A DNA stretch of 36,462 nucleotides from positions 1 to 36,462 of IMG/VR virus record IMGVR_UViG_3300017963_000158; one strand, written 5' to 3'. The DNA is from a virus. The notes under the pieces were generated by a model that was not told where the DNA came from, searched no databases, and saw only the letters and a program-made list of their open reading frames with translations. This document shows positions 1 through 36,462 of the stretch, piece by piece; within the stretch, counting starts at the first letter, position 1; each line of letters starts with the position of its first letter. The position numbers were made by a program, and so were the translations under genes.

Positions 1-123
1 TGAAATTGTCTTCAAAGTCCTCTTGATCTGATCCGGCCGGTGCCGTTGCTGCTTTGTTGATGTCGCAATACATATGAAACCAATCGTCGGCCGCATATAC
101 CAGATAAGCGCCCGGAAGTTCAA
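1..123. repeat. Terminal direct repeat, left copy (circle closure)
   Basis: The first 123 bases are identical to bases 36340-36462. A minus-strand gene starting at base 196 reads off the left end and continues in frame from base 36339 to its stop at 35555, with a total of 981 nt (327 codons). The repeat is therefore best read as the overlap where a circular assembly was cut open, not as two separate repeats. A real terminal redundancy of a headful-packaged genome would look the same after assembly. Confidence 0.95.
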
Positions 124-196
124 TATACTGCATCGTGCTTACAAGTCCGCGTGTGTTTACTGCAGTCTTTAAGTCAGTCCACTTTACTTCAATCAT
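1..196 (-). CDS. Virion structural protein, N-terminal part (gene crosses the window ends)
   Basis: This is the first 65 codons of a 326-residue protein whose remainder lies at 36339-35555 after circularisation. The start is the ATG at 194-196. It overlaps the end of the preceding gene (stop at 189-191), a common sign of translational coupling. The N-terminal part is rich in Tyr, Trp and Asp and resembles phage structural proteins encoded between head and tail genes. The ATG further in (at 36412 in the right copy) is an internal methionine and not the start. The exact function is unknown. Confidence 0.85.
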   Translation of the reverse strand, partial: MIEVKWTDLKTAVNTRGLVSTMQYIELPGAYLVYAADDWFHMYCDINKAATAPAGSDQEDFEDNF

Positions 197-1064
197 TGAT
201 CAAATACCCCTCATATGCGGCCGTGACTCTTGTGTTATTAGATTCTGCTATAGCGCTGATTTTTATATCTGATTTTTCAGGAAAGCTTGTGATCCAATTA
301 TCACCGCTTGAAAACGGACCCCCGTTTGAATCTATACCGACAATATCTATCGTGCGAAACGCTCCGCCCTGTGGTCTGAATTTAAAATAAACTTCTATTT
401 CCCTGTTTCCCGATCCCCCACCTGAACCACGAACCGCTTCGCATCGCCACCGCTGAATGTACAATGTTTTACCGGCAGGGACGGTGTAAACCGCTTGCTG
501 GGTTTGCCCAAGATCTTCTGGAATTTCTGCAAGTGTATTTCCGCCTTGAAATATCTGAATATCGCCTTGGTTAATTTCGCCACTGCCCGCAGTTGTGACA
601 GATGCTCTATTCACTCTTAGATAACTGTTTGTAAGCGTAACGTTTGTTGTTCCGTTCATTGTTACAACTTCGCTAATCTCGTCATAATTTGAATCAAGTC
701 CTTCAACTGTAACAGTCCTTGCACCTGTTCCTGCACTTTTGTCACTATTGCTGCTTGAGTTGATTTGTGTTGAAGCTGCACTCGATGGAAAAGAATATGT
801 TCCCCCGAAAGAAACAACGTCTTCCATCGTTCCGGAATCAAAGTCATCATTTCGACCGAACTTTCGATAAAAAATTATTCCCGTAACATTGCCTCTTGCG
901 ACTGCAAGAAGCCAATTTGAATCGATTGATTGTGTCGTAATAAGGGAATCGACATATGTACGTCTGTTTGAGTCAATCTTAATAAATTGCGAAGTCGACT
1001 CATCTTTAATGACGGCAACAAGATTGTCCTCATCTGTGGTGCTATTTGACTCATAGATTCCCAT
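189..1064 (-). CDS. Virion structural protein, beta-rich
   Basis: This 291-residue protein has no signal peptide or membrane segment. Residues from about 110 to 135 hold a pattern seen in several phage virion proteins (GTGAxTVTVEGLD, then SEVVxMNGTTNVT). A second common pattern, YTVPAGKTLYIQ, follows near residue 195. Both suggest beta-sandwich decoration or neck-fibre domains. The gene overlaps the upstream small gene by 14 nt and the next gene by 8 nt, so it is tightly packed in the late operon. A head fibre, neck or minor decoration role fits its position between capsid and tail genes, but the exact role is not visible. Confidence 0.75.
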   Translation of the reverse strand: MGIYESNSTTDEDNLVAVIKDESTSQFIKIDSNRRTYVDSLITTQSIDSNWLLAVARGNVTGIIFYRKFGRNDDFDSGTMEDVVSFGGTYSFPSSAASTQINSSSNSDKSAGTGARTVTVEGLDSNYDEISEVVTMNGTTNVTLTNSYLRVNRASVTTAGSGEINQGDIQIFQGGNTLAEIPEDLGQTQQAVYTVPAGKTLYIQRWRCEAVRGSGGGSGNREIEVYFKFRPQGGAFRTIDIVGIDSNGGPFSSGDNWITSFPEKSDIKISAIAESNNTRVTAAYEGYLIND

Positions 1065-1260
1065 GCTGCGCCCAATCCTCCGATTCTACCTGATCCTTAA
1101 GTTCTTCTTCTTCAATATTTCCTAGGATCACTTTAATCTTATCGAGATCCGTAATGGTTTTTTCTAGAATCTGAAACTGACTCCTCGCCATTTTAAATTC
1201 ACCCTTGTTTAAAAAAACAATGGCATTAGCAAGGGACGCTTTCTCTTCTTTATATTTCAC
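1051..1260 (-). CDS. Small alpha-helical protein of the structural operon
   Basis: I choose the GTG at 1258-1260 as start because GGAGA (1266-1270) lies at normal Shine-Dalgarno distance. This gives a 69-residue, charged, mostly helical protein with an acidic C-terminus. An upstream TTG at 1296 is in frame but would place the start inside a GC hairpin and has no good ribosome site. The gene overlaps the downstream structural gene by 14 nt. Neither domain nor family is recognised. It may be a minor virion or assembly factor. Confidence 0.6.
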   Translation of the reverse strand: MKYKEEKASLANAIVFLNKGEFKMARSQFQILEKTITDLDKIKVILGNIEEEELKDQVESEDWAQHGNL

Positions 1261-1279
1261 TACGGTCTCCAAAGTTAAA

Positions 1280-1294
1280 GGGGGCAATGCCCCC
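1280..1294 (-). terminator. Short GC hairpin after the 1300-2130 gene
   Basis: GGGGGC and GCCCCC are separated by three bases. On the transcribed minus strand they are followed by a broken T-run (TTTAACTTT). The hairpin lies 5 nt after the stop codon of the 1300-2130 gene and before the ribosome site of the next gene. It looks like a weak or partial terminator, or a processing hairpin, that lowers expression of the genes downstream. Confidence 0.5.
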
Positions 1295-1299
1295 AAGTA

Positions 1300-2130
1300 T
1301 TAAGCATATTCTGAAACAACAACTGAGTTCGCTGATCCTGCTCCCCCTGCAATCATATAGATATCTAATGCTTCACCCAGCAAGAACTCTGCAGAAGCAT
1401 TTTTAGGTATCTTGTGACCACCCGTTGCACCAGAAACGGTAACAGTGTTCGCAGAACCTACGTAAATTGGCTGGTTGTCTAGGTTTTGCACTAGAACTCT
1501 CTTTCTTCCTCCGAGAGGTGTTCCCACTAATTCAGCTGCTGTAGCGGCAGGAGTGTAAGCACTTAATTGCCAGGCAACATCATGACTATCTCTGACCATG
1601 AGTCTTCTATAAAGGTCAGATAGTAAATCCGCTCTATCATTTGATGCTGAAAGTGCGCCAATCGCTGAAGCAGTCGTGACACCACGTTGACCAACCTTAA
1701 TTGGGTTACCAGAATCGGCATCATCGTCACCCACTGAAGATGTTAAATCAGCGGCAACCTTTAACTCTCCGTCGTCGTTGAAAACAAGCGGATGTGCGTC
1801 TCCATCAGCTGATACTGGTGATCCACCAGCGTCTTGTCTTACACCGTAGATACTAAAACCGTATCCAGCAGCAAAAGCAGCATCTGAAATTTCAAGATCA
1901 ACTAGATTAGACTCATCTCCAATACCCACATAATCCGTAGCATTGGTTAAGCTTCTAATATCAAGATCTGTAGCTGAAACTGTTACCGTGTTACCAACAT
2001 TAACGTCTAACGCTCCTGCAGTATCAGTAATAAGTGTTCCACCAGCAGAAATAAGGTAACTACCAACTCTCTGCGATCCTGAAATATCACTTGGGTCAAA
2101 TTGTAATTCGTCTAAAGAAATCCCTGACAT
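1300..2130 (-). CDS. Virion structural protein with C-terminal knob domain
   Basis: This 276-residue protein is rich in Ser, Thr, Ala, Val and Asp, with few cysteines. The last 80 residues (LGGRKRVLVQNL, then IYVG, then VTVSG, then ALDIYMIA) form a small beta-rich domain seen in many phage virion proteins. A recognisable paralogue of this domain ends the product of the 2470-2880 gene. The ribosome site is a G-run (GGGGGG) followed by AATT and ATG, the same leader style as the capsid and fibre genes, which suggests high expression. It lies in the head-proximal cluster, so decoration, head fibre or neck protein are all possible. Confidence 0.7.
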   Translation of the reverse strand: MSGISLDELQFDPSDISGSQRVGSYLISAGGTLITDTAGALDVNVGNTVTVSATDLDIRSLTNATDYVGIGDESNLVDLEISDAAFAAGYGFSIYGVRQDAGGSPVSADGDAHPLVFNDDGELKVAADLTSSVGDDDADSGNPIKVGQRGVTTASAIGALSASNDRADLLSDLYRRLMVRDSHDVAWQLSAYTPAATAAELVGTPLGGRKRVLVQNLDNQPIYVGSANTVTVSGATGGHKIPKNASAEFLLGEALDIYMIAGGAGSANSVVVSEYA

Positions 2131-2146
2131 AATTCCCCCCTCTTGG

Positions 2147-2470
2147 TTATGTCCAATACATTAATTCTATATTAACCGATGCCTGATCAGCTTGAACATA
2201 AATGTTGGGAGAGTTTACGTTGAGATTATCCAGAATTAACGCAGACCCTTTTCTAATGGTCCAATAATTCGTCCCTGATTGACTCGCTGTAAAAGCTATT
2301 TGTAAATTTGATTGTTCTTGGCATCGTAAAAAGACTTGCTTAACGTTTCCGGTTAACGACAGCGTAAATTCTGTGTTTGCTGTACCGGGTGAAGTAGTAA
2401 TTGAGTTATTAGGGGTCGTTGCCCCCGAAACAGTCTCAAACTTCGTGGTAAATTGATTAGCGTTTGCCAT
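2147..2470 (-). CDS. Small virion structural protein
   Basis: This 107-residue protein is rich in Thr, Asn, Ser and Gln with alternating beta-type hydrophobics, typical of small phage decoration or fibre proteins. Its start codon touches the stop of the upstream gene at base 2470, so the two are translationally coupled. No catalytic motif or membrane segment is present. The phage structural assignment rests on composition and on lying between virion genes. Confidence 0.6.
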   Translation of the reverse strand: MANANQFTTKFETVSGATTPNNSITTSPGTANTEFTLSLTGNVKQVFLRCQEQSNLQIAFTASQSGTNYWTIRKGSALILDNLNVNSPNIYVQADQASVNIELMYWT

Positions 2471-2880
2471 TAGCCAAGCTCCATCACTTTCAGTATGGCG
2501 CTTTTTCCACTCTCACAACGGCCATACAAAGTTACCGTTTCGGCAATATCAACATTTAGTCGTGAGCCTGGGTCTAGTTCATAACCGGATGTATTTGACC
2601 CAACAACCGTATCGGCCGTGACATCAGAGTTTCCGATATAAATAGTATCTTCATCAGATTTATTGTGTAATGTGTAAGAGTTTCGAGGACTGAGTGCAGT
2701 AATCGGAATCGCAGTTGCAGAATCAGTAATTTGAATCACAGAGTTTCTAATGGCATTTCTCACCCCACCAGGTGTGACATTACCCCCACCAATTTGGACG
2801 TTTCTTGCGACATGTCCCTGATCGTCATTAACAAACGATTGAGTGTTATCGGTTATTGGATTACCTGAACGTGCGACCAT
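2470..2880 (-). CDS. Virion structural protein, single knob domain
   Basis: This 136-residue protein has a second half (SYTLHNKSDEDTIYIGN, then VTLYGRC, then LKVMEL) that aligns by eye with the C-terminus of the 1300-2130 product: Tyr-Ile/Val-Gly, a Val-Thr strand, and a terminal Glu-Leu or Glu-Tyr. The two genes thus carry paralogous domains separated by one small gene. The upstream spacer 2881-2965 holds two hairpins. The role is probably capsid decoration or neck-associated. Confidence 0.65.
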   Translation of the reverse strand: MVARSGNPITDNTQSFVNDDQGHVARNVQIGGGNVTPGGVRNAIRNSVIQITDSATAIPITALSPRNSYTLHNKSDEDTIYIGNSDVTADTVVGSNTSGYELDPGSRLNVDIAETVTLYGRCESGKSAILKVMELG

Positions 2881-2897
2881 TCAAACCTCGTTTAAGC

Positions 2898-2965
2898 GAG
2901 CACAGGGGAAAGGTTTGGAAGAACCCCTGCGCTCACATATTTTCTCCAAGGAGACGCTGGAGAAA
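2898..2965 (-). other. Tandem hairpins between two virion genes
   Basis: On the minus strand, TTTCTCC and GGAGAAA (2941-2965, 11-nt loop) start directly after the stop of the 2966-3349 gene. A second hairpin follows, CAGGGG/CCCCTG extended by GAGC/GCTC across a G-U pair (2898-2934, about 15-nt loop). Neither is followed by a clear T-run. They may protect the 3' end of an abundant message or attenuate transcription. Confidence 0.55.
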
Positions 2966-3349
2966 TTAGGCCTGATAACCCTCAAAATAGAAATCAATCT
3001 CACCAGCACTGTACAAAGCAGTGGCAATAGTGATTTGAACTCCGTCTTCAGCAGCATCAACTAAGTGTGGAGCAACTGAAGCAACTAAAGCACCAGTTCC
3101 GTTGGCAACAGATCCAGCAGCAAAAGCATCCATATCAGTGAAATATCCGTCATCGTCACCTGTAGCATCTTCACCTAAAACAATTGTTCCACCACCAACT
3201 GGTGCAACTACACAGTGAGCTACAACTCTTGTTACAATAAAATCATCGGGAAGGTTACCAAGAGCATGTGTTCCAATAGCTCCAGCATCTGCAGCATCCC
3301 AAGAAAATTTAATGACTCTTAAGTCAGGTTTAAAGCCTTTAGCGCCCAT
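2966..3349 (-). CDS. Probable capsid decoration or stabilisation protein
   Basis: This 127-residue, Ala- and Gly-rich protein has low charge and a beta-rich pattern. It ends in ALYSAGEIDFYFEGYQ, a C-terminal style seen in small phage head-stabilising proteins. It lies two genes after the major capsid gene, where such proteins are usual, and is followed by tandem hairpins. No catalytic residues are seen. The assignment as decoration protein is inference from size, composition and position. Confidence 0.6.
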   Translation of the reverse strand: MGAKGFKPDLRVIKFSWDAADAGAIGTHALGNLPDDFIVTRVVAHCVVAPVGGGTIVLGEDATGDDDGYFTDMDAFAAGSVANGTGALVASVAPHLVDAAEDGVQITIATALYSAGEIDFYFEGYQA

Positions 3350-3360
3350 ATTTTACCTCT

Positions 3361-3597
3361 TTAATTTGAAACTTTTTTCTTTCTTACTTTCTTTACTGTC
3401 TTCGTTTTCTCGGCACTTTGTAAAGTCCCTTTCTCCAGCTTATCGTCTGCAATTGCCTGGATGAGATAATGGACATACCAATTGCCTCCAACTTTGTTCC
3501 ACTGTGTAATCACAATGGAATAAGACTTAGACAACTCTCCCAGTTGTTGCTCCAAAAGCGCGAGATTGTTTCCTACCAAGTGCCGAGCATTAATCAT
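3361..3597 (-). CDS. Small protein with Lys-rich tail, directly after the major capsid gene
   Basis: This 78-residue protein has a helical N-terminus, a short beta-type centre (SYSIVITQWN, then WYVHYLI) and a C-terminal run of Lys and Arg. It starts 3 bp after the capsid gene stop. A basic tail suits DNA or RNA binding or a capsid-interior role, but no family is recognised. Head-completion or virion proteins of this size are common at this place. Confidence 0.55.
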   Translation of the reverse strand: MINARHLVGNNLALLEQQLGELSKSYSIVITQWNKVGGNWYVHYLIQAIADDKLEKGTLQSAEKTKTVKKVRKKKVSN

Positions 3598-3600
3598 GTA

Positions 3601-4443
3601 TTATCCTGAGATCTTTACATAACGCTTATTATCAGCAAGCGTGTAGCCATAAACCATGTCGGCACTCATTAAGTAACCGTACTTGTTTTGCGGGTGAAGA
3701 TCAGAGATTTTAAGCCTGATTTCTTGTTGCATAACAACTTGAAGAGCAGAAGGATGGCAAGCAAAACCAAGGTCTGCACCAAAAAGATTGTGCTCCATAA
3801 TCGTAAAGCCCATGAATCTGTCTGACACACCTTCTTCACTGTTGTTTCCTGCAACAAAGTCACGAGACATCACCTTAGTAGAATCAAGGATATCTCCGTA
3901 GTACTGAGGATCTAGAAAAAGAGTTCTTCCTCTTAGTGGAACCTTAGCTTGAGAAAGAAGAGTTCTCATTGTTCCAAGATCAACAGCTTCAAGATCAGAG
4001 GCAACCGCTGGAGCGATATCGTGATCAGGTGCTGAAGCAGAAGGTCCAGCAGAAAGAGCAGCTAAAAGATCACTTTCCATTTGCTCACGGATCGCGTCAA
4101 CGAGAGCAGTTTGAGCTTCTTGTTGAAAAGATTGAGACTGAAGATCAGCAAGATCAGTAAACTCAAAAGCAGCAGATGCTCTCTTGTTTGCCTGAATATT
4201 AAACTGAGCAGTTGCCATTGCCTCTGATGCAAATTGTTGTGCATCGTCAGTGAGTATTTCCCCACTTGGCTTTTGAATTTGGTTTACTCTTACAGTATCA
4301 CCCATTCTTGCAATAACGCCTGAATAACGTCTTTCAAAAAATAGTGATAGCATTGAGTTATCACTTCTTAATTCATCATAAAATTCACTTGCCCACATCT
4401 CTGGAATGAGATTGTCGAGCTGAACTACACCTGAAACGGCCAT
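3601..4443 (-). CDS. Major capsid protein
   Basis: This 280-residue protein begins with a pattern typical of HK97-fold coats of this size class: IPEMWASEFYDEL, an aromatic FERRYSG stretch, then GDTVRV near residue 48. An E-loop-like acidic and Gln-rich segment follows. The C-terminal half (LFLDPQYYGDIL, then GFTIMEHNL, then a MSADMVYGY-type strand) fits the P and A domains. It follows the scaffold gene, as usual. The ribosome site is GAGGGG followed by AATTATT and ATG. The 120-bp leader with two hairpins separates it from the scaffold and may support its high expression. Confidence 0.85.
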   Translation of the reverse strand: MAVSGVVQLDNLIPEMWASEFYDELRSDNSMLSLFFERRYSGVIARMGDTVRVNQIQKPSGEILTDDAQQFASEAMATAQFNIQANKRASAAFEFTDLADLQSQSFQQEAQTALVDAIREQMESDLLAALSAGPSASAPDHDIAPAVASDLEAVDLGTMRTLLSQAKVPLRGRTLFLDPQYYGDILDSTKVMSRDFVAGNNSEEGVSDRFMGFTIMEHNLFGADLGFACHPSALQVVMQQEIRLKISDLHPQNKYGYLMSADMVYGYTLADNKRYVKISG

Positions 4444-4482
4444 AATAATTCCCCTCTAAATTTGTATTATTTTTTAGTATCA

Positions 4483-4529
4483 TGACAGCACAGCATGTCA
4501 GGGACTCATTCCACTGGTAACAAGTCCCT
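4483..4529 (-). promoter_or_regulatory. Tandem hairpins in the leader of the capsid gene
   Basis: The 120-bp gap between scaffold and capsid genes holds two inverted repeats: AGGGACT/AGTCCCT (4500-4506 and 4523-4529) and TGACA/TGTCA (4483-4487 and 4496-4500). They abut one another. No T-run follows, so termination is unlikely. RNA processing, message stabilisation or a promoter-proximal element would suit an abundantly needed protein. I see no convincing -35/-10 pair here. Confidence 0.5.
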
Positions 4530-4563
4530 TTTATTGTGCACTAAATATTTCTTATTGAAAACA

Positions 4564-5235
4564 CTAAGGTCGAAGTGTTACACCACGAGCAGCATAAAAC
4601 GCTTTTTTGATCTCAGGGTCCCGTCTCTGTGCGGGTGTCAACGCTTTCCATGCCTCTGTAGAAAAGTCTCCCGTACTTGCAATATTCTGTGCAGGAGTAT
4701 GATCAACACCCACTTTTTGCGGACCAAAAGCACTAGGCATTAACGACTTGATTTCTTTCGCTTGGTGCTCAACGCCTAAAACCATACGGTGTTCATCGTC
4801 ATACTTAAGAGACTTCATTTCTGCCAGTCTTACCAACCCGTCAATAGAGTCTTCTCTGGCACCCATCTCCTTAAGAGCTTTGCGGACAGATGCTCTTTTA
4901 AGATCGTCAACTTGTCGGTCCTTAGTCGTCTTAATCTCTTCTTCATATTGAAGTCTGACTTCTCTTTCTTTCTCATAAAGACCCTTATAGTCCTCTTTCT
5001 CTCTCATGGACTGTTCACGAATCTCGGTAAGTTGTCGCTCAAGATCCTGTGCTTTAGTCTTCCAATTGTTCTTTTCCGTCCAAAGCTTTTTTTGATGTTC
5101 GTTTTCATGGTTTGGTTCAACTTTCTCAATCTTAGGTGCTTCTACATTGACAGCACCGTCAGCGACGAGATCAACTGGGTTACCATTAACTGACGGTCCA
5201 AATCCTGCTGATTCTACTTTTGGTTCATTTTCCAT
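4564..5235 (-). CDS. Capsid scaffolding protein
   Basis: The start is the ATG at 5233-5235, preceded by GGGGGAGA. This removes an N-terminal extension that would overlap the upstream gene and gives 223 residues. The acidic N-terminal segment is followed by a long coiled coil rich in Glu, Lys, Arg and Gln (about residues 45-125), then a helical part with ALKEMGAREDSIDGLVRLAE. This composition, length and place just before the major capsid gene are classic for a phage scaffold. It should act inside the procapsid and be absent from mature virions. Confidence 0.8.
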   Translation of the reverse strand: MENEPKVESAGFGPSVNGNPVDLVADGAVNVEAPKIEKVEPNHENEHQKKLWTEKNNWKTKAQDLERQLTEIREQSMREKEDYKGLYEKEREVRLQYEEEIKTTKDRQVDDLKRASVRKALKEMGAREDSIDGLVRLAEMKSLKYDDEHRMVLGVEHQAKEIKSLMPSAFGPQKVGVDHTPAQNIASTGDFSTEAWKALTPAQRRDPEIKKAFYAARGVTLRP

Positions 5236-5245
5236 TTGTCTCCCC

Positions 5246-5767
5246 CTAGAAAAATATTCGTTTAATTTCAAGATCTATAATTTGCCTTACTTTGTCTTCA
5301 ATAATCTTAAATTCCTTCTTAGTTAGGGCAAGAAAAGGTCTTTTTTCTGATGCAAATTCCGCCACCATTCTATTGGTGAGTTCAGTATCATATCGGAACG
5401 TCTCTTTAATATTAATCTCAACCCCTGTTCCAACTCTCCGAAATCCCAATGCCTCTAGCATTTGCCCCGTGTATGTTAAGTTACTTCTTCTAACGCTTGC
5501 AAACTTGCCTCTAGGTCGATTCTTTTTTCTGAAATTAATATAAGTTTCTGATAGGTCATCAAGCTTTGTCTGTTCCGGAAATCTATTGGTTGCTCTATCA
5601 GCAGATCCCAATGTGTCGTCATCAACACCTTTTCCAGCTTTAACTCGCTTATAGATAATATCCACAGTTAGTTGACCGATTATATTAAGGTTCTTTCTCG
5701 ATGTAACCTGCTTAAAAAGCCTCTCTGTTCTCTTTCTAAGATCTAAAAGATCTTTATTAACCGGCAT
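5246..5767 (-). CDS. Head morphogenesis / tail completion protein (gp10/gpG-like)
   Basis: Three ATG codons follow one another. The third (5765-5767) has the best distance to GTAGGGG and gives 173 residues. Visible patterns are a helical N-terminus, RVKAGKGVDDD, a LSETYINFRKK stretch, LTYTGQMLEAL, and a C-terminal KRPFLALTKKEFKII. These match the general plan of HK97-gp10 or Mu-gpG-like virion morphogenesis proteins. The upstream gene has the same plan (Gly-rich, TG-ML motif), so the two look like distant paralogues. The gene overlaps it slightly at the start. The placement between portal and scaffold is less usual for this family. Confidence 0.6.
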   Translation of the reverse strand: MPVNKDLLDLRKRTERLFKQVTSRKNLNIIGQLTVDIIYKRVKAGKGVDDDTLGSADRATNRFPEQTKLDDLSETYINFRKKNRPRGKFASVRRSNLTYTGQMLEALGFRRVGTGVEINIKETFRYDTELTNRMVAEFASEKRPFLALTKKEFKIIEDKVRQIIDLEIKRIFF

Positions 5768-6338
5768 CATCATCCCCTACAGTAGTAGCTAATACGTTAG
5801 CAGCAAGAAGATTCTCAAATAACGCATCTAGTTCTTCTGGGTCCGCCGCTCTTTGCGTTTGAATAGCAGTTCGCAAAAGATCTTCCTCTTCTTTTTCAGG
5901 TAAACCAAAGAAGTCCCTAGGAGAAGTTCTCCCATGCTTCCCGTACCGACCGGTTATGTGTCCTTGTGCTTTGTCTCTATTGTCTTGGTCTCCGAAGTTA
6001 AAGGTGATTGTGTAACGGGTGTTTCTATTATCGATATCAGAAAGCATTGATCCCGTAAGCTTAAGATCCACCCTTCTCTTACCGCCTTTATAAATCTTGA
6101 ATTCCAAACTTTCTTTATATCCATCTGACTTATAGTTCCCCATAGACCTATTATTCTTATCTATTCCCGATGTGGTCCTTTTAATAATCTCATCTCTTAC
6201 CAGATTGGCATAAAAGAACTTCAACCCATCATTAATAAGAAGAGGTCTTAGGCGATCCCTAAGCTCCCTCTCCTCTGAGGCGTATGCTCTTTTAAAAACA
6301 TCCAGAATATTGATCTTATATTTGGGGTTGTATGCCAT
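5757..6338 (-). CDS. Virion morphogenesis protein (Mu gpG-like)
   Basis: This 193-residue protein shows IIKRTTSGIDKNNRSMGNY, VDLKLTGSMLSDI, a GHITGRYGKHGR stretch and RDFFGLPEKE, a pattern found in phage virion morphogenesis or tail-completion proteins. It overlaps the end of the portal gene by 23 nt, so translation is coupled. Its C-terminus is acidic. It probably takes part in head completion or head-tail joining. The exact role cannot be read from sequence. Confidence 0.65.
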   Translation of the reverse strand: MAYNPKYKINILDVFKRAYASEERELRDRLRPLLINDGLKFFYANLVRDEIIKRTTSGIDKNNRSMGNYKSDGYKESLEFKIYKGGKRRVDLKLTGSMLSDIDNRNTRYTITFNFGDQDNRDKAQGHITGRYGKHGRTSPRDFFGLPEKEEEDLLRTAIQTQRAADPEELDALFENLLAANVLATTVGDDDAG

Positions 6339-7779
6339 TGCCCGCTTCTTCCTCTTCTACAATATCAATCCCACGTGTTGCCACCTCTGTCTGTACAGCA
6401 AGAAACTCTCCTTTTTCTCTAAGAATCTCTTCATAAAGCTCATCAATAGCGGTGTCGTTATAGTCAGGATAATGCTTTTTGAGCTCTCTTTTAAGCGTCG
6501 TAAGCCCCACATCAAGCATTTGTTTAGAGTTTTCAACCTTCTCCTTTTGACTAAGGAGAATCTTAGGCTCTTGAAAGGAGATATTGACACTAAAAGCATC
6601 GGAAAAGTCTGAGTCTAATTCAGGTACGAGTTGATTAGTCTCCCTCCAATAGGGAATCATGTACTCGGAGAGTTTCGTCCATAGATCATTCTCAGCTTTA
6701 AAGAAATATGCCTGCTGATCTGCTTTGTCTTCTACTGACTCAGCATTGTCTAAAGCTTTAGAGATTCCCGAGATAAGATCCTCAACGCTTTGAGTTGTTG
6801 CAATAGTCTTTGCAGACAGGTTCTTGGTAGTAAGAAGCATAGACATGATATTAGCAATAAGTTGCAGGATAGCGACAATATCAATTTCCGGTTTGACTGT
6901 TCCAATCTCGGGCTTTTCTCCTCCCGGACCATACTGAAGTGAAATAACAGATGATGGGTTACCTGGAATATCCCCTACAGGGCCAATAGTCCACAATATA
7001 CTCCATGCCTGATATTTCACGGCAAATAAAAGGTCAGTTAAAACCACGGGAATCGCAATTGCTGCTTTGAGAAGATCGTCGTCGGGAATCGGATCAACTT
7101 CGTCAATGGATGTGGTTTGATAAATAAAGGGCAACTCTCCATACGGGTTTATTCCATCGACATTATCCATCTTAATCATAATCTCAGGAATAATTTGTCC
7201 GTGTCCGTTAATGACTTTATGTCCAATATCAGACCAGACAACAATAATCTGATTTTCTGGAATAACATCCCATTTCTTGATTAGCGCTACAATATTAGGC
7301 CTTGTTTTTCGGTAGGTGTCATGGGCATAAACCTCATAGCGATGTCTTGGATACAGTCTAAGCCCCGGCCATCCGTTTTCATCGATATACATCTCTATGA
7401 GAAATCTTTTAAAGAGCTTAAGATGGCGGTTTGCTTGTTTCATTATCTGATTAAGCTCAAGATAATGCTCATAATCATTCATTAACTCGGTATCTGTCTC
7501 AGATTCGTCCTCAACGGTTCTATTAGGCGCCTCAACATAAACACCAGCAAGTTTGTTAATGATTTTTTCAACGATATTAATGGGAACAAGACGACCAATA
7601 AGCTCATTAACCGTTTCTGGCTTATTAAATTCTTTATCAAGCGCCTCTCTTATAATCTCTTTGGTTTTTCCGTTGTACATGAGGTAGCGCTTATACTCTT
7701 CCTTGCGTGCTTCGATTTTATGGACGGCATTGATATCCTTTGCCACCATTTCTAGTACTTCAGTATTAAGTTCGATCAT
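6316..7779 (-). CDS. Portal protein
   Basis: This 487-residue protein has the SPP1-type portal style: a helical N-terminus with YKRYLMYNGKTKEI, a wing region with LRLYPRHRYEVYAHD, and NPYGELPFIYQ near the middle. Near residues 300-340 there is a hydrophobic helix, LQLIANIMSMLLT, before an active-site-like stem helix. The C-terminus is acidic and low in complexity. The length is typical. It follows the large terminase gene after 13 bp. It forms the dodecameric DNA channel at the capsid vertex. Confidence 0.85.
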   Translation of the reverse strand: MIELNTEVLEMVAKDINAVHKIEARKEEYKRYLMYNGKTKEIIREALDKEFNKPETVNELIGRLVPINIVEKIINKLAGVYVEAPNRTVEDESETDTELMNDYEHYLELNQIMKQANRHLKLFKRFLIEMYIDENGWPGLRLYPRHRYEVYAHDTYRKTRPNIVALIKKWDVIPENQIIVVWSDIGHKVINGHGQIIPEIMIKMDNVDGINPYGELPFIYQTTSIDEVDPIPDDDLLKAAIAIPVVLTDLLFAVKYQAWSILWTIGPVGDIPGNPSSVISLQYGPGGEKPEIGTVKPEIDIVAILQLIANIMSMLLTTKNLSAKTIATTQSVEDLISGISKALDNAESVEDKADQQAYFFKAENDLWTKLSEYMIPYWRETNQLVPELDSDFSDAFSVNISFQEPKILLSQKEKVENSKQMLDVGLTTLKRELKKHYPDYNDTAIDELYEEILREKGEFLAVQTEVATRGIDIVEEEEAGNGIQPQI

Positions 7780-7792
7780 ATGCCCCCCAGCA

Positions 7793-9067
7793 TTATGCCC
7801 AGCTTGTGATTTTTGTTTCTGGAATCTTAACTAGTGGTTCATACCACCAAGCGAGATAACCAAGACAGTCAGAGATGTGTGTTAAGAGAGGATCTGTCTT
7901 TTGATCTAGCTTGTTATCTTTCCAGCTCACTTTTTCCAAGTCATTAATTAATTTCTTGCAACTGGGATCTATTATAATACGCCCGTCTTGCAATAGTCGA
8001 TTCACGTTATTAACTCTATCGGAAACGAATGGGTTATAGGTCTTTTCAACCCGCATTCCTGACCCTTGTAGAATAAGAAAATCCGATTGACCGGATGTTT
8101 TTCTATTTCTACCGGTTGAATCGGGAATTATTCGCCCTTGGAGATTGTTTCTTAGGATATAATCTCTCATTTTGTATGTGTCAGAGTTGCGAAGAAATGC
8201 TTCACTAAAGATATAGAGCTTATCGTCTCGTATTTGCCCAAAAACTGCCGTCATGGGATCAACGTTAAAGTCCATACCAATGAGAATCTCACCATTAAGG
8301 CGTTGCACTGGTGCGGTGTGGTCGTCTCTTCTAAATGAGTAGTAAGCAATTCCATCATCGGCATCACTAAACTCTCCTCGCAAGAATCGTGCTTGGTCTT
8401 TTTCCGACATAGATTTGAGGAGATTTATATAGTCCTCGTCTATGTTCTCAAGGTTGTCAGTGGGGTTCATAAGCAAAGATTCGTAGTTTTCTGGATTAGC
8501 TAAAGGTTCATTGTCCTCTGGTTGAAGCTTTTTAATAAACATCCAGTACGACCAATGTGTTTTGACCGGAGGATTGCAATCATAATATGCTTTTTTTGCC
8601 AGAGTATTTTTTTCAGCTAACCGCGTCTTAGCAATACCCACAGAGCTACTATTTATTTGAGAAGATTCGTTGAAGTACATAGTGGAGTATTCGTTTCCGA
8701 GGATCTTTTCTACTCTTTCCTTATCATCTAATCCACCTACCCAAATTTCAGAACCATTTGGAAGCTTAAGGAAATAGTCTGATTTGTTATAATTTTTCTC
8801 GGTTATTCCCAGATGAGGAAAGCATGTTGTGACGACCTTTGGAAGTGTATCAAGCCATATAGAGCGCTTGGCATGGTTGAATTTGAACCTAAGAATGCAG
8901 TGACGGCTTTTTACCTTAGAGGCACGTACTAATATGGCATAAACAAGAATAAAAGTTTTACCTGAACGAGACCCTCCAAAAAGCATAATATCTTTTGCTT
9001 TTGAGATGAGTAGCTTTACGGCCTCTTTTTGTTTGTCTGTTTTTTTAAAGACAACAGATACGCTCAT
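7793..9067 (-). CDS. terL: Terminase large subunit
   Basis: This 424-residue protein has a Walker A of the form GGSRSGKT (residues 31-38) and a Walker B ending YFNE (131-134) with the catalytic Glu. Its RNase H-fold nuclease residues are Asp266 (GMDFNVD), Asp316 (IPDSTG) and Asp400 (HISDCLGY). It overlaps the small terminase gene by 4 nt (ATGA). The motif style matches the Terminase_3/6-type large subunits. If it packages by headful, as many relatives do, the circular permutation seen at the window ends is explained; that step is inference. Confidence 0.92.
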   Translation of the reverse strand: MSVSVVFKKTDKQKEAVKLLISKAKDIMLFGGSRSGKTFILVYAILVRASKVKSRHCILRFKFNHAKRSIWLDTLPKVVTTCFPHLGITEKNYNKSDYFLKLPNGSEIWVGGLDDKERVEKILGNEYSTMYFNESSQINSSSVGIAKTRLAEKNTLAKKAYYDCNPPVKTHWSYWMFIKKLQPEDNEPLANPENYESLLMNPTDNLENIDEDYINLLKSMSEKDQARFLRGEFSDADDGIAYYSFRRDDHTAPVQRLNGEILIGMDFNVDPMTAVFGQIRDDKLYIFSEAFLRNSDTYKMRDYILRNNLQGRIIPDSTGRNRKTSGQSDFLILQGSGMRVEKTYNPFVSDRVNNVNRLLQDGRIIIDPSCKKLINDLEKVSWKDNKLDQKTDPLLTHISDCLGYLAWWYEPLVKIPETKITSWA

Positions 9068-9417
9068 AGCTTTTCGTCATCAACATCAATTTTGATTTTA
9101 GGCATTTTAATGTTTTGATCGATATCTGCTTTGTCTTTCCAGCCACAAAGATTTTTAAGACAGAAGATAAGCATCACATTATCGCCTTTTTCTGCTTTTT
9201 TTATGGCCGTTCTGATAAGCGAAAAGCGTGTGTGCACCATATTTTGCTCACGAAATTCCGCAAAGGTACAGTTATAATTGTTTTTGATGTGGCGCTCTAT
9301 GGTGTCATGCGAAACGCCTAAAAATGCTTCGCAGTCCGCCATGGTAGGTTTTAGACGCAGGATCGCCTTTAATTGACGGTCTTTTTCTTCGTCAATTAAC
9401 TTTGGTTTAGTTTTCAA
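9064..9417 (-). CDS. terS: Terminase small subunit
   Basis: This 117-residue protein has an N-terminal helix-turn-helix (about residues 22-47, FLGVSHDTIERHIKNNY) and a C-terminal GDNVMLIFCLKNLCGWKDK stretch. That stretch is the hallmark of many phage small terminases. The start is a TTG with GGAGGGG at normal distance. It directly precedes the large subunit and overlaps it by 4 nt. It should recognise the packaging start on viral DNA. A pac site is often within or near this gene, but none could be located by eye. Confidence 0.8.
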   Translation of the reverse strand: MKTKPKLIDEEKDRQLKAILRLKPTMADCEAFLGVSHDTIERHIKNNYNCTFAEFREQNMVHTRFSLIRTAIKKAEKGDNVMLIFCLKNLCGWKDKADIDQNIKMPKIKIDVDDEKL

Positions 9418-9439
9418 ATTGTCCCCTCCTAAGTAGTAC

Positions 9440-9931
9440 CTAGAGATTGCTATCGATCTCCCAAAAGTTAATGAGATCTATTTTCTCCTTAGAAACATCT
9501 TCTTGTTCAAAAATCTTCTTCGCCATAAACCTTTTTTCGTCCAAAGATGTTTGCCTAGTGTACTGATTAAACAAAGCTTCGTCGTTAGAACGATGAACGT
9601 TAAAGAGCCAAGTATAGTAGTTTGTCCATCCATTGTAACATTTCTCGGCATCTTTAAGATGTATAGCGAAAACTTTGGGTGTGTTTAAGTGCTCGGGATA
9701 CTTTTCGGGTGGGTAATGATTAGGAACGACCTCGATTTTTTCAATCATTGCGGACATTTTAAGGTCTTTGTAGTAGCGGTTATAAAATATAATGAACTTA
9801 AGATTACCGTGAACAAGAGCTTTTAAATAATAATTAGAAAATTTACGATACTCGACTTTCTTCTCTCCACTAAGAATCTGGTCAAAATAAATCTTCTTTA
9901 ATCCAAGTTTAACTGTATTTCGCACGTTCAT
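9440..9931 (-). CDS. ASCH-domain protein with C-terminal WTNYxTW domain
   Basis: I choose the ATG at 9929-9931 (163 residues) because AAGGA lies 8 nt upstream. The ATG at 9952 overlaps a -10 box. Residues 6-95 look like an ASCH/PUA-type domain (LGLKKIYFDQILSGEKKVEYR, conserved Glu-Tyr-Arg, then a VFAIHL strand), a fold that binds RNA or modified bases. Residues 99 onward (NGWTNYYTWLFNVHRSNDE) match a small phage family of unknown role often annotated DUF7249. The fusion is unusual. The gene leads the late block next to terminase. Confidence 0.65.
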   Translation of the reverse strand: MNVRNTVKLGLKKIYFDQILSGEKKVEYRKFSNYYLKALVHGNLKFIIFYNRYYKDLKMSAMIEKIEVVPNHYPPEKYPEHLNTPKVFAIHLKDAEKCYNGWTNYYTWLFNVHRSNDEALFNQYTRQTSLDEKRFMAKKIFEQEDVSKEKIDLINFWEIDSNL

Positions 9932-9950
9932 ATTCCAATCCTTTTTCTGC

Positions 9951-9978
9951 ATTATACTCTATAACGCAACGGTATAAA
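9951..9978 (-). promoter_or_regulatory. Candidate promoter of the late block
   Basis: On the minus strand a perfect TATAAT (9951-9956) lies 16 bp from TTTATA (9973-9978). Transcription would start about 13 nt before the chosen start codon of the ASCH gene at 9931. The -35 box is weak, so an activator or modified polymerase may be needed. The box overlaps the alternative ATG at 9952, which supports the later start. Confidence 0.5.
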
Positions 9979-10006
9979 AGGGATATGCACACGTAATATT
10001 AGCTAT

Positions 10007-11107
10007 TTAGATTGATTTTCCGATATATTTAAAGGTAAACGTTTTTACTTTAGACCTGGAACCCTTATTTAGTCTTCCGTATACAATCGCTTTTTTCATC
10101 TTTCTATCGACTGCAATAAGCTTCCATTTAGGGTTTTTAATTCTTGATAAATACATAGGCACCGATGAAAACTTTGCCATAATCTCATAGCCATATTTAT
10201 CAATGAGATATTCGGCCGTTTTTTCCACGAGAAGATTACCTAAACCAAAGCCTATGTAGTCCGGATGTATTACAACCCGGTTTGAGTGCATTTTAAATGT
10301 TTTATCTGTTGGTCTTTTGGGGACATAATTTGTAAATGCCCCAAAGCCGACTTGCTCATCATCCTTAAACAAACCAAAAAAATGAGATTTCCCTCTCGAT
10401 ACTGACTCACTCAGATAATGATACTTGCTAAAGTATTTCCATGTTGATTTATCGACTTCTTTAATTGTGAACTCGAGCTTTTCTGAGCGTTGCCAAACCG
10501 ACCTCCGATGTTCGAGGTACTCTTGTTTATTACAATCAATGATCCAGTCGGGTTTTAGCCATTCGATTACGTCGTAATGGCATGCGATAAGTACAATGCA
10601 CTTATCGGTCTTTCTTGCATATTTTTGAATGGAATGACTCATGACTTTTGCCACCGTCCGATCCACAACAGATGTCCACTCATCAATAACAGACACCTCA
10701 TCGTTTTCAATCATAGCAAGAACGGCCTCTGCTCTTGCTTGTTGACCGTTTGAAAGTGTCCCAGCGGGTCTAATCCAGCATGGAACAGAAGTTAGGCCTA
10801 TACCAGACAATGCCTTTGCACAGTCGTTATAGGGCATGTTTTCGGGCAATTGATTGATGACAGGTTTAGACTTATCTAATCTGCTTCTTAAACTCTCCTC
10901 ACCCCAGATTTCTCTTGCAAGGGTTGTCTTTCCTGAGCCTGAGGCGCCAACAATAAGACCAATATTAAATGGTGTAGTGACATCTGCCTTTACTTCTAAG
11001 TGATGCTTAAGTTTTTTCTCAATATCTATGTCTAGTGCATCGGCAGCTTTTTGTGTCCTAAAGTTGATGACTGGATCAGATTTGAGGTCTACGACATAAG
11101 TTTGCAT
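10007..11107 (-). CDS. ABC-type ATPase fused to GNAT acetyltransferase domain
   Basis: This 366-residue protein has an ABC ATPase in residues 40-195: Walker A GASGSGKT (54-61), signature LSNGQQ (118-123), Walker B SVIDEW (139-144) and H-loop His177. Residues 220-366 have a GNAT-like plan with YHYLSE (229-234), a VVIHPDYIG strand and the acyl-CoA loop GFGLGN (286-291). The same fusion is known as COG2401. It has no membrane segment, so it is not a transporter. It overlaps the ParB-like gene by 19 nt. The GNAT part recalls Mom-type DNA modification proteins, but that link is inference. A role in DNA modification or in tRNA or protein acetylation is possible. Confidence 0.75.
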   Translation of the reverse strand: MQTYVVDLKSDPVINFRTQKAADALDIDIEKKLKHHLEVKADVTTPFNIGLIVGASGSGKTTLAREIWGEESLRSRLDKSKPVINQLPENMPYNDCAKALSGIGLTSVPCWIRPAGTLSNGQQARAEAVLAMIENDEVSVIDEWTSVVDRTVAKVMSHSIQKYARKTDKCIVLIACHYDVIEWLKPDWIIDCNKQEYLEHRRSVWQRSEKLEFTIKEVDKSTWKYFSKYHYLSESVSRGKSHFFGLFKDDEQVGFGAFTNYVPKRPTDKTFKMHSNRVVIHPDYIGFGLGNLLVEKTAEYLIDKYGYEIMAKFSSVPMYLSRIKNPKWKLIAVDRKMKKAIVYGRLNKGSRSKVKTFTFKYIGKSI

Positions 11108-11625
11108 TTAATTTCCCTTGTCTGGAACTCTTGAAATAGATCCTGTTGCTCCAGTTCGTCTGAACATTCAATAAGGATTAGGTATTGTTCTTCATCTAGG
11201 ATATCTTTAACTGATGTTTCTTTCTCAGGATCTTCTACAACAAACTTTTTAATACCTAAGACCTCTGTATCAAAGTCTGGCATATCTCCTAGTTTGTTAA
11301 TAACAGCATCCATGTCGAGATCTGACCATCTTGCTATTTCATTATCTGCTGTCATATCAGCATACTCTTTTTCATCTGAGTCATAGTCATGATAGATAAC
11401 AGGAACCTCTTTGAGCTTGAGCTTTTTTGCTGCTTCGTATCGTGCATGTCCTTTAACAATATATCCTGATCTATTAGATACGATTATGGGTGATCTCCAG
11501 CCATTGTACTTAATGATCTTTACCAAGCGTTTTATCTGATCATTTGAGTGCATATTGTTATTGTTTGGGTTTGGTTTGAGATCTTCTATGGGAATTAGCT
11601 TATCGTAGATACCGTGAAACTTCAT
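11089..11625 (-). CDS. ParB-like N-terminal-domain protein
   Basis: This 178-residue protein shows the ParB/sulfiredoxin-like fold pattern: IEDLKPNPNNNN near residues 13-24, a helix with IKRLVKIIKYNGWRSPIIV, then GHARYEAAKKL (59-69). This is the GH-R variant common in phages. The stretch TADNEIARWSDLDMD resembles the linker in ParB-methylase fusions, but no methylase follows. It lacks the helix-turn-helix of chromosomal ParB. It is translationally coupled to the ABC-GNAT gene downstream, so the two probably act together. Confidence 0.75.
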   Translation of the reverse strand: MKFHGIYDKLIPIEDLKPNPNNNNMHSNDQIKRLVKIIKYNGWRSPIIVSNRSGYIVKGHARYEAAKKLKLKEVPVIYHDYDSDEKEYADMTADNEIARWSDLDMDAVINKLGDMPDFDTEVLGIKKFVVEDPEKETSVKDILDEEQYLILIECSDELEQQDLFQEFQTREIKCKLMS

Positions 11626-11706
11626 TTATGCCCCTCTATTAATGGTATTCGACGATTTAACAAAATGTGTTCTAAAATGGCAAAAATATGTTCTTGGAGG
11701 AACACC

Positions 11707-12531
11707 ATGAAAACCTTATTTCTCATTCTCTCATTTCTTTTCGTAAGCTCTTGCTCAGCTAATGGAGAATGGTCCGGTCATACTATGCAAAGAGAGAAGA
11801 AGGTTTGTGTGGTGGGAGATACAGGAATGGGGACAAAAGAACAGGATAAGGTAGCAGATGCCATGCACAATCATGGGTGTACGGATATCTTAATTGCTGG
11901 AGATGTTATTTATCCCAGTGGACTAATCTCCATGAATGACAAAGACTTTAAGCTGAAGTTTTTGGATCCTTATAAAACTCTCTTTAAGAAAGCGACCTTT
12001 TATCCTGCTCTAGGCAATCATGACTATTACGGCAAGCAAGAGGTGTGGTTAACCATAGGGGAGAGTTATCCTCAAATTCATTTTCCCCACTATTGGTACA
12101 AGTTTGTCATTGGCGACACGTGCTTTTTTGCGATTGACACCAATTGGTACAAGATCAAGATGTATAAATGGCTCAGATCTGAGCTTAAAAAAAACAAGGG
12201 TTGTCGAAAAAAGATTGTCTTCGGACATCACCCCTATAAGTCCTCAGGGTCTCATGGTGATGCTAATCCTGCACGCAAGCTTCTAATGCGCTACGGGTTT
12301 ATGGGAAAAGCTGATCTCTATATAGCAGGGCATGATCACCAGTTAAGTGATGAGGGGATAGTCAGAGGGACACGTCAGCTTATTTCTGGTGCAGGGGCAA
12401 AGCTTCGTCCACTTAAGAAGAATCCTGAGTGGGGAGTATCTGAATTAGGTTTTGTTTCCTTAGATCTTAAAGAAATGACTTATACGTTTATTAACTACAA
12501 GGGTGAGGTGCTTTACTCGGGCGGGTTTTAG
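11707..12531 (+). CDS. Secreted lipoprotein, purple acid phosphatase-like
   Basis: The ATG at 11707 has GGAGG six bases upstream and gives 274 residues. The N-terminus is a lipoprotein signal peptide (Lys2, hydrophobic core, lipobox Val-Ser-Ser-Cys16). Ser at +2 favours outer-membrane sorting in Gram-negatives. All five metallophosphoesterase motifs are present: GDTG (37-40), GDVIY (65-69), GNHD (103-106), GHHP (173-176) and GHDH (208-211). The GDxxY form points to purple acid phosphatase. The gene lies on the plus strand between minus-strand genes, an accessory moron arrangement. The substrate is unknown: phosphate scavenging or surface change are possible. Confidence 0.85.
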   Translation: MKTLFLILSFLFVSSCSANGEWSGHTMQREKKVCVVGDTGMGTKEQDKVADAMHNHGCTDILIAGDVIYPSGLISMNDKDFKLKFLDPYKTLFKKATFYPALGNHDYYGKQEVWLTIGESYPQIHFPHYWYKFVIGDTCFFAIDTNWYKIKMYKWLRSELKKNKGCRKKIVFGHHPYKSSGSHGDANPARKLLMRYGFMGKADLYIAGHDHQLSDEGIVRGTRQLISGAGAKLRPLKKNPEWGVSELGFVSLDLKEMTYTFINYKGEVLYSGGF

Positions 12532-12540
12532 TTCAATATT

Positions 12541-12819
12541 TCACCCGAACCACTCCCTTATGTTTTCCTCTTGCTCTACCTTATTCCATATCGCCTGAGC
12601 ACGGTCATTATCGTTTAGATAGTCTTCATAAGTAAGACCCAGGTCAATAGCTCTATTACAATAGCGCTCAAACTTTTTAAGCTCAGCAAGACCCAAGGGA
12701 TCTTGCCGGTCCATAATAACCTGATAGACCCGTTCATCTAATCGATTGAAACAATACTCAGCAACAATGTTCTTAGCGTTTTCTGCCACATATTTTCGTA
12801 TAGCTTCATCATCTGTCAT
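12541..12819 (-). CDS. Small hypothetical protein
   Basis: This 92-residue, acidic, helix-rich protein has several Tyr and Asp residues (for example NDNDRAQAIWNKVEQEENIR near the end). Its start overlaps the stop of the upstream gene by 4 nt (ATGA). It ends 9 bp from the oppositely oriented phosphatase gene. No family is recognised and no membrane segment is present. Confidence 0.65.
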   Translation of the reverse strand: MTDDEAIRKYVAENAKNIVAEYCFNRLDERVYQVIMDRQDPLGLAELKKFERYCNRAIDLGLTYEDYLNDNDRAQAIWNKVEQEENIREWFG

Positions 12820-13415
12820 TGAAATACCCTACATTCAGAAAGATGGACCTTAAAATCTTTAACCTGACACCAGGCAAACATCCTACGCCTTCTTTCAATA
12901 ATTGTTTCCACTAAAGGGGCAGTAGGAAGCTCTAGGCAATCTTTCCATTCATAAAACTTGATCAATTGACCGTCGTCGCAAATAAGAAAGTCGGAATCTG
13001 ATGTCCCAACTCCGTATCTGTACTCTTCTGGCATCAACGAGGTCATATTGAGAGAGTAAAGATAGGTCTTATACGGGGAGAGTTTAGTTCTGTAGACAAA
13101 TCCATGTGGCAAAAAGTCAGTCAGATCAAAATGATCCTTAAACTCTATTGCCCCCTTTGTCTCTTCATCAAACTCCCTCAAGGCGCAGACAGTGGGAAGC
13201 TCATTCTTATGCATTTTTCCCGTAACAAGACTAGGAAAAGCAAAGTCTGGTAAAGGAAGTTGACCCAACATAATTGGAGATAGCTCGGATATATTGTGTC
13301 GTGAGTTATGGACACTTATATCCTCTTCGATAGTGGTCATTTTTTCGCATCTAAGCATCACGTAAGTATTGCAGTCCTCTCCATAGTAAAAGGGAAGAAG
13401 AGCAATGTTATCCAT
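12816..13415 (-). CDS. Nudix hydrolase-like protein
   Basis: The preferred start is the ATG at 13413-13415, which overlaps the previous stop (ATGGATAA). It gives 199 residues; an ATG 24 nt earlier is possible. A Nudix-box-like motif runs from Gly66 through Glu72, Arg80-Glu81 and Glu84-Glu85 to Gly88. The usual box has one residue between Glu-Glu and Gly, here there are two, so the box is one residue longer than standard. Nudix enzymes cleave nucleoside diphosphates linked to another group (dNTPs, NAD, ADP-ribose, caps). The substrate cannot be inferred here. Confidence 0.65.
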   Translation of the reverse strand: MDNIALLPFYYGEDCNTYVMLRCEKMTTIEEDISVHNSRHNISELSPIMLGQLPLPDFAFPSLVTGKMHKNELPTVCALREFDEETKGAIEFKDHFDLTDFLPHGFVYRTKLSPYKTYLYSLNMTSLMPEEYRYGVGTSDSDFLICDDGQLIKFYEWKDCLELPTAPLVETIIERRRRMFAWCQVKDFKVHLSECRVFQ

Positions 13416-13926
13416 CGCTATCAAGCTTTCTCTCGACATCAGCAAGATGTTTTTGGGACTGCTTGATCATGTTTTCCATACGGCCAAGCTGGGTGTGGTA
13501 GTTGCCCATGATGTAGTTGAGCTGTTTTTTTATCTCTTCCATCATTCTTTCTTTGAAAGCGTCTATTTTCTCCTGCTCTTGATACTCTTCGTTAATGAAT
13601 TTGGTTACAAGAATCTCAAAATGTGAGCTGAAGAGACCGTCTTTGGCGTACCAGTCATAAACATTAACCTTAGCGTCATGGTTTTTGATTTCTACTTCTT
13701 TTTGCTCAAGCATCCTTGTAGGAACAGTGACAATAAATCGACAAACATGATGTTCACCAGTGGACTTGAAGTCATAGGTATAAAACTCGTATCCAATAGA
13801 GGATTTATCGTCATCGTAAAACTCTTTTAGTTTTTCGTTTTCAAAAATAACCCTCTCTATACATGCATACAAAACCTTGGCCGTAAGCTTTACCGACTCT
13901 CTATGCTTCTTATTATCTATCTTCAC
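13408..13926 (-). CDS. Hypothetical protein with C-terminal coiled coil
   Basis: This 172-residue protein has a mixed alpha/beta N-terminal part (FYTYDFKSTGEHHVCRFIVTV). Residues 105-170 are a strongly charged heptad-like helix that should form a coiled coil. It sits 3 bp after the preceding gene and is coupled to the Nudix-like gene. No family is recognised. Oligomerisation or a regulatory scaffold role is possible. Confidence 0.6.
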   Translation of the reverse strand: MKIDNKKHRESVKLTAKVLYACIERVIFENEKLKEFYDDDKSSIGYEFYTYDFKSTGEHHVCRFIVTVPTRMLEQKEVEIKNHDAKVNVYDWYAKDGLFSSHFEILVTKFINEEYQEQEKIDAFKERMMEEIKKQLNYIMGNYHTQLGRMENMIKQSQKHLADVERKLDSDG

Positions 13927-13929
13927 AAC

Positions 13930-14274
13930 TCACTCCTCTATAAATTCACTGGTATAAACATTCTCGGTCTTTTGTGTCTTGCCTATCATTTCTTTACCTA
14001 AGTGCTCATGAATCTCTTCGTACACTTGTTTTTGAAACAAGGAATGATCCTCTAAAAAAGAATTGTTCTTCAGATAAAAGTTCGCCTTCATTCGGGATTC
14101 AAACCACTCTTGTGAAACATTCTCAGTGACTTGGTGAAAGTTTCGCTGGTTAAGGTCAAATCTAAGCATCATAAAGCGCTCAAAGCGATCTCTTGACTCT
14201 TCTATATAGCGAAGAAACAAACTCTCCTCTTCTTCTAGGTACTTGTTTAGAGCATCAATTTGAATTTGATTCAT
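13930..14274 (-). CDS. Helical hypothetical protein
   Basis: This 114-residue, mostly alpha-helical protein is rich in Glu, Phe and Arg (RDRFERFMMLRFDLNQRNFH). A good ribosome site (AAGAAGG) precedes the ATG. No motif or family is recognised. It is in the same closely packed minus-strand operon as its neighbours. Confidence 0.6.
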   Translation of the reverse strand: MNQIQIDALNKYLEEEESLFLRYIEESRDRFERFMMLRFDLNQRNFHQVTENVSQEWFESRMKANFYLKNNSFLEDHSLFQKQVYEEIHEHLGKEMIGKTQKTENVYTSEFIEE

Positions 14275-14284
14275 TAAACCTTCT

Positions 14285-14797
14285 TTATGTCGGGGTATGC
14301 ATATCAGGAATTAATTCTGCGTTTATATCTTTAATCTGTCTAATTTCTTTTATAGCGTCAGTGTTCCATATACACCCTGAGGAGACATCCCAACCATAAA
14401 AAGCATCAAGCTCTGGCACCATAAGTGTAGCGCTATGGTCAAAACCTATGATCTCAATACCGCTATATGTTTCAGAGACCTTGCCCCAATTGATCATTTT
14501 ATTGGCAAGACACTGAGGGACAGAATCATCAACCTTGACCTTATACTTTTTGATGAATGCATAAAGCTGAGACATTGTCAGAGTAATTATTTTGTCCTCG
14601 TGCAAGATAAGCTCAAACTTATTCTTGAGCTCATTAAGTCTAAATTCTTGATCCCTGCACCATTGCTCCCATTCATCGTTTATGGAGTACCAAAGACCAT
14701 GGGGTTTAAGGGAGAAGTTCTTAACTGTCTGGTTTTTTTGTTGAGAGACGTTGACTGGTTCTAATTTATTATCTGAAGCGTAATGAATTCTTTTCAC
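14285..14797 (-). CDS. Conserved phage protein of the GLWYS/SGCIW type
   Basis: It starts with GTG, preceded by AAGGA, and has 170 residues. It carries a recurring phage and bacterial pattern: KPHGLWYS (32-39), W-x-x-W-C, a central YAFIKKY stretch, a W-x-x-V-x-x-x-Y-x-GIEI stretch, and FYGWDVSSGCIWN near the end. I know this pattern from uncharacterised proteins and cannot name a tested function. An ADP-ribosyltransferase-like fold has crossed my mind but is not shown by catalytic residues. It leads the minus-strand block away from the divergent control region and its start codon lies in a hairpin arm. Confidence 0.6.
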   Translation of the reverse strand: MKRIHYASDNKLEPVNVSQQKNQTVKNFSLKPHGLWYSINDEWEQWCRDQEFRLNELKNKFELILHEDKIITLTMSQLYAFIKKYKVKVDDSVPQCLANKMINWGKVSETYSGIEIIGFDHSATLMVPELDAFYGWDVSSGCIWNTDAIKEIRQIKDINAELIPDMHTPT

Positions 14798-14835
14798 TCG
14801 TAATCCTTGGTTGGTTCGCTATATTTATTACGAGT
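14796..14835 (-). promoter_or_regulatory. Inverted repeat around the start of the 14797 gene
   Basis: ACTCGTAAT (14796-14804) and ATTACGAGT (14827-14835) pair perfectly over 9 bp. On the minus strand the arm covers part of the ribosome site AAGGA and the GTG start. The loop contains CCAACCAAGG, a word shared with two hairpins near 16.9 kb. A weak promoter (TTGCCC, 17 bp, TAAATA) overlaps the outer arm. The element could be an RNA operator or a protein-binding site. Confidence 0.5.
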
Positions 14836-14866
14836 TAAGATCGAGGGCAAGCTCTCTATTCTAAAT

Positions 14867-14893
14867 AATAATTATTTGACTTATTCAGAATAA
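14867..14893. promoter_or_regulatory. Two AT-rich palindromes in the divergent control region
   Basis: AATAATTATT (14867-14876) and TTATTCAGAATAA (14881-14893, centred on one A) are perfect short palindromes in the 221-bp gap 14798-15018 between divergent genes. They are candidate operators. AT-rich palindromes arise by chance more often than GC-rich ones, so the evidence is moderate. Confidence 0.4.
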
Positions 14894-14960
14894 TCCACAT
14901 CCCTAATGATTCTAGAGGGATAGAGCGTACGTGATTTTAGCTACTTAGCGAGGAGGAGGG

Positions 14961-14989
14961 TTGGAATAAATGACTTTTCGCGTTATAAT
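14961..14989 (+). promoter_or_regulatory. Strong sigma70-type promoter for the 15019 gene
   Basis: TTGGAA (14961-14966) and a perfect TATAAT (14984-14989) are spaced by exactly 17 bp. The start of transcription would be near 14996, giving a leader of about 23 nt with AAGGGGG before the ATG. This is the clearest promoter in the window. Confidence 0.75.
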
Positions 14990-15018
14990 AGACTATCGAA
15001 ATAAAAAAGGGGGACATT

Positions 15019-15303
15019 ATGGATTTAACTAATTTTTATTTACGTCTAGATGACTTAACTAATGGTCAATGCGCTACGATGATCGAGGACATTATTAGCG
15101 GAAATCAAAACGAGCTTCTAGACTGCTTAGAGAAAGACTCTAAAGAGACTCTAGGCATTAACTTCTATCTAGAGACTTATATGGAGTCTGTTAGAGTTCT
15201 TAAAACGGCATTAGATAGACTTGGTCTTAAAAACGATAGCACGATTAAGGCCCATTTAATTAATCTCGAGTTAAACGCTAAGCTCGCATACTGCTACTTA
15301 TAA
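15019..15303 (+). CDS. Small acidic early protein of unknown function
   Basis: This 94-residue, acidic, Leu-rich and probably all-helical protein has two Cys in the first half. It is a single-gene unit with a near-consensus promoter, a G-rich ribosome site and a strong terminator. Its codon choice is unusual for the window, with many CTA and TTA leucines, so CTAGA and TTAGA words abound. No family is recognised. Isolated, strongly expressed, acidic small proteins in phages often act against host proteins or regulate the phage, but that is inference. Confidence 0.75.
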   Translation: MDLTNFYLRLDDLTNGQCATMIEDIISGNQNELLDCLEKDSKETLGINFYLETYMESVRVLKTALDRLGLKNDSTIKAHLINLELNAKLAYCYL

Positions 15304-15311
15304 CTAGACCC

Positions 15312-15330
15312 CTTTAGACTTAGTCTAAAG
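15312..15330. promoter_or_regulatory. Perfect 19-bp inverted repeat after the 15019 gene
   Basis: CTTTAGACT and AGTCTAAAG pair perfectly around one T. It sits between the stop codon and the terminator. It may be a protein-binding operator or a second hairpin protecting the message. Confidence 0.5.
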
Positions 15331-15339
15331 TTTCGATAG

Positions 15340-15377
15340 ACGGGGCATGACTAGCGATAGAAATGCCCCGTTTTTTT
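15340..15377 (+). terminator. Intrinsic terminator, usable on both strands
   Basis: ACGGGGCAT (15340-15348) pairs with ATGCCCCGT (15363-15371) over 9 bp with a 14-nt loop and is followed by seven T (15371-15377). It ends the 15019 transcript. The convergent minus-strand gene stops at 15376, inside the T-run. Confidence 0.85.
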
Positions 15378-15849
15378 ATTCGTTACACTCAGGGCAAATA
15401 ATATCTCTATATTCTGATTCTATTTTCTTTAACTGAATATTTAGAAAGTCGGCCTCTTCTTTTTGTGAATTGAGATCGTTGGTCATTTCTTCTATTAACT
15501 CGAGATGCATTCTATATTTGATACACATATGCATATGGGTCTTTAAAATTTCGTCTATCTTATCCATTCTATCGCAATGATCATCATAGTCATCTTGTTC
15601 AAAACCATCATCTAAGTGATCATCATTAGTTTCTGGATAAAGTGTTGCCCCAATAGTATCTATGCCCTCTTCTTTATTCTTAGATGGAACTATGCCGCCC
15701 TCATCAAACTTAACCTTATCTTTAAACCATCTCGATATAGTAGCTGAAGTTGTCCCTATTATCTCAGCTACTTCTTTGAATGTTTGTCCTTTATTTACCA
15801 TTTTAACTGCTCTGTTTTTTGTTTTTTGATCGAATCTTTTTCCTGGCAT
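15376..15849 (-). CDS. Transposase-type HTH regulator
   Basis: This 157-residue protein has residues 5-45 forming a helix-turn-helix of the IS3 OrfA/Hin style (RAVKMVNKGQTFKEVAEIIG, then SATISRWFKDK). The middle is very acidic with many Asp and His, and residues 95-150 are probably a coiled coil. The last residues contain CPECNE, half of a zinc-binding pair. There is no transposase catalytic domain nearby, so it is probably a regulator. It is divergent to the early plus-strand operon and convergent with the 15019 unit, as a phage switch gene would be. AAAGGGG precedes the ATG. Confidence 0.7.
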   Translation of the reverse strand: MPGKRFDQKTKNRAVKMVNKGQTFKEVAEIIGTTSATISRWFKDKVKFDEGGIVPSKNKEEGIDTIGATLYPETNDDHLDDGFEQDDYDDHCDRMDKIDEILKTHMHMCIKYRMHLELIEEMTNDLNSQKEEADFLNIQLKKIESEYRDIICPECNE

Positions 15850-16151
15850 TTGAAACCCCTTTAAATGGAATGGCCACCTTCATGTGTATGAGATTTTTCT
15901 TATATATGAACAACTAAAAAATAAAAACCCATAGAGCACACACCCTGCTGGCTTTTAACGTTGCCTCAGGGAGTGCATATTATAATTTTTATTTTTTTTA
16001 TTTATTAATGAATATCTATTTATTGAGTAAGTACTTACTATCATGGATCACTAAATAATTCTTTTCGTAAATTAAATTAATTAACTTATACATAGGCCTT
16101 GCACTATTTCCCGACCTGGGGCATAAGACAGTTGACACAAGGAGACAAGGT
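15850..16151. other. AT-rich divergent intergenic region with a 14-bp palindrome
   Basis: This 302-bp gap carries no plausible gene. AGTAAGTACTTACT (16026-16039) is a perfect palindrome and a candidate operator for the adjacent HTH protein. Bases 15978-16110 are very AT-rich with runs of T and a TTAATTAA site, suitable for a promoter or for DNA unwinding at an origin. TATAAT occurs near 15981 without a well-spaced -35. CCCTG and CAGGG (about 15943-15971) form a weak inverted repeat. I cannot fix the promoter of the 16152 gene. Confidence 0.5.
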
Positions 16152-16799
16152 ATGAATTTGACTAGCACTATTCTTAAGTTACGGACGGAACAAACAAAAA
16201 AAGTAGAGTTGGATTTAGCAATAGAAACGATAGAGAAATTAAAAAATAATTTTTCACCTTTTACACTTTCTGAGGTCATCGAAACTCTAGCAAGTGACTT
16301 TATTTTGAGTAAAGAAACTCAATCAGTTGATAAGGAAAACGTAAAAGAAATACCCAAAAAAAAAGAAAGTGTTGTTTCTCATATGGAGATAACAAAAGAC
16401 TTTGATCCGACCAAGATGGTTAGCACTAATAAAAAATACGGAATGATAGACGAGTGGAAAAGATTTATAGAGACAAAAGAAGGTATAGCTATTACTGAAA
16501 AACTCTTAGAGAGATGCTCTCATAAAGTTCAAATTGAATGGTTTAATAAATATGACGGCGCTTTTCTTGTAAAGCACCTGAAGTATATCCATAAGGCATT
16601 AGATGAAGGGATAATTAAACCAACAAAAAACAAGGGCAACTTCTCTCAAATCTTTACAAACTATCTAAGAAGAACAAAAGAGGATGAGGAGTCTAGAAAT
16701 AGACTTAATAGCACACTTAATCATTCAATGTTTTCGCCTAGACAAAGGCTAGAGATACCAAAAAACTATAAATCAAAGGCGTATAATAGAGCTTCATAA
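16152..16799 (+). CDS. Early protein, possible replication-associated
   Basis: This 215-residue, Lys- and Glu-rich protein has a helical N-terminus (1-60), a short low-complexity linker with a Lys run (about 75-80), and a helical C-terminal domain (YDGAFLVKHLKYIHKAL, then FSQIFTNYLRRTK). No known domain is recognised. It is the first gene of the early strand, next to an AT-rich region and followed by its own terminator. These features would suit an origin-binding or helicase-loading protein, but this is a guess. Ribosome site: AAGGAGA. Confidence 0.65.
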   Translation: MNLTSTILKLRTEQTKKVELDLAIETIEKLKNNFSPFTLSEVIETLASDFILSKETQSVDKENVKEIPKKKESVVSHMEITKDFDPTKMVSTNKKYGMIDEWKRFIETKEGIAITEKLLERCSHKVQIEWFNKYDGAFLVKHLKYIHKALDEGIIKPTKNKGNFSQIFTNYLRRTKEDEESRNRLNSTLNHSMFSPRQRLEIPKNYKSKAYNRAS

Positions 16800-16800
16800 A

Positions 16801-16839
16801 AAAACCCTCGAGCGTTCAGAGATTCCGCTCAAGGGTTTT
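16801..16839 (+). terminator. Terminator after the 16152 gene
   Basis: AAAACCCT (16801-16808) pairs with AGGGTTTT (16832-16839), and GAGCG with CGCTC, with one mismatch between them and an 11-nt loop. The terminal T-run is part of the stem, and the hairpin begins right after the stop codon. Confidence 0.75.
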
Positions 16840-16843
16840 CAAA

Positions 16844-16862
16844 TTGTCCCAACCAAGGACAA
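16844..16862 (+). promoter_or_regulatory. Hairpin with CAACCAA loop before a two-codon minigene
   Basis: TTGTCC and GGACAA pair over 6 bp around the loop CAACCAA. AAGGA, partly in the 3' arm, is followed 6 nt later by ATG TCT TGA (16865-16873), an open frame of only two codons. The arrangement repeats that of the hairpin at 16942-16959 with a different stem sequence. Confidence 0.5.
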
Positions 16863-16941
16863 CTATGTCTTGAATCCTTATGCATGAATAATTAATCTAT
16901 TTCAACATCTTTCTTTTATTTTGGTCTTGTGTCATATTCTG

Positions 16942-16959
16942 ATCTCCCAACCAGGAGAT
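16942..16959 (+). promoter_or_regulatory. Hairpin enclosing the ribosome site of the 16964 gene
   Basis: ATCTCC and GGAGAT pair over 6 bp around the loop CAACCA. The 3' arm is the Shine-Dalgarno sequence, and the ATG follows 4 nt after the stem. Translation of the annealing protein may therefore be controlled at the RNA level. The loop sequence matches the upstream hairpin while the stems differ with pairing kept. Confidence 0.5.
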
Positions 16960-16963
16960 ATTT

Positions 16964-17635
16964 ATGCAATATATGGAAGTGTTCTACCTACACGGCCGCC
17001 CTTACATCAAAGCTTCACATAAACTAAAAAAGTTTAAAGAAGATCCCCGCTATGCCCACTGGCGCATCAATACAGAGGTTTTAGAAAACACCGAGACCTA
17101 TGCCGTCGTTAAGGCATCAATCATTGACCACAACGGAACAGTCATGGCAACCGGACACTCTCGGGAGGATGTCCATACATCTGAAGTCACACAAACATCA
17201 TTCCTTGAATGTGCAGAAACATTTGCCGTCGGAAGAGCGCTATCTTTCCTCGGTATGGGGCTTGAAGAAATGGGACCATACGAGATTTGCTCTAAAGAAG
17301 AGTATGAAGTGGCAAAAGAAAAGCAAAAAGATACCCGCAAGAAAAAGAAGGCCGAAAAAAAGAAGAAAGAAGAAGAACAAGAAACAATAACAACAAGGCA
17401 GGGCACCACTCTGCTTCACCTCGCTAAAGATGCCGGATTGACAGACGATCAAGATCGTTTAGATTTCCTAGAAGAGTTTGGAGTCAAAGACTTTGATCAT
17501 ATAAAGAAAGAAGACTTTGAAAGAGCTAAAACTCTCCTCGAAGGCGAGAAGAAGGAATACCTCGCTTATAAAGAAAAAAGAAAACATAAATTCAAGGAAG
17601 ATTTAACCGTCACATATGACGAAGAGGACTTCTAA
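16964..17635 (+). CDS. Putative single-strand DNA annealing / recombination protein
   Basis: This 223-residue protein has residues 10-110 following a pattern common in phage recombination genes: VVKASIIDHNGTVMATGHSRED, with the conserved ECAETFAVGRALSFLGMG following. I associate this with Rad52/ERF-like single-strand annealing or binding proteins. The middle (about 112-145) is a long run of Lys and Glu. The C-terminal part is helical and may be a helix-hairpin-helix-like module (DAGLTDDQDRLDFLEEFGVK). It leads an operon that ends with a RusA-like resolvase, which fits. The family assignment is not certain. Confidence 0.55.
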   Translation: MQYMEVFYLHGRPYIKASHKLKKFKEDPRYAHWRINTEVLENTETYAVVKASIIDHNGTVMATGHSREDVHTSEVTQTSFLECAETFAVGRALSFLGMGLEEMGPYEICSKEEYEVAKEKQKDTRKKKKAEKKKKEEEQETITTRQGTTLLHLAKDAGLTDDQDRLDFLEEFGVKDFDHIKKEDFERAKTLLEGEKKEYLAYKEKRKHKFKEDLTVTYDEEDF

Positions 17636-18018
17636 TGGGTGCTGGCAAAACGTATTCGCCTGAATTTAAACAACGTGTTGTAAAAATCTTTCTTGAAGAG
17701 GGTATGACCTATGCGGCCCTTTCCTCTCGATTTGGAGTTACTGGTTCGACGATTAAGAACTGGGTTAAAGAACACCTAGTTGCTACAGACTCAAGTGACG
17801 ATAAGAAAGATGCTCGTAAGGTCAAAATGTTTCTTAATGACCTTTCGATGATTTTTAAAAAGCATAATGTGACCCCCGATGAAGCTGAGTACCGTATTGA
17901 AGAAAGAAAAGCTTGTTTTGACATTTCTTTTTTTATTTTTGACATCAATACAAATCTATTAACTGGCAAAGAGCTTCAAGACCACTTTCAAAAGCGAATG
18001 GCAGGGGTGCGCTCATGA
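17635..18018 (+). CDS. Transposase-type HTH protein, early operon
   Basis: This 127-residue protein has residues 5-45 as an IS3 OrfA-like helix-turn-helix (YSPEFKQRVVKIFLEEGMTY, then GVTGSTIKNWVKEH). The rest is helical. Its ATG overlaps the previous stop (TAATG). It resembles the HTH of the 15376-15849 product but with a different C-terminus. With no transposase or inverted repeats nearby, it is probably a DNA-binding regulator or replication factor. Confidence 0.7.
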   Translation: MGAGKTYSPEFKQRVVKIFLEEGMTYAALSSRFGVTGSTIKNWVKEHLVATDSSDDKKDARKVKMFLNDLSMIFKKHNVTPDEAEYRIEERKACFDISFFIFDINTNLLTGKELQDHFQKRMAGVRS

Positions 18019-18314
18019 ACAAAGAAGGGTTTAAAAAGAAATGCCTTTATGACTTTATGGCAAGGGCAGACAAAAAGAAGTTTGGAAGAGCTAATTTTGG
18101 AAGAATAATTGAATACGCTTATCTGACCGGAGGCACTCACTGCCTATACACCCTTCTCGACTCACATAAAAAAGAACCCTTTCAATCAGTTGATGAGTTA
18201 ATTGGAGAGTTACAAACTTATTTTCTAGATATTGGTAACGATGTTATCAGGCATCACTATAAGAAAATGGCACCTCTTAATCTTGAAGAGATGCTTACAT
18301 TTATGGAGAAGTAA
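18015..18314 (+). CDS. Small helical early protein
   Basis: This 99-residue, basic N-terminal, mostly helical protein overlaps the HTH gene by 4 nt (ATGA), so it is coupled. It contains YAYLTGGTHCLYTLLDSHKK and a C-terminal amphipathic helix. No family is recognised. One GGAGAGTT copy lies inside (18204). Confidence 0.6.
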   Translation: MNKEGFKKKCLYDFMARADKKKFGRANFGRIIEYAYLTGGTHCLYTLLDSHKKEPFQSVDELIGELQTYFLDIGNDVIRHHYKKMAPLNLEEMLTFMEK

Positions 18315-18315
18315 T

Positions 18316-18528
18316 ATGAATGAACAGGTTTGGGGACAACTGGAATTTAAAAAAACTGTCTGTCAAAATTGCTTTGGTATCAAGCAAGTTGATTCCAATA
18401 TATGCACACACTGCAAAGGGAAAAGTTGGATTGCGATTGACGATGGAGAGTTTAGGGAGAACATGATCAACTATTTAGTTCGGGAAAAAGATACCGGATC
18501 GAAGAAGTTTGAAACGGACTGGTCATGA
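18316..18528 (+). CDS. Small zinc-ribbon-like protein
   Basis: The ATG at 18316 directly follows the upstream stop and gives 70 residues; a longer in-frame opening is mostly overlap. CQNC and CTHC are spaced by 11 residues, a likely zinc-binding pair. Such small zinc ribbons in phages often bind nucleic acid or polymerase. One GGAGAGTT copy lies at 18445. Confidence 0.6.
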   Translation: MNEQVWGQLEFKKTVCQNCFGIKQVDSNICTHCKGKSWIAIDDGEFRENMINYLVREKDTGSKKFETDWS

Positions 18529-18713
18529 ACGAACTTGAGCCAGAGCTTGAGCGCCACTACAAACACGTTATTAAAATGAAAAACATTCACATTGAGTGCT
18601 TAGAAGAAGTGAATGATAAGATATGCAGGACTAATAAGATTTTATTCTGGCTTGTTATGATCAACACTGGTCTAGCTCTTGCTATATCACTGTTCAGACT
18701 TTTCTATACTTGA
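18525..18713 (+). CDS. Small single-pass membrane protein
   Basis: This 62-residue protein has a charged helical N-terminal half, and residues about 39-61 form a hydrophobic segment (ILFWLVMINTGLALAISLF). It is probably a tail-anchored inner-membrane protein. It overlaps the zinc-ribbon gene by 4 nt. An early-expressed membrane protein may act in exclusion or host interference; it is not in the lysis block. Confidence 0.6.
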   Translation: MNELEPELERHYKHVIKMKNIHIECLEEVNDKICRTNKILFWLVMINTGLALAISLFRLFYT

Positions 18714-18863
18714 AACAAAAAGATTCTTCTTAACTGTACCTAAGAATTCGTCTTCTACCTCCTGACTACAAACAAGACCTAAAGCATAACAGTCAGTCGA
18801 GAGATAGAGGGCGGATTCAAATATTCCCTCATAGACCCCGACGGAAAGAGTTGCATAGTACAA
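18687..18863 (-). CDS. Candidate short antisense gene (58 residues)
   Basis: The gap between plus-strand genes (18714-18890) has an open minus-strand frame. It starts at TTG (18861-18863) with AAGGA seven bases upstream, and stops at 18687-18689, overlapping the end of the membrane-protein gene by 27 bp. The product (YYATLSVGVYEGIFESALYL at the start, then a charged tail) has a natural-looking composition with one Cys pair (Cys26, Cys32). It would be the only minus-strand gene in the early block. The evidence is limited to the ribosome site and composition. Confidence 0.35.
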   Translation of the reverse strand: MYYATLSVGVYEGIFESALYLSTDCYALGLVCSQEVEDEFLGTVKKNLFVSSIEKSEQ

Positions 18864-18885
18864 AACAAATTCCTTTATTTAGTCA

Positions 18886-18918
18886 GTCCCTTGTTTAAGA
18901 ATAAACTAAACAAGGGAC
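18886..18918. promoter_or_regulatory. Perfect 12-bp hairpin covering a ribosome site
   Basis: GTCCCTTGTTTA (18886-18897) and TAAACAAGGGAC (18907-18918) pair perfectly around a 9-nt loop. The right arm contains AAGGGA, the Shine-Dalgarno sequence for the GTG at 18924. No T-run follows. It could be an RNA switch, or a DNA operator between the 18924 gene and the candidate antisense gene starting at 18863. A possible plus-strand promoter, TTGCAT, 17 bp, TTTATT, lies at 18851-18879. Confidence 0.6.
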
Positions 18919-18923
18919 AAGCT

Positions 18924-19109
18924 GTGAAAAATAAAGAGATTGTAAATCATTTTGAGAAACGCATTATTGAAATTAAAAAACACCTCTATCTCAGAGATGA
19001 GTATTTTAAAAAAAGGGGAATGGACACAAAGGAGACAAGAGGAGAGTTGGCGCTCATTACTAAAACTCTCCAACTTAACGTCAAACTTTATGAAAAGTTC
19101 AAGGCGTGA
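18924..19109 (+). CDS. Small helical protein upstream of the resolvase
   Basis: The GTG at 18924 has AAGGGA at normal distance and gives 61 residues; a TTG at 18891 would start inside the hairpin. The product is a basic, coiled-coil-like helix. It ends 2 bp before the chosen start of the resolvase gene. An inverted pair of the 8-mer lies inside it (19041 and 19064). No family is recognised. Confidence 0.55.
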   Translation: MKNKEIVNHFEKRIIEIKKHLYLRDEYFKKRGMDTKETRGELALITKTLQLNVKLYEKFKA

Positions 19110-19111
19110 TC

Positions 19112-19627
19112 ATGATAGTGCGCATGAAGTTTGATTGCGAACCTATTTCTACTAATCATATGAACGGAAGAAATCACAAAACAGGACGAACCTTTAAAGC
19201 GAGTAAATCCGTTCAGTTTAAACGTGATATTCACGACCAATTAAGACAAAAATACTGGGAACCGGTAAGAGCACTTGTTGAAGGTGGGTACGGGTCTGAT
19301 TTTGTGGGTCTAAAGAATATGCAAGTGCCGTACGGTTTAGTGGTTGAGTATACCTGGCATTTTCCACACTCTAAAATCCTTAAGAAAGCAAAGAACAAGA
19401 AATCCCATAGGCATATCAGAAAGAGAAACTGTGACGTGAACAACTACGATAAGTGGACCACAGACTGTCTATTTGAATTTTTAGATATTGATGACTCTTA
19501 TATTATTGATATGCATTTAAAGAAAAGACCAACGGAACTTGAAGAGACTTGGTTTGAAGTAGTGATTAAAGTTGAGCTTTTAGAGCAAGATGAGCATTAC
19601 CGAGATTTTATCCAACCCTTAGAATAA
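19112..19627 (+). CDS. RusA-like Holliday junction resolvase
   Basis: The ATG at 19112 has AAGG seven bases upstream and gives 171 residues; the GTG at 19106 is too close. The RusA pattern is visible: CDVNNYDKWTTDCLFEFL (Asp108, Asn-Asn, Lys114, Asp118), then DIDDSYI and a later Lys. The N-terminus PISTNHMNGR matches the Pro-rich start of the family. It should resolve branched DNA during recombination or before packaging, with the annealing protein of the same operon. Confidence 0.8.
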   Translation: MIVRMKFDCEPISTNHMNGRNHKTGRTFKASKSVQFKRDIHDQLRQKYWEPVRALVEGGYGSDFVGLKNMQVPYGLVVEYTWHFPHSKILKKAKNKKSHRHIRKRNCDVNNYDKWTTDCLFEFLDIDDSYIIDMHLKKRPTELEETWFEVVIKVELLEQDEHYRDFIQPLE

Positions 19628-19661
19628 ATACGGTCCTAGTCATGGACATCTAGGACCGTAT
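19628..19661. terminator. Hairpin between convergent operons
   Basis: ATACGGTCCTAG (19628-19639) pairs perfectly with CTAGGACCGTAT (19650-19661) around 10 nt. It starts one base after the resolvase stop codon and ends 38 bp before the last minus-strand lysis gene. The T-run is weak on both sides, so it may act as bidirectional terminator with help, or as an RNA end protector. Confidence 0.65.
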
Positions 19662-19699
19662 CTTGTCGTGGAGTTTACTAACGTGTGGAAGTGGTCACT

Positions 19700-20005
19700 C
19701 TAGTAAATATCTACATTATCAATGAAGTTTTTAAACTTGTTAAGACGCTCCGCTTGTTTTTTTGAAATTCTTTTGGTGTGACGTATCTGCCAAAGAGTCT
19801 TTTGTGTTTGGGCAATAAACACATCAAAATCTTCATCATCTTCCCAACCACTTCTCCAGTCTTTGCGAAGATCACCCAAGAAACCAATAAGCTCCGTTAT
19901 AAGAGGGATGATTTTAAGTATAGGTCCTATATAGGGTATTGACGTTCCAAAGTTACCAACAATACCAAGGAGTTTTCTTAATAATCCCAGCACGGAACTC
20001 ATCAT
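19700..20005 (-). CDS. Holin candidate or membrane-associated lysis protein
   Basis: This 101-residue protein has a long hydrophobic to amphipathic stretch in residues 3-43 (VLGLLRKLLGIV, then a Pro-Gly kink, then LKIIPLITELIGFLG). A charged C-terminal helix follows. AGGAGA precedes a double ATG. As the last gene of the lysis block, after a metallopeptidase-like protein and endolysin, it is a reasonable holin or pinholin-type candidate. The hydrophobic segments are short, so this is uncertain. Confidence 0.5.
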   Translation of the reverse strand: MMSSVLGLLRKLLGIVGNFGTSIPYIGPILKIIPLITELIGFLGDLRKDWRSGWEDDEDFDVFIAQTQKTLWQIRHTKRISKKQAERLNKFKNFIDNVDIY

Positions 20006-20013
20006 CTTTCTCC

Positions 20014-20388
20014 TTAGCGGTCTGCAAGTTCGTCTTTAAATGCGTCAATAAGCCCAAGGACTCTAGACGCAAGTTCCGAGACTTCTTCCCCCGAAAGATC
20101 TTTAATTTCCGAAGGTATCTCTTTAGCTCCTCTAATAACATCCACCATCACCTTTGCTGATTTTAAAAGATCACGGTGCACTACCATGTCTTTAAAGGAT
20201 ACTTTACCATCTTTAAAAACCTTTGCCCCAGCAACGACGATTACTTCCATAAGCTCAATGATATCTAGAAGATTTTCAATACCTCTTTCTTCCATCTTCT
20301 TAACCATGACATGCTGTGCCCATAGTTTTGAATCTTCAAGATCTTTTAACTCAACTGCCTCATCTGCTAATACTAGTTCATGCTTCAT
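20014..20388 (-). CDS. Small acidic protein of the lysis block
   Basis: This 124-residue, acidic, helical protein contains KVFKDGKVSFKDMVVHRDLLK and EIPSEIKDLSGEEVSELASR, a pattern I have seen in proteins encoded near phage lysis genes without an assigned role. Its leader is GGGGGAATT followed by ATG, shared with other well expressed late genes. No catalytic or membrane motif is present. Confidence 0.55.
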   Translation of the reverse strand: MKHELVLADEAVELKDLEDSKLWAQHVMVKKMEERGIENLLDIIELMEVIVVAGAKVFKDGKVSFKDMVVHRDLLKSAKVMVDVIRGAKEIPSEIKDLSGEEVSELASRVLGLIDAFKDELADR

Positions 20389-20397
20389 AATTCCCCC

Positions 20398-20967
20398 TTA
20401 AGCATCAAAATCACGGACAAAATATCCGACTGCGTATGGTACGGTAAATTCTCTTGTGTTGTTCCAATTAAAGTCGTGATTAAAACCCATTTTATGCGCC
20501 CATTCGTGCGCTAGGTTACCCGCCACATCGTTAAAGTCGTTATTAGAAAACCAAGAGTAATAGATCCATTGAGATACAGTATTTGAATACGTATAGCCAA
20601 TCACATTTCCAGCATGCGAATAGTCAACATGCAACGTCATATCAGCTTCATTGTCAGGTGTTGGTTGGAGAGTTTCGGAACCAGTCATAAGCTTGTTATA
20701 GATCCCCTTACGACTAAGCCCATTAGACATCTTAAAGTTATTCACTTTTTGCCAATAGGTCTTATAGCGGAACCATTTCCATTTGCGGTAGCTGTACCAG
20801 TAGTTATACGACATGCACCAATTATAAAACTCTTCTGAGCTTAGGGCGTCTGCCATATGATTAACCGCCATTTCCACCTTTTTTTCGTCTTTTCTTGAAA
20901 GATCCGCTTGTAAATCAAGACGAACGGAGAATTTTGCAAACTCATCCCGTTCAACATCAATAATCAT
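20398..20967 (-). CDS. Zinc metallopeptidase-like protein (HExxHxxGxxH)
   Basis: This 189-residue protein has the zinc motif His154-Glu155-x-x-His158-x-x-Gly161-x-x-His164-Asp. That is the metzincin form. No methionine follows the motif, so the Met-turn that defines classic metzincins is not visible. The middle is rich in Trp and Tyr (NWCMSYNYWYSYRKWKW), which suggests a binding surface. It has no signal peptide. It sits between the endolysin and a small late gene. Roles may include lysis, virion maturation, or cleavage of a surface protein. A GGAGAGTT copy lies at 20667. Confidence 0.65.
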   Translation of the reverse strand: MIIDVERDEFAKFSVRLDLQADLSRKDEKKVEMAVNHMADALSSEEFYNWCMSYNYWYSYRKWKWFRYKTYWQKVNNFKMSNGLSRKGIYNKLMTGSETLQPTPDNEADMTLHVDYSHAGNVIGYTYSNTVSQWIYYSWFSNNDFNDVAGNLAHEWAHKMGFNHDFNWNNTREFTVPYAVGYFVRDFDA

Positions 20968-20975
20968 ACTCCCCC

Positions 20976-21467
20976 CTAAAGCAAATACTCATCCCAATCA
21001 GAATCCGGTCTTACCTGCAAATGGGCATGGGTATAGGCAAATTTATTGTCTGACTCCGGTGCATTGTAGTTCTTATGCACCACTATGACACGCTGTCTGT
21101 GGTCTTTAGCGGATATGGCACCAATTTGATAAAAGGGATTAGGTGCGTCATTGAGTTCTTTACTATGGGTTAAATGATTAAGCTGGTCAATAAGCTCTTG
21201 AACGTCGTTATAAGTCCATCCATGGACCGAGCGGAGACTAAGATCCGCTGCCCGTCCTTGGACATGCGTTAATGAGGAGGAATTGTATCTTTCGTTTTGT
21301 GCATAGGTTCTGACGACAGAGGTAAGTACGGGTCTAATTCCCCTTTCAAGGCAAAATTTACCAACAAAACCGATAACCATAAGCAAATGAGGATGAATGT
21401 ATGCCAAATCAACGTCTTCATGGCGCTCTTTGAAATTTAAAAACTGTTTCACTTTATAATTCTTCAT
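20976..21467 (-). CDS. Endolysin, M15-type peptidase
   Basis: The ATG at 21465-21467 has AAAGGG upstream and gives 163 residues; the in-frame TTG at 21485 is part of that region. The M15 signature is LTHVQGRAADLS (His68, Asp75), and the second metal and active region YTHAHLQV (His146, His148) follows near the C-terminus. It probably cleaves peptide cross-links in peptidoglycan as a VanY or L-alanyl-D-glutamate type peptidase. It has no signal peptide and so needs a holin. Confidence 0.8.
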   Translation of the reverse strand: MKNYKVKQFLNFKERHEDVDLAYIHPHLLMVIGFVGKFCLERGIRPVLTSVVRTYAQNERYNSSSLTHVQGRAADLSLRSVHGWTYNDVQELIDQLNHLTHSKELNDAPNPFYQIGAISAKDHRQRVIVVHKNYNAPESDNKFAYTHAHLQVRPDSDWDEYLL

Positions 21468-21579
21468 TAAATTAGACCCTTTCAAATATTAGGGCCTAAA
21501 AAAAATGAATTGTAAAAGAACAAAAACCCCTTTAAGTTTTCTTGAACACGAAGTCCCTTTCTGTTCATAGAAAAAAGAC

Positions 21580-21626
21580 AAGTGTCCGAGAATTGTTACC
21601 TTTGCGGTTCTCGGTCACTTTTTTTT
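21580..21626. terminator. Bidirectional terminator before the endolysin gene
   Basis: AAGTGTCCGAGAA (21580-21592) pairs with TTCTCGGTCACTT (21608-21620), with one mismatch and a 15-nt loop. A run of eight T (21619-21626) follows on the plus strand, and GTCTTTTTT follows on the minus strand. In the minus-strand operon it would reduce read-through from fibre genes into lysis genes. The 17-codon peptide at 21615-21668 ends inside it. Confidence 0.8.
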
Positions 21627-21668
21627 AGTTCCACCGCTTTTTTTCTTCTTCTTTTTACCGTATGGCAT
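21615..21668 (-). CDS. Candidate 17-residue Lys-rich peptide
   Basis: An ATG at 21666-21668 is preceded by AAGGAGAG at ideal distance. The peptide reads MPYGKKKKKKSGGTKKK and stops at 21615-21617, inside the terminator hairpin. The ribosome site overlaps the stop codon of the upstream holin-like gene, so translation may be coupled, and it uses the GGAGAGTT word at 21671. Very small basic peptides with an MPYG start seem familiar from other phages, but I cannot name a function. Confidence 0.45.
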   Translation of the reverse strand: MPYGKKKKKKSGGTKKK

Positions 21669-21678
21669 CAAACTCTCC

Positions 21679-22011
21679 TTATCTGCCTAGATGCTTTTGT
21701 TGGTGATACTCGTTAAGCCTCTTTTCCAACTCATTCATTCTCTCATAAACACGAATAAAGCGCTCATCCACTTGCCTTGAGAACTCAACCTGATCCGTCC
21801 TACGCCATCTATCCTGCATACTATGCTCAAGTGCGACCATCTTCTCTTTCATGTCTTCTAAAGCGTTTGAAATGTAATGAAGTTGCGTTTTAAAGACTTC
21901 GTTATTCTTGTCACTGGTATAGACCATGGCGACTGTTCCGATAAGAAAAGAAACAAGGAGAGTCGTTAAGACTCCCCCTATATGCTTCTCAAGGTAGTTC
22001 ACCCTAGACAT
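21679..22011 (-). CDS. Holin-like protein, N-terminal membrane segment and coiled coil
   Basis: This 110-residue protein has a membrane segment at residues 12-31 (GVLTTLLVSFLIGTVAMVY). The remainder is a charged coiled coil with many Glu, Arg and Met. This plan fits single-pass holins of the BhlA/hemolysin-XhlA style or an inner-membrane spanin. Its place directly after the fibre gene and before the endolysin favours a lysis role. Confidence 0.6.
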   Translation of the reverse strand: MSRVNYLEKHIGGVLTTLLVSFLIGTVAMVYTSDKNNEVFKTQLHYISNALEDMKEKMVALEHSMQDRWRRTDQVEFSRQVDERFIRVYERMNELEKRLNEYHQQKHLGR

Positions 22012-22028
22012 AACTAAACCCCTCCCAG

Positions 22029-24698
22029 CTAATTGCTGATCTTAGTAATAGCTATGTGATGAAACAATGCGTTTGCTTGCAAGGTCACCCCAGCATTTGA
22101 CCTCAGGCTGAGCCTCTCACCCTTTAAGAGACGAACCGCCCCACTAAAAGGTGTGTTTTGTGAACCTCGACCAATACCAATAACCTTATCCTGAGAACCG
22201 TCGATATATGTTTCGATATTGTTTGAAAAGTTGGTTGATGTTCGAACCATTCCTTCAAGTTCAACAATCTGATCTGCAAAGGCAGTATATCCTGACCCGT
22301 CCCAAGCGCCATGGGTATCGTAGTCTTCAGTTGAAAAATCAATGTCTGTGGTATTTGCTGTTAAGACAGTCGCACCATTGTTTCTTGCAGAAGCATTATA
22401 AGACTCGGCACCTAGGAGAGTTTCGGGCGTAGAAATCTTAAAGATGGTTAACCTATGATCAATTTGGTCCGAAGCGTTTTGGTAAGAGGTACTTGAGTTG
22501 ATTCGAATCGATCCAACTTCACCAGCAAGGGCATAAATTCCGATAACACCTGCAGCATTTGAAGCGGCCGATCCATAACCTGTATGCATACGCCCATAAG
22601 TACTCCCGTCTTTGTAAAACAAAATAGAAGTAGACGTACCAGTTGTTCTTGTCGTGGCGATGGCAATATAAACTCCATCCTCTGGAAAGGTGTATTGACT
22701 TCCATCCCATGAGTTTGTGGTATCAACTTCAGTGACTGTGTATTGAAGATCAGTAACACTTGCCGTGATAGATCCAGATCCGGGGTTAGAGTGAGCAATA
22801 AGGGCAACCTGACGATTAGTAAAGGCCGAACTCATAACTGCATTAGATGACCAACCTAGAATCGGAACATTTACATACATATAGATTCTATCGCCTGAAG
22901 CAATGGAAAATGGTGCGGTGTTTGAGACGAACTGAATACGACCAGAACTGGAAGCACTTGCTGCGCCTAGTCCAATAGAAGTGGTGGTTTGATAGCGGGC
23001 AAGCATTGGACCAAAGTCTGCAGCACCGGAATCAAGCATTGAACCGTAACCAAGTGAAGAGTTGTCAGTGTCGGTTGTCATTAACACACCGGTATCAATT
23101 ACCTCGCCATTTGGAGTATTAACGGCAAATGTCGCTGCGTTGGGAGCACCCGAGAACTCGATATAGATATGCATCTCAAGGTTTGATCCAACTCTCCGAT
23201 AGTATCCATCGTATGTAGTGTTGGTCGTGAATGTGCCCGTAGGAGTAAAATTCTCCCAGGAGGTTTGAACTGCGCCTTTTTGAATGACTCTTGGTCCAAG
23301 CTCCATAATCATATTGAGATCATAAGCACTGGCATTGGTTGAAGCGACATGAACACAAAAACGATAGTCAGTGTCAGAGGCATCAGTTTGAAACTCAGAG
23401 TTAAAATAACTCTCCAAAGTTCTGGCATCTAGCTCAACCGGATTAAGTGGAATGACGTTAAAGTCAGCAACAAAAGAGTCACTTGATGAAACAACATAGA
23501 AACGAATATCACCCGTGGCATAGTTTGCGCTTGCTATATAGTTAAGAACAAATCTTAAGATTGCTGCTTTATCCCCACGCCTAAGAGTAAAAGGATAGTA
23601 GTAACCTTCCCCCTGCTCATTTGATGCAGCTTTAGCAAAATCCATATCCGTCGTTCCACGAAGAGGACTTGTTGTATTGGAAGTTAACGTAAAGTTTCCT
23701 GAGGCGGTTCCTCCGAAGTCATCCGGAGCATCCCCTGCTGTAGTGTTGGCATAAGAGACCCAGCTGGCAATTGTGACCCCATCACCTTCTTCAATGTAGT
23801 TAAAGACACCAGCGCCCCCGCCTGAACCGGATCCACCGACAACCATCCATCGTGCTTCTGTGGCGTCATAGCGAAGGAGAAGAGAAGCTTCATCTTCTAG
23901 GGTGAGATTTGATCCTGTACCCGTAAGAACTCTGTTTGCTGCTGTTCCACCTGTGTCGTTGTTAATCGTAACTTGCCCACCTGTAGCGTTCACGAGCTTG
24001 AGAAACTGCTCTGAGACTCCAGCAGGAATCATATCAACTGATGACAAAGATCCGTCTGTGAGCCTTACTGTGGAGGTAGCAGGGAGAGTTAATGTGACAT
24101 TAGAACCGGTAGCGGTATCGTTTGCAGAAGCTCCTTTATAAAAGCCATCGGTTTTAACCGACACACCAGCGTGAACAGACTTTTCTACTCCAATTCCGCC
24201 CTCAGTAACAAAGGTCCCTGTGTCTTTATCTGTCGCTTCAGTAGTGGCACTTGAAACAATCTGAGCTGAGTGAGTTTTAATCCCACTGACGGTCTGTGCC
24301 GTTCCAACTGTCATCACCTCTGACTCAGAACCGGCATCTCCCATAATAAAGCGAGAGGCAGCAGTTGAGCTATAAGTGATCCGAGCATTGGTGGCATCAG
24401 ACATTTGAACTTCAAAACCTGATAGTCCATCTGCTGCAGCTTGGTTTCCATTCTCATTAACATAGAGATAAAGAAACGCCCCGTTCATTTCGGTAGTCCA
24501 TGCACCGTTTAAGTACACTCTCACCACATGATCGGTTGAGTTATAATAAGAGCCACCATTAGCTGCTGCCCCTACCGCTGCTTCATAAGCGGCATCATTA
24601 GCATAAGTGGCGTAGGATGTTGTTTGTAAAAAGGTCGTGGTTGGTGCCTCAACCGATTCGCCTTCAGCAAATTGGAGCACCCGTGTTTGACCGGCCAT
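22029..24698 (-). CDS. Tail fibre / receptor-binding protein with C1q-like domains
   Basis: This 889-residue protein starts with a short tail-attachment type domain (residues 1-110). A central Ser, Thr, Ala and Gly-rich repetitive region follows with GIGVEKSVHAGVSVKTDGFYKG, typical of phage stalks. The C-terminus has two consecutive C1q/TNF-like beta domains (about 625-765 and 770-889). They share a SWDGSQYTFPEDGVYIAIA or AWDGSGYTAFADQIVELEG strand and a final RLTIFKIS or HHIAITKIS strand. C1q-like tips bind receptors in other phages. The leader is GGGGGGAATTAT before ATG. Confidence 0.8.
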   Translation of the reverse strand: MAGQTRVLQFAEGESVEAPTTTFLQTTSYATYANDAAYEAAVGAAANGGSYYNSTDHVVRVYLNGAWTTEMNGAFLYLYVNENGNQAAADGLSGFEVQMSDATNARITYSSTAASRFIMGDAGSESEVMTVGTAQTVSGIKTHSAQIVSSATTEATDKDTGTFVTEGGIGVEKSVHAGVSVKTDGFYKGASANDTATGSNVTLTLPATSTVRLTDGSLSSVDMIPAGVSEQFLKLVNATGGQVTINNDTGGTAANRVLTGTGSNLTLEDEASLLLRYDATEARWMVVGGSGSGGGAGVFNYIEEGDGVTIASWVSYANTTAGDAPDDFGGTASGNFTLTSNTTSPLRGTTDMDFAKAASNEQGEGYYYPFTLRRGDKAAILRFVLNYIASANYATGDIRFYVVSSSDSFVADFNVIPLNPVELDARTLESYFNSEFQTDASDTDYRFCVHVASTNASAYDLNMIMELGPRVIQKGAVQTSWENFTPTGTFTTNTTYDGYYRRVGSNLEMHIYIEFSGAPNAATFAVNTPNGEVIDTGVLMTTDTDNSSLGYGSMLDSGAADFGPMLARYQTTTSIGLGAASASSSGRIQFVSNTAPFSIASGDRIYMYVNVPILGWSSNAVMSSAFTNRQVALIAHSNPGSGSITASVTDLQYTVTEVDTTNSWDGSQYTFPEDGVYIAIATTRTTGTSTSILFYKDGSTYGRMHTGYGSAASNAAGVIGIYALAGEVGSIRINSSTSYQNASDQIDHRLTIFKISTPETLLGAESYNASARNNGATVLTANTTDIDFSTEDYDTHGAWDGSGYTAFADQIVELEGMVRTSTNFSNNIETYIDGSQDKVIGIGRGSQNTPFSGAVRLLKGERLSLRSNAGVTLQANALFHHIAITKISN

Positions 24699-24750
24699 AT
24701 AATTCCCCCCTCAATTGTTTTTAATATTTTATCCAACTCTCCTGAGTGTG

Positions 24751-26796
24751 TCAGAGATTATAAAGATCCGTTGCCAGTATCCGTGTCTCTCTGTTTTGCT
24801 TTTGGATTTCTATTATTTTGACATCATTTGATGTGCTTCCACCAGGGATGTCATTCGTCTCAAGGATAAATTCGTCCCCAATTTCAGAATCAAAGTTAAT
24901 TCCCTTGGTTGTCAGGGTATGGAGGATGGATCTTTCGGATTTAATATTGATATGGTCTGTTATTTTAGAGACAAAACTCTCCAGTACATGCCGAAACCTT
25001 ACGGTGTTATCTATTCCGTGAAGGTATCGTGATTTGTTTGATGAGGCGGTTTGTGAGGACACCCCCACAAACTCTGAAGAATTGTAATGAGGATTGAAAG
25101 CAACAAGTTGAGTCGCAATATCCTTATAATCCACACCATAAGAGTGAGTATTTTCAACAATCTCGGTATTAGATATCGTTTCAGTGGGTGTAAAGCTTGC
25201 AAACAGCTCATAAACAAATTCAAAAGAGTCGTTTTGATAGATGTAACCCAGCGTTGACGAAAGAATCCGTTCTATCGACTTAAAGTAACTATTAAAGTCT
25301 AGCTCATCAAAAGTTGGAATAGAAAAAGCGGCATTTACCGCCAAACTTGACTTGGCAGTGGTAAAGCTTGCTGCATTAGCACTTAGGCCCGTAGCTTCAA
25401 TGATCTCTTTAAGCACATCCGCTTGATTCTGGTTTGATTCCTCTGGCTTAATCTTAAAAAAGACCCCAAAAGTTGCTGGATCTAGGGTAGGCATGGACAG
25501 AGTCGCTTCAAAGTTATTGGTAAAGGTCACTTCAATAAGCTTATGCCCTGTGGCAGTAAGGTTTGTCTCTGTGGCGGTGTAGTCTCTGCCGTATAGCGGG
25601 TAGTAATAGTTATTCTGCAGGTCTCTTATGACTAAAGATGGGCATACATTGGAATTGATTGTATCAGTCGCCACAATTGATGCGTTTTTTGTAACGTAGA
25701 CATAATGATTTGTTCGATCCACGTATAGTACTCGGGAATAGTAAGTCCCAGAGCCAGTGATGACAAAAGTATCCCCAATATGAATCTTTGGTGAGACAAC
25801 CGAAGTGGTATCCAAACGAGTGAAGTTAGCGTCAGTATTATCCACACTAGTAGGTGAGAAAGAAAAATCAGTGGTTCCATAAGTCCCCACTCTTCCACAA
25901 GCAAACTCTCTATTATTAGAAGTCGTTAAGTTTGTGGTGTAGTTTGTACACACCGCCTCATCCATTAGCTCAGGATTAAGTGCTTGAGCGTCAGGGAGGT
26001 TGGTGACTGTCTCTGGAATTGTATCGTACCTTGTCACAGAACCAAAATAATAGCGAATAGGTTGATTTTGATAGTTGGACTGAATATTGGTGAAGTTGTC
26101 ATTGGTATAATAAATAACGTCATCACCCATAGTTGCCAGAGTTGAAAGGACATCGATGTCATCCTTAATGGAAAAGATCACCGATGTTCTTCTAACACTT
26201 AGAGCTGAGATTCTTCCCCTAAAGGTCACCTTAAAGTTTTCAATCTCATCAAGAAAATGCCACACCTCAATAGATGAATTATAAAAGGAATCTTCTGGTG
26301 TGAGATATTGGTTAAACTCTCCGTTGTCATTGGTAATAGTCATATTACTTGATGAAATCGACAAGATTCCGGCAAAGATGTTCTTCACTGACTGAGTGAC
26401 TTGGGGTGAGCTTTGTATTCTCGGTAACCATTCTCTTAAATCCACCGTAGGACTTGTTGGATCCTTACCAACGACCCGGAACCGTTCAATCGTATAATAG
26501 AGGTTATAGGTTGCGACAATAGCATTTGAGCTAGAAGGAGCAGCATTTAAGTTCACCGTGAGTAGATTGGTGGTTTCGTTAAAACTAAACTCTCCCGACG
26601 AAGGTGTGCCTGAGACTTTAGTAAGCTCCGTTCCTTGTTCAAATACTGATTCCAGGTCGTATGGAAAGGTCATGGTGTAGGTAGTTCCGGACACTATGGC
26701 GAGTGCTGCATTTACATAGCGCCTTGGAACCACCTTCACCAAGATGAATTTTTGTGTTGTCTGGTCTGTCTTTTTGGTTGAATAATTATTTGCCAT
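24751..26796 (-). CDS. Tail hub / baseplate protein
   Basis: The ATG at 26794-26796 overlaps the previous stop (TGATG) and gives 681 residues. The protein is long, beta-rich, with many Asn and Thr and low Cys. It lies between distal tail proteins and the fibre, where siphoviruses encode the tail hub (gp27/gpJ-like). C-terminal patterns (VRFRHVLESFVSKITDH, then FILETNDIPGG) resemble hub proteins that end the tail tube. No lysin domain is seen. Confidence 0.65.
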   Translation of the reverse strand: MANNYSTKKTDQTTQKFILVKVVPRRYVNAALAIVSGTTYTMTFPYDLESVFEQGTELTKVSGTPSSGEFSFNETTNLLTVNLNAAPSSSNAIVATYNLYYTIERFRVVGKDPTSPTVDLREWLPRIQSSPQVTQSVKNIFAGILSISSSNMTITNDNGEFNQYLTPEDSFYNSSIEVWHFLDEIENFKVTFRGRISALSVRRTSVIFSIKDDIDVLSTLATMGDDVIYYTNDNFTNIQSNYQNQPIRYYFGSVTRYDTIPETVTNLPDAQALNPELMDEAVCTNYTTNLTTSNNREFACGRVGTYGTTDFSFSPTSVDNTDANFTRLDTTSVVSPKIHIGDTFVITGSGTYYSRVLYVDRTNHYVYVTKNASIVATDTINSNVCPSLVIRDLQNNYYYPLYGRDYTATETNLTATGHKLIEVTFTNNFEATLSMPTLDPATFGVFFKIKPEESNQNQADVLKEIIEATGLSANAASFTTAKSSLAVNAAFSIPTFDELDFNSYFKSIERILSSTLGYIYQNDSFEFVYELFASFTPTETISNTEIVENTHSYGVDYKDIATQLVAFNPHYNSSEFVGVSSQTASSNKSRYLHGIDNTVRFRHVLESFVSKITDHINIKSERSILHTLTTKGINFDSEIGDEFILETNDIPGGSTSNDVKIIEIQKQNRETRILATDLYNL

Positions 26797-27296
26797 CAAG
26801 TTTGCCTTAATTGAAGGGTAAATACTTGCATTTGTATCGGCTTTTCAAAGAACTCGTCATTCTCATTGAGAGAATAAATACTATCTGGGTGATCATACAA
26901 GACAGAGATATAACTGGCATCCGTTTGAGGGTCGTTATTAGCTACGGTTATTGTAGGATAGTACTTAAAGTTCTTGTTTCTCCATCGTGGTGTTGAGAAA
27001 TCAAAGCGAAAGTACCCTAGAAAGTTATTCTTTAAGGGGTCACTTGTGTCAAAAGTCACATCTGATAAATTAAAGACATCTGAAGTCATATAGGTATTTT
27101 GAAGATCAGAGTCAGTGTAGATCTTCATCGTCAGTGTTTCAGACCCATTAAGGACCGTAAAATCTCGGATAAAAACAAAGACCCTAATCTTAGAAAGTAT
27201 CCCGTTTTCAGCGGGTTGAAGACTCCCAAGTCTTACCTCTTCCCCTGGGTCAAAGCTCTTAGCATATTTAAGATCAGCAAATTGAAAGATAGACAT
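26796..27296 (-). CDS. Minor tail protein
   Basis: This 166-residue, beta-rich protein ends in QMQVFTLQLRQT. It is coupled to both neighbours (its start touches the previous stop at 27296, and it overlaps the hub start). It lies after the tape measure and the next tail gene, in the place of distal tail or hub-associated proteins. No specific family is recognised. Confidence 0.6.
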   Translation of the reverse strand: MSIFQFADLKYAKSFDPGEEVRLGSLQPAENGILSKIRVFVFIRDFTVLNGSETLTMKIYTDSDLQNTYMTSDVFNLSDVTFDTSDPLKNNFLGYFRFDFSTPRWRNKNFKYYPTITVANNDPQTDASYISVLYDHPDSIYSLNENDEFFEKPIQMQVFTLQLRQT

Positions 27297-28432
27297 TACA
27301 AGACCTCTCTAAGTTGAAGGGTCATATTAAAATATTGATGGCGCACATGGCGAAACTCTGGTTCTCGGTCGAAGATTACATACTTTGTAAAATCCCCTAA
27401 TTCATCAGAAATACATAAAGCAGGATCAAGGGAGACAAACAAAGGTGTATGAGTGCCAAAATCGTAAAACAATTGTTCCAAAGTATCCCGCTCACCCTTT
27501 GTAAGAAGCGCAATACCTGCTGAAGTAAACTCGGAGTACTTGGTTTTACGATCAAAGTAGATTTGTCCTTGTTCACTGGTGGTTCTTAGACTTGGATCCA
27601 CGATTCTTTTTCTAAAGCCGTTTTGAATATTAGTACCAGTTAATGTGGTGTAATCGCCTAGATAAATATAACTAAACTCAAACCCCTCTGGTCCACCCGT
27701 ATTAGTCTTGTCTTCAAAATAGAATCTCCAAAACCGATAACCCGTATCAGCAATGTCATCAAAGAATCTAAAAAGTCCCTGATCTTGGCGGGTCAAGGTC
27801 ACATCTAAAGGAGGACTAGTAAAGTCTGATAAGTTGTTTGCTTGAATCTTAATCGTGGCATCAACGGAGAGGGTGAATTCCTCCCCTAGAGGAGAAATCA
27901 CACCAAAGAATTCTACAGGAGCATTATATCCAAGATCCCATTGAACAAATTCATACATATGGTTGCGGGGTTCATCTGCAATCCTCTCAGTAGAAATCAC
28001 CTCATCCGTTGTCAGGACAAACCCGAGATCCGCCCAAAGAGCTTCCGTTTGTTGAGAGAATCGAAGAGTATGTCCTGAAGCGTGTGCGAACCGAAAAGAA
28101 AACTCTCCGGCCGTATTGTTATAGTCAAATGTCCAACCTGAAGAGACAGTGTTAAGCTGAGTCTGGATCTCAGTCGCCAAAGTGGTGGGGTTATATTCCC
28201 CTGCAGTAATAGTAACCGTCTTATCCGATCCATCGTTGATATACAAAAGGTCATTGGAATCAAGGGTTATAAGAAAGTATCCATCAGGTCTCCAGACTTT
28301 TGATCGAAATTTATTATTAATGTTTGAGACGGGAAAGGCGGAGAGTTGACTAGACTTCATAATCGAAGCGGTGGTTAACTCTCCTAGGTTATTATCCATG
28401 AACCGTATTCGGTTGTTTGTGGTCGTTGTCAT
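27296..28432 (-). CDS. Distal tail protein-like
   Basis: This 378-residue, beta-rich protein starts immediately at the tape measure stop (TAATG). The N-terminal part includes LDSNDLLYINDGSDKTVTIT and a YNPTTLATEIQTQLN stretch often seen in phage minor tail proteins. The C-terminal part (FDRKTKYSEF, then TLEQLFYDFGTHTPLFVSLD) resembles distal tail proteins that join tube and hub. Its position as the first gene after the tape measure supports this. Confidence 0.65.
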   Translation of the reverse strand: MTTTTNNRIRFMDNNLGELTTASIMKSSQLSAFPVSNINNKFRSKVWRPDGYFLITLDSNDLLYINDGSDKTVTITAGEYNPTTLATEIQTQLNTVSSGWTFDYNNTAGEFSFRFAHASGHTLRFSQQTEALWADLGFVLTTDEVISTERIADEPRNHMYEFVQWDLGYNAPVEFFGVISPLGEEFTLSVDATIKIQANNLSDFTSPPLDVTLTRQDQGLFRFFDDIADTGYRFWRFYFEDKTNTGGPEGFEFSYIYLGDYTTLTGTNIQNGFRKRIVDPSLRTTSEQGQIYFDRKTKYSEFTSAGIALLTKGERDTLEQLFYDFGTHTPLFVSLDPALCISDELGDFTKYVIFDREPEFRHVRHQYFNMTLQLREVL

Positions 28433-31400
28433 TAGGCGATCCTCTGATTAGTTCGAGATAGCTCAAGTAGTATATTAGCAAAGGTGCTTTCGTTAAGTTC
28501 AACACTTGCATTAACTTGTTGTCCACCTCGAAGAAGATCCGCTATTTCTGTAAGGAGTGAGATCTTTGCCGTTTCATCAGGTCCTGATTGATTGTTTTGT
28601 GAATCTAAGAAGCTTTCAAGCTTAGGAGTTAAGTCATCTCTTACAACGAACTCTCTTGAAGTTAATCGAGCAGGAAAAGTATCGTTGGGAAAACCATCAG
28701 GGACAATACCACCAGTAGCAAACCCGAAAGCATCGCCAATTCCACCGACAATTCCCCCGACTGCGCCTGTAACGCCACCAATAATTCCACCGCCTGAACC
28801 TCCTCCTAAAAAGTCACCCACGATTGGGATAGATTTGATCAATTCCTCAACAAACGATCCTGCACCCGAGATTATTTCAGAAATGAAACGTGATCCTGCA
28901 CTAATGACTGAGTCAAAAAGAACTCTCCCTGCCTGGGCAAAAATATTAGGAAGATTACTGAAGAAATTTCGGATGATGTTGAATGGCTCCAATATGAACT
29001 TAACTAATTGAGGTCCGACATTTGCGAAGATGTTAATAAGTGCTTGTGGTAATGTCTTCGCAAGTTCAAACGGCACTTGAAATGCCAAAGCTTTTGCCAG
29101 AGCGATTGCCACACGTGGTGTAGCTTTCACTAATGCAATAATTATCTCATCCGACTTCTCAGCTAATCTTTCAATTATAATAGGCGCTTGTTCTGCTAGT
29201 GCCTCTATAAAAACTGGCAAACCTGTCAGCACGTTTTCCACGATCACAGGGATGGCATCCGCAAAAGCTTTTACCTGCTCACGTATCGCATCCGGTCCTT
29301 GTGCAAAAAGATTAATTAAAGGATTAAGTGCTTGTCCAAGTCCTGGTGCAATAGCATCAAGACCTAATGTGGCAAAGTCTAAAACAACCGCTTGAGCACC
29401 TTGGGCACCACCGGCAAAGGCATTGGCAAAACCTATTCCTATAGCTGCAGTGGATGCTTGGGAGAGTTGTCGTCTTAATCCGTCTATTTCTTGTTGTTTT
29501 ATTGCTCTAAGCTCAGGACTAATCGTAAGATTGTCGTCAAGTTGCTTTTGAAGGTTTTCAATAGCTCTAGTTTGCTCAGTCTCAGATCCAAATATGTTTC
29601 TTAAAGAGTCTCTAAGGTTTGCCCCACTAAAGACCTTATCAATACTCGCTTCAACCTGATCAAACTGTCTTTGAAACTCTTGGATAAATCTGGTGTTGTC
29701 TTTAATAACTGAAGTGTTTCTTTTCTTATTAAGGGCGACCGCTTTACTATTAAAATCCTCAAGAATCTTCTCTTCTAATGCCTTAGCTTTCTTGAGTGTC
29801 TCGCCTTCTCCCTTAAGACCCCCTTCAATAAGCTTGAGGCGCTCATCACGGGTTCTTTTGAGTTGATCTAATTGAGATACACCTACATTTTGAAGCTTCT
29901 TCTCAAGGTCCTGAATGCCCTTAGTGTTAAACTTAGAAAATGCCTCATCAATCTTTTTCTTATTCTTATCTACTTGATCAGCGGCACTATTGGTTGTCTT
30001 GGCAACCGTATCTGAGAATTTAAAAAAGTTATCGTTTGCGCCATCTAGTGACTGGCTAAGTAGATTAAGTCTATCTCTTGCAACGAGGATTCTATTAACC
30101 TGTGCATCGTCAAAGATTCCAAATGGATTACTTTGAACAAAACCTGCCACCACATCCGTAAGCTTAATAAAGCCCTGAATGACTTTTCCAATAGCTCGTC
30201 CAGCTAAGGCAACAAGAACATCACCAAGACCTTTAAAGGCATCTGTGGTGTCTCCTAGTATTGGAGTTAACGCTGTGGCAAGAACTTCTGAAATCACTCC
30301 AAAGATTGTTGAAATAATCTTTGTCTCTTCTTCTATAAGCTGGAAGATTTTAAAGATTCCAAATAAAGCAGAACCTAATAGGGCAAAACCTGCAACAACC
30401 GCTCCGACAATGGTAGTCAGTGTCCCAAGGGTCACACCTAGTGGAATAAGAGCAGCATTAACCGCCACAATAGCAATCTTAAGCTTTACAAAAGCAATTG
30501 ACGCTGTGGCAATGGCAAGAACGGTTCCGGATATTGCTGCACCAAGGGCAAGAAAGCCCGCAACAAAGGCAGAAAGGACTTCTGACTCTCTAATGACATT
30601 AAGAATATTAGTCAGGACGATAATAACTTGCTTAGCTGTAGGAAGAAAGAATTGACCAATCTTGTCACCAAGAAGTGCAAAAACATCACCTAGTGTTGAA
30701 AGAGCACCGTTAAATGTTTTGGAGAGTTTAATAAGACCCTCAAAAGCAAAGCCACCTTCTTCAGATAATGAGGCAAATGCTTTTTCAAAGGTGGCAAAGT
30801 CAACAACCCCCTTGGTTACTAGATCTTTAACTGCTGTCTCAGCGACTCCTAGGGTCTTAGCAATGGCGGGACCGATAGGGATGGCACGTTCTTGGAACTG
30901 CAAGAGTCGTTCACCAGTAAGCTTACCAGCAGCAGCGACTTGTCCAAAAATAAGAGAGATTTCATCGATAGACTTACCAGAAGCGGCAGCGACGTTACCG
31001 ATTTCAGTAAGTTTTGTGTTGAGTTCATCTACTTCAAAGCCAAAGCCTAGAAGTTGTTTTCCGGCATTGGCAATTGAGGCAAATTGAAACGGTGTTCCTG
31101 CTGAGAAATCTTGAAGTTCTTTTAACGCACCATTAGCAACTTCAACATTACCCGTGAGTACTTCAAATTGGACCCCGATATCTTCAAACTTCGCTGCTTG
31201 GGCAATGGCACCACCAATTGCTGCACCAAAACCAGCAAAGGCAATACCCGCTTTAATAGCAGCGCCTTCTGCGAAGTTGAGGAAGTCTTCGTTTTCTTGA
31301 TTTAAGCGTTCATATTCTTTTGTGGCATCCGATACGGCACTTGAGAATCGTTTAGCTGCAGCAGTACCCTTAACAAACGCAGAATTGATGTTTGCTTCTA

Positions 31401-31476
31401 TGGCACCCGTTGCTTTTTTGATTGCTCTTAAGGCCTTATCGCTAAGTATATTAAGTTCTATCCCGATTCCGGCCAT
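28432..31476 (-). CDS. Tape measure protein
   Basis: This 1014-residue protein has an N-terminal coiled region, then a TMP domain with FQVLTG-like FEVLTGNVEVANGALKEL and the typical KLTGERLLQFQERAIPIG near residue 190. A hydrophobic membrane-like region (about 265-375), more coiled coil (490-640), and further hydrophobic segments (about 730-860) follow. A Gly-rich stretch near residue 920 precedes the C-terminal end. At about 0.15 nm per residue it predicts a tail near 150 nm. The ATG has AAGGA upstream. Confidence 0.9.
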   Translation of the reverse strand: MAGIGIELNILSDKALRAIKKATGAIEANINSAFVKGTAAAKRFSSAVSDATKEYERLNQENEDFLNFAEGAAIKAGIAFAGFGAAIGGAIAQAAKFEDIGVQFEVLTGNVEVANGALKELQDFSAGTPFQFASIANAGKQLLGFGFEVDELNTKLTEIGNVAAASGKSIDEISLIFGQVAAAGKLTGERLLQFQERAIPIGPAIAKTLGVAETAVKDLVTKGVVDFATFEKAFASLSEEGGFAFEGLIKLSKTFNGALSTLGDVFALLGDKIGQFFLPTAKQVIIVLTNILNVIRESEVLSAFVAGFLALGAAISGTVLAIATASIAFVKLKIAIVAVNAALIPLGVTLGTLTTIVGAVVAGFALLGSALFGIFKIFQLIEEETKIISTIFGVISEVLATALTPILGDTTDAFKGLGDVLVALAGRAIGKVIQGFIKLTDVVAGFVQSNPFGIFDDAQVNRILVARDRLNLLSQSLDGANDNFFKFSDTVAKTTNSAADQVDKNKKKIDEAFSKFNTKGIQDLEKKLQNVGVSQLDQLKRTRDERLKLIEGGLKGEGETLKKAKALEEKILEDFNSKAVALNKKRNTSVIKDNTRFIQEFQRQFDQVEASIDKVFSGANLRDSLRNIFGSETEQTRAIENLQKQLDDNLTISPELRAIKQQEIDGLRRQLSQASTAAIGIGFANAFAGGAQGAQAVVLDFATLGLDAIAPGLGQALNPLINLFAQGPDAIREQVKAFADAIPVIVENVLTGLPVFIEALAEQAPIIIERLAEKSDEIIIALVKATPRVAIALAKALAFQVPFELAKTLPQALINIFANVGPQLVKFILEPFNIIRNFFSNLPNIFAQAGRVLFDSVISAGSRFISEIISGAGSFVEELIKSIPIVGDFLGGGSGGGIIGGVTGAVGGIVGGIGDAFGFATGGIVPDGFPNDTFPARLTSREFVVRDDLTPKLESFLDSQNNQSGPDETAKISLLTEIADLLRGGQQVNASVELNESTFANILLELSRTNQRIA

Positions 31477-31485
31477 AGCGATTCC

Positions 31486-32057
31486 TTACTTTTTGGACTT
31501 AGACTTTTGTTTGTAAAACTTGTTTATTTCATCATTGATAATAGCATAGGCCTTTGCGGATATTGAATCGAGATCTTGATAGTCGTGGCGATAACCTAAT
31601 TCAGCGAGGTTTTTCATCAGGAAAAACTCATCAACAAAGAAAGTGAGTTCATTGTCCCCGTGAAAACCTCGTATTCGAAGATTTGCAGTTCTTCTAAGCT
31701 TCGCCTCTTCTACTTTCCCAAGTTTCCCGCATTCATAACGGCACTTGATGCGTCAATGATGAGAGTCTCAAGTTCTGCTATCTTCTCCATTTGTGCATAA
31801 GACTTCACGTGAATCTCTTTTTTAGGAATCTTAATATCGACTTCTTTAAAAAAAGGTTCTGTGACACTTAATAGGTTGATCACCATGTCAAGCTTGGAGG
31901 TCATGTCTTTAAGCACGACATTGCCCTTTGAATCCATTTGTAGCTTACAGTCACGTGCCATCATGAGCTTTTCACGCTGTGTTGGCGTCTTAAGAATGAG
32001 CTTCCCCTCAATTCCCTCATAACCACTTAAATCAAACTTAAATGAATCAAAGTTCAT
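31486..32057 (-). CDS. Tail assembly chaperone GT fusion by -1 frameshift
   Basis: The 115-residue G-type frame (32057-31710) ends with LGK and a stop. Just before the stop lies GGGAAAG (31719-31713), the same slippery heptamer as in lambda gpG/gpGT. After a -1 shift reading continues for 75 more residues (VEEAKLRRTANLRIRGF first, then LTFFVDEFFLMKNLAELGYR) to TAA at 31486-31488. The total is 190 residues. The T part overlaps no other gene and fills the gap before the tape measure, with 9 bp to its ATG. Both products should bind the tape measure during tail assembly. Confidence 0.8.
31710..32057 (-). CDS. Tail assembly chaperone, short G form
   Basis: This 115-residue form is made without the frameshift. 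It contains FDLSGYEGIEGKLILKTPTQ and a helical rest. It lies between tail tube and tape measure genes, the standard place. It shares its start with the GT fusion and stops at TAG directly after the slippery heptamer. Confidence 0.8.
   Translation of the reverse strand: MNFDSFKFDLSGYEGIEGKLILKTPTQREKLMMARDCKLQMDSKGNVVLKDMTSKLDMVINLLSVTEPFFKEVDIKIPKKEIHVKSYAQMEKIAELETLIIDASSAVMNAGNLGK
31713..31719 (-). promoter_or_regulatory. -1 frameshift slippery site GGGAAAG
   Basis: On the minus strand the codons GGA AAG are preceded by G and followed at once by the TAG stop. The arrangement G-GGA-AAG allows both tRNAs to re-pair in the -1 frame. It is identical in sequence to the lambda G/GT site, and the -1 frame is open for 75 codons afterward. 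Confidence 0.85.
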
Positions 32058-32100
32058 GCCATTGTCTCCCTGGAAAAAAAGGGTCCGAAGACCCTATCAT

Positions 32101-33633
32101 TTATAGTTCGTTAACGAACAACTCTTCTTCACCATTTGGTGTGTAAGTTGAAAGAGTCATTTGAAGTTCTAGAACTCCGTCTGTATCGACAACTTCGTAC
32201 GAAGTAATGGTTGTAAATGGGGCATAAATGTTTTTTACAGTCCCCGCGGTCCAGTTGCCTCCAGACTTTTCACCATTGTTGTACATAAATTGGACATTGG
32301 CGTTTGTTCTAAACTTGAAGAACTTATCAGCATCGTACTGAGTAAGTCGAGCTGTCACATCAAAAGTCGTTGCTCTTGCTGTAATAAGTGTTCCCTCTCG
32401 TCCTGAAGTGGCACAAAGAGAAAGAAGGTTTGACACAGTGTTGGTACCGTTCATTGTGACGTTTGAAGCGTTGAAACAAACATAGTCGTCAAAGTCTCCA
32501 AAAGTCACTTCGTTTGCTTTCCCAACGTTTGGATCAGTTGAGTCATAAGAAGGTGTTTGAGGAGCAGTGATGTCGATCACATTGTCTGCTTCATATGAAG
32601 TAGCACCTGTGTCATCAGCAGCAATATCAAATCCGAGTTTGTCACCAATTGTGTTTGCTGTGTTTGTTCCCGTATTCCAAAGAAGACTTAAAAGAGCAGA
32701 AGTACTTGAAGCAATTGTGTACTTACCCGTTGAACTTGAGTAAGTAACCTCATAACTCTCCGCTGAATCGACTGACTCCATCGCAGTAGCGAGGGCATTC
32801 GCTAAATCTACAGGATCTTTATACATTTGAGCTGTCACTTGAGCAGCAAATGTTCCATTGTCTGATGTAAAATCCAAGTAAATGTCACTTGAAGTGATCT
32901 CAATTGGGTTGAAGTAGTATTCAATTCCAGCTAAGGCATATTCACAGTTAATAAGCTGTCCGGCATCAGCTGTCATAGTCATCGTAGAAACACGAGAACC
33001 AGACATCATTTCAACGGCACCGCCATTTGATCGGTAAACCCACGTAGTAAAAGTCGGATGACCTTCTGTCGTTGGGTAGAAGAGTACAGCTTGTCCTAAA
33101 TTTACCCCAGAAGCTGGTGCTGCAGGTAAATTGAAGTTAAGTGAAAGAGTATCGGTTGAAATTGACTGAGTATTTCTTACTCTAAAGCCATTCACACCAT
33201 CTTTAATGAGAAGACCGTGACCTAAGTCTCTAAATTGTGCTCCCTCACCAGCGTCTACTACAATAGTTGCTCTTGTTGAAGCATCCCCTGCAGTTGATCC
33301 ACCTACTGTATCGTATTCAGTCCCATTAACGGTCTTCCCGCCAAGAAAACTCTCAATAAATAATCCGTGGTTACTTTCAGTCCCGGCCGTACCAGAGGCG
33401 ACCCAGTAATGCGAAATTGTTGATGTGGGAGACTCAAGACCAAGAATAGATTTTGCTTGGGCGAGTGAGTTAATAAGTCGATCGTTTGTTAATTCTTCAA
33501 ATGCAGGAGTGATTGAGAATCCATCCTGAAGTGCAATATAGTCATCAGTGGCACTTGTAGGAGAAACTGGTGTTCCTTCCGTTACTTCCTCTACAATTGC
33601 GCACACCGACGAACGGTTGTTCAATGCTGTCAT
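32101..33633 (-). CDS. Major tail tube protein
   Basis: This 510-residue protein has a start pattern common in tail tube proteins (IVEEVTEGTPVSPTSATDD, then LQDGFSITPAFEEL). Long Ser, Thr and Asp-rich beta regions follow, with at least one added domain that makes it longer than typical tubes of about 150-250 residues. It is followed by the chaperone and tape measure genes, as expected. The ribosome site is a run of eight G (C-run at 33636-33643 on the plus strand). Confidence 0.75.
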   Translation of the reverse strand: MTALNNRSSVCAIVEEVTEGTPVSPTSATDDYIALQDGFSITPAFEELTNDRLINSLAQAKSILGLESPTSTISHYWVASGTAGTESNHGLFIESFLGGKTVNGTEYDTVGGSTAGDASTRATIVVDAGEGAQFRDLGHGLLIKDGVNGFRVRNTQSISTDTLSLNFNLPAAPASGVNLGQAVLFYPTTEGHPTFTTWVYRSNGGAVEMMSGSRVSTMTMTADAGQLINCEYALAGIEYYFNPIEITSSDIYLDFTSDNGTFAAQVTAQMYKDPVDLANALATAMESVDSAESYEVTYSSSTGKYTIASSTSALLSLLWNTGTNTANTIGDKLGFDIAADDTGATSYEADNVIDITAPQTPSYDSTDPNVGKANEVTFGDFDDYVCFNASNVTMNGTNTVSNLLSLCATSGREGTLITARATTFDVTARLTQYDADKFFKFRTNANVQFMYNNGEKSGGNWTAGTVKNIYAPFTTITSYEVVDTDGVLELQMTLSTYTPNGEEELFVNEL

Positions 33634-33635
33634 GT

Positions 33636-33643
33636 CCCCCCCC
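33636..33643 (-). promoter_or_regulatory. Eight-G ribosome site of the tail tube gene
   Basis: Eight consecutive G on the minus strand stand 2 nt from the ATG at 33631-33633. Such a homopolymer is prone to length change during replication or sequencing, which would move the spacing of the ribosome site. It is the extreme of the G-run leaders seen in this genome. Confidence 0.5.
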
Positions 33644-33664
33644 CGAGGTATAAAAATGTCTTAA

Positions 33665-34138
33665 CTAAAAATCTTCAAAATATTCAACGTTGTAAATAGA
33701 TTGTATAACTAAATAGTTTTTCATGTCATCAAATACGTCTTCTATCCCATTATCAGTCTCAAAGAACATATGAGCTTTACCAGAAAGCAACGTTGGCGTT
33801 TGCTCAAAGTTTGCCAGTAAAACATAATGATCTTCTAAAAGGCGCTTGTGAGCAGTGTCCCGTATATCGATATCACGCTCTGTGCCTCGTGCCACAATCG
33901 TGTTGACAAAAGTAATAGGACGCCTAATTGAAAAACCGCAACTAGAAAGATTCCTATTAGTATTGATCGCTTCACCAAAATACCACCCGTAACCCCGGTT
34001 TAGTGCCAGAGACTCATTTGCCACAATATCTTTAGGTCGAACTAATTTCTTAAAGGTATTTGCTGGAAAGTTGGGTGTCGTAAAAAGAGCATCAATTCTT
34101 GTGTTTAGCTCATCGTAAATATCACTAATAACACTCAT
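33665..34138 (-). CDS. Tail terminator / head-tail joining protein candidate
   Basis: This 157-residue protein has a helical N-terminus (DIYDELNTRIDAL) and a beta-type middle with RRPITFVNTIVARG. Its size and place between the adaptor and tail tube genes fit a tail terminator (lambda gpU-like) or neck protein. It starts 2 bp after the upstream stop. The family is not certain. Confidence 0.6.
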   Translation of the reverse strand: MSVISDIYDELNTRIDALFTTPNFPANTFKKLVRPKDIVANESLALNRGYGWYFGEAINTNRNLSSCGFSIRRPITFVNTIVARGTERDIDIRDTAHKRLLEDHYVLLANFEQTPTLLSGKAHMFFETDNGIEDVFDDMKNYLVIQSIYNVEYFEDF

Positions 34139-34140
34139 GA

Positions 34141-34989
34141 TTACCTCTTTATAGATTTCACAGAGCTTGATAACTCTCCCTGAGAGACAAAAGCATTTCC
34201 ATCCTTGTCTAGGGTAAATCTTTCAATATCAAGCGCCTCTTCATAAAGAACTCTGAGCTCTTGGCGTCTTTTCATATAACTAGGACCAAGGTTTTGATAG
34301 ATAAGATCAAGTGTTCGATATGTTGCGGGCATAACAACGTCATCAAAGCGGAGAATCTGTCCCCGGTTCATTACGAGACCTCTTCTTTTAAGATCCGTCA
34401 TAAGCATTTTAGAGGCGGTTATAATTTGATCAATCCAATCTGTCTTAGATCCACTTGAGTCAAATGACGTAAGAAACTCATTAATCTCAATATCGATATC
34501 GTCCAGGATAGAATCATTAGTGAAAGTATAAGTAATTTCCTTAATCTCAGTCCCCGCATCTAGACCACTTGGAAAAGTCGCTCGGTACCAATAGGAGTTA
34601 TAGATTCTTAGAGAGTTTAACTCATCTGGAGAGTTTGAATCCTCTGTGTCATTAACCGGTCTCCAGCTGTAATCAATATATGGCGACCACTGAATAATTC
34701 CCGATCTGCCAAGAACGGCCCCTGATACTTTTGTTGCATCCAGTATATCAACTGCAGATCTCCAATTTGTTCCATCCCAGTATTCAATGGTGATGTCCCC
34801 CCCAGTAGCATTGGCCGTACTACCCATGTGGAAATACATGTTGTTAACCGGAAAATATTGAGCAAAGTATAAAGTATCAGCGGCCGTGATGGCAGGAATA
34901 AGGGTGACCCCCTCCTCTTGATTGTCTAATGACAAATCAGTGAATGATCCACCCGTCTCTTTAAAAACTCTAAAATATTCATAAAGCAT
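34141..34989 (-). CDS. Head-tail adaptor-like protein with N-terminal beta domain
   Basis: This 282-residue protein has residues 1-150 as a beta domain with IEYWDGTNWRSAVDILDATK and RSGIIQWSPY, a pattern seen in virion-associated binding domains. Residues 165-280 are helical and acidic (TDWIDQIITASKMLMTDLKR, then a DDVVMPATYRTLDLIYQNLG stretch, then FTLDKDGNA). This part recalls the head-tail connector and adaptor family. The gene sits between the papain-like gene and the terminator gene. The two-part plan suggests an adaptor with an exposed extra domain. Confidence 0.6.
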   Translation of the reverse strand: MLYEYFRVFKETGGSFTDLSLDNQEEGVTLIPAITAADTLYFAQYFPVNNMYFHMGSTANATGGDITIEYWDGTNWRSAVDILDATKVSGAVLGRSGIIQWSPYIDYSWRPVNDTEDSNSPDELNSLRIYNSYWYRATFPSGLDAGTEIKEITYTFTNDSILDDIDIEINEFLTSFDSSGSKTDWIDQIITASKMLMTDLKRRGLVMNRGQILRFDDVVMPATYRTLDLIYQNLGPSYMKRRQELRVLYEEALDIERFTLDKDGNAFVSQGELSSSVKSIKR

Positions 34990-34991
34990 AA

Positions 34992-35558
34992 TTATCTACT
35001 TTCGAGGATATGCTCAAACTGAGATGCCTCGTAAAAATCCATAGGTGTTACCGTCTCCATGCCAAGAGTATGACCGGGTTGGTAACTATATTCATTGCTT
35101 ACTTGTTTTAAAGAATAATGAATTAGCTCTGAACAGTAAAATGCATTGATAGAATTCTCAAAATAATAGTCATAAGGAGTCCCTATAAAGCTCCTTGCAA
35201 CTTTAGATGCATCGCTCCTATCGCTCTCACTCACTTCTTTTGCTCTTAATATGCATATTTTGTCTTTAGAAAAGAGAAACTTAGGAAGAGATTTTCTAAT
35301 AACGCCCTCACCTACAGCTTCTACGACATATTCTCTTCCATAGATATCTTGGTAATACATTGCTGAGTGGGTGTATTTGCCTGAAATCAAAATATTACTC
35401 GGCTCATAATTACGATATGACAGTAAGATATCGCCCTGCTGAAGAACTCTCCTGGCATCAAAATAAAAAGAATCTCCTATCTTTCTCTTAAGGGAGAGTT
35501 TACCGAGGTGGTAGTTTATCGGATAAGCGAGCTTAAGAATAAGTCTTCTAAGGTTCAT
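34992..35558 (-). CDS. Permuted papain-like peptidase / amidase (YiiX-type)
   Basis: This 188-residue protein has residues GDILLSYRNYEPSNIL followed by THSAMYYQ (His64), EAVGEG (Glu80) and FIGTPYDYYF before YCSELIHY (Cys142). This is the circularly permuted NlpC/P60 or YiiX order, with His before Cys. It overlaps the upstream gene by 4 nt (ATGA). It lies among structural genes, so it may be a virion-carried cell wall enzyme or a maturation protease. There is no signal peptide. Confidence 0.7.
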   Translation of the reverse strand: MNLRRLILKLAYPINYHLGKLSLKRKIGDSFYFDARRVLQQGDILLSYRNYEPSNILISGKYTHSAMYYQDIYGREYVVEAVGEGVIRKSLPKFLFSKDKICILRAKEVSESDRSDASKVARSFIGTPYDYYFENSINAFYCSELIHYSLKQVSNEYSYQPGHTLGMETVTPMDFYEASQFEHILESR

Positions 35559-36462
35559 GACTCATTCCGAGACAATGCATAAAATGTAGCAGTCCCATAG
35601 CTTCCCGTAAGCTCTAGATCTTCGACAGAAAAGACTCGAAGCTCAGCACCGACTGAGCTTTGCAAGGGCTTAATGGATCCATAGTTAAAAGGAAACACCA
35701 AGATATCAGATGGCAAATCCCCTAATTTTTTAATAACACCTGTTCCAAGGTTTGCCTCATTCACAAAATCCTTCATGCTGGAGTATTGAACCGCTTGATA
35801 CATAACCTTGTTGGGTAAATCTAAGGGGTTATAGACCCATATCTCAAATCTCAATGGGGTGTTAATAGCAACATCATCTGAAAACTGAATTTCAGAATGC
35901 TCGATAAGAAGCAAGGTATTGGCATCAGGTTCCACGGTAAATGTTGAACCGTTTGCTTTCCAGTAGTCTGCCGTTACAGGTCCAGTAGGAGCAGAGTTAA
36001 AAGTGACCTTACCAGCAGCGTGATCAATTGTGTAATCTGTGTCCGCTACCTCAACACCATTATCATAAATGACGGGTTTGTAAGATTGCTTCAGATCTTG
36101 CCTTGTAGTCACCCCGTTAACAACATCAATCCAGTGAGTATTGACCGCCTCATAAGTTGTTCCCGTATCTAGGGTGAGAGTTTCACCTGTGACCTCAGTA
36201 CTTTCCTGCCACCAAGTTGTTTTATTACAAAAATCGTGAGTAACTTTATGCAGTGAAGACTCTTCACTTTTATACGAAACAACAGGAATAGCATTTTGAA
36301 TGGCGCTTGCTTTGTCTTGTTTTTGATTACAGTTTGCTTTGAAATTGTCTTCAAAGTCCTCTTGATCTGATCCGGCCGGTGCCGTTGCTGCTTTGTTGAT
36401 GTCGCAATACATATGAAACCAATCGTCGGCCGCATATACCAGATAAGCGCCCGGAAGTTCAA
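35555..36462 (-). CDS. Virion structural protein, C-terminal part (gene crosses the window ends)
   Basis: This piece continues the gene that starts at base 196. The 5' part is repeated inside the terminal repeat. The whole protein has 326 residues. The middle has the common phage pattern VIYDNGVEVADTDYTIDH, then GKVTFNSAPTGPVTADYW. The rest is beta-rich (LRFEIWVYNPLDLPNKVMYQ). It is likely to be a neck or head-tail associated protein, given its place between head and adaptor genes. The window-edge ATG at 36412 is internal. Confidence 0.8.
   Translation of the reverse strand, partial: ELPGAYLVYAADDWFHMYCDINKAATAPAGSDQEDFEDNFKANCNQKQDKASAIQNAIPVVSYKSEESSLHKVTHDFCNKTTWWQESTEVTGETLTLDTGTTYEAVNTHWIDVVNGVTTRQDLKQSYKPVIYDNGVEVADTDYTIDHAAGKVTFNSAPTGPVTADYWKANGSTFTVEPDANTLLLIEHSEIQFSDDVAINTPLRFEIWVYNPLDLPNKVMYQAVQYSSMKDFVNEANLGTGVIKKLGDLPSDILVFPFNYGSIKPLQSSVGAELRVFSVEDLELTGSYGTATFYALSRNES
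36340..36462. repeat. Terminal direct repeat, right copy (circle closure)
   Basis: This is an exact copy of bases 1-123. If one copy is removed, the genome is about 36,339 bp. The repeat falls inside a coding region, and the reading frame is kept across the join. That argues against defined terminal repeats of the T7 type, which usually lie outside genes, although it does not exclude them. Confidence 0.95.

Follow-up and report, generated by a model that had tools for sequence, protein, structure and literature searches.

A densely repeated exact octamer in a phage genome as a putative Chi-like word of its host

One octamer, GGAGAGTT, recurs throughout a viral DNA of 36,462 bp (the window, i.e., the whole stretch analysed). 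Why does this phage carry so many copies, and what might read them? We propose, with a probability of roughly 0.6, that GGAGAGTT is a putative Chi-like word of a RecBCD/AddAB-type nuclease of the host.

Count, placement and exactness of the octamer

The window contained 38 exact copies of GGAGAGTT, 15 on the plus strand and 23 on the minus strand, at a density of 1.04 per kb. Read on the plus strand, these are 15 GGAGAGTT and 23 AACTCTCC. The sequence-only reading had reported 37 copies (23 + 14); its count of AACTCTCC was reproduced, and that of GGAGAGTT rose from 14 to 15. Its span of 1763-35500 agreed with the recount, in which 1763 and 35500 marked the outermost copies. The copies, numbered 1 to 38 by position and all exact matches, lie on the plus strand at 2208..2215, 6667..6674, 12060..12067, 13077..13084, 18204..18211, 18445..18452, 19041..19048, 20667..20674, 22415..22422, 24083..24090, 28340..28347, 29461..29468, 30721..30728, 34628..34635 and 35493..35500, and on the minus strand at 1763..1770, 3533..3540, 5432..5439, 6404..6411, 7133..7140, 8370..8377, 10891..10898, 14220..14227, 17530..17537, 19064..19071, 21671..21678, 23190..23197, 23408..23415, 24735..24742, 24975..24982, 26315..26322, 26588..26595, 28101..28108, 28377..28384, 28921..28928, 32754..32761, 34172..34179 and 35445..35452. 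The 15/23 strand split adds no support for the Chi-like reading. Spacing (mean 912 bp, CV 0.78, P 0.075) was compatible with random placement. An exact direct repeat of 123 bp is present at both ends of the window; it contains no GGAGAGTT, so no copy was counted twice.

The word was sharply defined. Read backwards, as a control, it had 0 occurrences in the window, and its 24 one-mismatch neighbours occurred 0-6 times each. Apart from a T at position 9, found in 20 copies out of 38, the flanks were near random. Two copies are intergenic, as had been claimed (copy 19, 21671..21678; copy 24, 24735..24742), and 36 are coding. Every frame of either strand held coding copies (sense 13/4/6, antisense 2/6/5), which bears out the earlier statement that in-sense copies use all three frames.

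A recount, or a Markov or codon-shuffled null, had been named as a possible refutation of the enrichment. The order-3 Markov expectation was 1.53, and the 38 copies found represent a ~25-fold excess, close to the ~30-fold first estimated. With a corrected log10 P of -33.8, GGAGAGTT was the most enriched of the 6- to 9-mers tested under this model. The order-5 expectation rose to 14.9 because that model already holds the 6-mers of GGAGAGTT, yet the word still ranked first of 18,401 8-mers. Synonymous (codon-preserving) shuffling for 500 rounds gave a mean of 2.3 and a maximum of 8 copies, versus the 36 coding copies; gene 18232-18528 was entered at these coordinates in this null and in the frame count. 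The tripeptide Gly-Glu-Phe/Leu occurred at ~2x expectation in window proteins (14 vs 6.6), and 13 of the 14 were encoded as GGAGAGTT. The claim that coding does not explain the word was therefore upheld.

The order-5 value is the one point in favor of ascribing the excess to composition, codon usage or repeats. The order-3 and synonymous nulls leave the excess unexplained, the backwards word is absent, the flanks are near random, and word positions in relatives are non-homologous (see below); we consider this explanation refuted. GGAGAGTT is enriched, exact, and independent of protein and codon constraint.

The word in diverged relatives

Carriers of the core GGAGAGT were found through virion proteins, not through the word itself. 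The core was enriched in G492 (32 copies vs 5.7 expected), G497 (14 vs 1.1), L378/G477 (5 vs 0.14), G486 (8 vs 1.8) and L408 (4 vs 0.19). G032, first found by its terminase, had 10 GGAGAGTT vs 2.0 expected and a single backwards word; it also encodes the tail protein of the family (35%). Four carriers (G492, G486, G477 and L268) were compared with the window at the nucleotide level, and no similarity was detected. Of the window's word sites, 0/19 were shared with G492; coinciding sites numbered 0/12 for G486, 0/2 for G477 and 1/6 for G497. T directly follows the core in 38/39 cases in the window and 5/5 in G477, and directly precedes it in 8/8 cases in G486; L268/G497 had no clear flank preference. 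The carriers thus use the dialects GGAGAGTT, TGGAGAGT and GGAGAGT. In several relatives the word persists as a word, with dialects, and hardly in place. Most relatives compared were without it.

Terminase relatives gave a similar picture. Among 79 loci, some with similar codon usage, GGAGAGTT was never top-ranked and most were without it; a modest excess was found in L029 (core, 6 vs 0.8), L050 (8-mer, 3 vs 0.17) and L054, which is part of G032 (8-mer, 5 vs 0.8), and a smaller one in a few further loci. A word-pair scan of viral_contigs gave at least 120 matches. Whole records were counted for 49 of these plus L019; the densest was L268 (5 copies in 9.9 kb), and G428 had 7 copies in 16.8 kb, mostly clustered, and G461 had 5 in 14.4 kb. 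A triple-word scan gave 0 matches, and a portal scan found no relatives. The portal, capsid and tail proteins and the 27296-28432 product had no match in cultured phages, and the tail protein had none in any plasmid searched.

Other phages showed other words. G027 has its own word, GTGCGGTT (28 copies vs 0.95 expected), and G500, of the same family as the window phage, has TTGGTGA (20 vs 3.4). Further candidates were rejected. The high-scoring words of L010, L028, L031 and L041 had fixed flanks and were almost all on one strand, and are therefore repeats; the L346 word GGAGACTGA lay mostly just before start codons, and the L276 word was clustered.

Another interpretation, which we consider unlikely, is that the word may be the phage lineage's own genome-wide octamer code, the core GGAGAGT plus dialects, by which a phage-encoded or otherwise undescribed recogniser would set phage DNA apart from any other DNA during infection, under selection so strong that it shapes the proteins and with positions turning over almost completely.

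Possible readers encoded by phage or host

Vertical inheritance of a reader encoded by the phage, acting in replication, packaging or genome marking, would cluster the carriers in the tail-protein tree. They were indeed grouped in one part of it (3 changes vs 5.6 in shuffles; 3/500 shuffles as low), although that cluster includes two carriers that are near-copies. In alignment A4, with 30 rows, 4 of 32 new tail-protein loci were left out, namely L392, which has 17 copies and belongs to the phage of L393, and L377, L389 and L395 (0 copies each). Candidate readers exist, since the window encodes two HTH proteins (15376-15849 and 17635-18018) and a ParB_N protein; terminase and virion genes common to the carriers leave a packaging role conceivable. 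However, at a blastp cut-off of E 1e-3 none of the early window genes had a counterpart in G492, G486 or G032, a search that distant homologues may escape. What the window does share with carriers is virion genes, a C92-type peptidase, 20398-20967 (23-24%, function unassigned) and a distant terminase (22% for that of G492), which is also found in non-carriers. A binding protein, moreover, usually tolerates mismatches, and no mismatch excess surrounds GGAGAGTT. We therefore regard a phage-encoded reader inherited with the carrier lineage as doubtful.

The ParB-like product had been listed as a possible binder of the word. ParB and ABC-GNAT genes are present in G495, a non-carrier with 1 copy of the core, and in G027, which has a different word; G492, with 32 core copies, has neither on its 31.5-kb contig, although this contig, like that of G486, may be incomplete. 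The word thus does not follow the ParB/GNAT genes, and a ParB site is disfavored.

The ParB_N protein also matches profiles named methyltransferase, which could suggest that GGAGAGTT identifies phage DNA as self to a defence or modification system of the host, with a site that either is modified or spares the DNA. Type III, IIG and BREX systems typically recognize exact non-palindromic words, and GGAGAGTT is one. In our reading, however, the methyltransferase-profile matches fall over the ParB part of the protein; apart from them, no methyltransferase was reported among the window proteins scanned. Phages usually lose rather than gain the sites of restriction systems, and little DNA would be protected at a density of ~1 site per kb. 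A self mark is thus improbable.

The host was sought by pattern search of 625 distinct genomes, in sets of 26 terminase-bearing genomes, 274 of Fangia's class, 120 of the phylum of the Treponema genome G019, 106 of the phylum of G010 and 106 of the class of G020. This count in candidate hosts, also put forward in the sequence-only reading, gave no genome with a phage-like density of GGAGAGTT among the 625; the maximum was ~0.16 per kb in G796, in which the backwards word also reached 0.12 per kb. Some sampled genomes had up to ~400 copies, at least partly explained by composition. Composition was sampled in six genomes with a high word-to-backwards-word ratio (75-200 kb each; G615 and G014 were among those left out). 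Order-3 ratios were 1.2-1.7 in G607, G629, G692 and G673, 3.6 in G316 and ~3.7 in G026; at order 5, the latter two fell to 1.0 and 1.8, respectively. None of the six matches the phage; a modest host excess could be missed. The tail-protein profile gave only weak partial matches, in 2/369 bacterial genomes of Fangia's class, 3/294 of the phylum of G017 and 5/398 of Fangia's phylum, a set that overlaps that of Fangia's class.

Uptake words of the Neisseriaceae and Pasteurellaceae occur at ~1 per kb, and the density of GGAGAGTT resembles theirs. Their dialects are lineage-specific variants, like those of our phages (on uptake words, see PMC1939737 and PMC3630211, the latter for Neisseriaceae). 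Nevertheless, GGAGAGTT occurs in a phage for which no competent host is known, being taken up as free DNA would bring a phage no obvious benefit, and none of the 625 sampled genomes has such a density. A role of GGAGAGTT as DNA uptake sequence for a host with natural competence is, in our view, very improbable.

A putative Chi-like site

Among the roles listed at the outset, the best fit is a signal like Chi, which a nuclease of the host would read: the word is exact, short and non-palindromic, lies on both strands, is retained by related phages as a word and hardly in place, and has the statistical signature of Chi in P1, one that T5 does not show. No support emerged here for a role in uptake, packaging or modification, though some of these may yet apply. 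Chi is sought as a short, exact, non-palindromic, over-represented word, and in the phage genome GGAGAGTT is such a word (38 vs 1.5, rank 1). Its exactness without mismatch excess fits all-or-none recognition rather than graded binding.

We infer a host-encoded reader, its RecBCD/AddAB type and a protective effect. A host end-resecting helicase-nuclease of RecBCD or AddAB type would read GGAGAGTT, and selection on the phage would have led to ~1 copy per kb on both strands. On entering a broken or unprotected end of phage DNA, the nuclease would soon reach a correctly oriented GGAGAGTT; degradation would stop there, and the 3' single strand would be passed to recombination. This would shield phage DNA and favor recombination or the formation of concatemers.

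Two window genes bear on this proposal. The product of 16964..17635 (plus strand) is a possible Mgm101/Rad52-like ssDNA-annealing protein, a phage recombination function: it matched PHROG 11717 (function unassigned; E 6e-20) and, by tblastn, a protein annotated mgM101-like (43% over 90 aa), with no Pfam match above cut-off. A RusA-like Holliday-junction resolvase is encoded at 19106..19627 (plus strand; Pfam RusA 37.6 bits, cut-off 22.8). No Gam- or Abc2-type families were reported for the early proteins scanned. With a possible annealing protein plus RusA and no Gam/Abc2 family reported, the phage resembles the recombinase-positive, inhibitor-negative class of phages, in which Chi is over-represented according to excerpts of PMC3784561, the relevant precedent for Chi in phages.

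That source also reports over-representation of Chi in the genus of P1, and names T5-like phages among the strongest. Taking the first 50 kb of each phage, we found by our statistic that E. coli Chi (GCTGGTGG) was the top 8-mer in P1 (27 vs 3.95, strands 15/12); in T5 it showed no excess (2 copies vs 1.39 expected) and was not the top 8-mer. GGAGAGTT is like Chi in P1 in being an exact 8-mer, on both strands and top-ranked, but differs in sequence, enrichment (25-fold vs 6.8-fold) and density (1.04 vs 0.54 per kb). Its enrichment is far above the lambdoid medians for Chi in the excerpted PMC3784561, where within-family variation of the word was not seen among E. coli Chi phages; the relatives of our phage, in contrast, show dialects. 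The Chi words of P. syringae (GCTGGCGC), S. aureus (GAAGCGG) and L. lactis (GCGCGTG) (PMC5959072, PMC8022716, both in excerpt) are likewise 5-8 nt, non-palindromic and lineage-specific, whereas GGAGAGTT is a different word. It is identical to no Chi sequence given in the excerpts of these two papers, although such identity is not a strict requirement, as Chi varies by lineage; no phage or Chi paper was among the matches listed in a literature search for GGAGAGTT.

Over-representation of Chi in coliphages such as P1 was already known (PMC3784561, in excerpt). What is new here is that a core, GGAGAGT, is enriched in several diverged relatives at different places and in dialects. Very few bacteria have a known Chi word; the abstract of PMC8022716 gives five species, plus related motifs in 85. 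If our reading is true, the recombination word of never-cultured hosts can be read off phage genomes, since a phage can be far more strongly enriched in the word than its bacterium. The word would also serve as a marker for host identification and offer a direct test of the pressure that nuclease escape puts on phage proteins, and the phage family would be a record of word evolution, as a core plus dialects.

Enrichment of one octamer across the phage genome

The window (36,462 bp, a single phage record with an exact 123-bp direct repeat at its two ends) contained 38 copies of GGAGAGTT, 15 on the plus strand and 23 on the minus strand, against 1.53 expected under an order-3 Markov model. The backwards reading of the word had no copies in the window. 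GGAGAGTT was the most enriched of the 6- to 9-mers tested with this model, confirming the enrichment claimed in the sequence-only reading. Synonymous codon shuffling left 2.3 copies (maximum 8 in 500 shuffles) versus 36 real coding copies, which bears out the further claim that the signal is independent of protein coding. All 24 one-mismatch neighbours had 0-6 copies each, and the sequence flanking the copies was near random; the word is thus all-or-none. Thirteen of the 14 Gly-Glu-Phe/Leu tripeptides of the window were encoded by GGAGAGTT, and this tripeptide occurred at ~2-fold its composition-predicted frequency in window proteins; thus, selection on the word extends to proteins. As a genome-wide signal, GGAGAGTT is real, strong, and unusual.

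Occurrence in relatives, site turnover, and dialects

GGAGAGTT was not shared by most of the phages retrieved with the large terminase (79 loci) or with the ABC-ATPase/GNAT fusion gene (ABC-GNAT; 80 loci), and a modest excess was seen in a few terminase relatives. The terminase relative G032, which also has the family tail protein (35%), contained 10 copies against 2.0 expected (strands 7/3; backwards word, one copy). L268, a locus retrieved by a pattern scan for two nearby word copies, shares virion genes with the window (25-42% amino-acid identity). Because L268 had been selected via the word, relatives were sought by protein, using a profile of the window and L268 tail proteins. This search gave 33 loci, including L268; a search with a second protein gave six loci, four of them on new contigs.

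The core GGAGAGT was compared in 30 rows (window, L268, and 28 of the 32 new tail-protein loci). Six showed an excess at P <1e-3: the window (39 against 4.5), G492/L393 (32 against 5.7), G497/L398 (14 against 1.1), L268 (12 against 1.2), G477/L378 (5 against 0.14), and G486/L387 (8 against 1.8); L268 and L398 overlap over 2.7 kb at 98% identity, and their rows are non-independent. Weaker excess was observed in L400, L407, and L382 (P 0.002-0.04), and the remaining 21 rows were at background. Among the new second-protein contigs, L408 (5.1 kb; 70% identical over that protein) had 4 copies against 0.19, and L409, L410, and L412 had 0-1 copies in the stretches examined. Occurrence in relatives marks the word as a signal.

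G492, G486, G477, and L268 showed no detectable similarity to the window at the nucleotide level. In aligned genes, word sites coincided with those of the window in 0/19 cases for G492, 0/12 for G486, 0/2 for G477, and 1/6 for G497; the word is kept among relatives while its sites turn over. The core occurs in dialects, some with small counts: T follows it in the window (38/39) and G477 (5/5) and precedes it in G486 (8/8) and G492 (17/32), and no clear preference was found in L268/G497. Carriers were clustered on the tail-protein tree, with three changes versus 5.6 in shuffles (as low in 3/500), on a tree whose dividing branches are weakly supported and in which one carrier pair consists of near-copies.

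A reader of the word encoded by the phage itself is less likely, because the early genes of the window had no match in G492, G486, or G032 and the presence of ParB/ABC-GNAT did not track GGAGAGTT. The earlier proposal that the ParB-like product binds the word is disfavoured by the same lack of co-variation. In the window (10007-11625), the ParB_N gene overlaps the ABC-ATPase/GNAT fusion gene directly upstream of the terminase genes. Pmp13 and Leptospira phage LE4, phages that differ in other respects, have the same arrangement upstream of terminase; this suggests a conserved gene pair with a predicted link to packaging. Walker A of the terminase large subunit is intact in the window. Of the 33 terminase relatives examined, six (L009, L012, L017, L020, L031, and L038) carry a 6-base interruption of this motif that includes an in-frame stop (GGS-[stop S/F]-RSGKT). 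TAA, TAG, and TGA were all seen, ruling out a single reassigned codon.

Dispersed words in other phages

Phage G027 (IMGVR_UViG_3300032397_000022, 48,222 bp), whose protein matches to the window at E up to 1e-3 were limited to ABC-GNAT and ParB, carries the dispersed octamer GTGCGGTT (28 copies, 14/14, against 0.95). GTGCGGTT includes GTGCGGT, the uptake-word core in Haemophilus; the AA preceding it in that word is mostly missing in G027. In the tail-protein family, G500 had TTGGTGA 20 times against 3.4, and other members had weaker candidate words. Dispersed both-strand words were rare: in a single-threshold survey of 229 loci ≥8 kb in length (some overlapping, window included), they were clear only in the window and L335, part of G027. 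GTTAAG/TGTTAAG was dispersed and over-represented in L327 and L329 (TGTTAAG, 19 times within 10 kb of L329). In L346 (contig IMGVR_UViG_3300028380_000017), GGAGACTGA occurred 17 times in 15.9 kb, mostly directly 5′ of ATG, and appears to be an unusually uniform ribosome-binding word. Beyond the window phage, the signal now covers several relatives, with dialects, and a second example with a different word.

Host genomes and comparison with Chi

None of 625 distinct genomes from the groups covered approached the phage density of GGAGAGTT. The highest, G796, had ~0.16 copies per kb, yet the backwards word reached 0.12 per kb; in several genomes GGAGAGTT was ~10-fold or more commoner than the backwards word. 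Six genomes with a high ratio were sampled for composition. Observed-to-expected values under the order-3 model were 1.2-1.7 for four of them, 3.6 for G316, and ~3.7 for G026; with an order-5 model, G316 and G026 dropped to 1.0 and 1.8, respectively. Even in E. coli, Chi is over-represented only ~2.3-fold (PMC3784561); therefore, this test could overlook a modest host excess.

When the first 50 kb of phages P1 and T5 were scored by the statistic used for the window, E. coli Chi was the top 8-mer in P1 (27 against 3.95, strands 15/12) and was not enriched in T5. Lambdoid phages without RecBCD inhibitors are reported to over-represent Chi, which shields phage ends and recruits host recombination, and inhibitor-bearing ones to avoid it (PMC3784561). 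The window encodes a RusA resolvase and a possible annealing protein; no Gam- or Abc2-type families were reported among the early proteins scanned, a scan that inhibitors of unknown type may escape. GGAGAGTT is identical to none of the Chi words taken from PMC8022716 and PMC5959072. A host-encoded reader would explain the exactness of the word, its both orientations, the loss of position, the dialects, and the different words of different phages. GGAGAGTT is most likely a Chi-like word of the phage's host; that it works like Chi is the best reading, with its identity as Chi itself putative.

Follow-up and report, generated by a model that had tools for sequence, protein, structure and literature searches.

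A ParB-like gene and an overlapping gene for an ABC ATPase-GNAT fusion, located just upstream of terminase in a virus genome of 36,462 bp (an entire IMG/VR record, referred to as the window in the rest of the text), probably act as the writer module in a phage cassette for DNA modification, whose substrate and chemistry we infer. We favor this reading because known DNA modifiers occupy the same slot beside terminase in related phages, the ParB-like protein bears a C-terminal tail specific for its enzyme partner, an ASCH-like gene is associated with the module, and the two genes make up a near-obligate pair with a conserved overlap. That the pair modifies or marks phage DNA, as the original prediction had proposed, is very probable from the slot exchange, the ParB tail and the ASCH neighbour; the connections drawn at the same time to Mom kinship and to an enriched 8-mer did not stand.

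Both genes are on the minus strand. The ParB-like gene (11089-11625) codes for a 178-aa protein of the ParB/Srx fold, which matches ParB_N (E=1e-8) and phrog_498/620 (E 1e-30) and lies directly upstream of the ABC-GNAT gene in most relatives, and the fusion gene (10007-11107) codes for 366 aa. The two reading frames overlap by 19 nt (11089-11107, ATGCAAAC..ATG..TAG), exactly as had been noticed before, and the ATGCAAA.. start of the fusion gene falls within the ParB codons for ..CK(L/I)M. The slot is anchored by the genes for the terminase small subunit (9064-9417; phrog_309, E=1.5e-5) and large subunit (7793-9067; Terminase_3, E=5.5e-14), also on the minus strand. Positions 1-20000 of the window have no near relative among named phages. 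The G..H.R motif of the ParB-like protein reads GHARYEA. Its architecture is not that of a canonical ParB, as it consists of ParB_N and a short tail, with neither a central HTH nor a C-terminal dimer domain, and its partner is ABC-GNAT, not parA. On the plus strand, opposite in direction to the cassette, lies a gene (11614-12531) for a phosphoesterase of the calcineurin type that carries a lipobox-like signal (LFVSSCSA); taken as its longest ORF, this gene overlaps the start of the ParB-like gene.

Direct reading of the fusion protein revealed every motif announced by the original prediction, that is, the complete ABC set and a GNAT acyl-CoA loop. The ABC ATPase domain (aa 1-205, 10493-11107; ABC_tran, E=1e-7) contains a Walker A GASGSGKT (aa 54, 10925-10948), the signature LSNGQ (aa 118, 10742-10756), a Walker B with the catalytic Glu (VIDE, 10679-10696), the D-loop SVVDR and the H-loop CHYD with His177 (codon 10577-10579). 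It is a compact NBD with no coiled-coil insert and no membrane partner, and matches NBDs in the PDB with Z~14.7. The GNAT acyltransferase domain (aa 206-366, 10010-10492; Acetyltransf_1, E 2.6e-7 to 9e-7) carries the acyl-CoA loop HPDYIGFGLG and an HYL motif (10412-10420). AlphaFold modelled the full protein with pLDDT 89 and pTM 0.83, and the GNAT domain alone with pLDDT 89. Alignment of 44 ABC-GNAT homologues revealed 26 invariant columns, which include the Walker A G/K, signature S/G, Walker B D/E and H-loop His of the ABC domain, as well as Trp223, Tyr231, Leu232, Arg277, Pro282, Gly286 and Trp328 of the GNAT domain. Several database records label the protein a siderophore or hemin importer, and its ABC domain structurally matches transporter NBDs; nevertheless, a misannotated ABC transporter subunit is scarcely credible. 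Neither protein has a membrane segment (the 19-residue Kyte-Doolittle mean never exceeds 0.92), in agreement with the earlier remark that the fusion lacks a membrane part, GNAT is fused or adjacent, the partner is a ParB-like protein, and a census of neighbours at 117 loci, in which no permease recurs, contradicts such a role.

Protein searches detected ABC-GNAT in at least 63 phage records from very different hosts, among them Pasteurella (56% identity), Leptospira (48% identity), Lactococcus, Streptococcus, Gordonia and Porphyromonas, along with hundreds of matches in bacterial genomes and 851 matching plasmid records, mostly phage-plasmid-like and with the ABC part only. The survey for the same gene pair that the original prediction had called for covered 80 viral and 80 bacterial-genome loci, 76 of each with enough upstream sequence, and placed ParB directly upstream of ABC-GNAT in 63/76 of the viral loci and 56/76 of those from bacterial genomes. 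Most close relatives share an overlap of ~19 nt, which also recurs across phyla, in distant phages and in prophages of distant bacteria. Since the pair and its overlap recur at such distances and 26 columns are invariant, the association is not due to chance; the pairing of ParB with ABC-GNAT is ancient. ABC and GNAT are separate adjacent genes in some Gram-positive phages and in Tenacibaculum phage pT24, and ParB is missing in Vibrio vB_VmeM-32, Nonlabens P12024S and one AT-rich lineage, which weighs against the reading favored here.

The census of 117 non-redundant loci counted ParB in 90, TerL in 54 (<=3.5 kb downstream) and TerS in 20; ASCH genes turned up in ~22 of the loci, and 8 had a formyltransferase-like gene. 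The proximity of TerL, and the ABC-only versions that adjoin terminase in SSU5-type phage-plasmids, would suit an aid to packaging or segregation in which the ParB-like protein and an SMC-like ABC ATPase help terminase to find or compact DNA, with GNAT as an accessory. We consider this very improbable, as the GNAT motif residues are invariant, terminase is distant in some carriers, and the Mom and MTase genes that occupy the same slot are base modifiers. In two SSU5-type phage-plasmids (L006:5336-8070 and L007:5363-8015), ParB-ABC precedes terminase and is followed by a phrog_886 protein with no recognisable Pfam GNAT domain; this likewise counts against the favored reading, and the ABC-ParB core may work with another effector.

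The exchange of enzymes in the slot emerged from a second sample, composed of relatives of the window that were selected by terminase, independently of the pair. Between ParB and terS, the alternatives to ABC-GNAT were known DNA modifiers confirmed by Pfam: Mom (L145, L147, L197 and others, E 1e-39 to 1e-50), a C5-MTase (L151, L176), an N4/N6-MTase fused to ParB (L159, L183, L194) or a TAGT glycosyltransferase (L144, L188, L209), accompanied in a single case, L209, by a TET/JBP dioxygenase. Split ABC and GNAT genes occupied the slot in L155 and L156. The TET/JBP-TAGT, C5-MTase and ParB-N4/N6-MTase cassettes thus share with the window the ParB-like N-domain and the place upstream of terS/terL, and differ from it by the enzyme in the slot and by the ParB C-terminus. 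Two actinobacterial phages, Microbacterium phage Antuna and Arthrobacter phage Sonny, also pair Mom with a ParB-like gene: in the regions L130:2469-3621 and L134:1145-2561, mom adjoins that gene or lies close by, and the ParB-like protein has a CPxC tail.

A third sample consisted of 30 ParB genes selected by ParB similarity alone, with two single ParB sequences as queries. About 28 of the 30 were fused to or beside a base-modification gene. The partners, labelled from profile or sequence hits and in the deazaguanine case partly by eye, were ~17 N4/N6-MTases (fused or adjacent), 7 TAGT, 2 Mom and 1 C5; the remaining ParBs comprised one with ABC-GNAT, one in a deazaguanine-type cluster with QueC and one directly before terS. 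Hence ParBs of this type accompany DNA-base modifiers, ABC-GNAT being one alternative among them. In L367 (3471-6684) the ParB-like gene heads the deazaguanine-type cluster, partly assigned by eye: it is followed by a gene for a 285-aa protein that looks DpdA-like by eye and has no Pfam hit, by QueC (Pfam), and by FolE-like and QueD-like genes.

The C-terminal tail of the ParB-like protein (aa 142-178, 11092-11202 on the minus strand, ending in EEQYLILIECSDELEQQDLFQEFQTREIKCKLMS) is specific for ABC-GNAT. A tail HMM trained on one half of the tails from ABC-GNAT-paired ParBs matched 47 of the 48 ParBs of the held-out half and none of 20 ParBs from Mom, TAGT, C5 or N4/N6 modules; in these comparisons the groups are partly non-independent, and the frame overlap encodes the final six residues. 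Part of the conservation at the tail end may consequently be a coding constraint. ParBs of the other modules end differently, several in a CPxC knuckle. Among the 30 loci selected by ParB similarity, two carried the tail, one with ABC-GNAT and one, L335, without the module, which looks like loss of the enzyme. The N-domain of the window ParB is 54% and 48% identical to those of Mom-paired ParBs, and the tail only 6%, whereas with the ABC-GNAT-paired ParB of L016 identity is 29% in the N-domain and 42% in the tail. Against most ABC-GNAT-paired ParBs the N-domain reaches 27-35% (50-51% for the nearest kin) and the tail up to 62%. Because the N-domain is nearer to Mom-paired ParBs than to most ABC-GNAT-paired ones and the tail nearer to the latter, the tail follows the enzyme and the N-domain follows the phage lineage.

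The GNAT domain had been linked to Mom, yet profile, Pfam and structure comparisons placed it no closer to Mom than ordinary GNATs are. It scored 17.0 bits against Pfam Mom (PF25680) for a cut-off of 27.1, and 9 of 37 family members matched that entry weakly. Scored with the family profile, single Mom sequences gave 14-35 and 28 housekeeping GNATs, taken as controls, 11-45, so that the Mom values fall within the control range. Profile-profile alignment of the GNAT family with Mom by hhalign was weak (Prob 45%), with only the HY motif and an Arg ((L)NR) co-aligning, and a Mom model came at rank 17 in a viral fold search with the GNAT domain. We thus rejected membership in the Mom family, given the score below the Pfam cut-off, the weak profile match and a distance no smaller than that of control GNATs. 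Its position makes Mom a functional analogue: in phage Mu it is a GNAT-fold predicted base modifier, and Mom genes occupy the same ParB-terS slot and pair with ParB-like genes. Unlike ABC-GNAT, Mom lacks an ABC domain, and a canonical acyl-CoA loop is not obvious in its part of the alignment; Mom-paired ParBs end in other tails.

The best solved structural match of the GNAT domain was RimI (Z=13.0), tied with dozens of others, and the fold is that of a generic GNAT; a sequence search of solved structures with the GNAT profile returned generic GNATs only. Profile and structure searches found no clear kinship with any nucleic-acid acylator, nor did the domain group clearly with tRNA or protein acetyltransferases, a grouping that the original prediction had set against a role in DNA modification. 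The resemblance to protein acetyltransferases such as RimI, together with the protein-modifying phage GNATs described in PMC7824862, lends some weight to acylation of a protein (host RNA polymerase, a nucleoid protein or terminase), with ParB and ABC steering the enzyme on DNA for host takeover, as with phage Rac. The tie with dozens of GNATs weakens the RimI argument, however, and neither the exchange with several kinds of DNA-base modifier nor the partner-specific ParB tail would be expected of a protein acylase, which makes this explanation unlikely.

Between the pair and terS, the window encodes a putative reader of modified bases (9440-9952, minus strand), with an N-terminal ASCH-like domain (Pfam ASCH, E=0.006, sub-threshold) and a DUF7249-like C-terminus. 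Our ASCH HMM recovers the window copy at 5e-19, with this copy being one of the seed sequences of the HMM. An ASCH gene was found near ABC-GNAT in 14/80 viral, 19/80 bacterial and 3/15 named loci (36/175 in total), and the same HMM found it in none of 79 TerL-selected loci, nearly all of them without ABC-GNAT. In diverse lineages these genes mostly abut the 3′ end of ABC-GNAT in convergent, overlapping orientation; the window copy is co-directional. The family profile matches the ASCH domain of human ASC-1 (PDB 2e5o, E 2.3e-15); the window copy alone is weak, with its Pfam ASCH value of 0.006. The N4-acylcytidine amidohydrolase YqfB uses a Thr24-Lys21-Glu74 triad and Arg26 (PMC6972931). In the ASCH family, K31, E34 and R36 are invariant, so that, by the spacing of the K..x.R motif and not by alignment with YqfB itself, Lys and Arg are kept and an invariant Glu takes the position of Thr24. 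A YqfB-type eraser was thus rejected, since the Thr nucleophile is not among these residues; by analogy with the published inference for GNAT-EVE-ASCH operons, the protein is a likely reader of a modified base.

Those (PIN)-GNAT-EVE + ASCH operons, for which base acetylation and modified-base binding were predicted (PMC7641849), resemble the window in combining GNAT with an ASCH gene, and differ by having EVE/PIN in place of the ABC ATPase, a defence or prophage context, and no reported ParB. Combinations of GNAT, ASCH and NTPase also figure in the toxin-antitoxin and conflict systems predicted in the same work, and ParB-fold proteins may have nuclease activity, hence the alternative of a defence, anti-defence or toxin-like module with ABC as sensor, GNAT as effector (e.g. 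acylating tRNA or nucleotides) and ParB as nuclease or regulator. We regard this as decidedly improbable: the layout is not that of a toxin-antitoxin system, and self-marking is the better fit to a location that in many phages adjoins terminase and to a slot exchanged with Mom, MTases and TAGT.

Base modification by this family has been predicted before. A GNAT-ABC ATPase system for acyl modification of a DNA base, with pT24 as an example, is described in PMC7824862, which cites Iyer et al. 2013 NAR; a literature search found no experimental test of that prediction. The window has the features of the family, namely a GNAT coupled to an ABC ATPase whose Walker A, signature, Walker B and H-loop are intact, and the homologue in pT24 shares 36% identity (E 9e-45), making the two systems members of one protein family with the same predicted function. 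In pT24, ABC and GNAT are split and no ParB was detected, whereas in the window they are fused and ParB-paired. In its passage on GNAT-ABC, PMC7824862 makes no mention of ParB, a partner-specific tail, slot exchange or ASCH. The modular cassette and the tail specificity may therefore be the new part, the base-modification function having already been predicted. A precedent for the ParB partner is DpdB, a ParB-like ATPase acting with DpdA in the insertion of 7-deazaguanine bases (PMC12839542); it likewise joins a ParB fold to a DNA base-modification enzyme, which exchanges bases instead of acylating them, with no ABC-GNAT involved.

For the DNA-modification module that we favor, we infer DNA as the substrate, its acylation, the target base, the role of each subunit and the protection conferred. 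The ParB/Srx-fold protein would serve as a common platform, a predicted NTPase partner, for several phage DNA modifiers, with its short tail binding the ABC-GNAT enzyme, and synthesis of the two proteins would stay coupled through the overlap of their frames. The ABC domain could dimerise on ATP as a DNA clamp or switch, allowing GNAT to move an acyl group from acyl-CoA to the amino group of a base, for which adenine N6 or cytosine N4 would be the chemically plain choices. Acylation may occur late in infection, beside the packaging genes, such that the packaged DNA would resist host nucleases, and the ASCH-like protein would probably recognise the modified base.

We also put forward, as quite possible but short of probable, that there is one exchangeable cassette of ParB plus writer beside terminase, in which the ParB/Srx N-domain acts as universal adaptor to chemically unrelated modifiers (methylation, Mom, hydroxymethyl-glycosylation, ABC-GNAT), swappable tails choose the enzyme, and the ABC-GNAT version writes a new N-acyl base read by the ASCH protein. 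If true, this would provide a new DNA base modification and would account for the frequent association of phage DNA modifiers with ParB-like genes. For a widespread phage gene that is often mislabelled an iron or hemin transporter, and whose function has stayed a prediction for more than ten years, the exchange of enzymes in the slot and the ParB tail that goes with one partner raise sharp questions, i.e. which base is acylated and whether ParB chooses the enzyme.

In the 8 non-redundant loci mentioned above, ABC-GNAT is followed or overlapped by a gene of the formyltransferase fold (Formyl_trans_N); examples are L013:6119-6592 and L015:6092-6709, and others occur in L071, L080, L091, L279, L282, L288 and L295. 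Its product may modify the acyl group further. Twice, in Porphyromonas and Pseudomonas phages of Mu-like appearance, ABC-GNAT lies after the tail genes, beside the formyltransferase-like gene and without ParB; in phage Mu, mom is the last gene, beyond the tail-fibre region, and we count this placement in favor of DNA modification.

The 8-mer GGAGAGTT/AACTCTCC, which had been tentatively connected with the module, occurs in 38 copies in the window for ~1.4 expected. In 60 second-order Markov simulations, the largest count was 23 for any 8-mer and 5 for GGAGAGTT. The sites are dispersed over both strands (e.g. 10898, 19041, 19071), and 35 of the 38 fall within ORFs; we rejected a function as ribosome-binding site given this position within genes and on both strands. 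The suggested survey, once run, dissociated the enrichment from the module: GGAGAGTT was not enriched in TerL relatives (0-5 copies) nor in almost all ABC-GNAT carriers, hence the enrichment is not shared by relatives with or without the module and is a separate feature. Of the top 8-mer-scoring loci, L156, L159, L138 and L169 owe their rank to coding tandem repeats; among the highest-scoring loci, dispersed motifs were found only in the window, in L063 (AACCGCAC) and, on one strand, in L074. One inverted pair of GGAGAGTT/AACTCTCC lies at 19041-19071 of the window. L063 (1-21113) is another ABC-GNAT phage, in which AACCGCAC is dispersed on both strands in 13 copies for 0.3 expected. Near a virion structural gene, the window also codes for a permuted papain-like amidase (34992-35558, minus strand; Peptidase_C92, E 2e-21).
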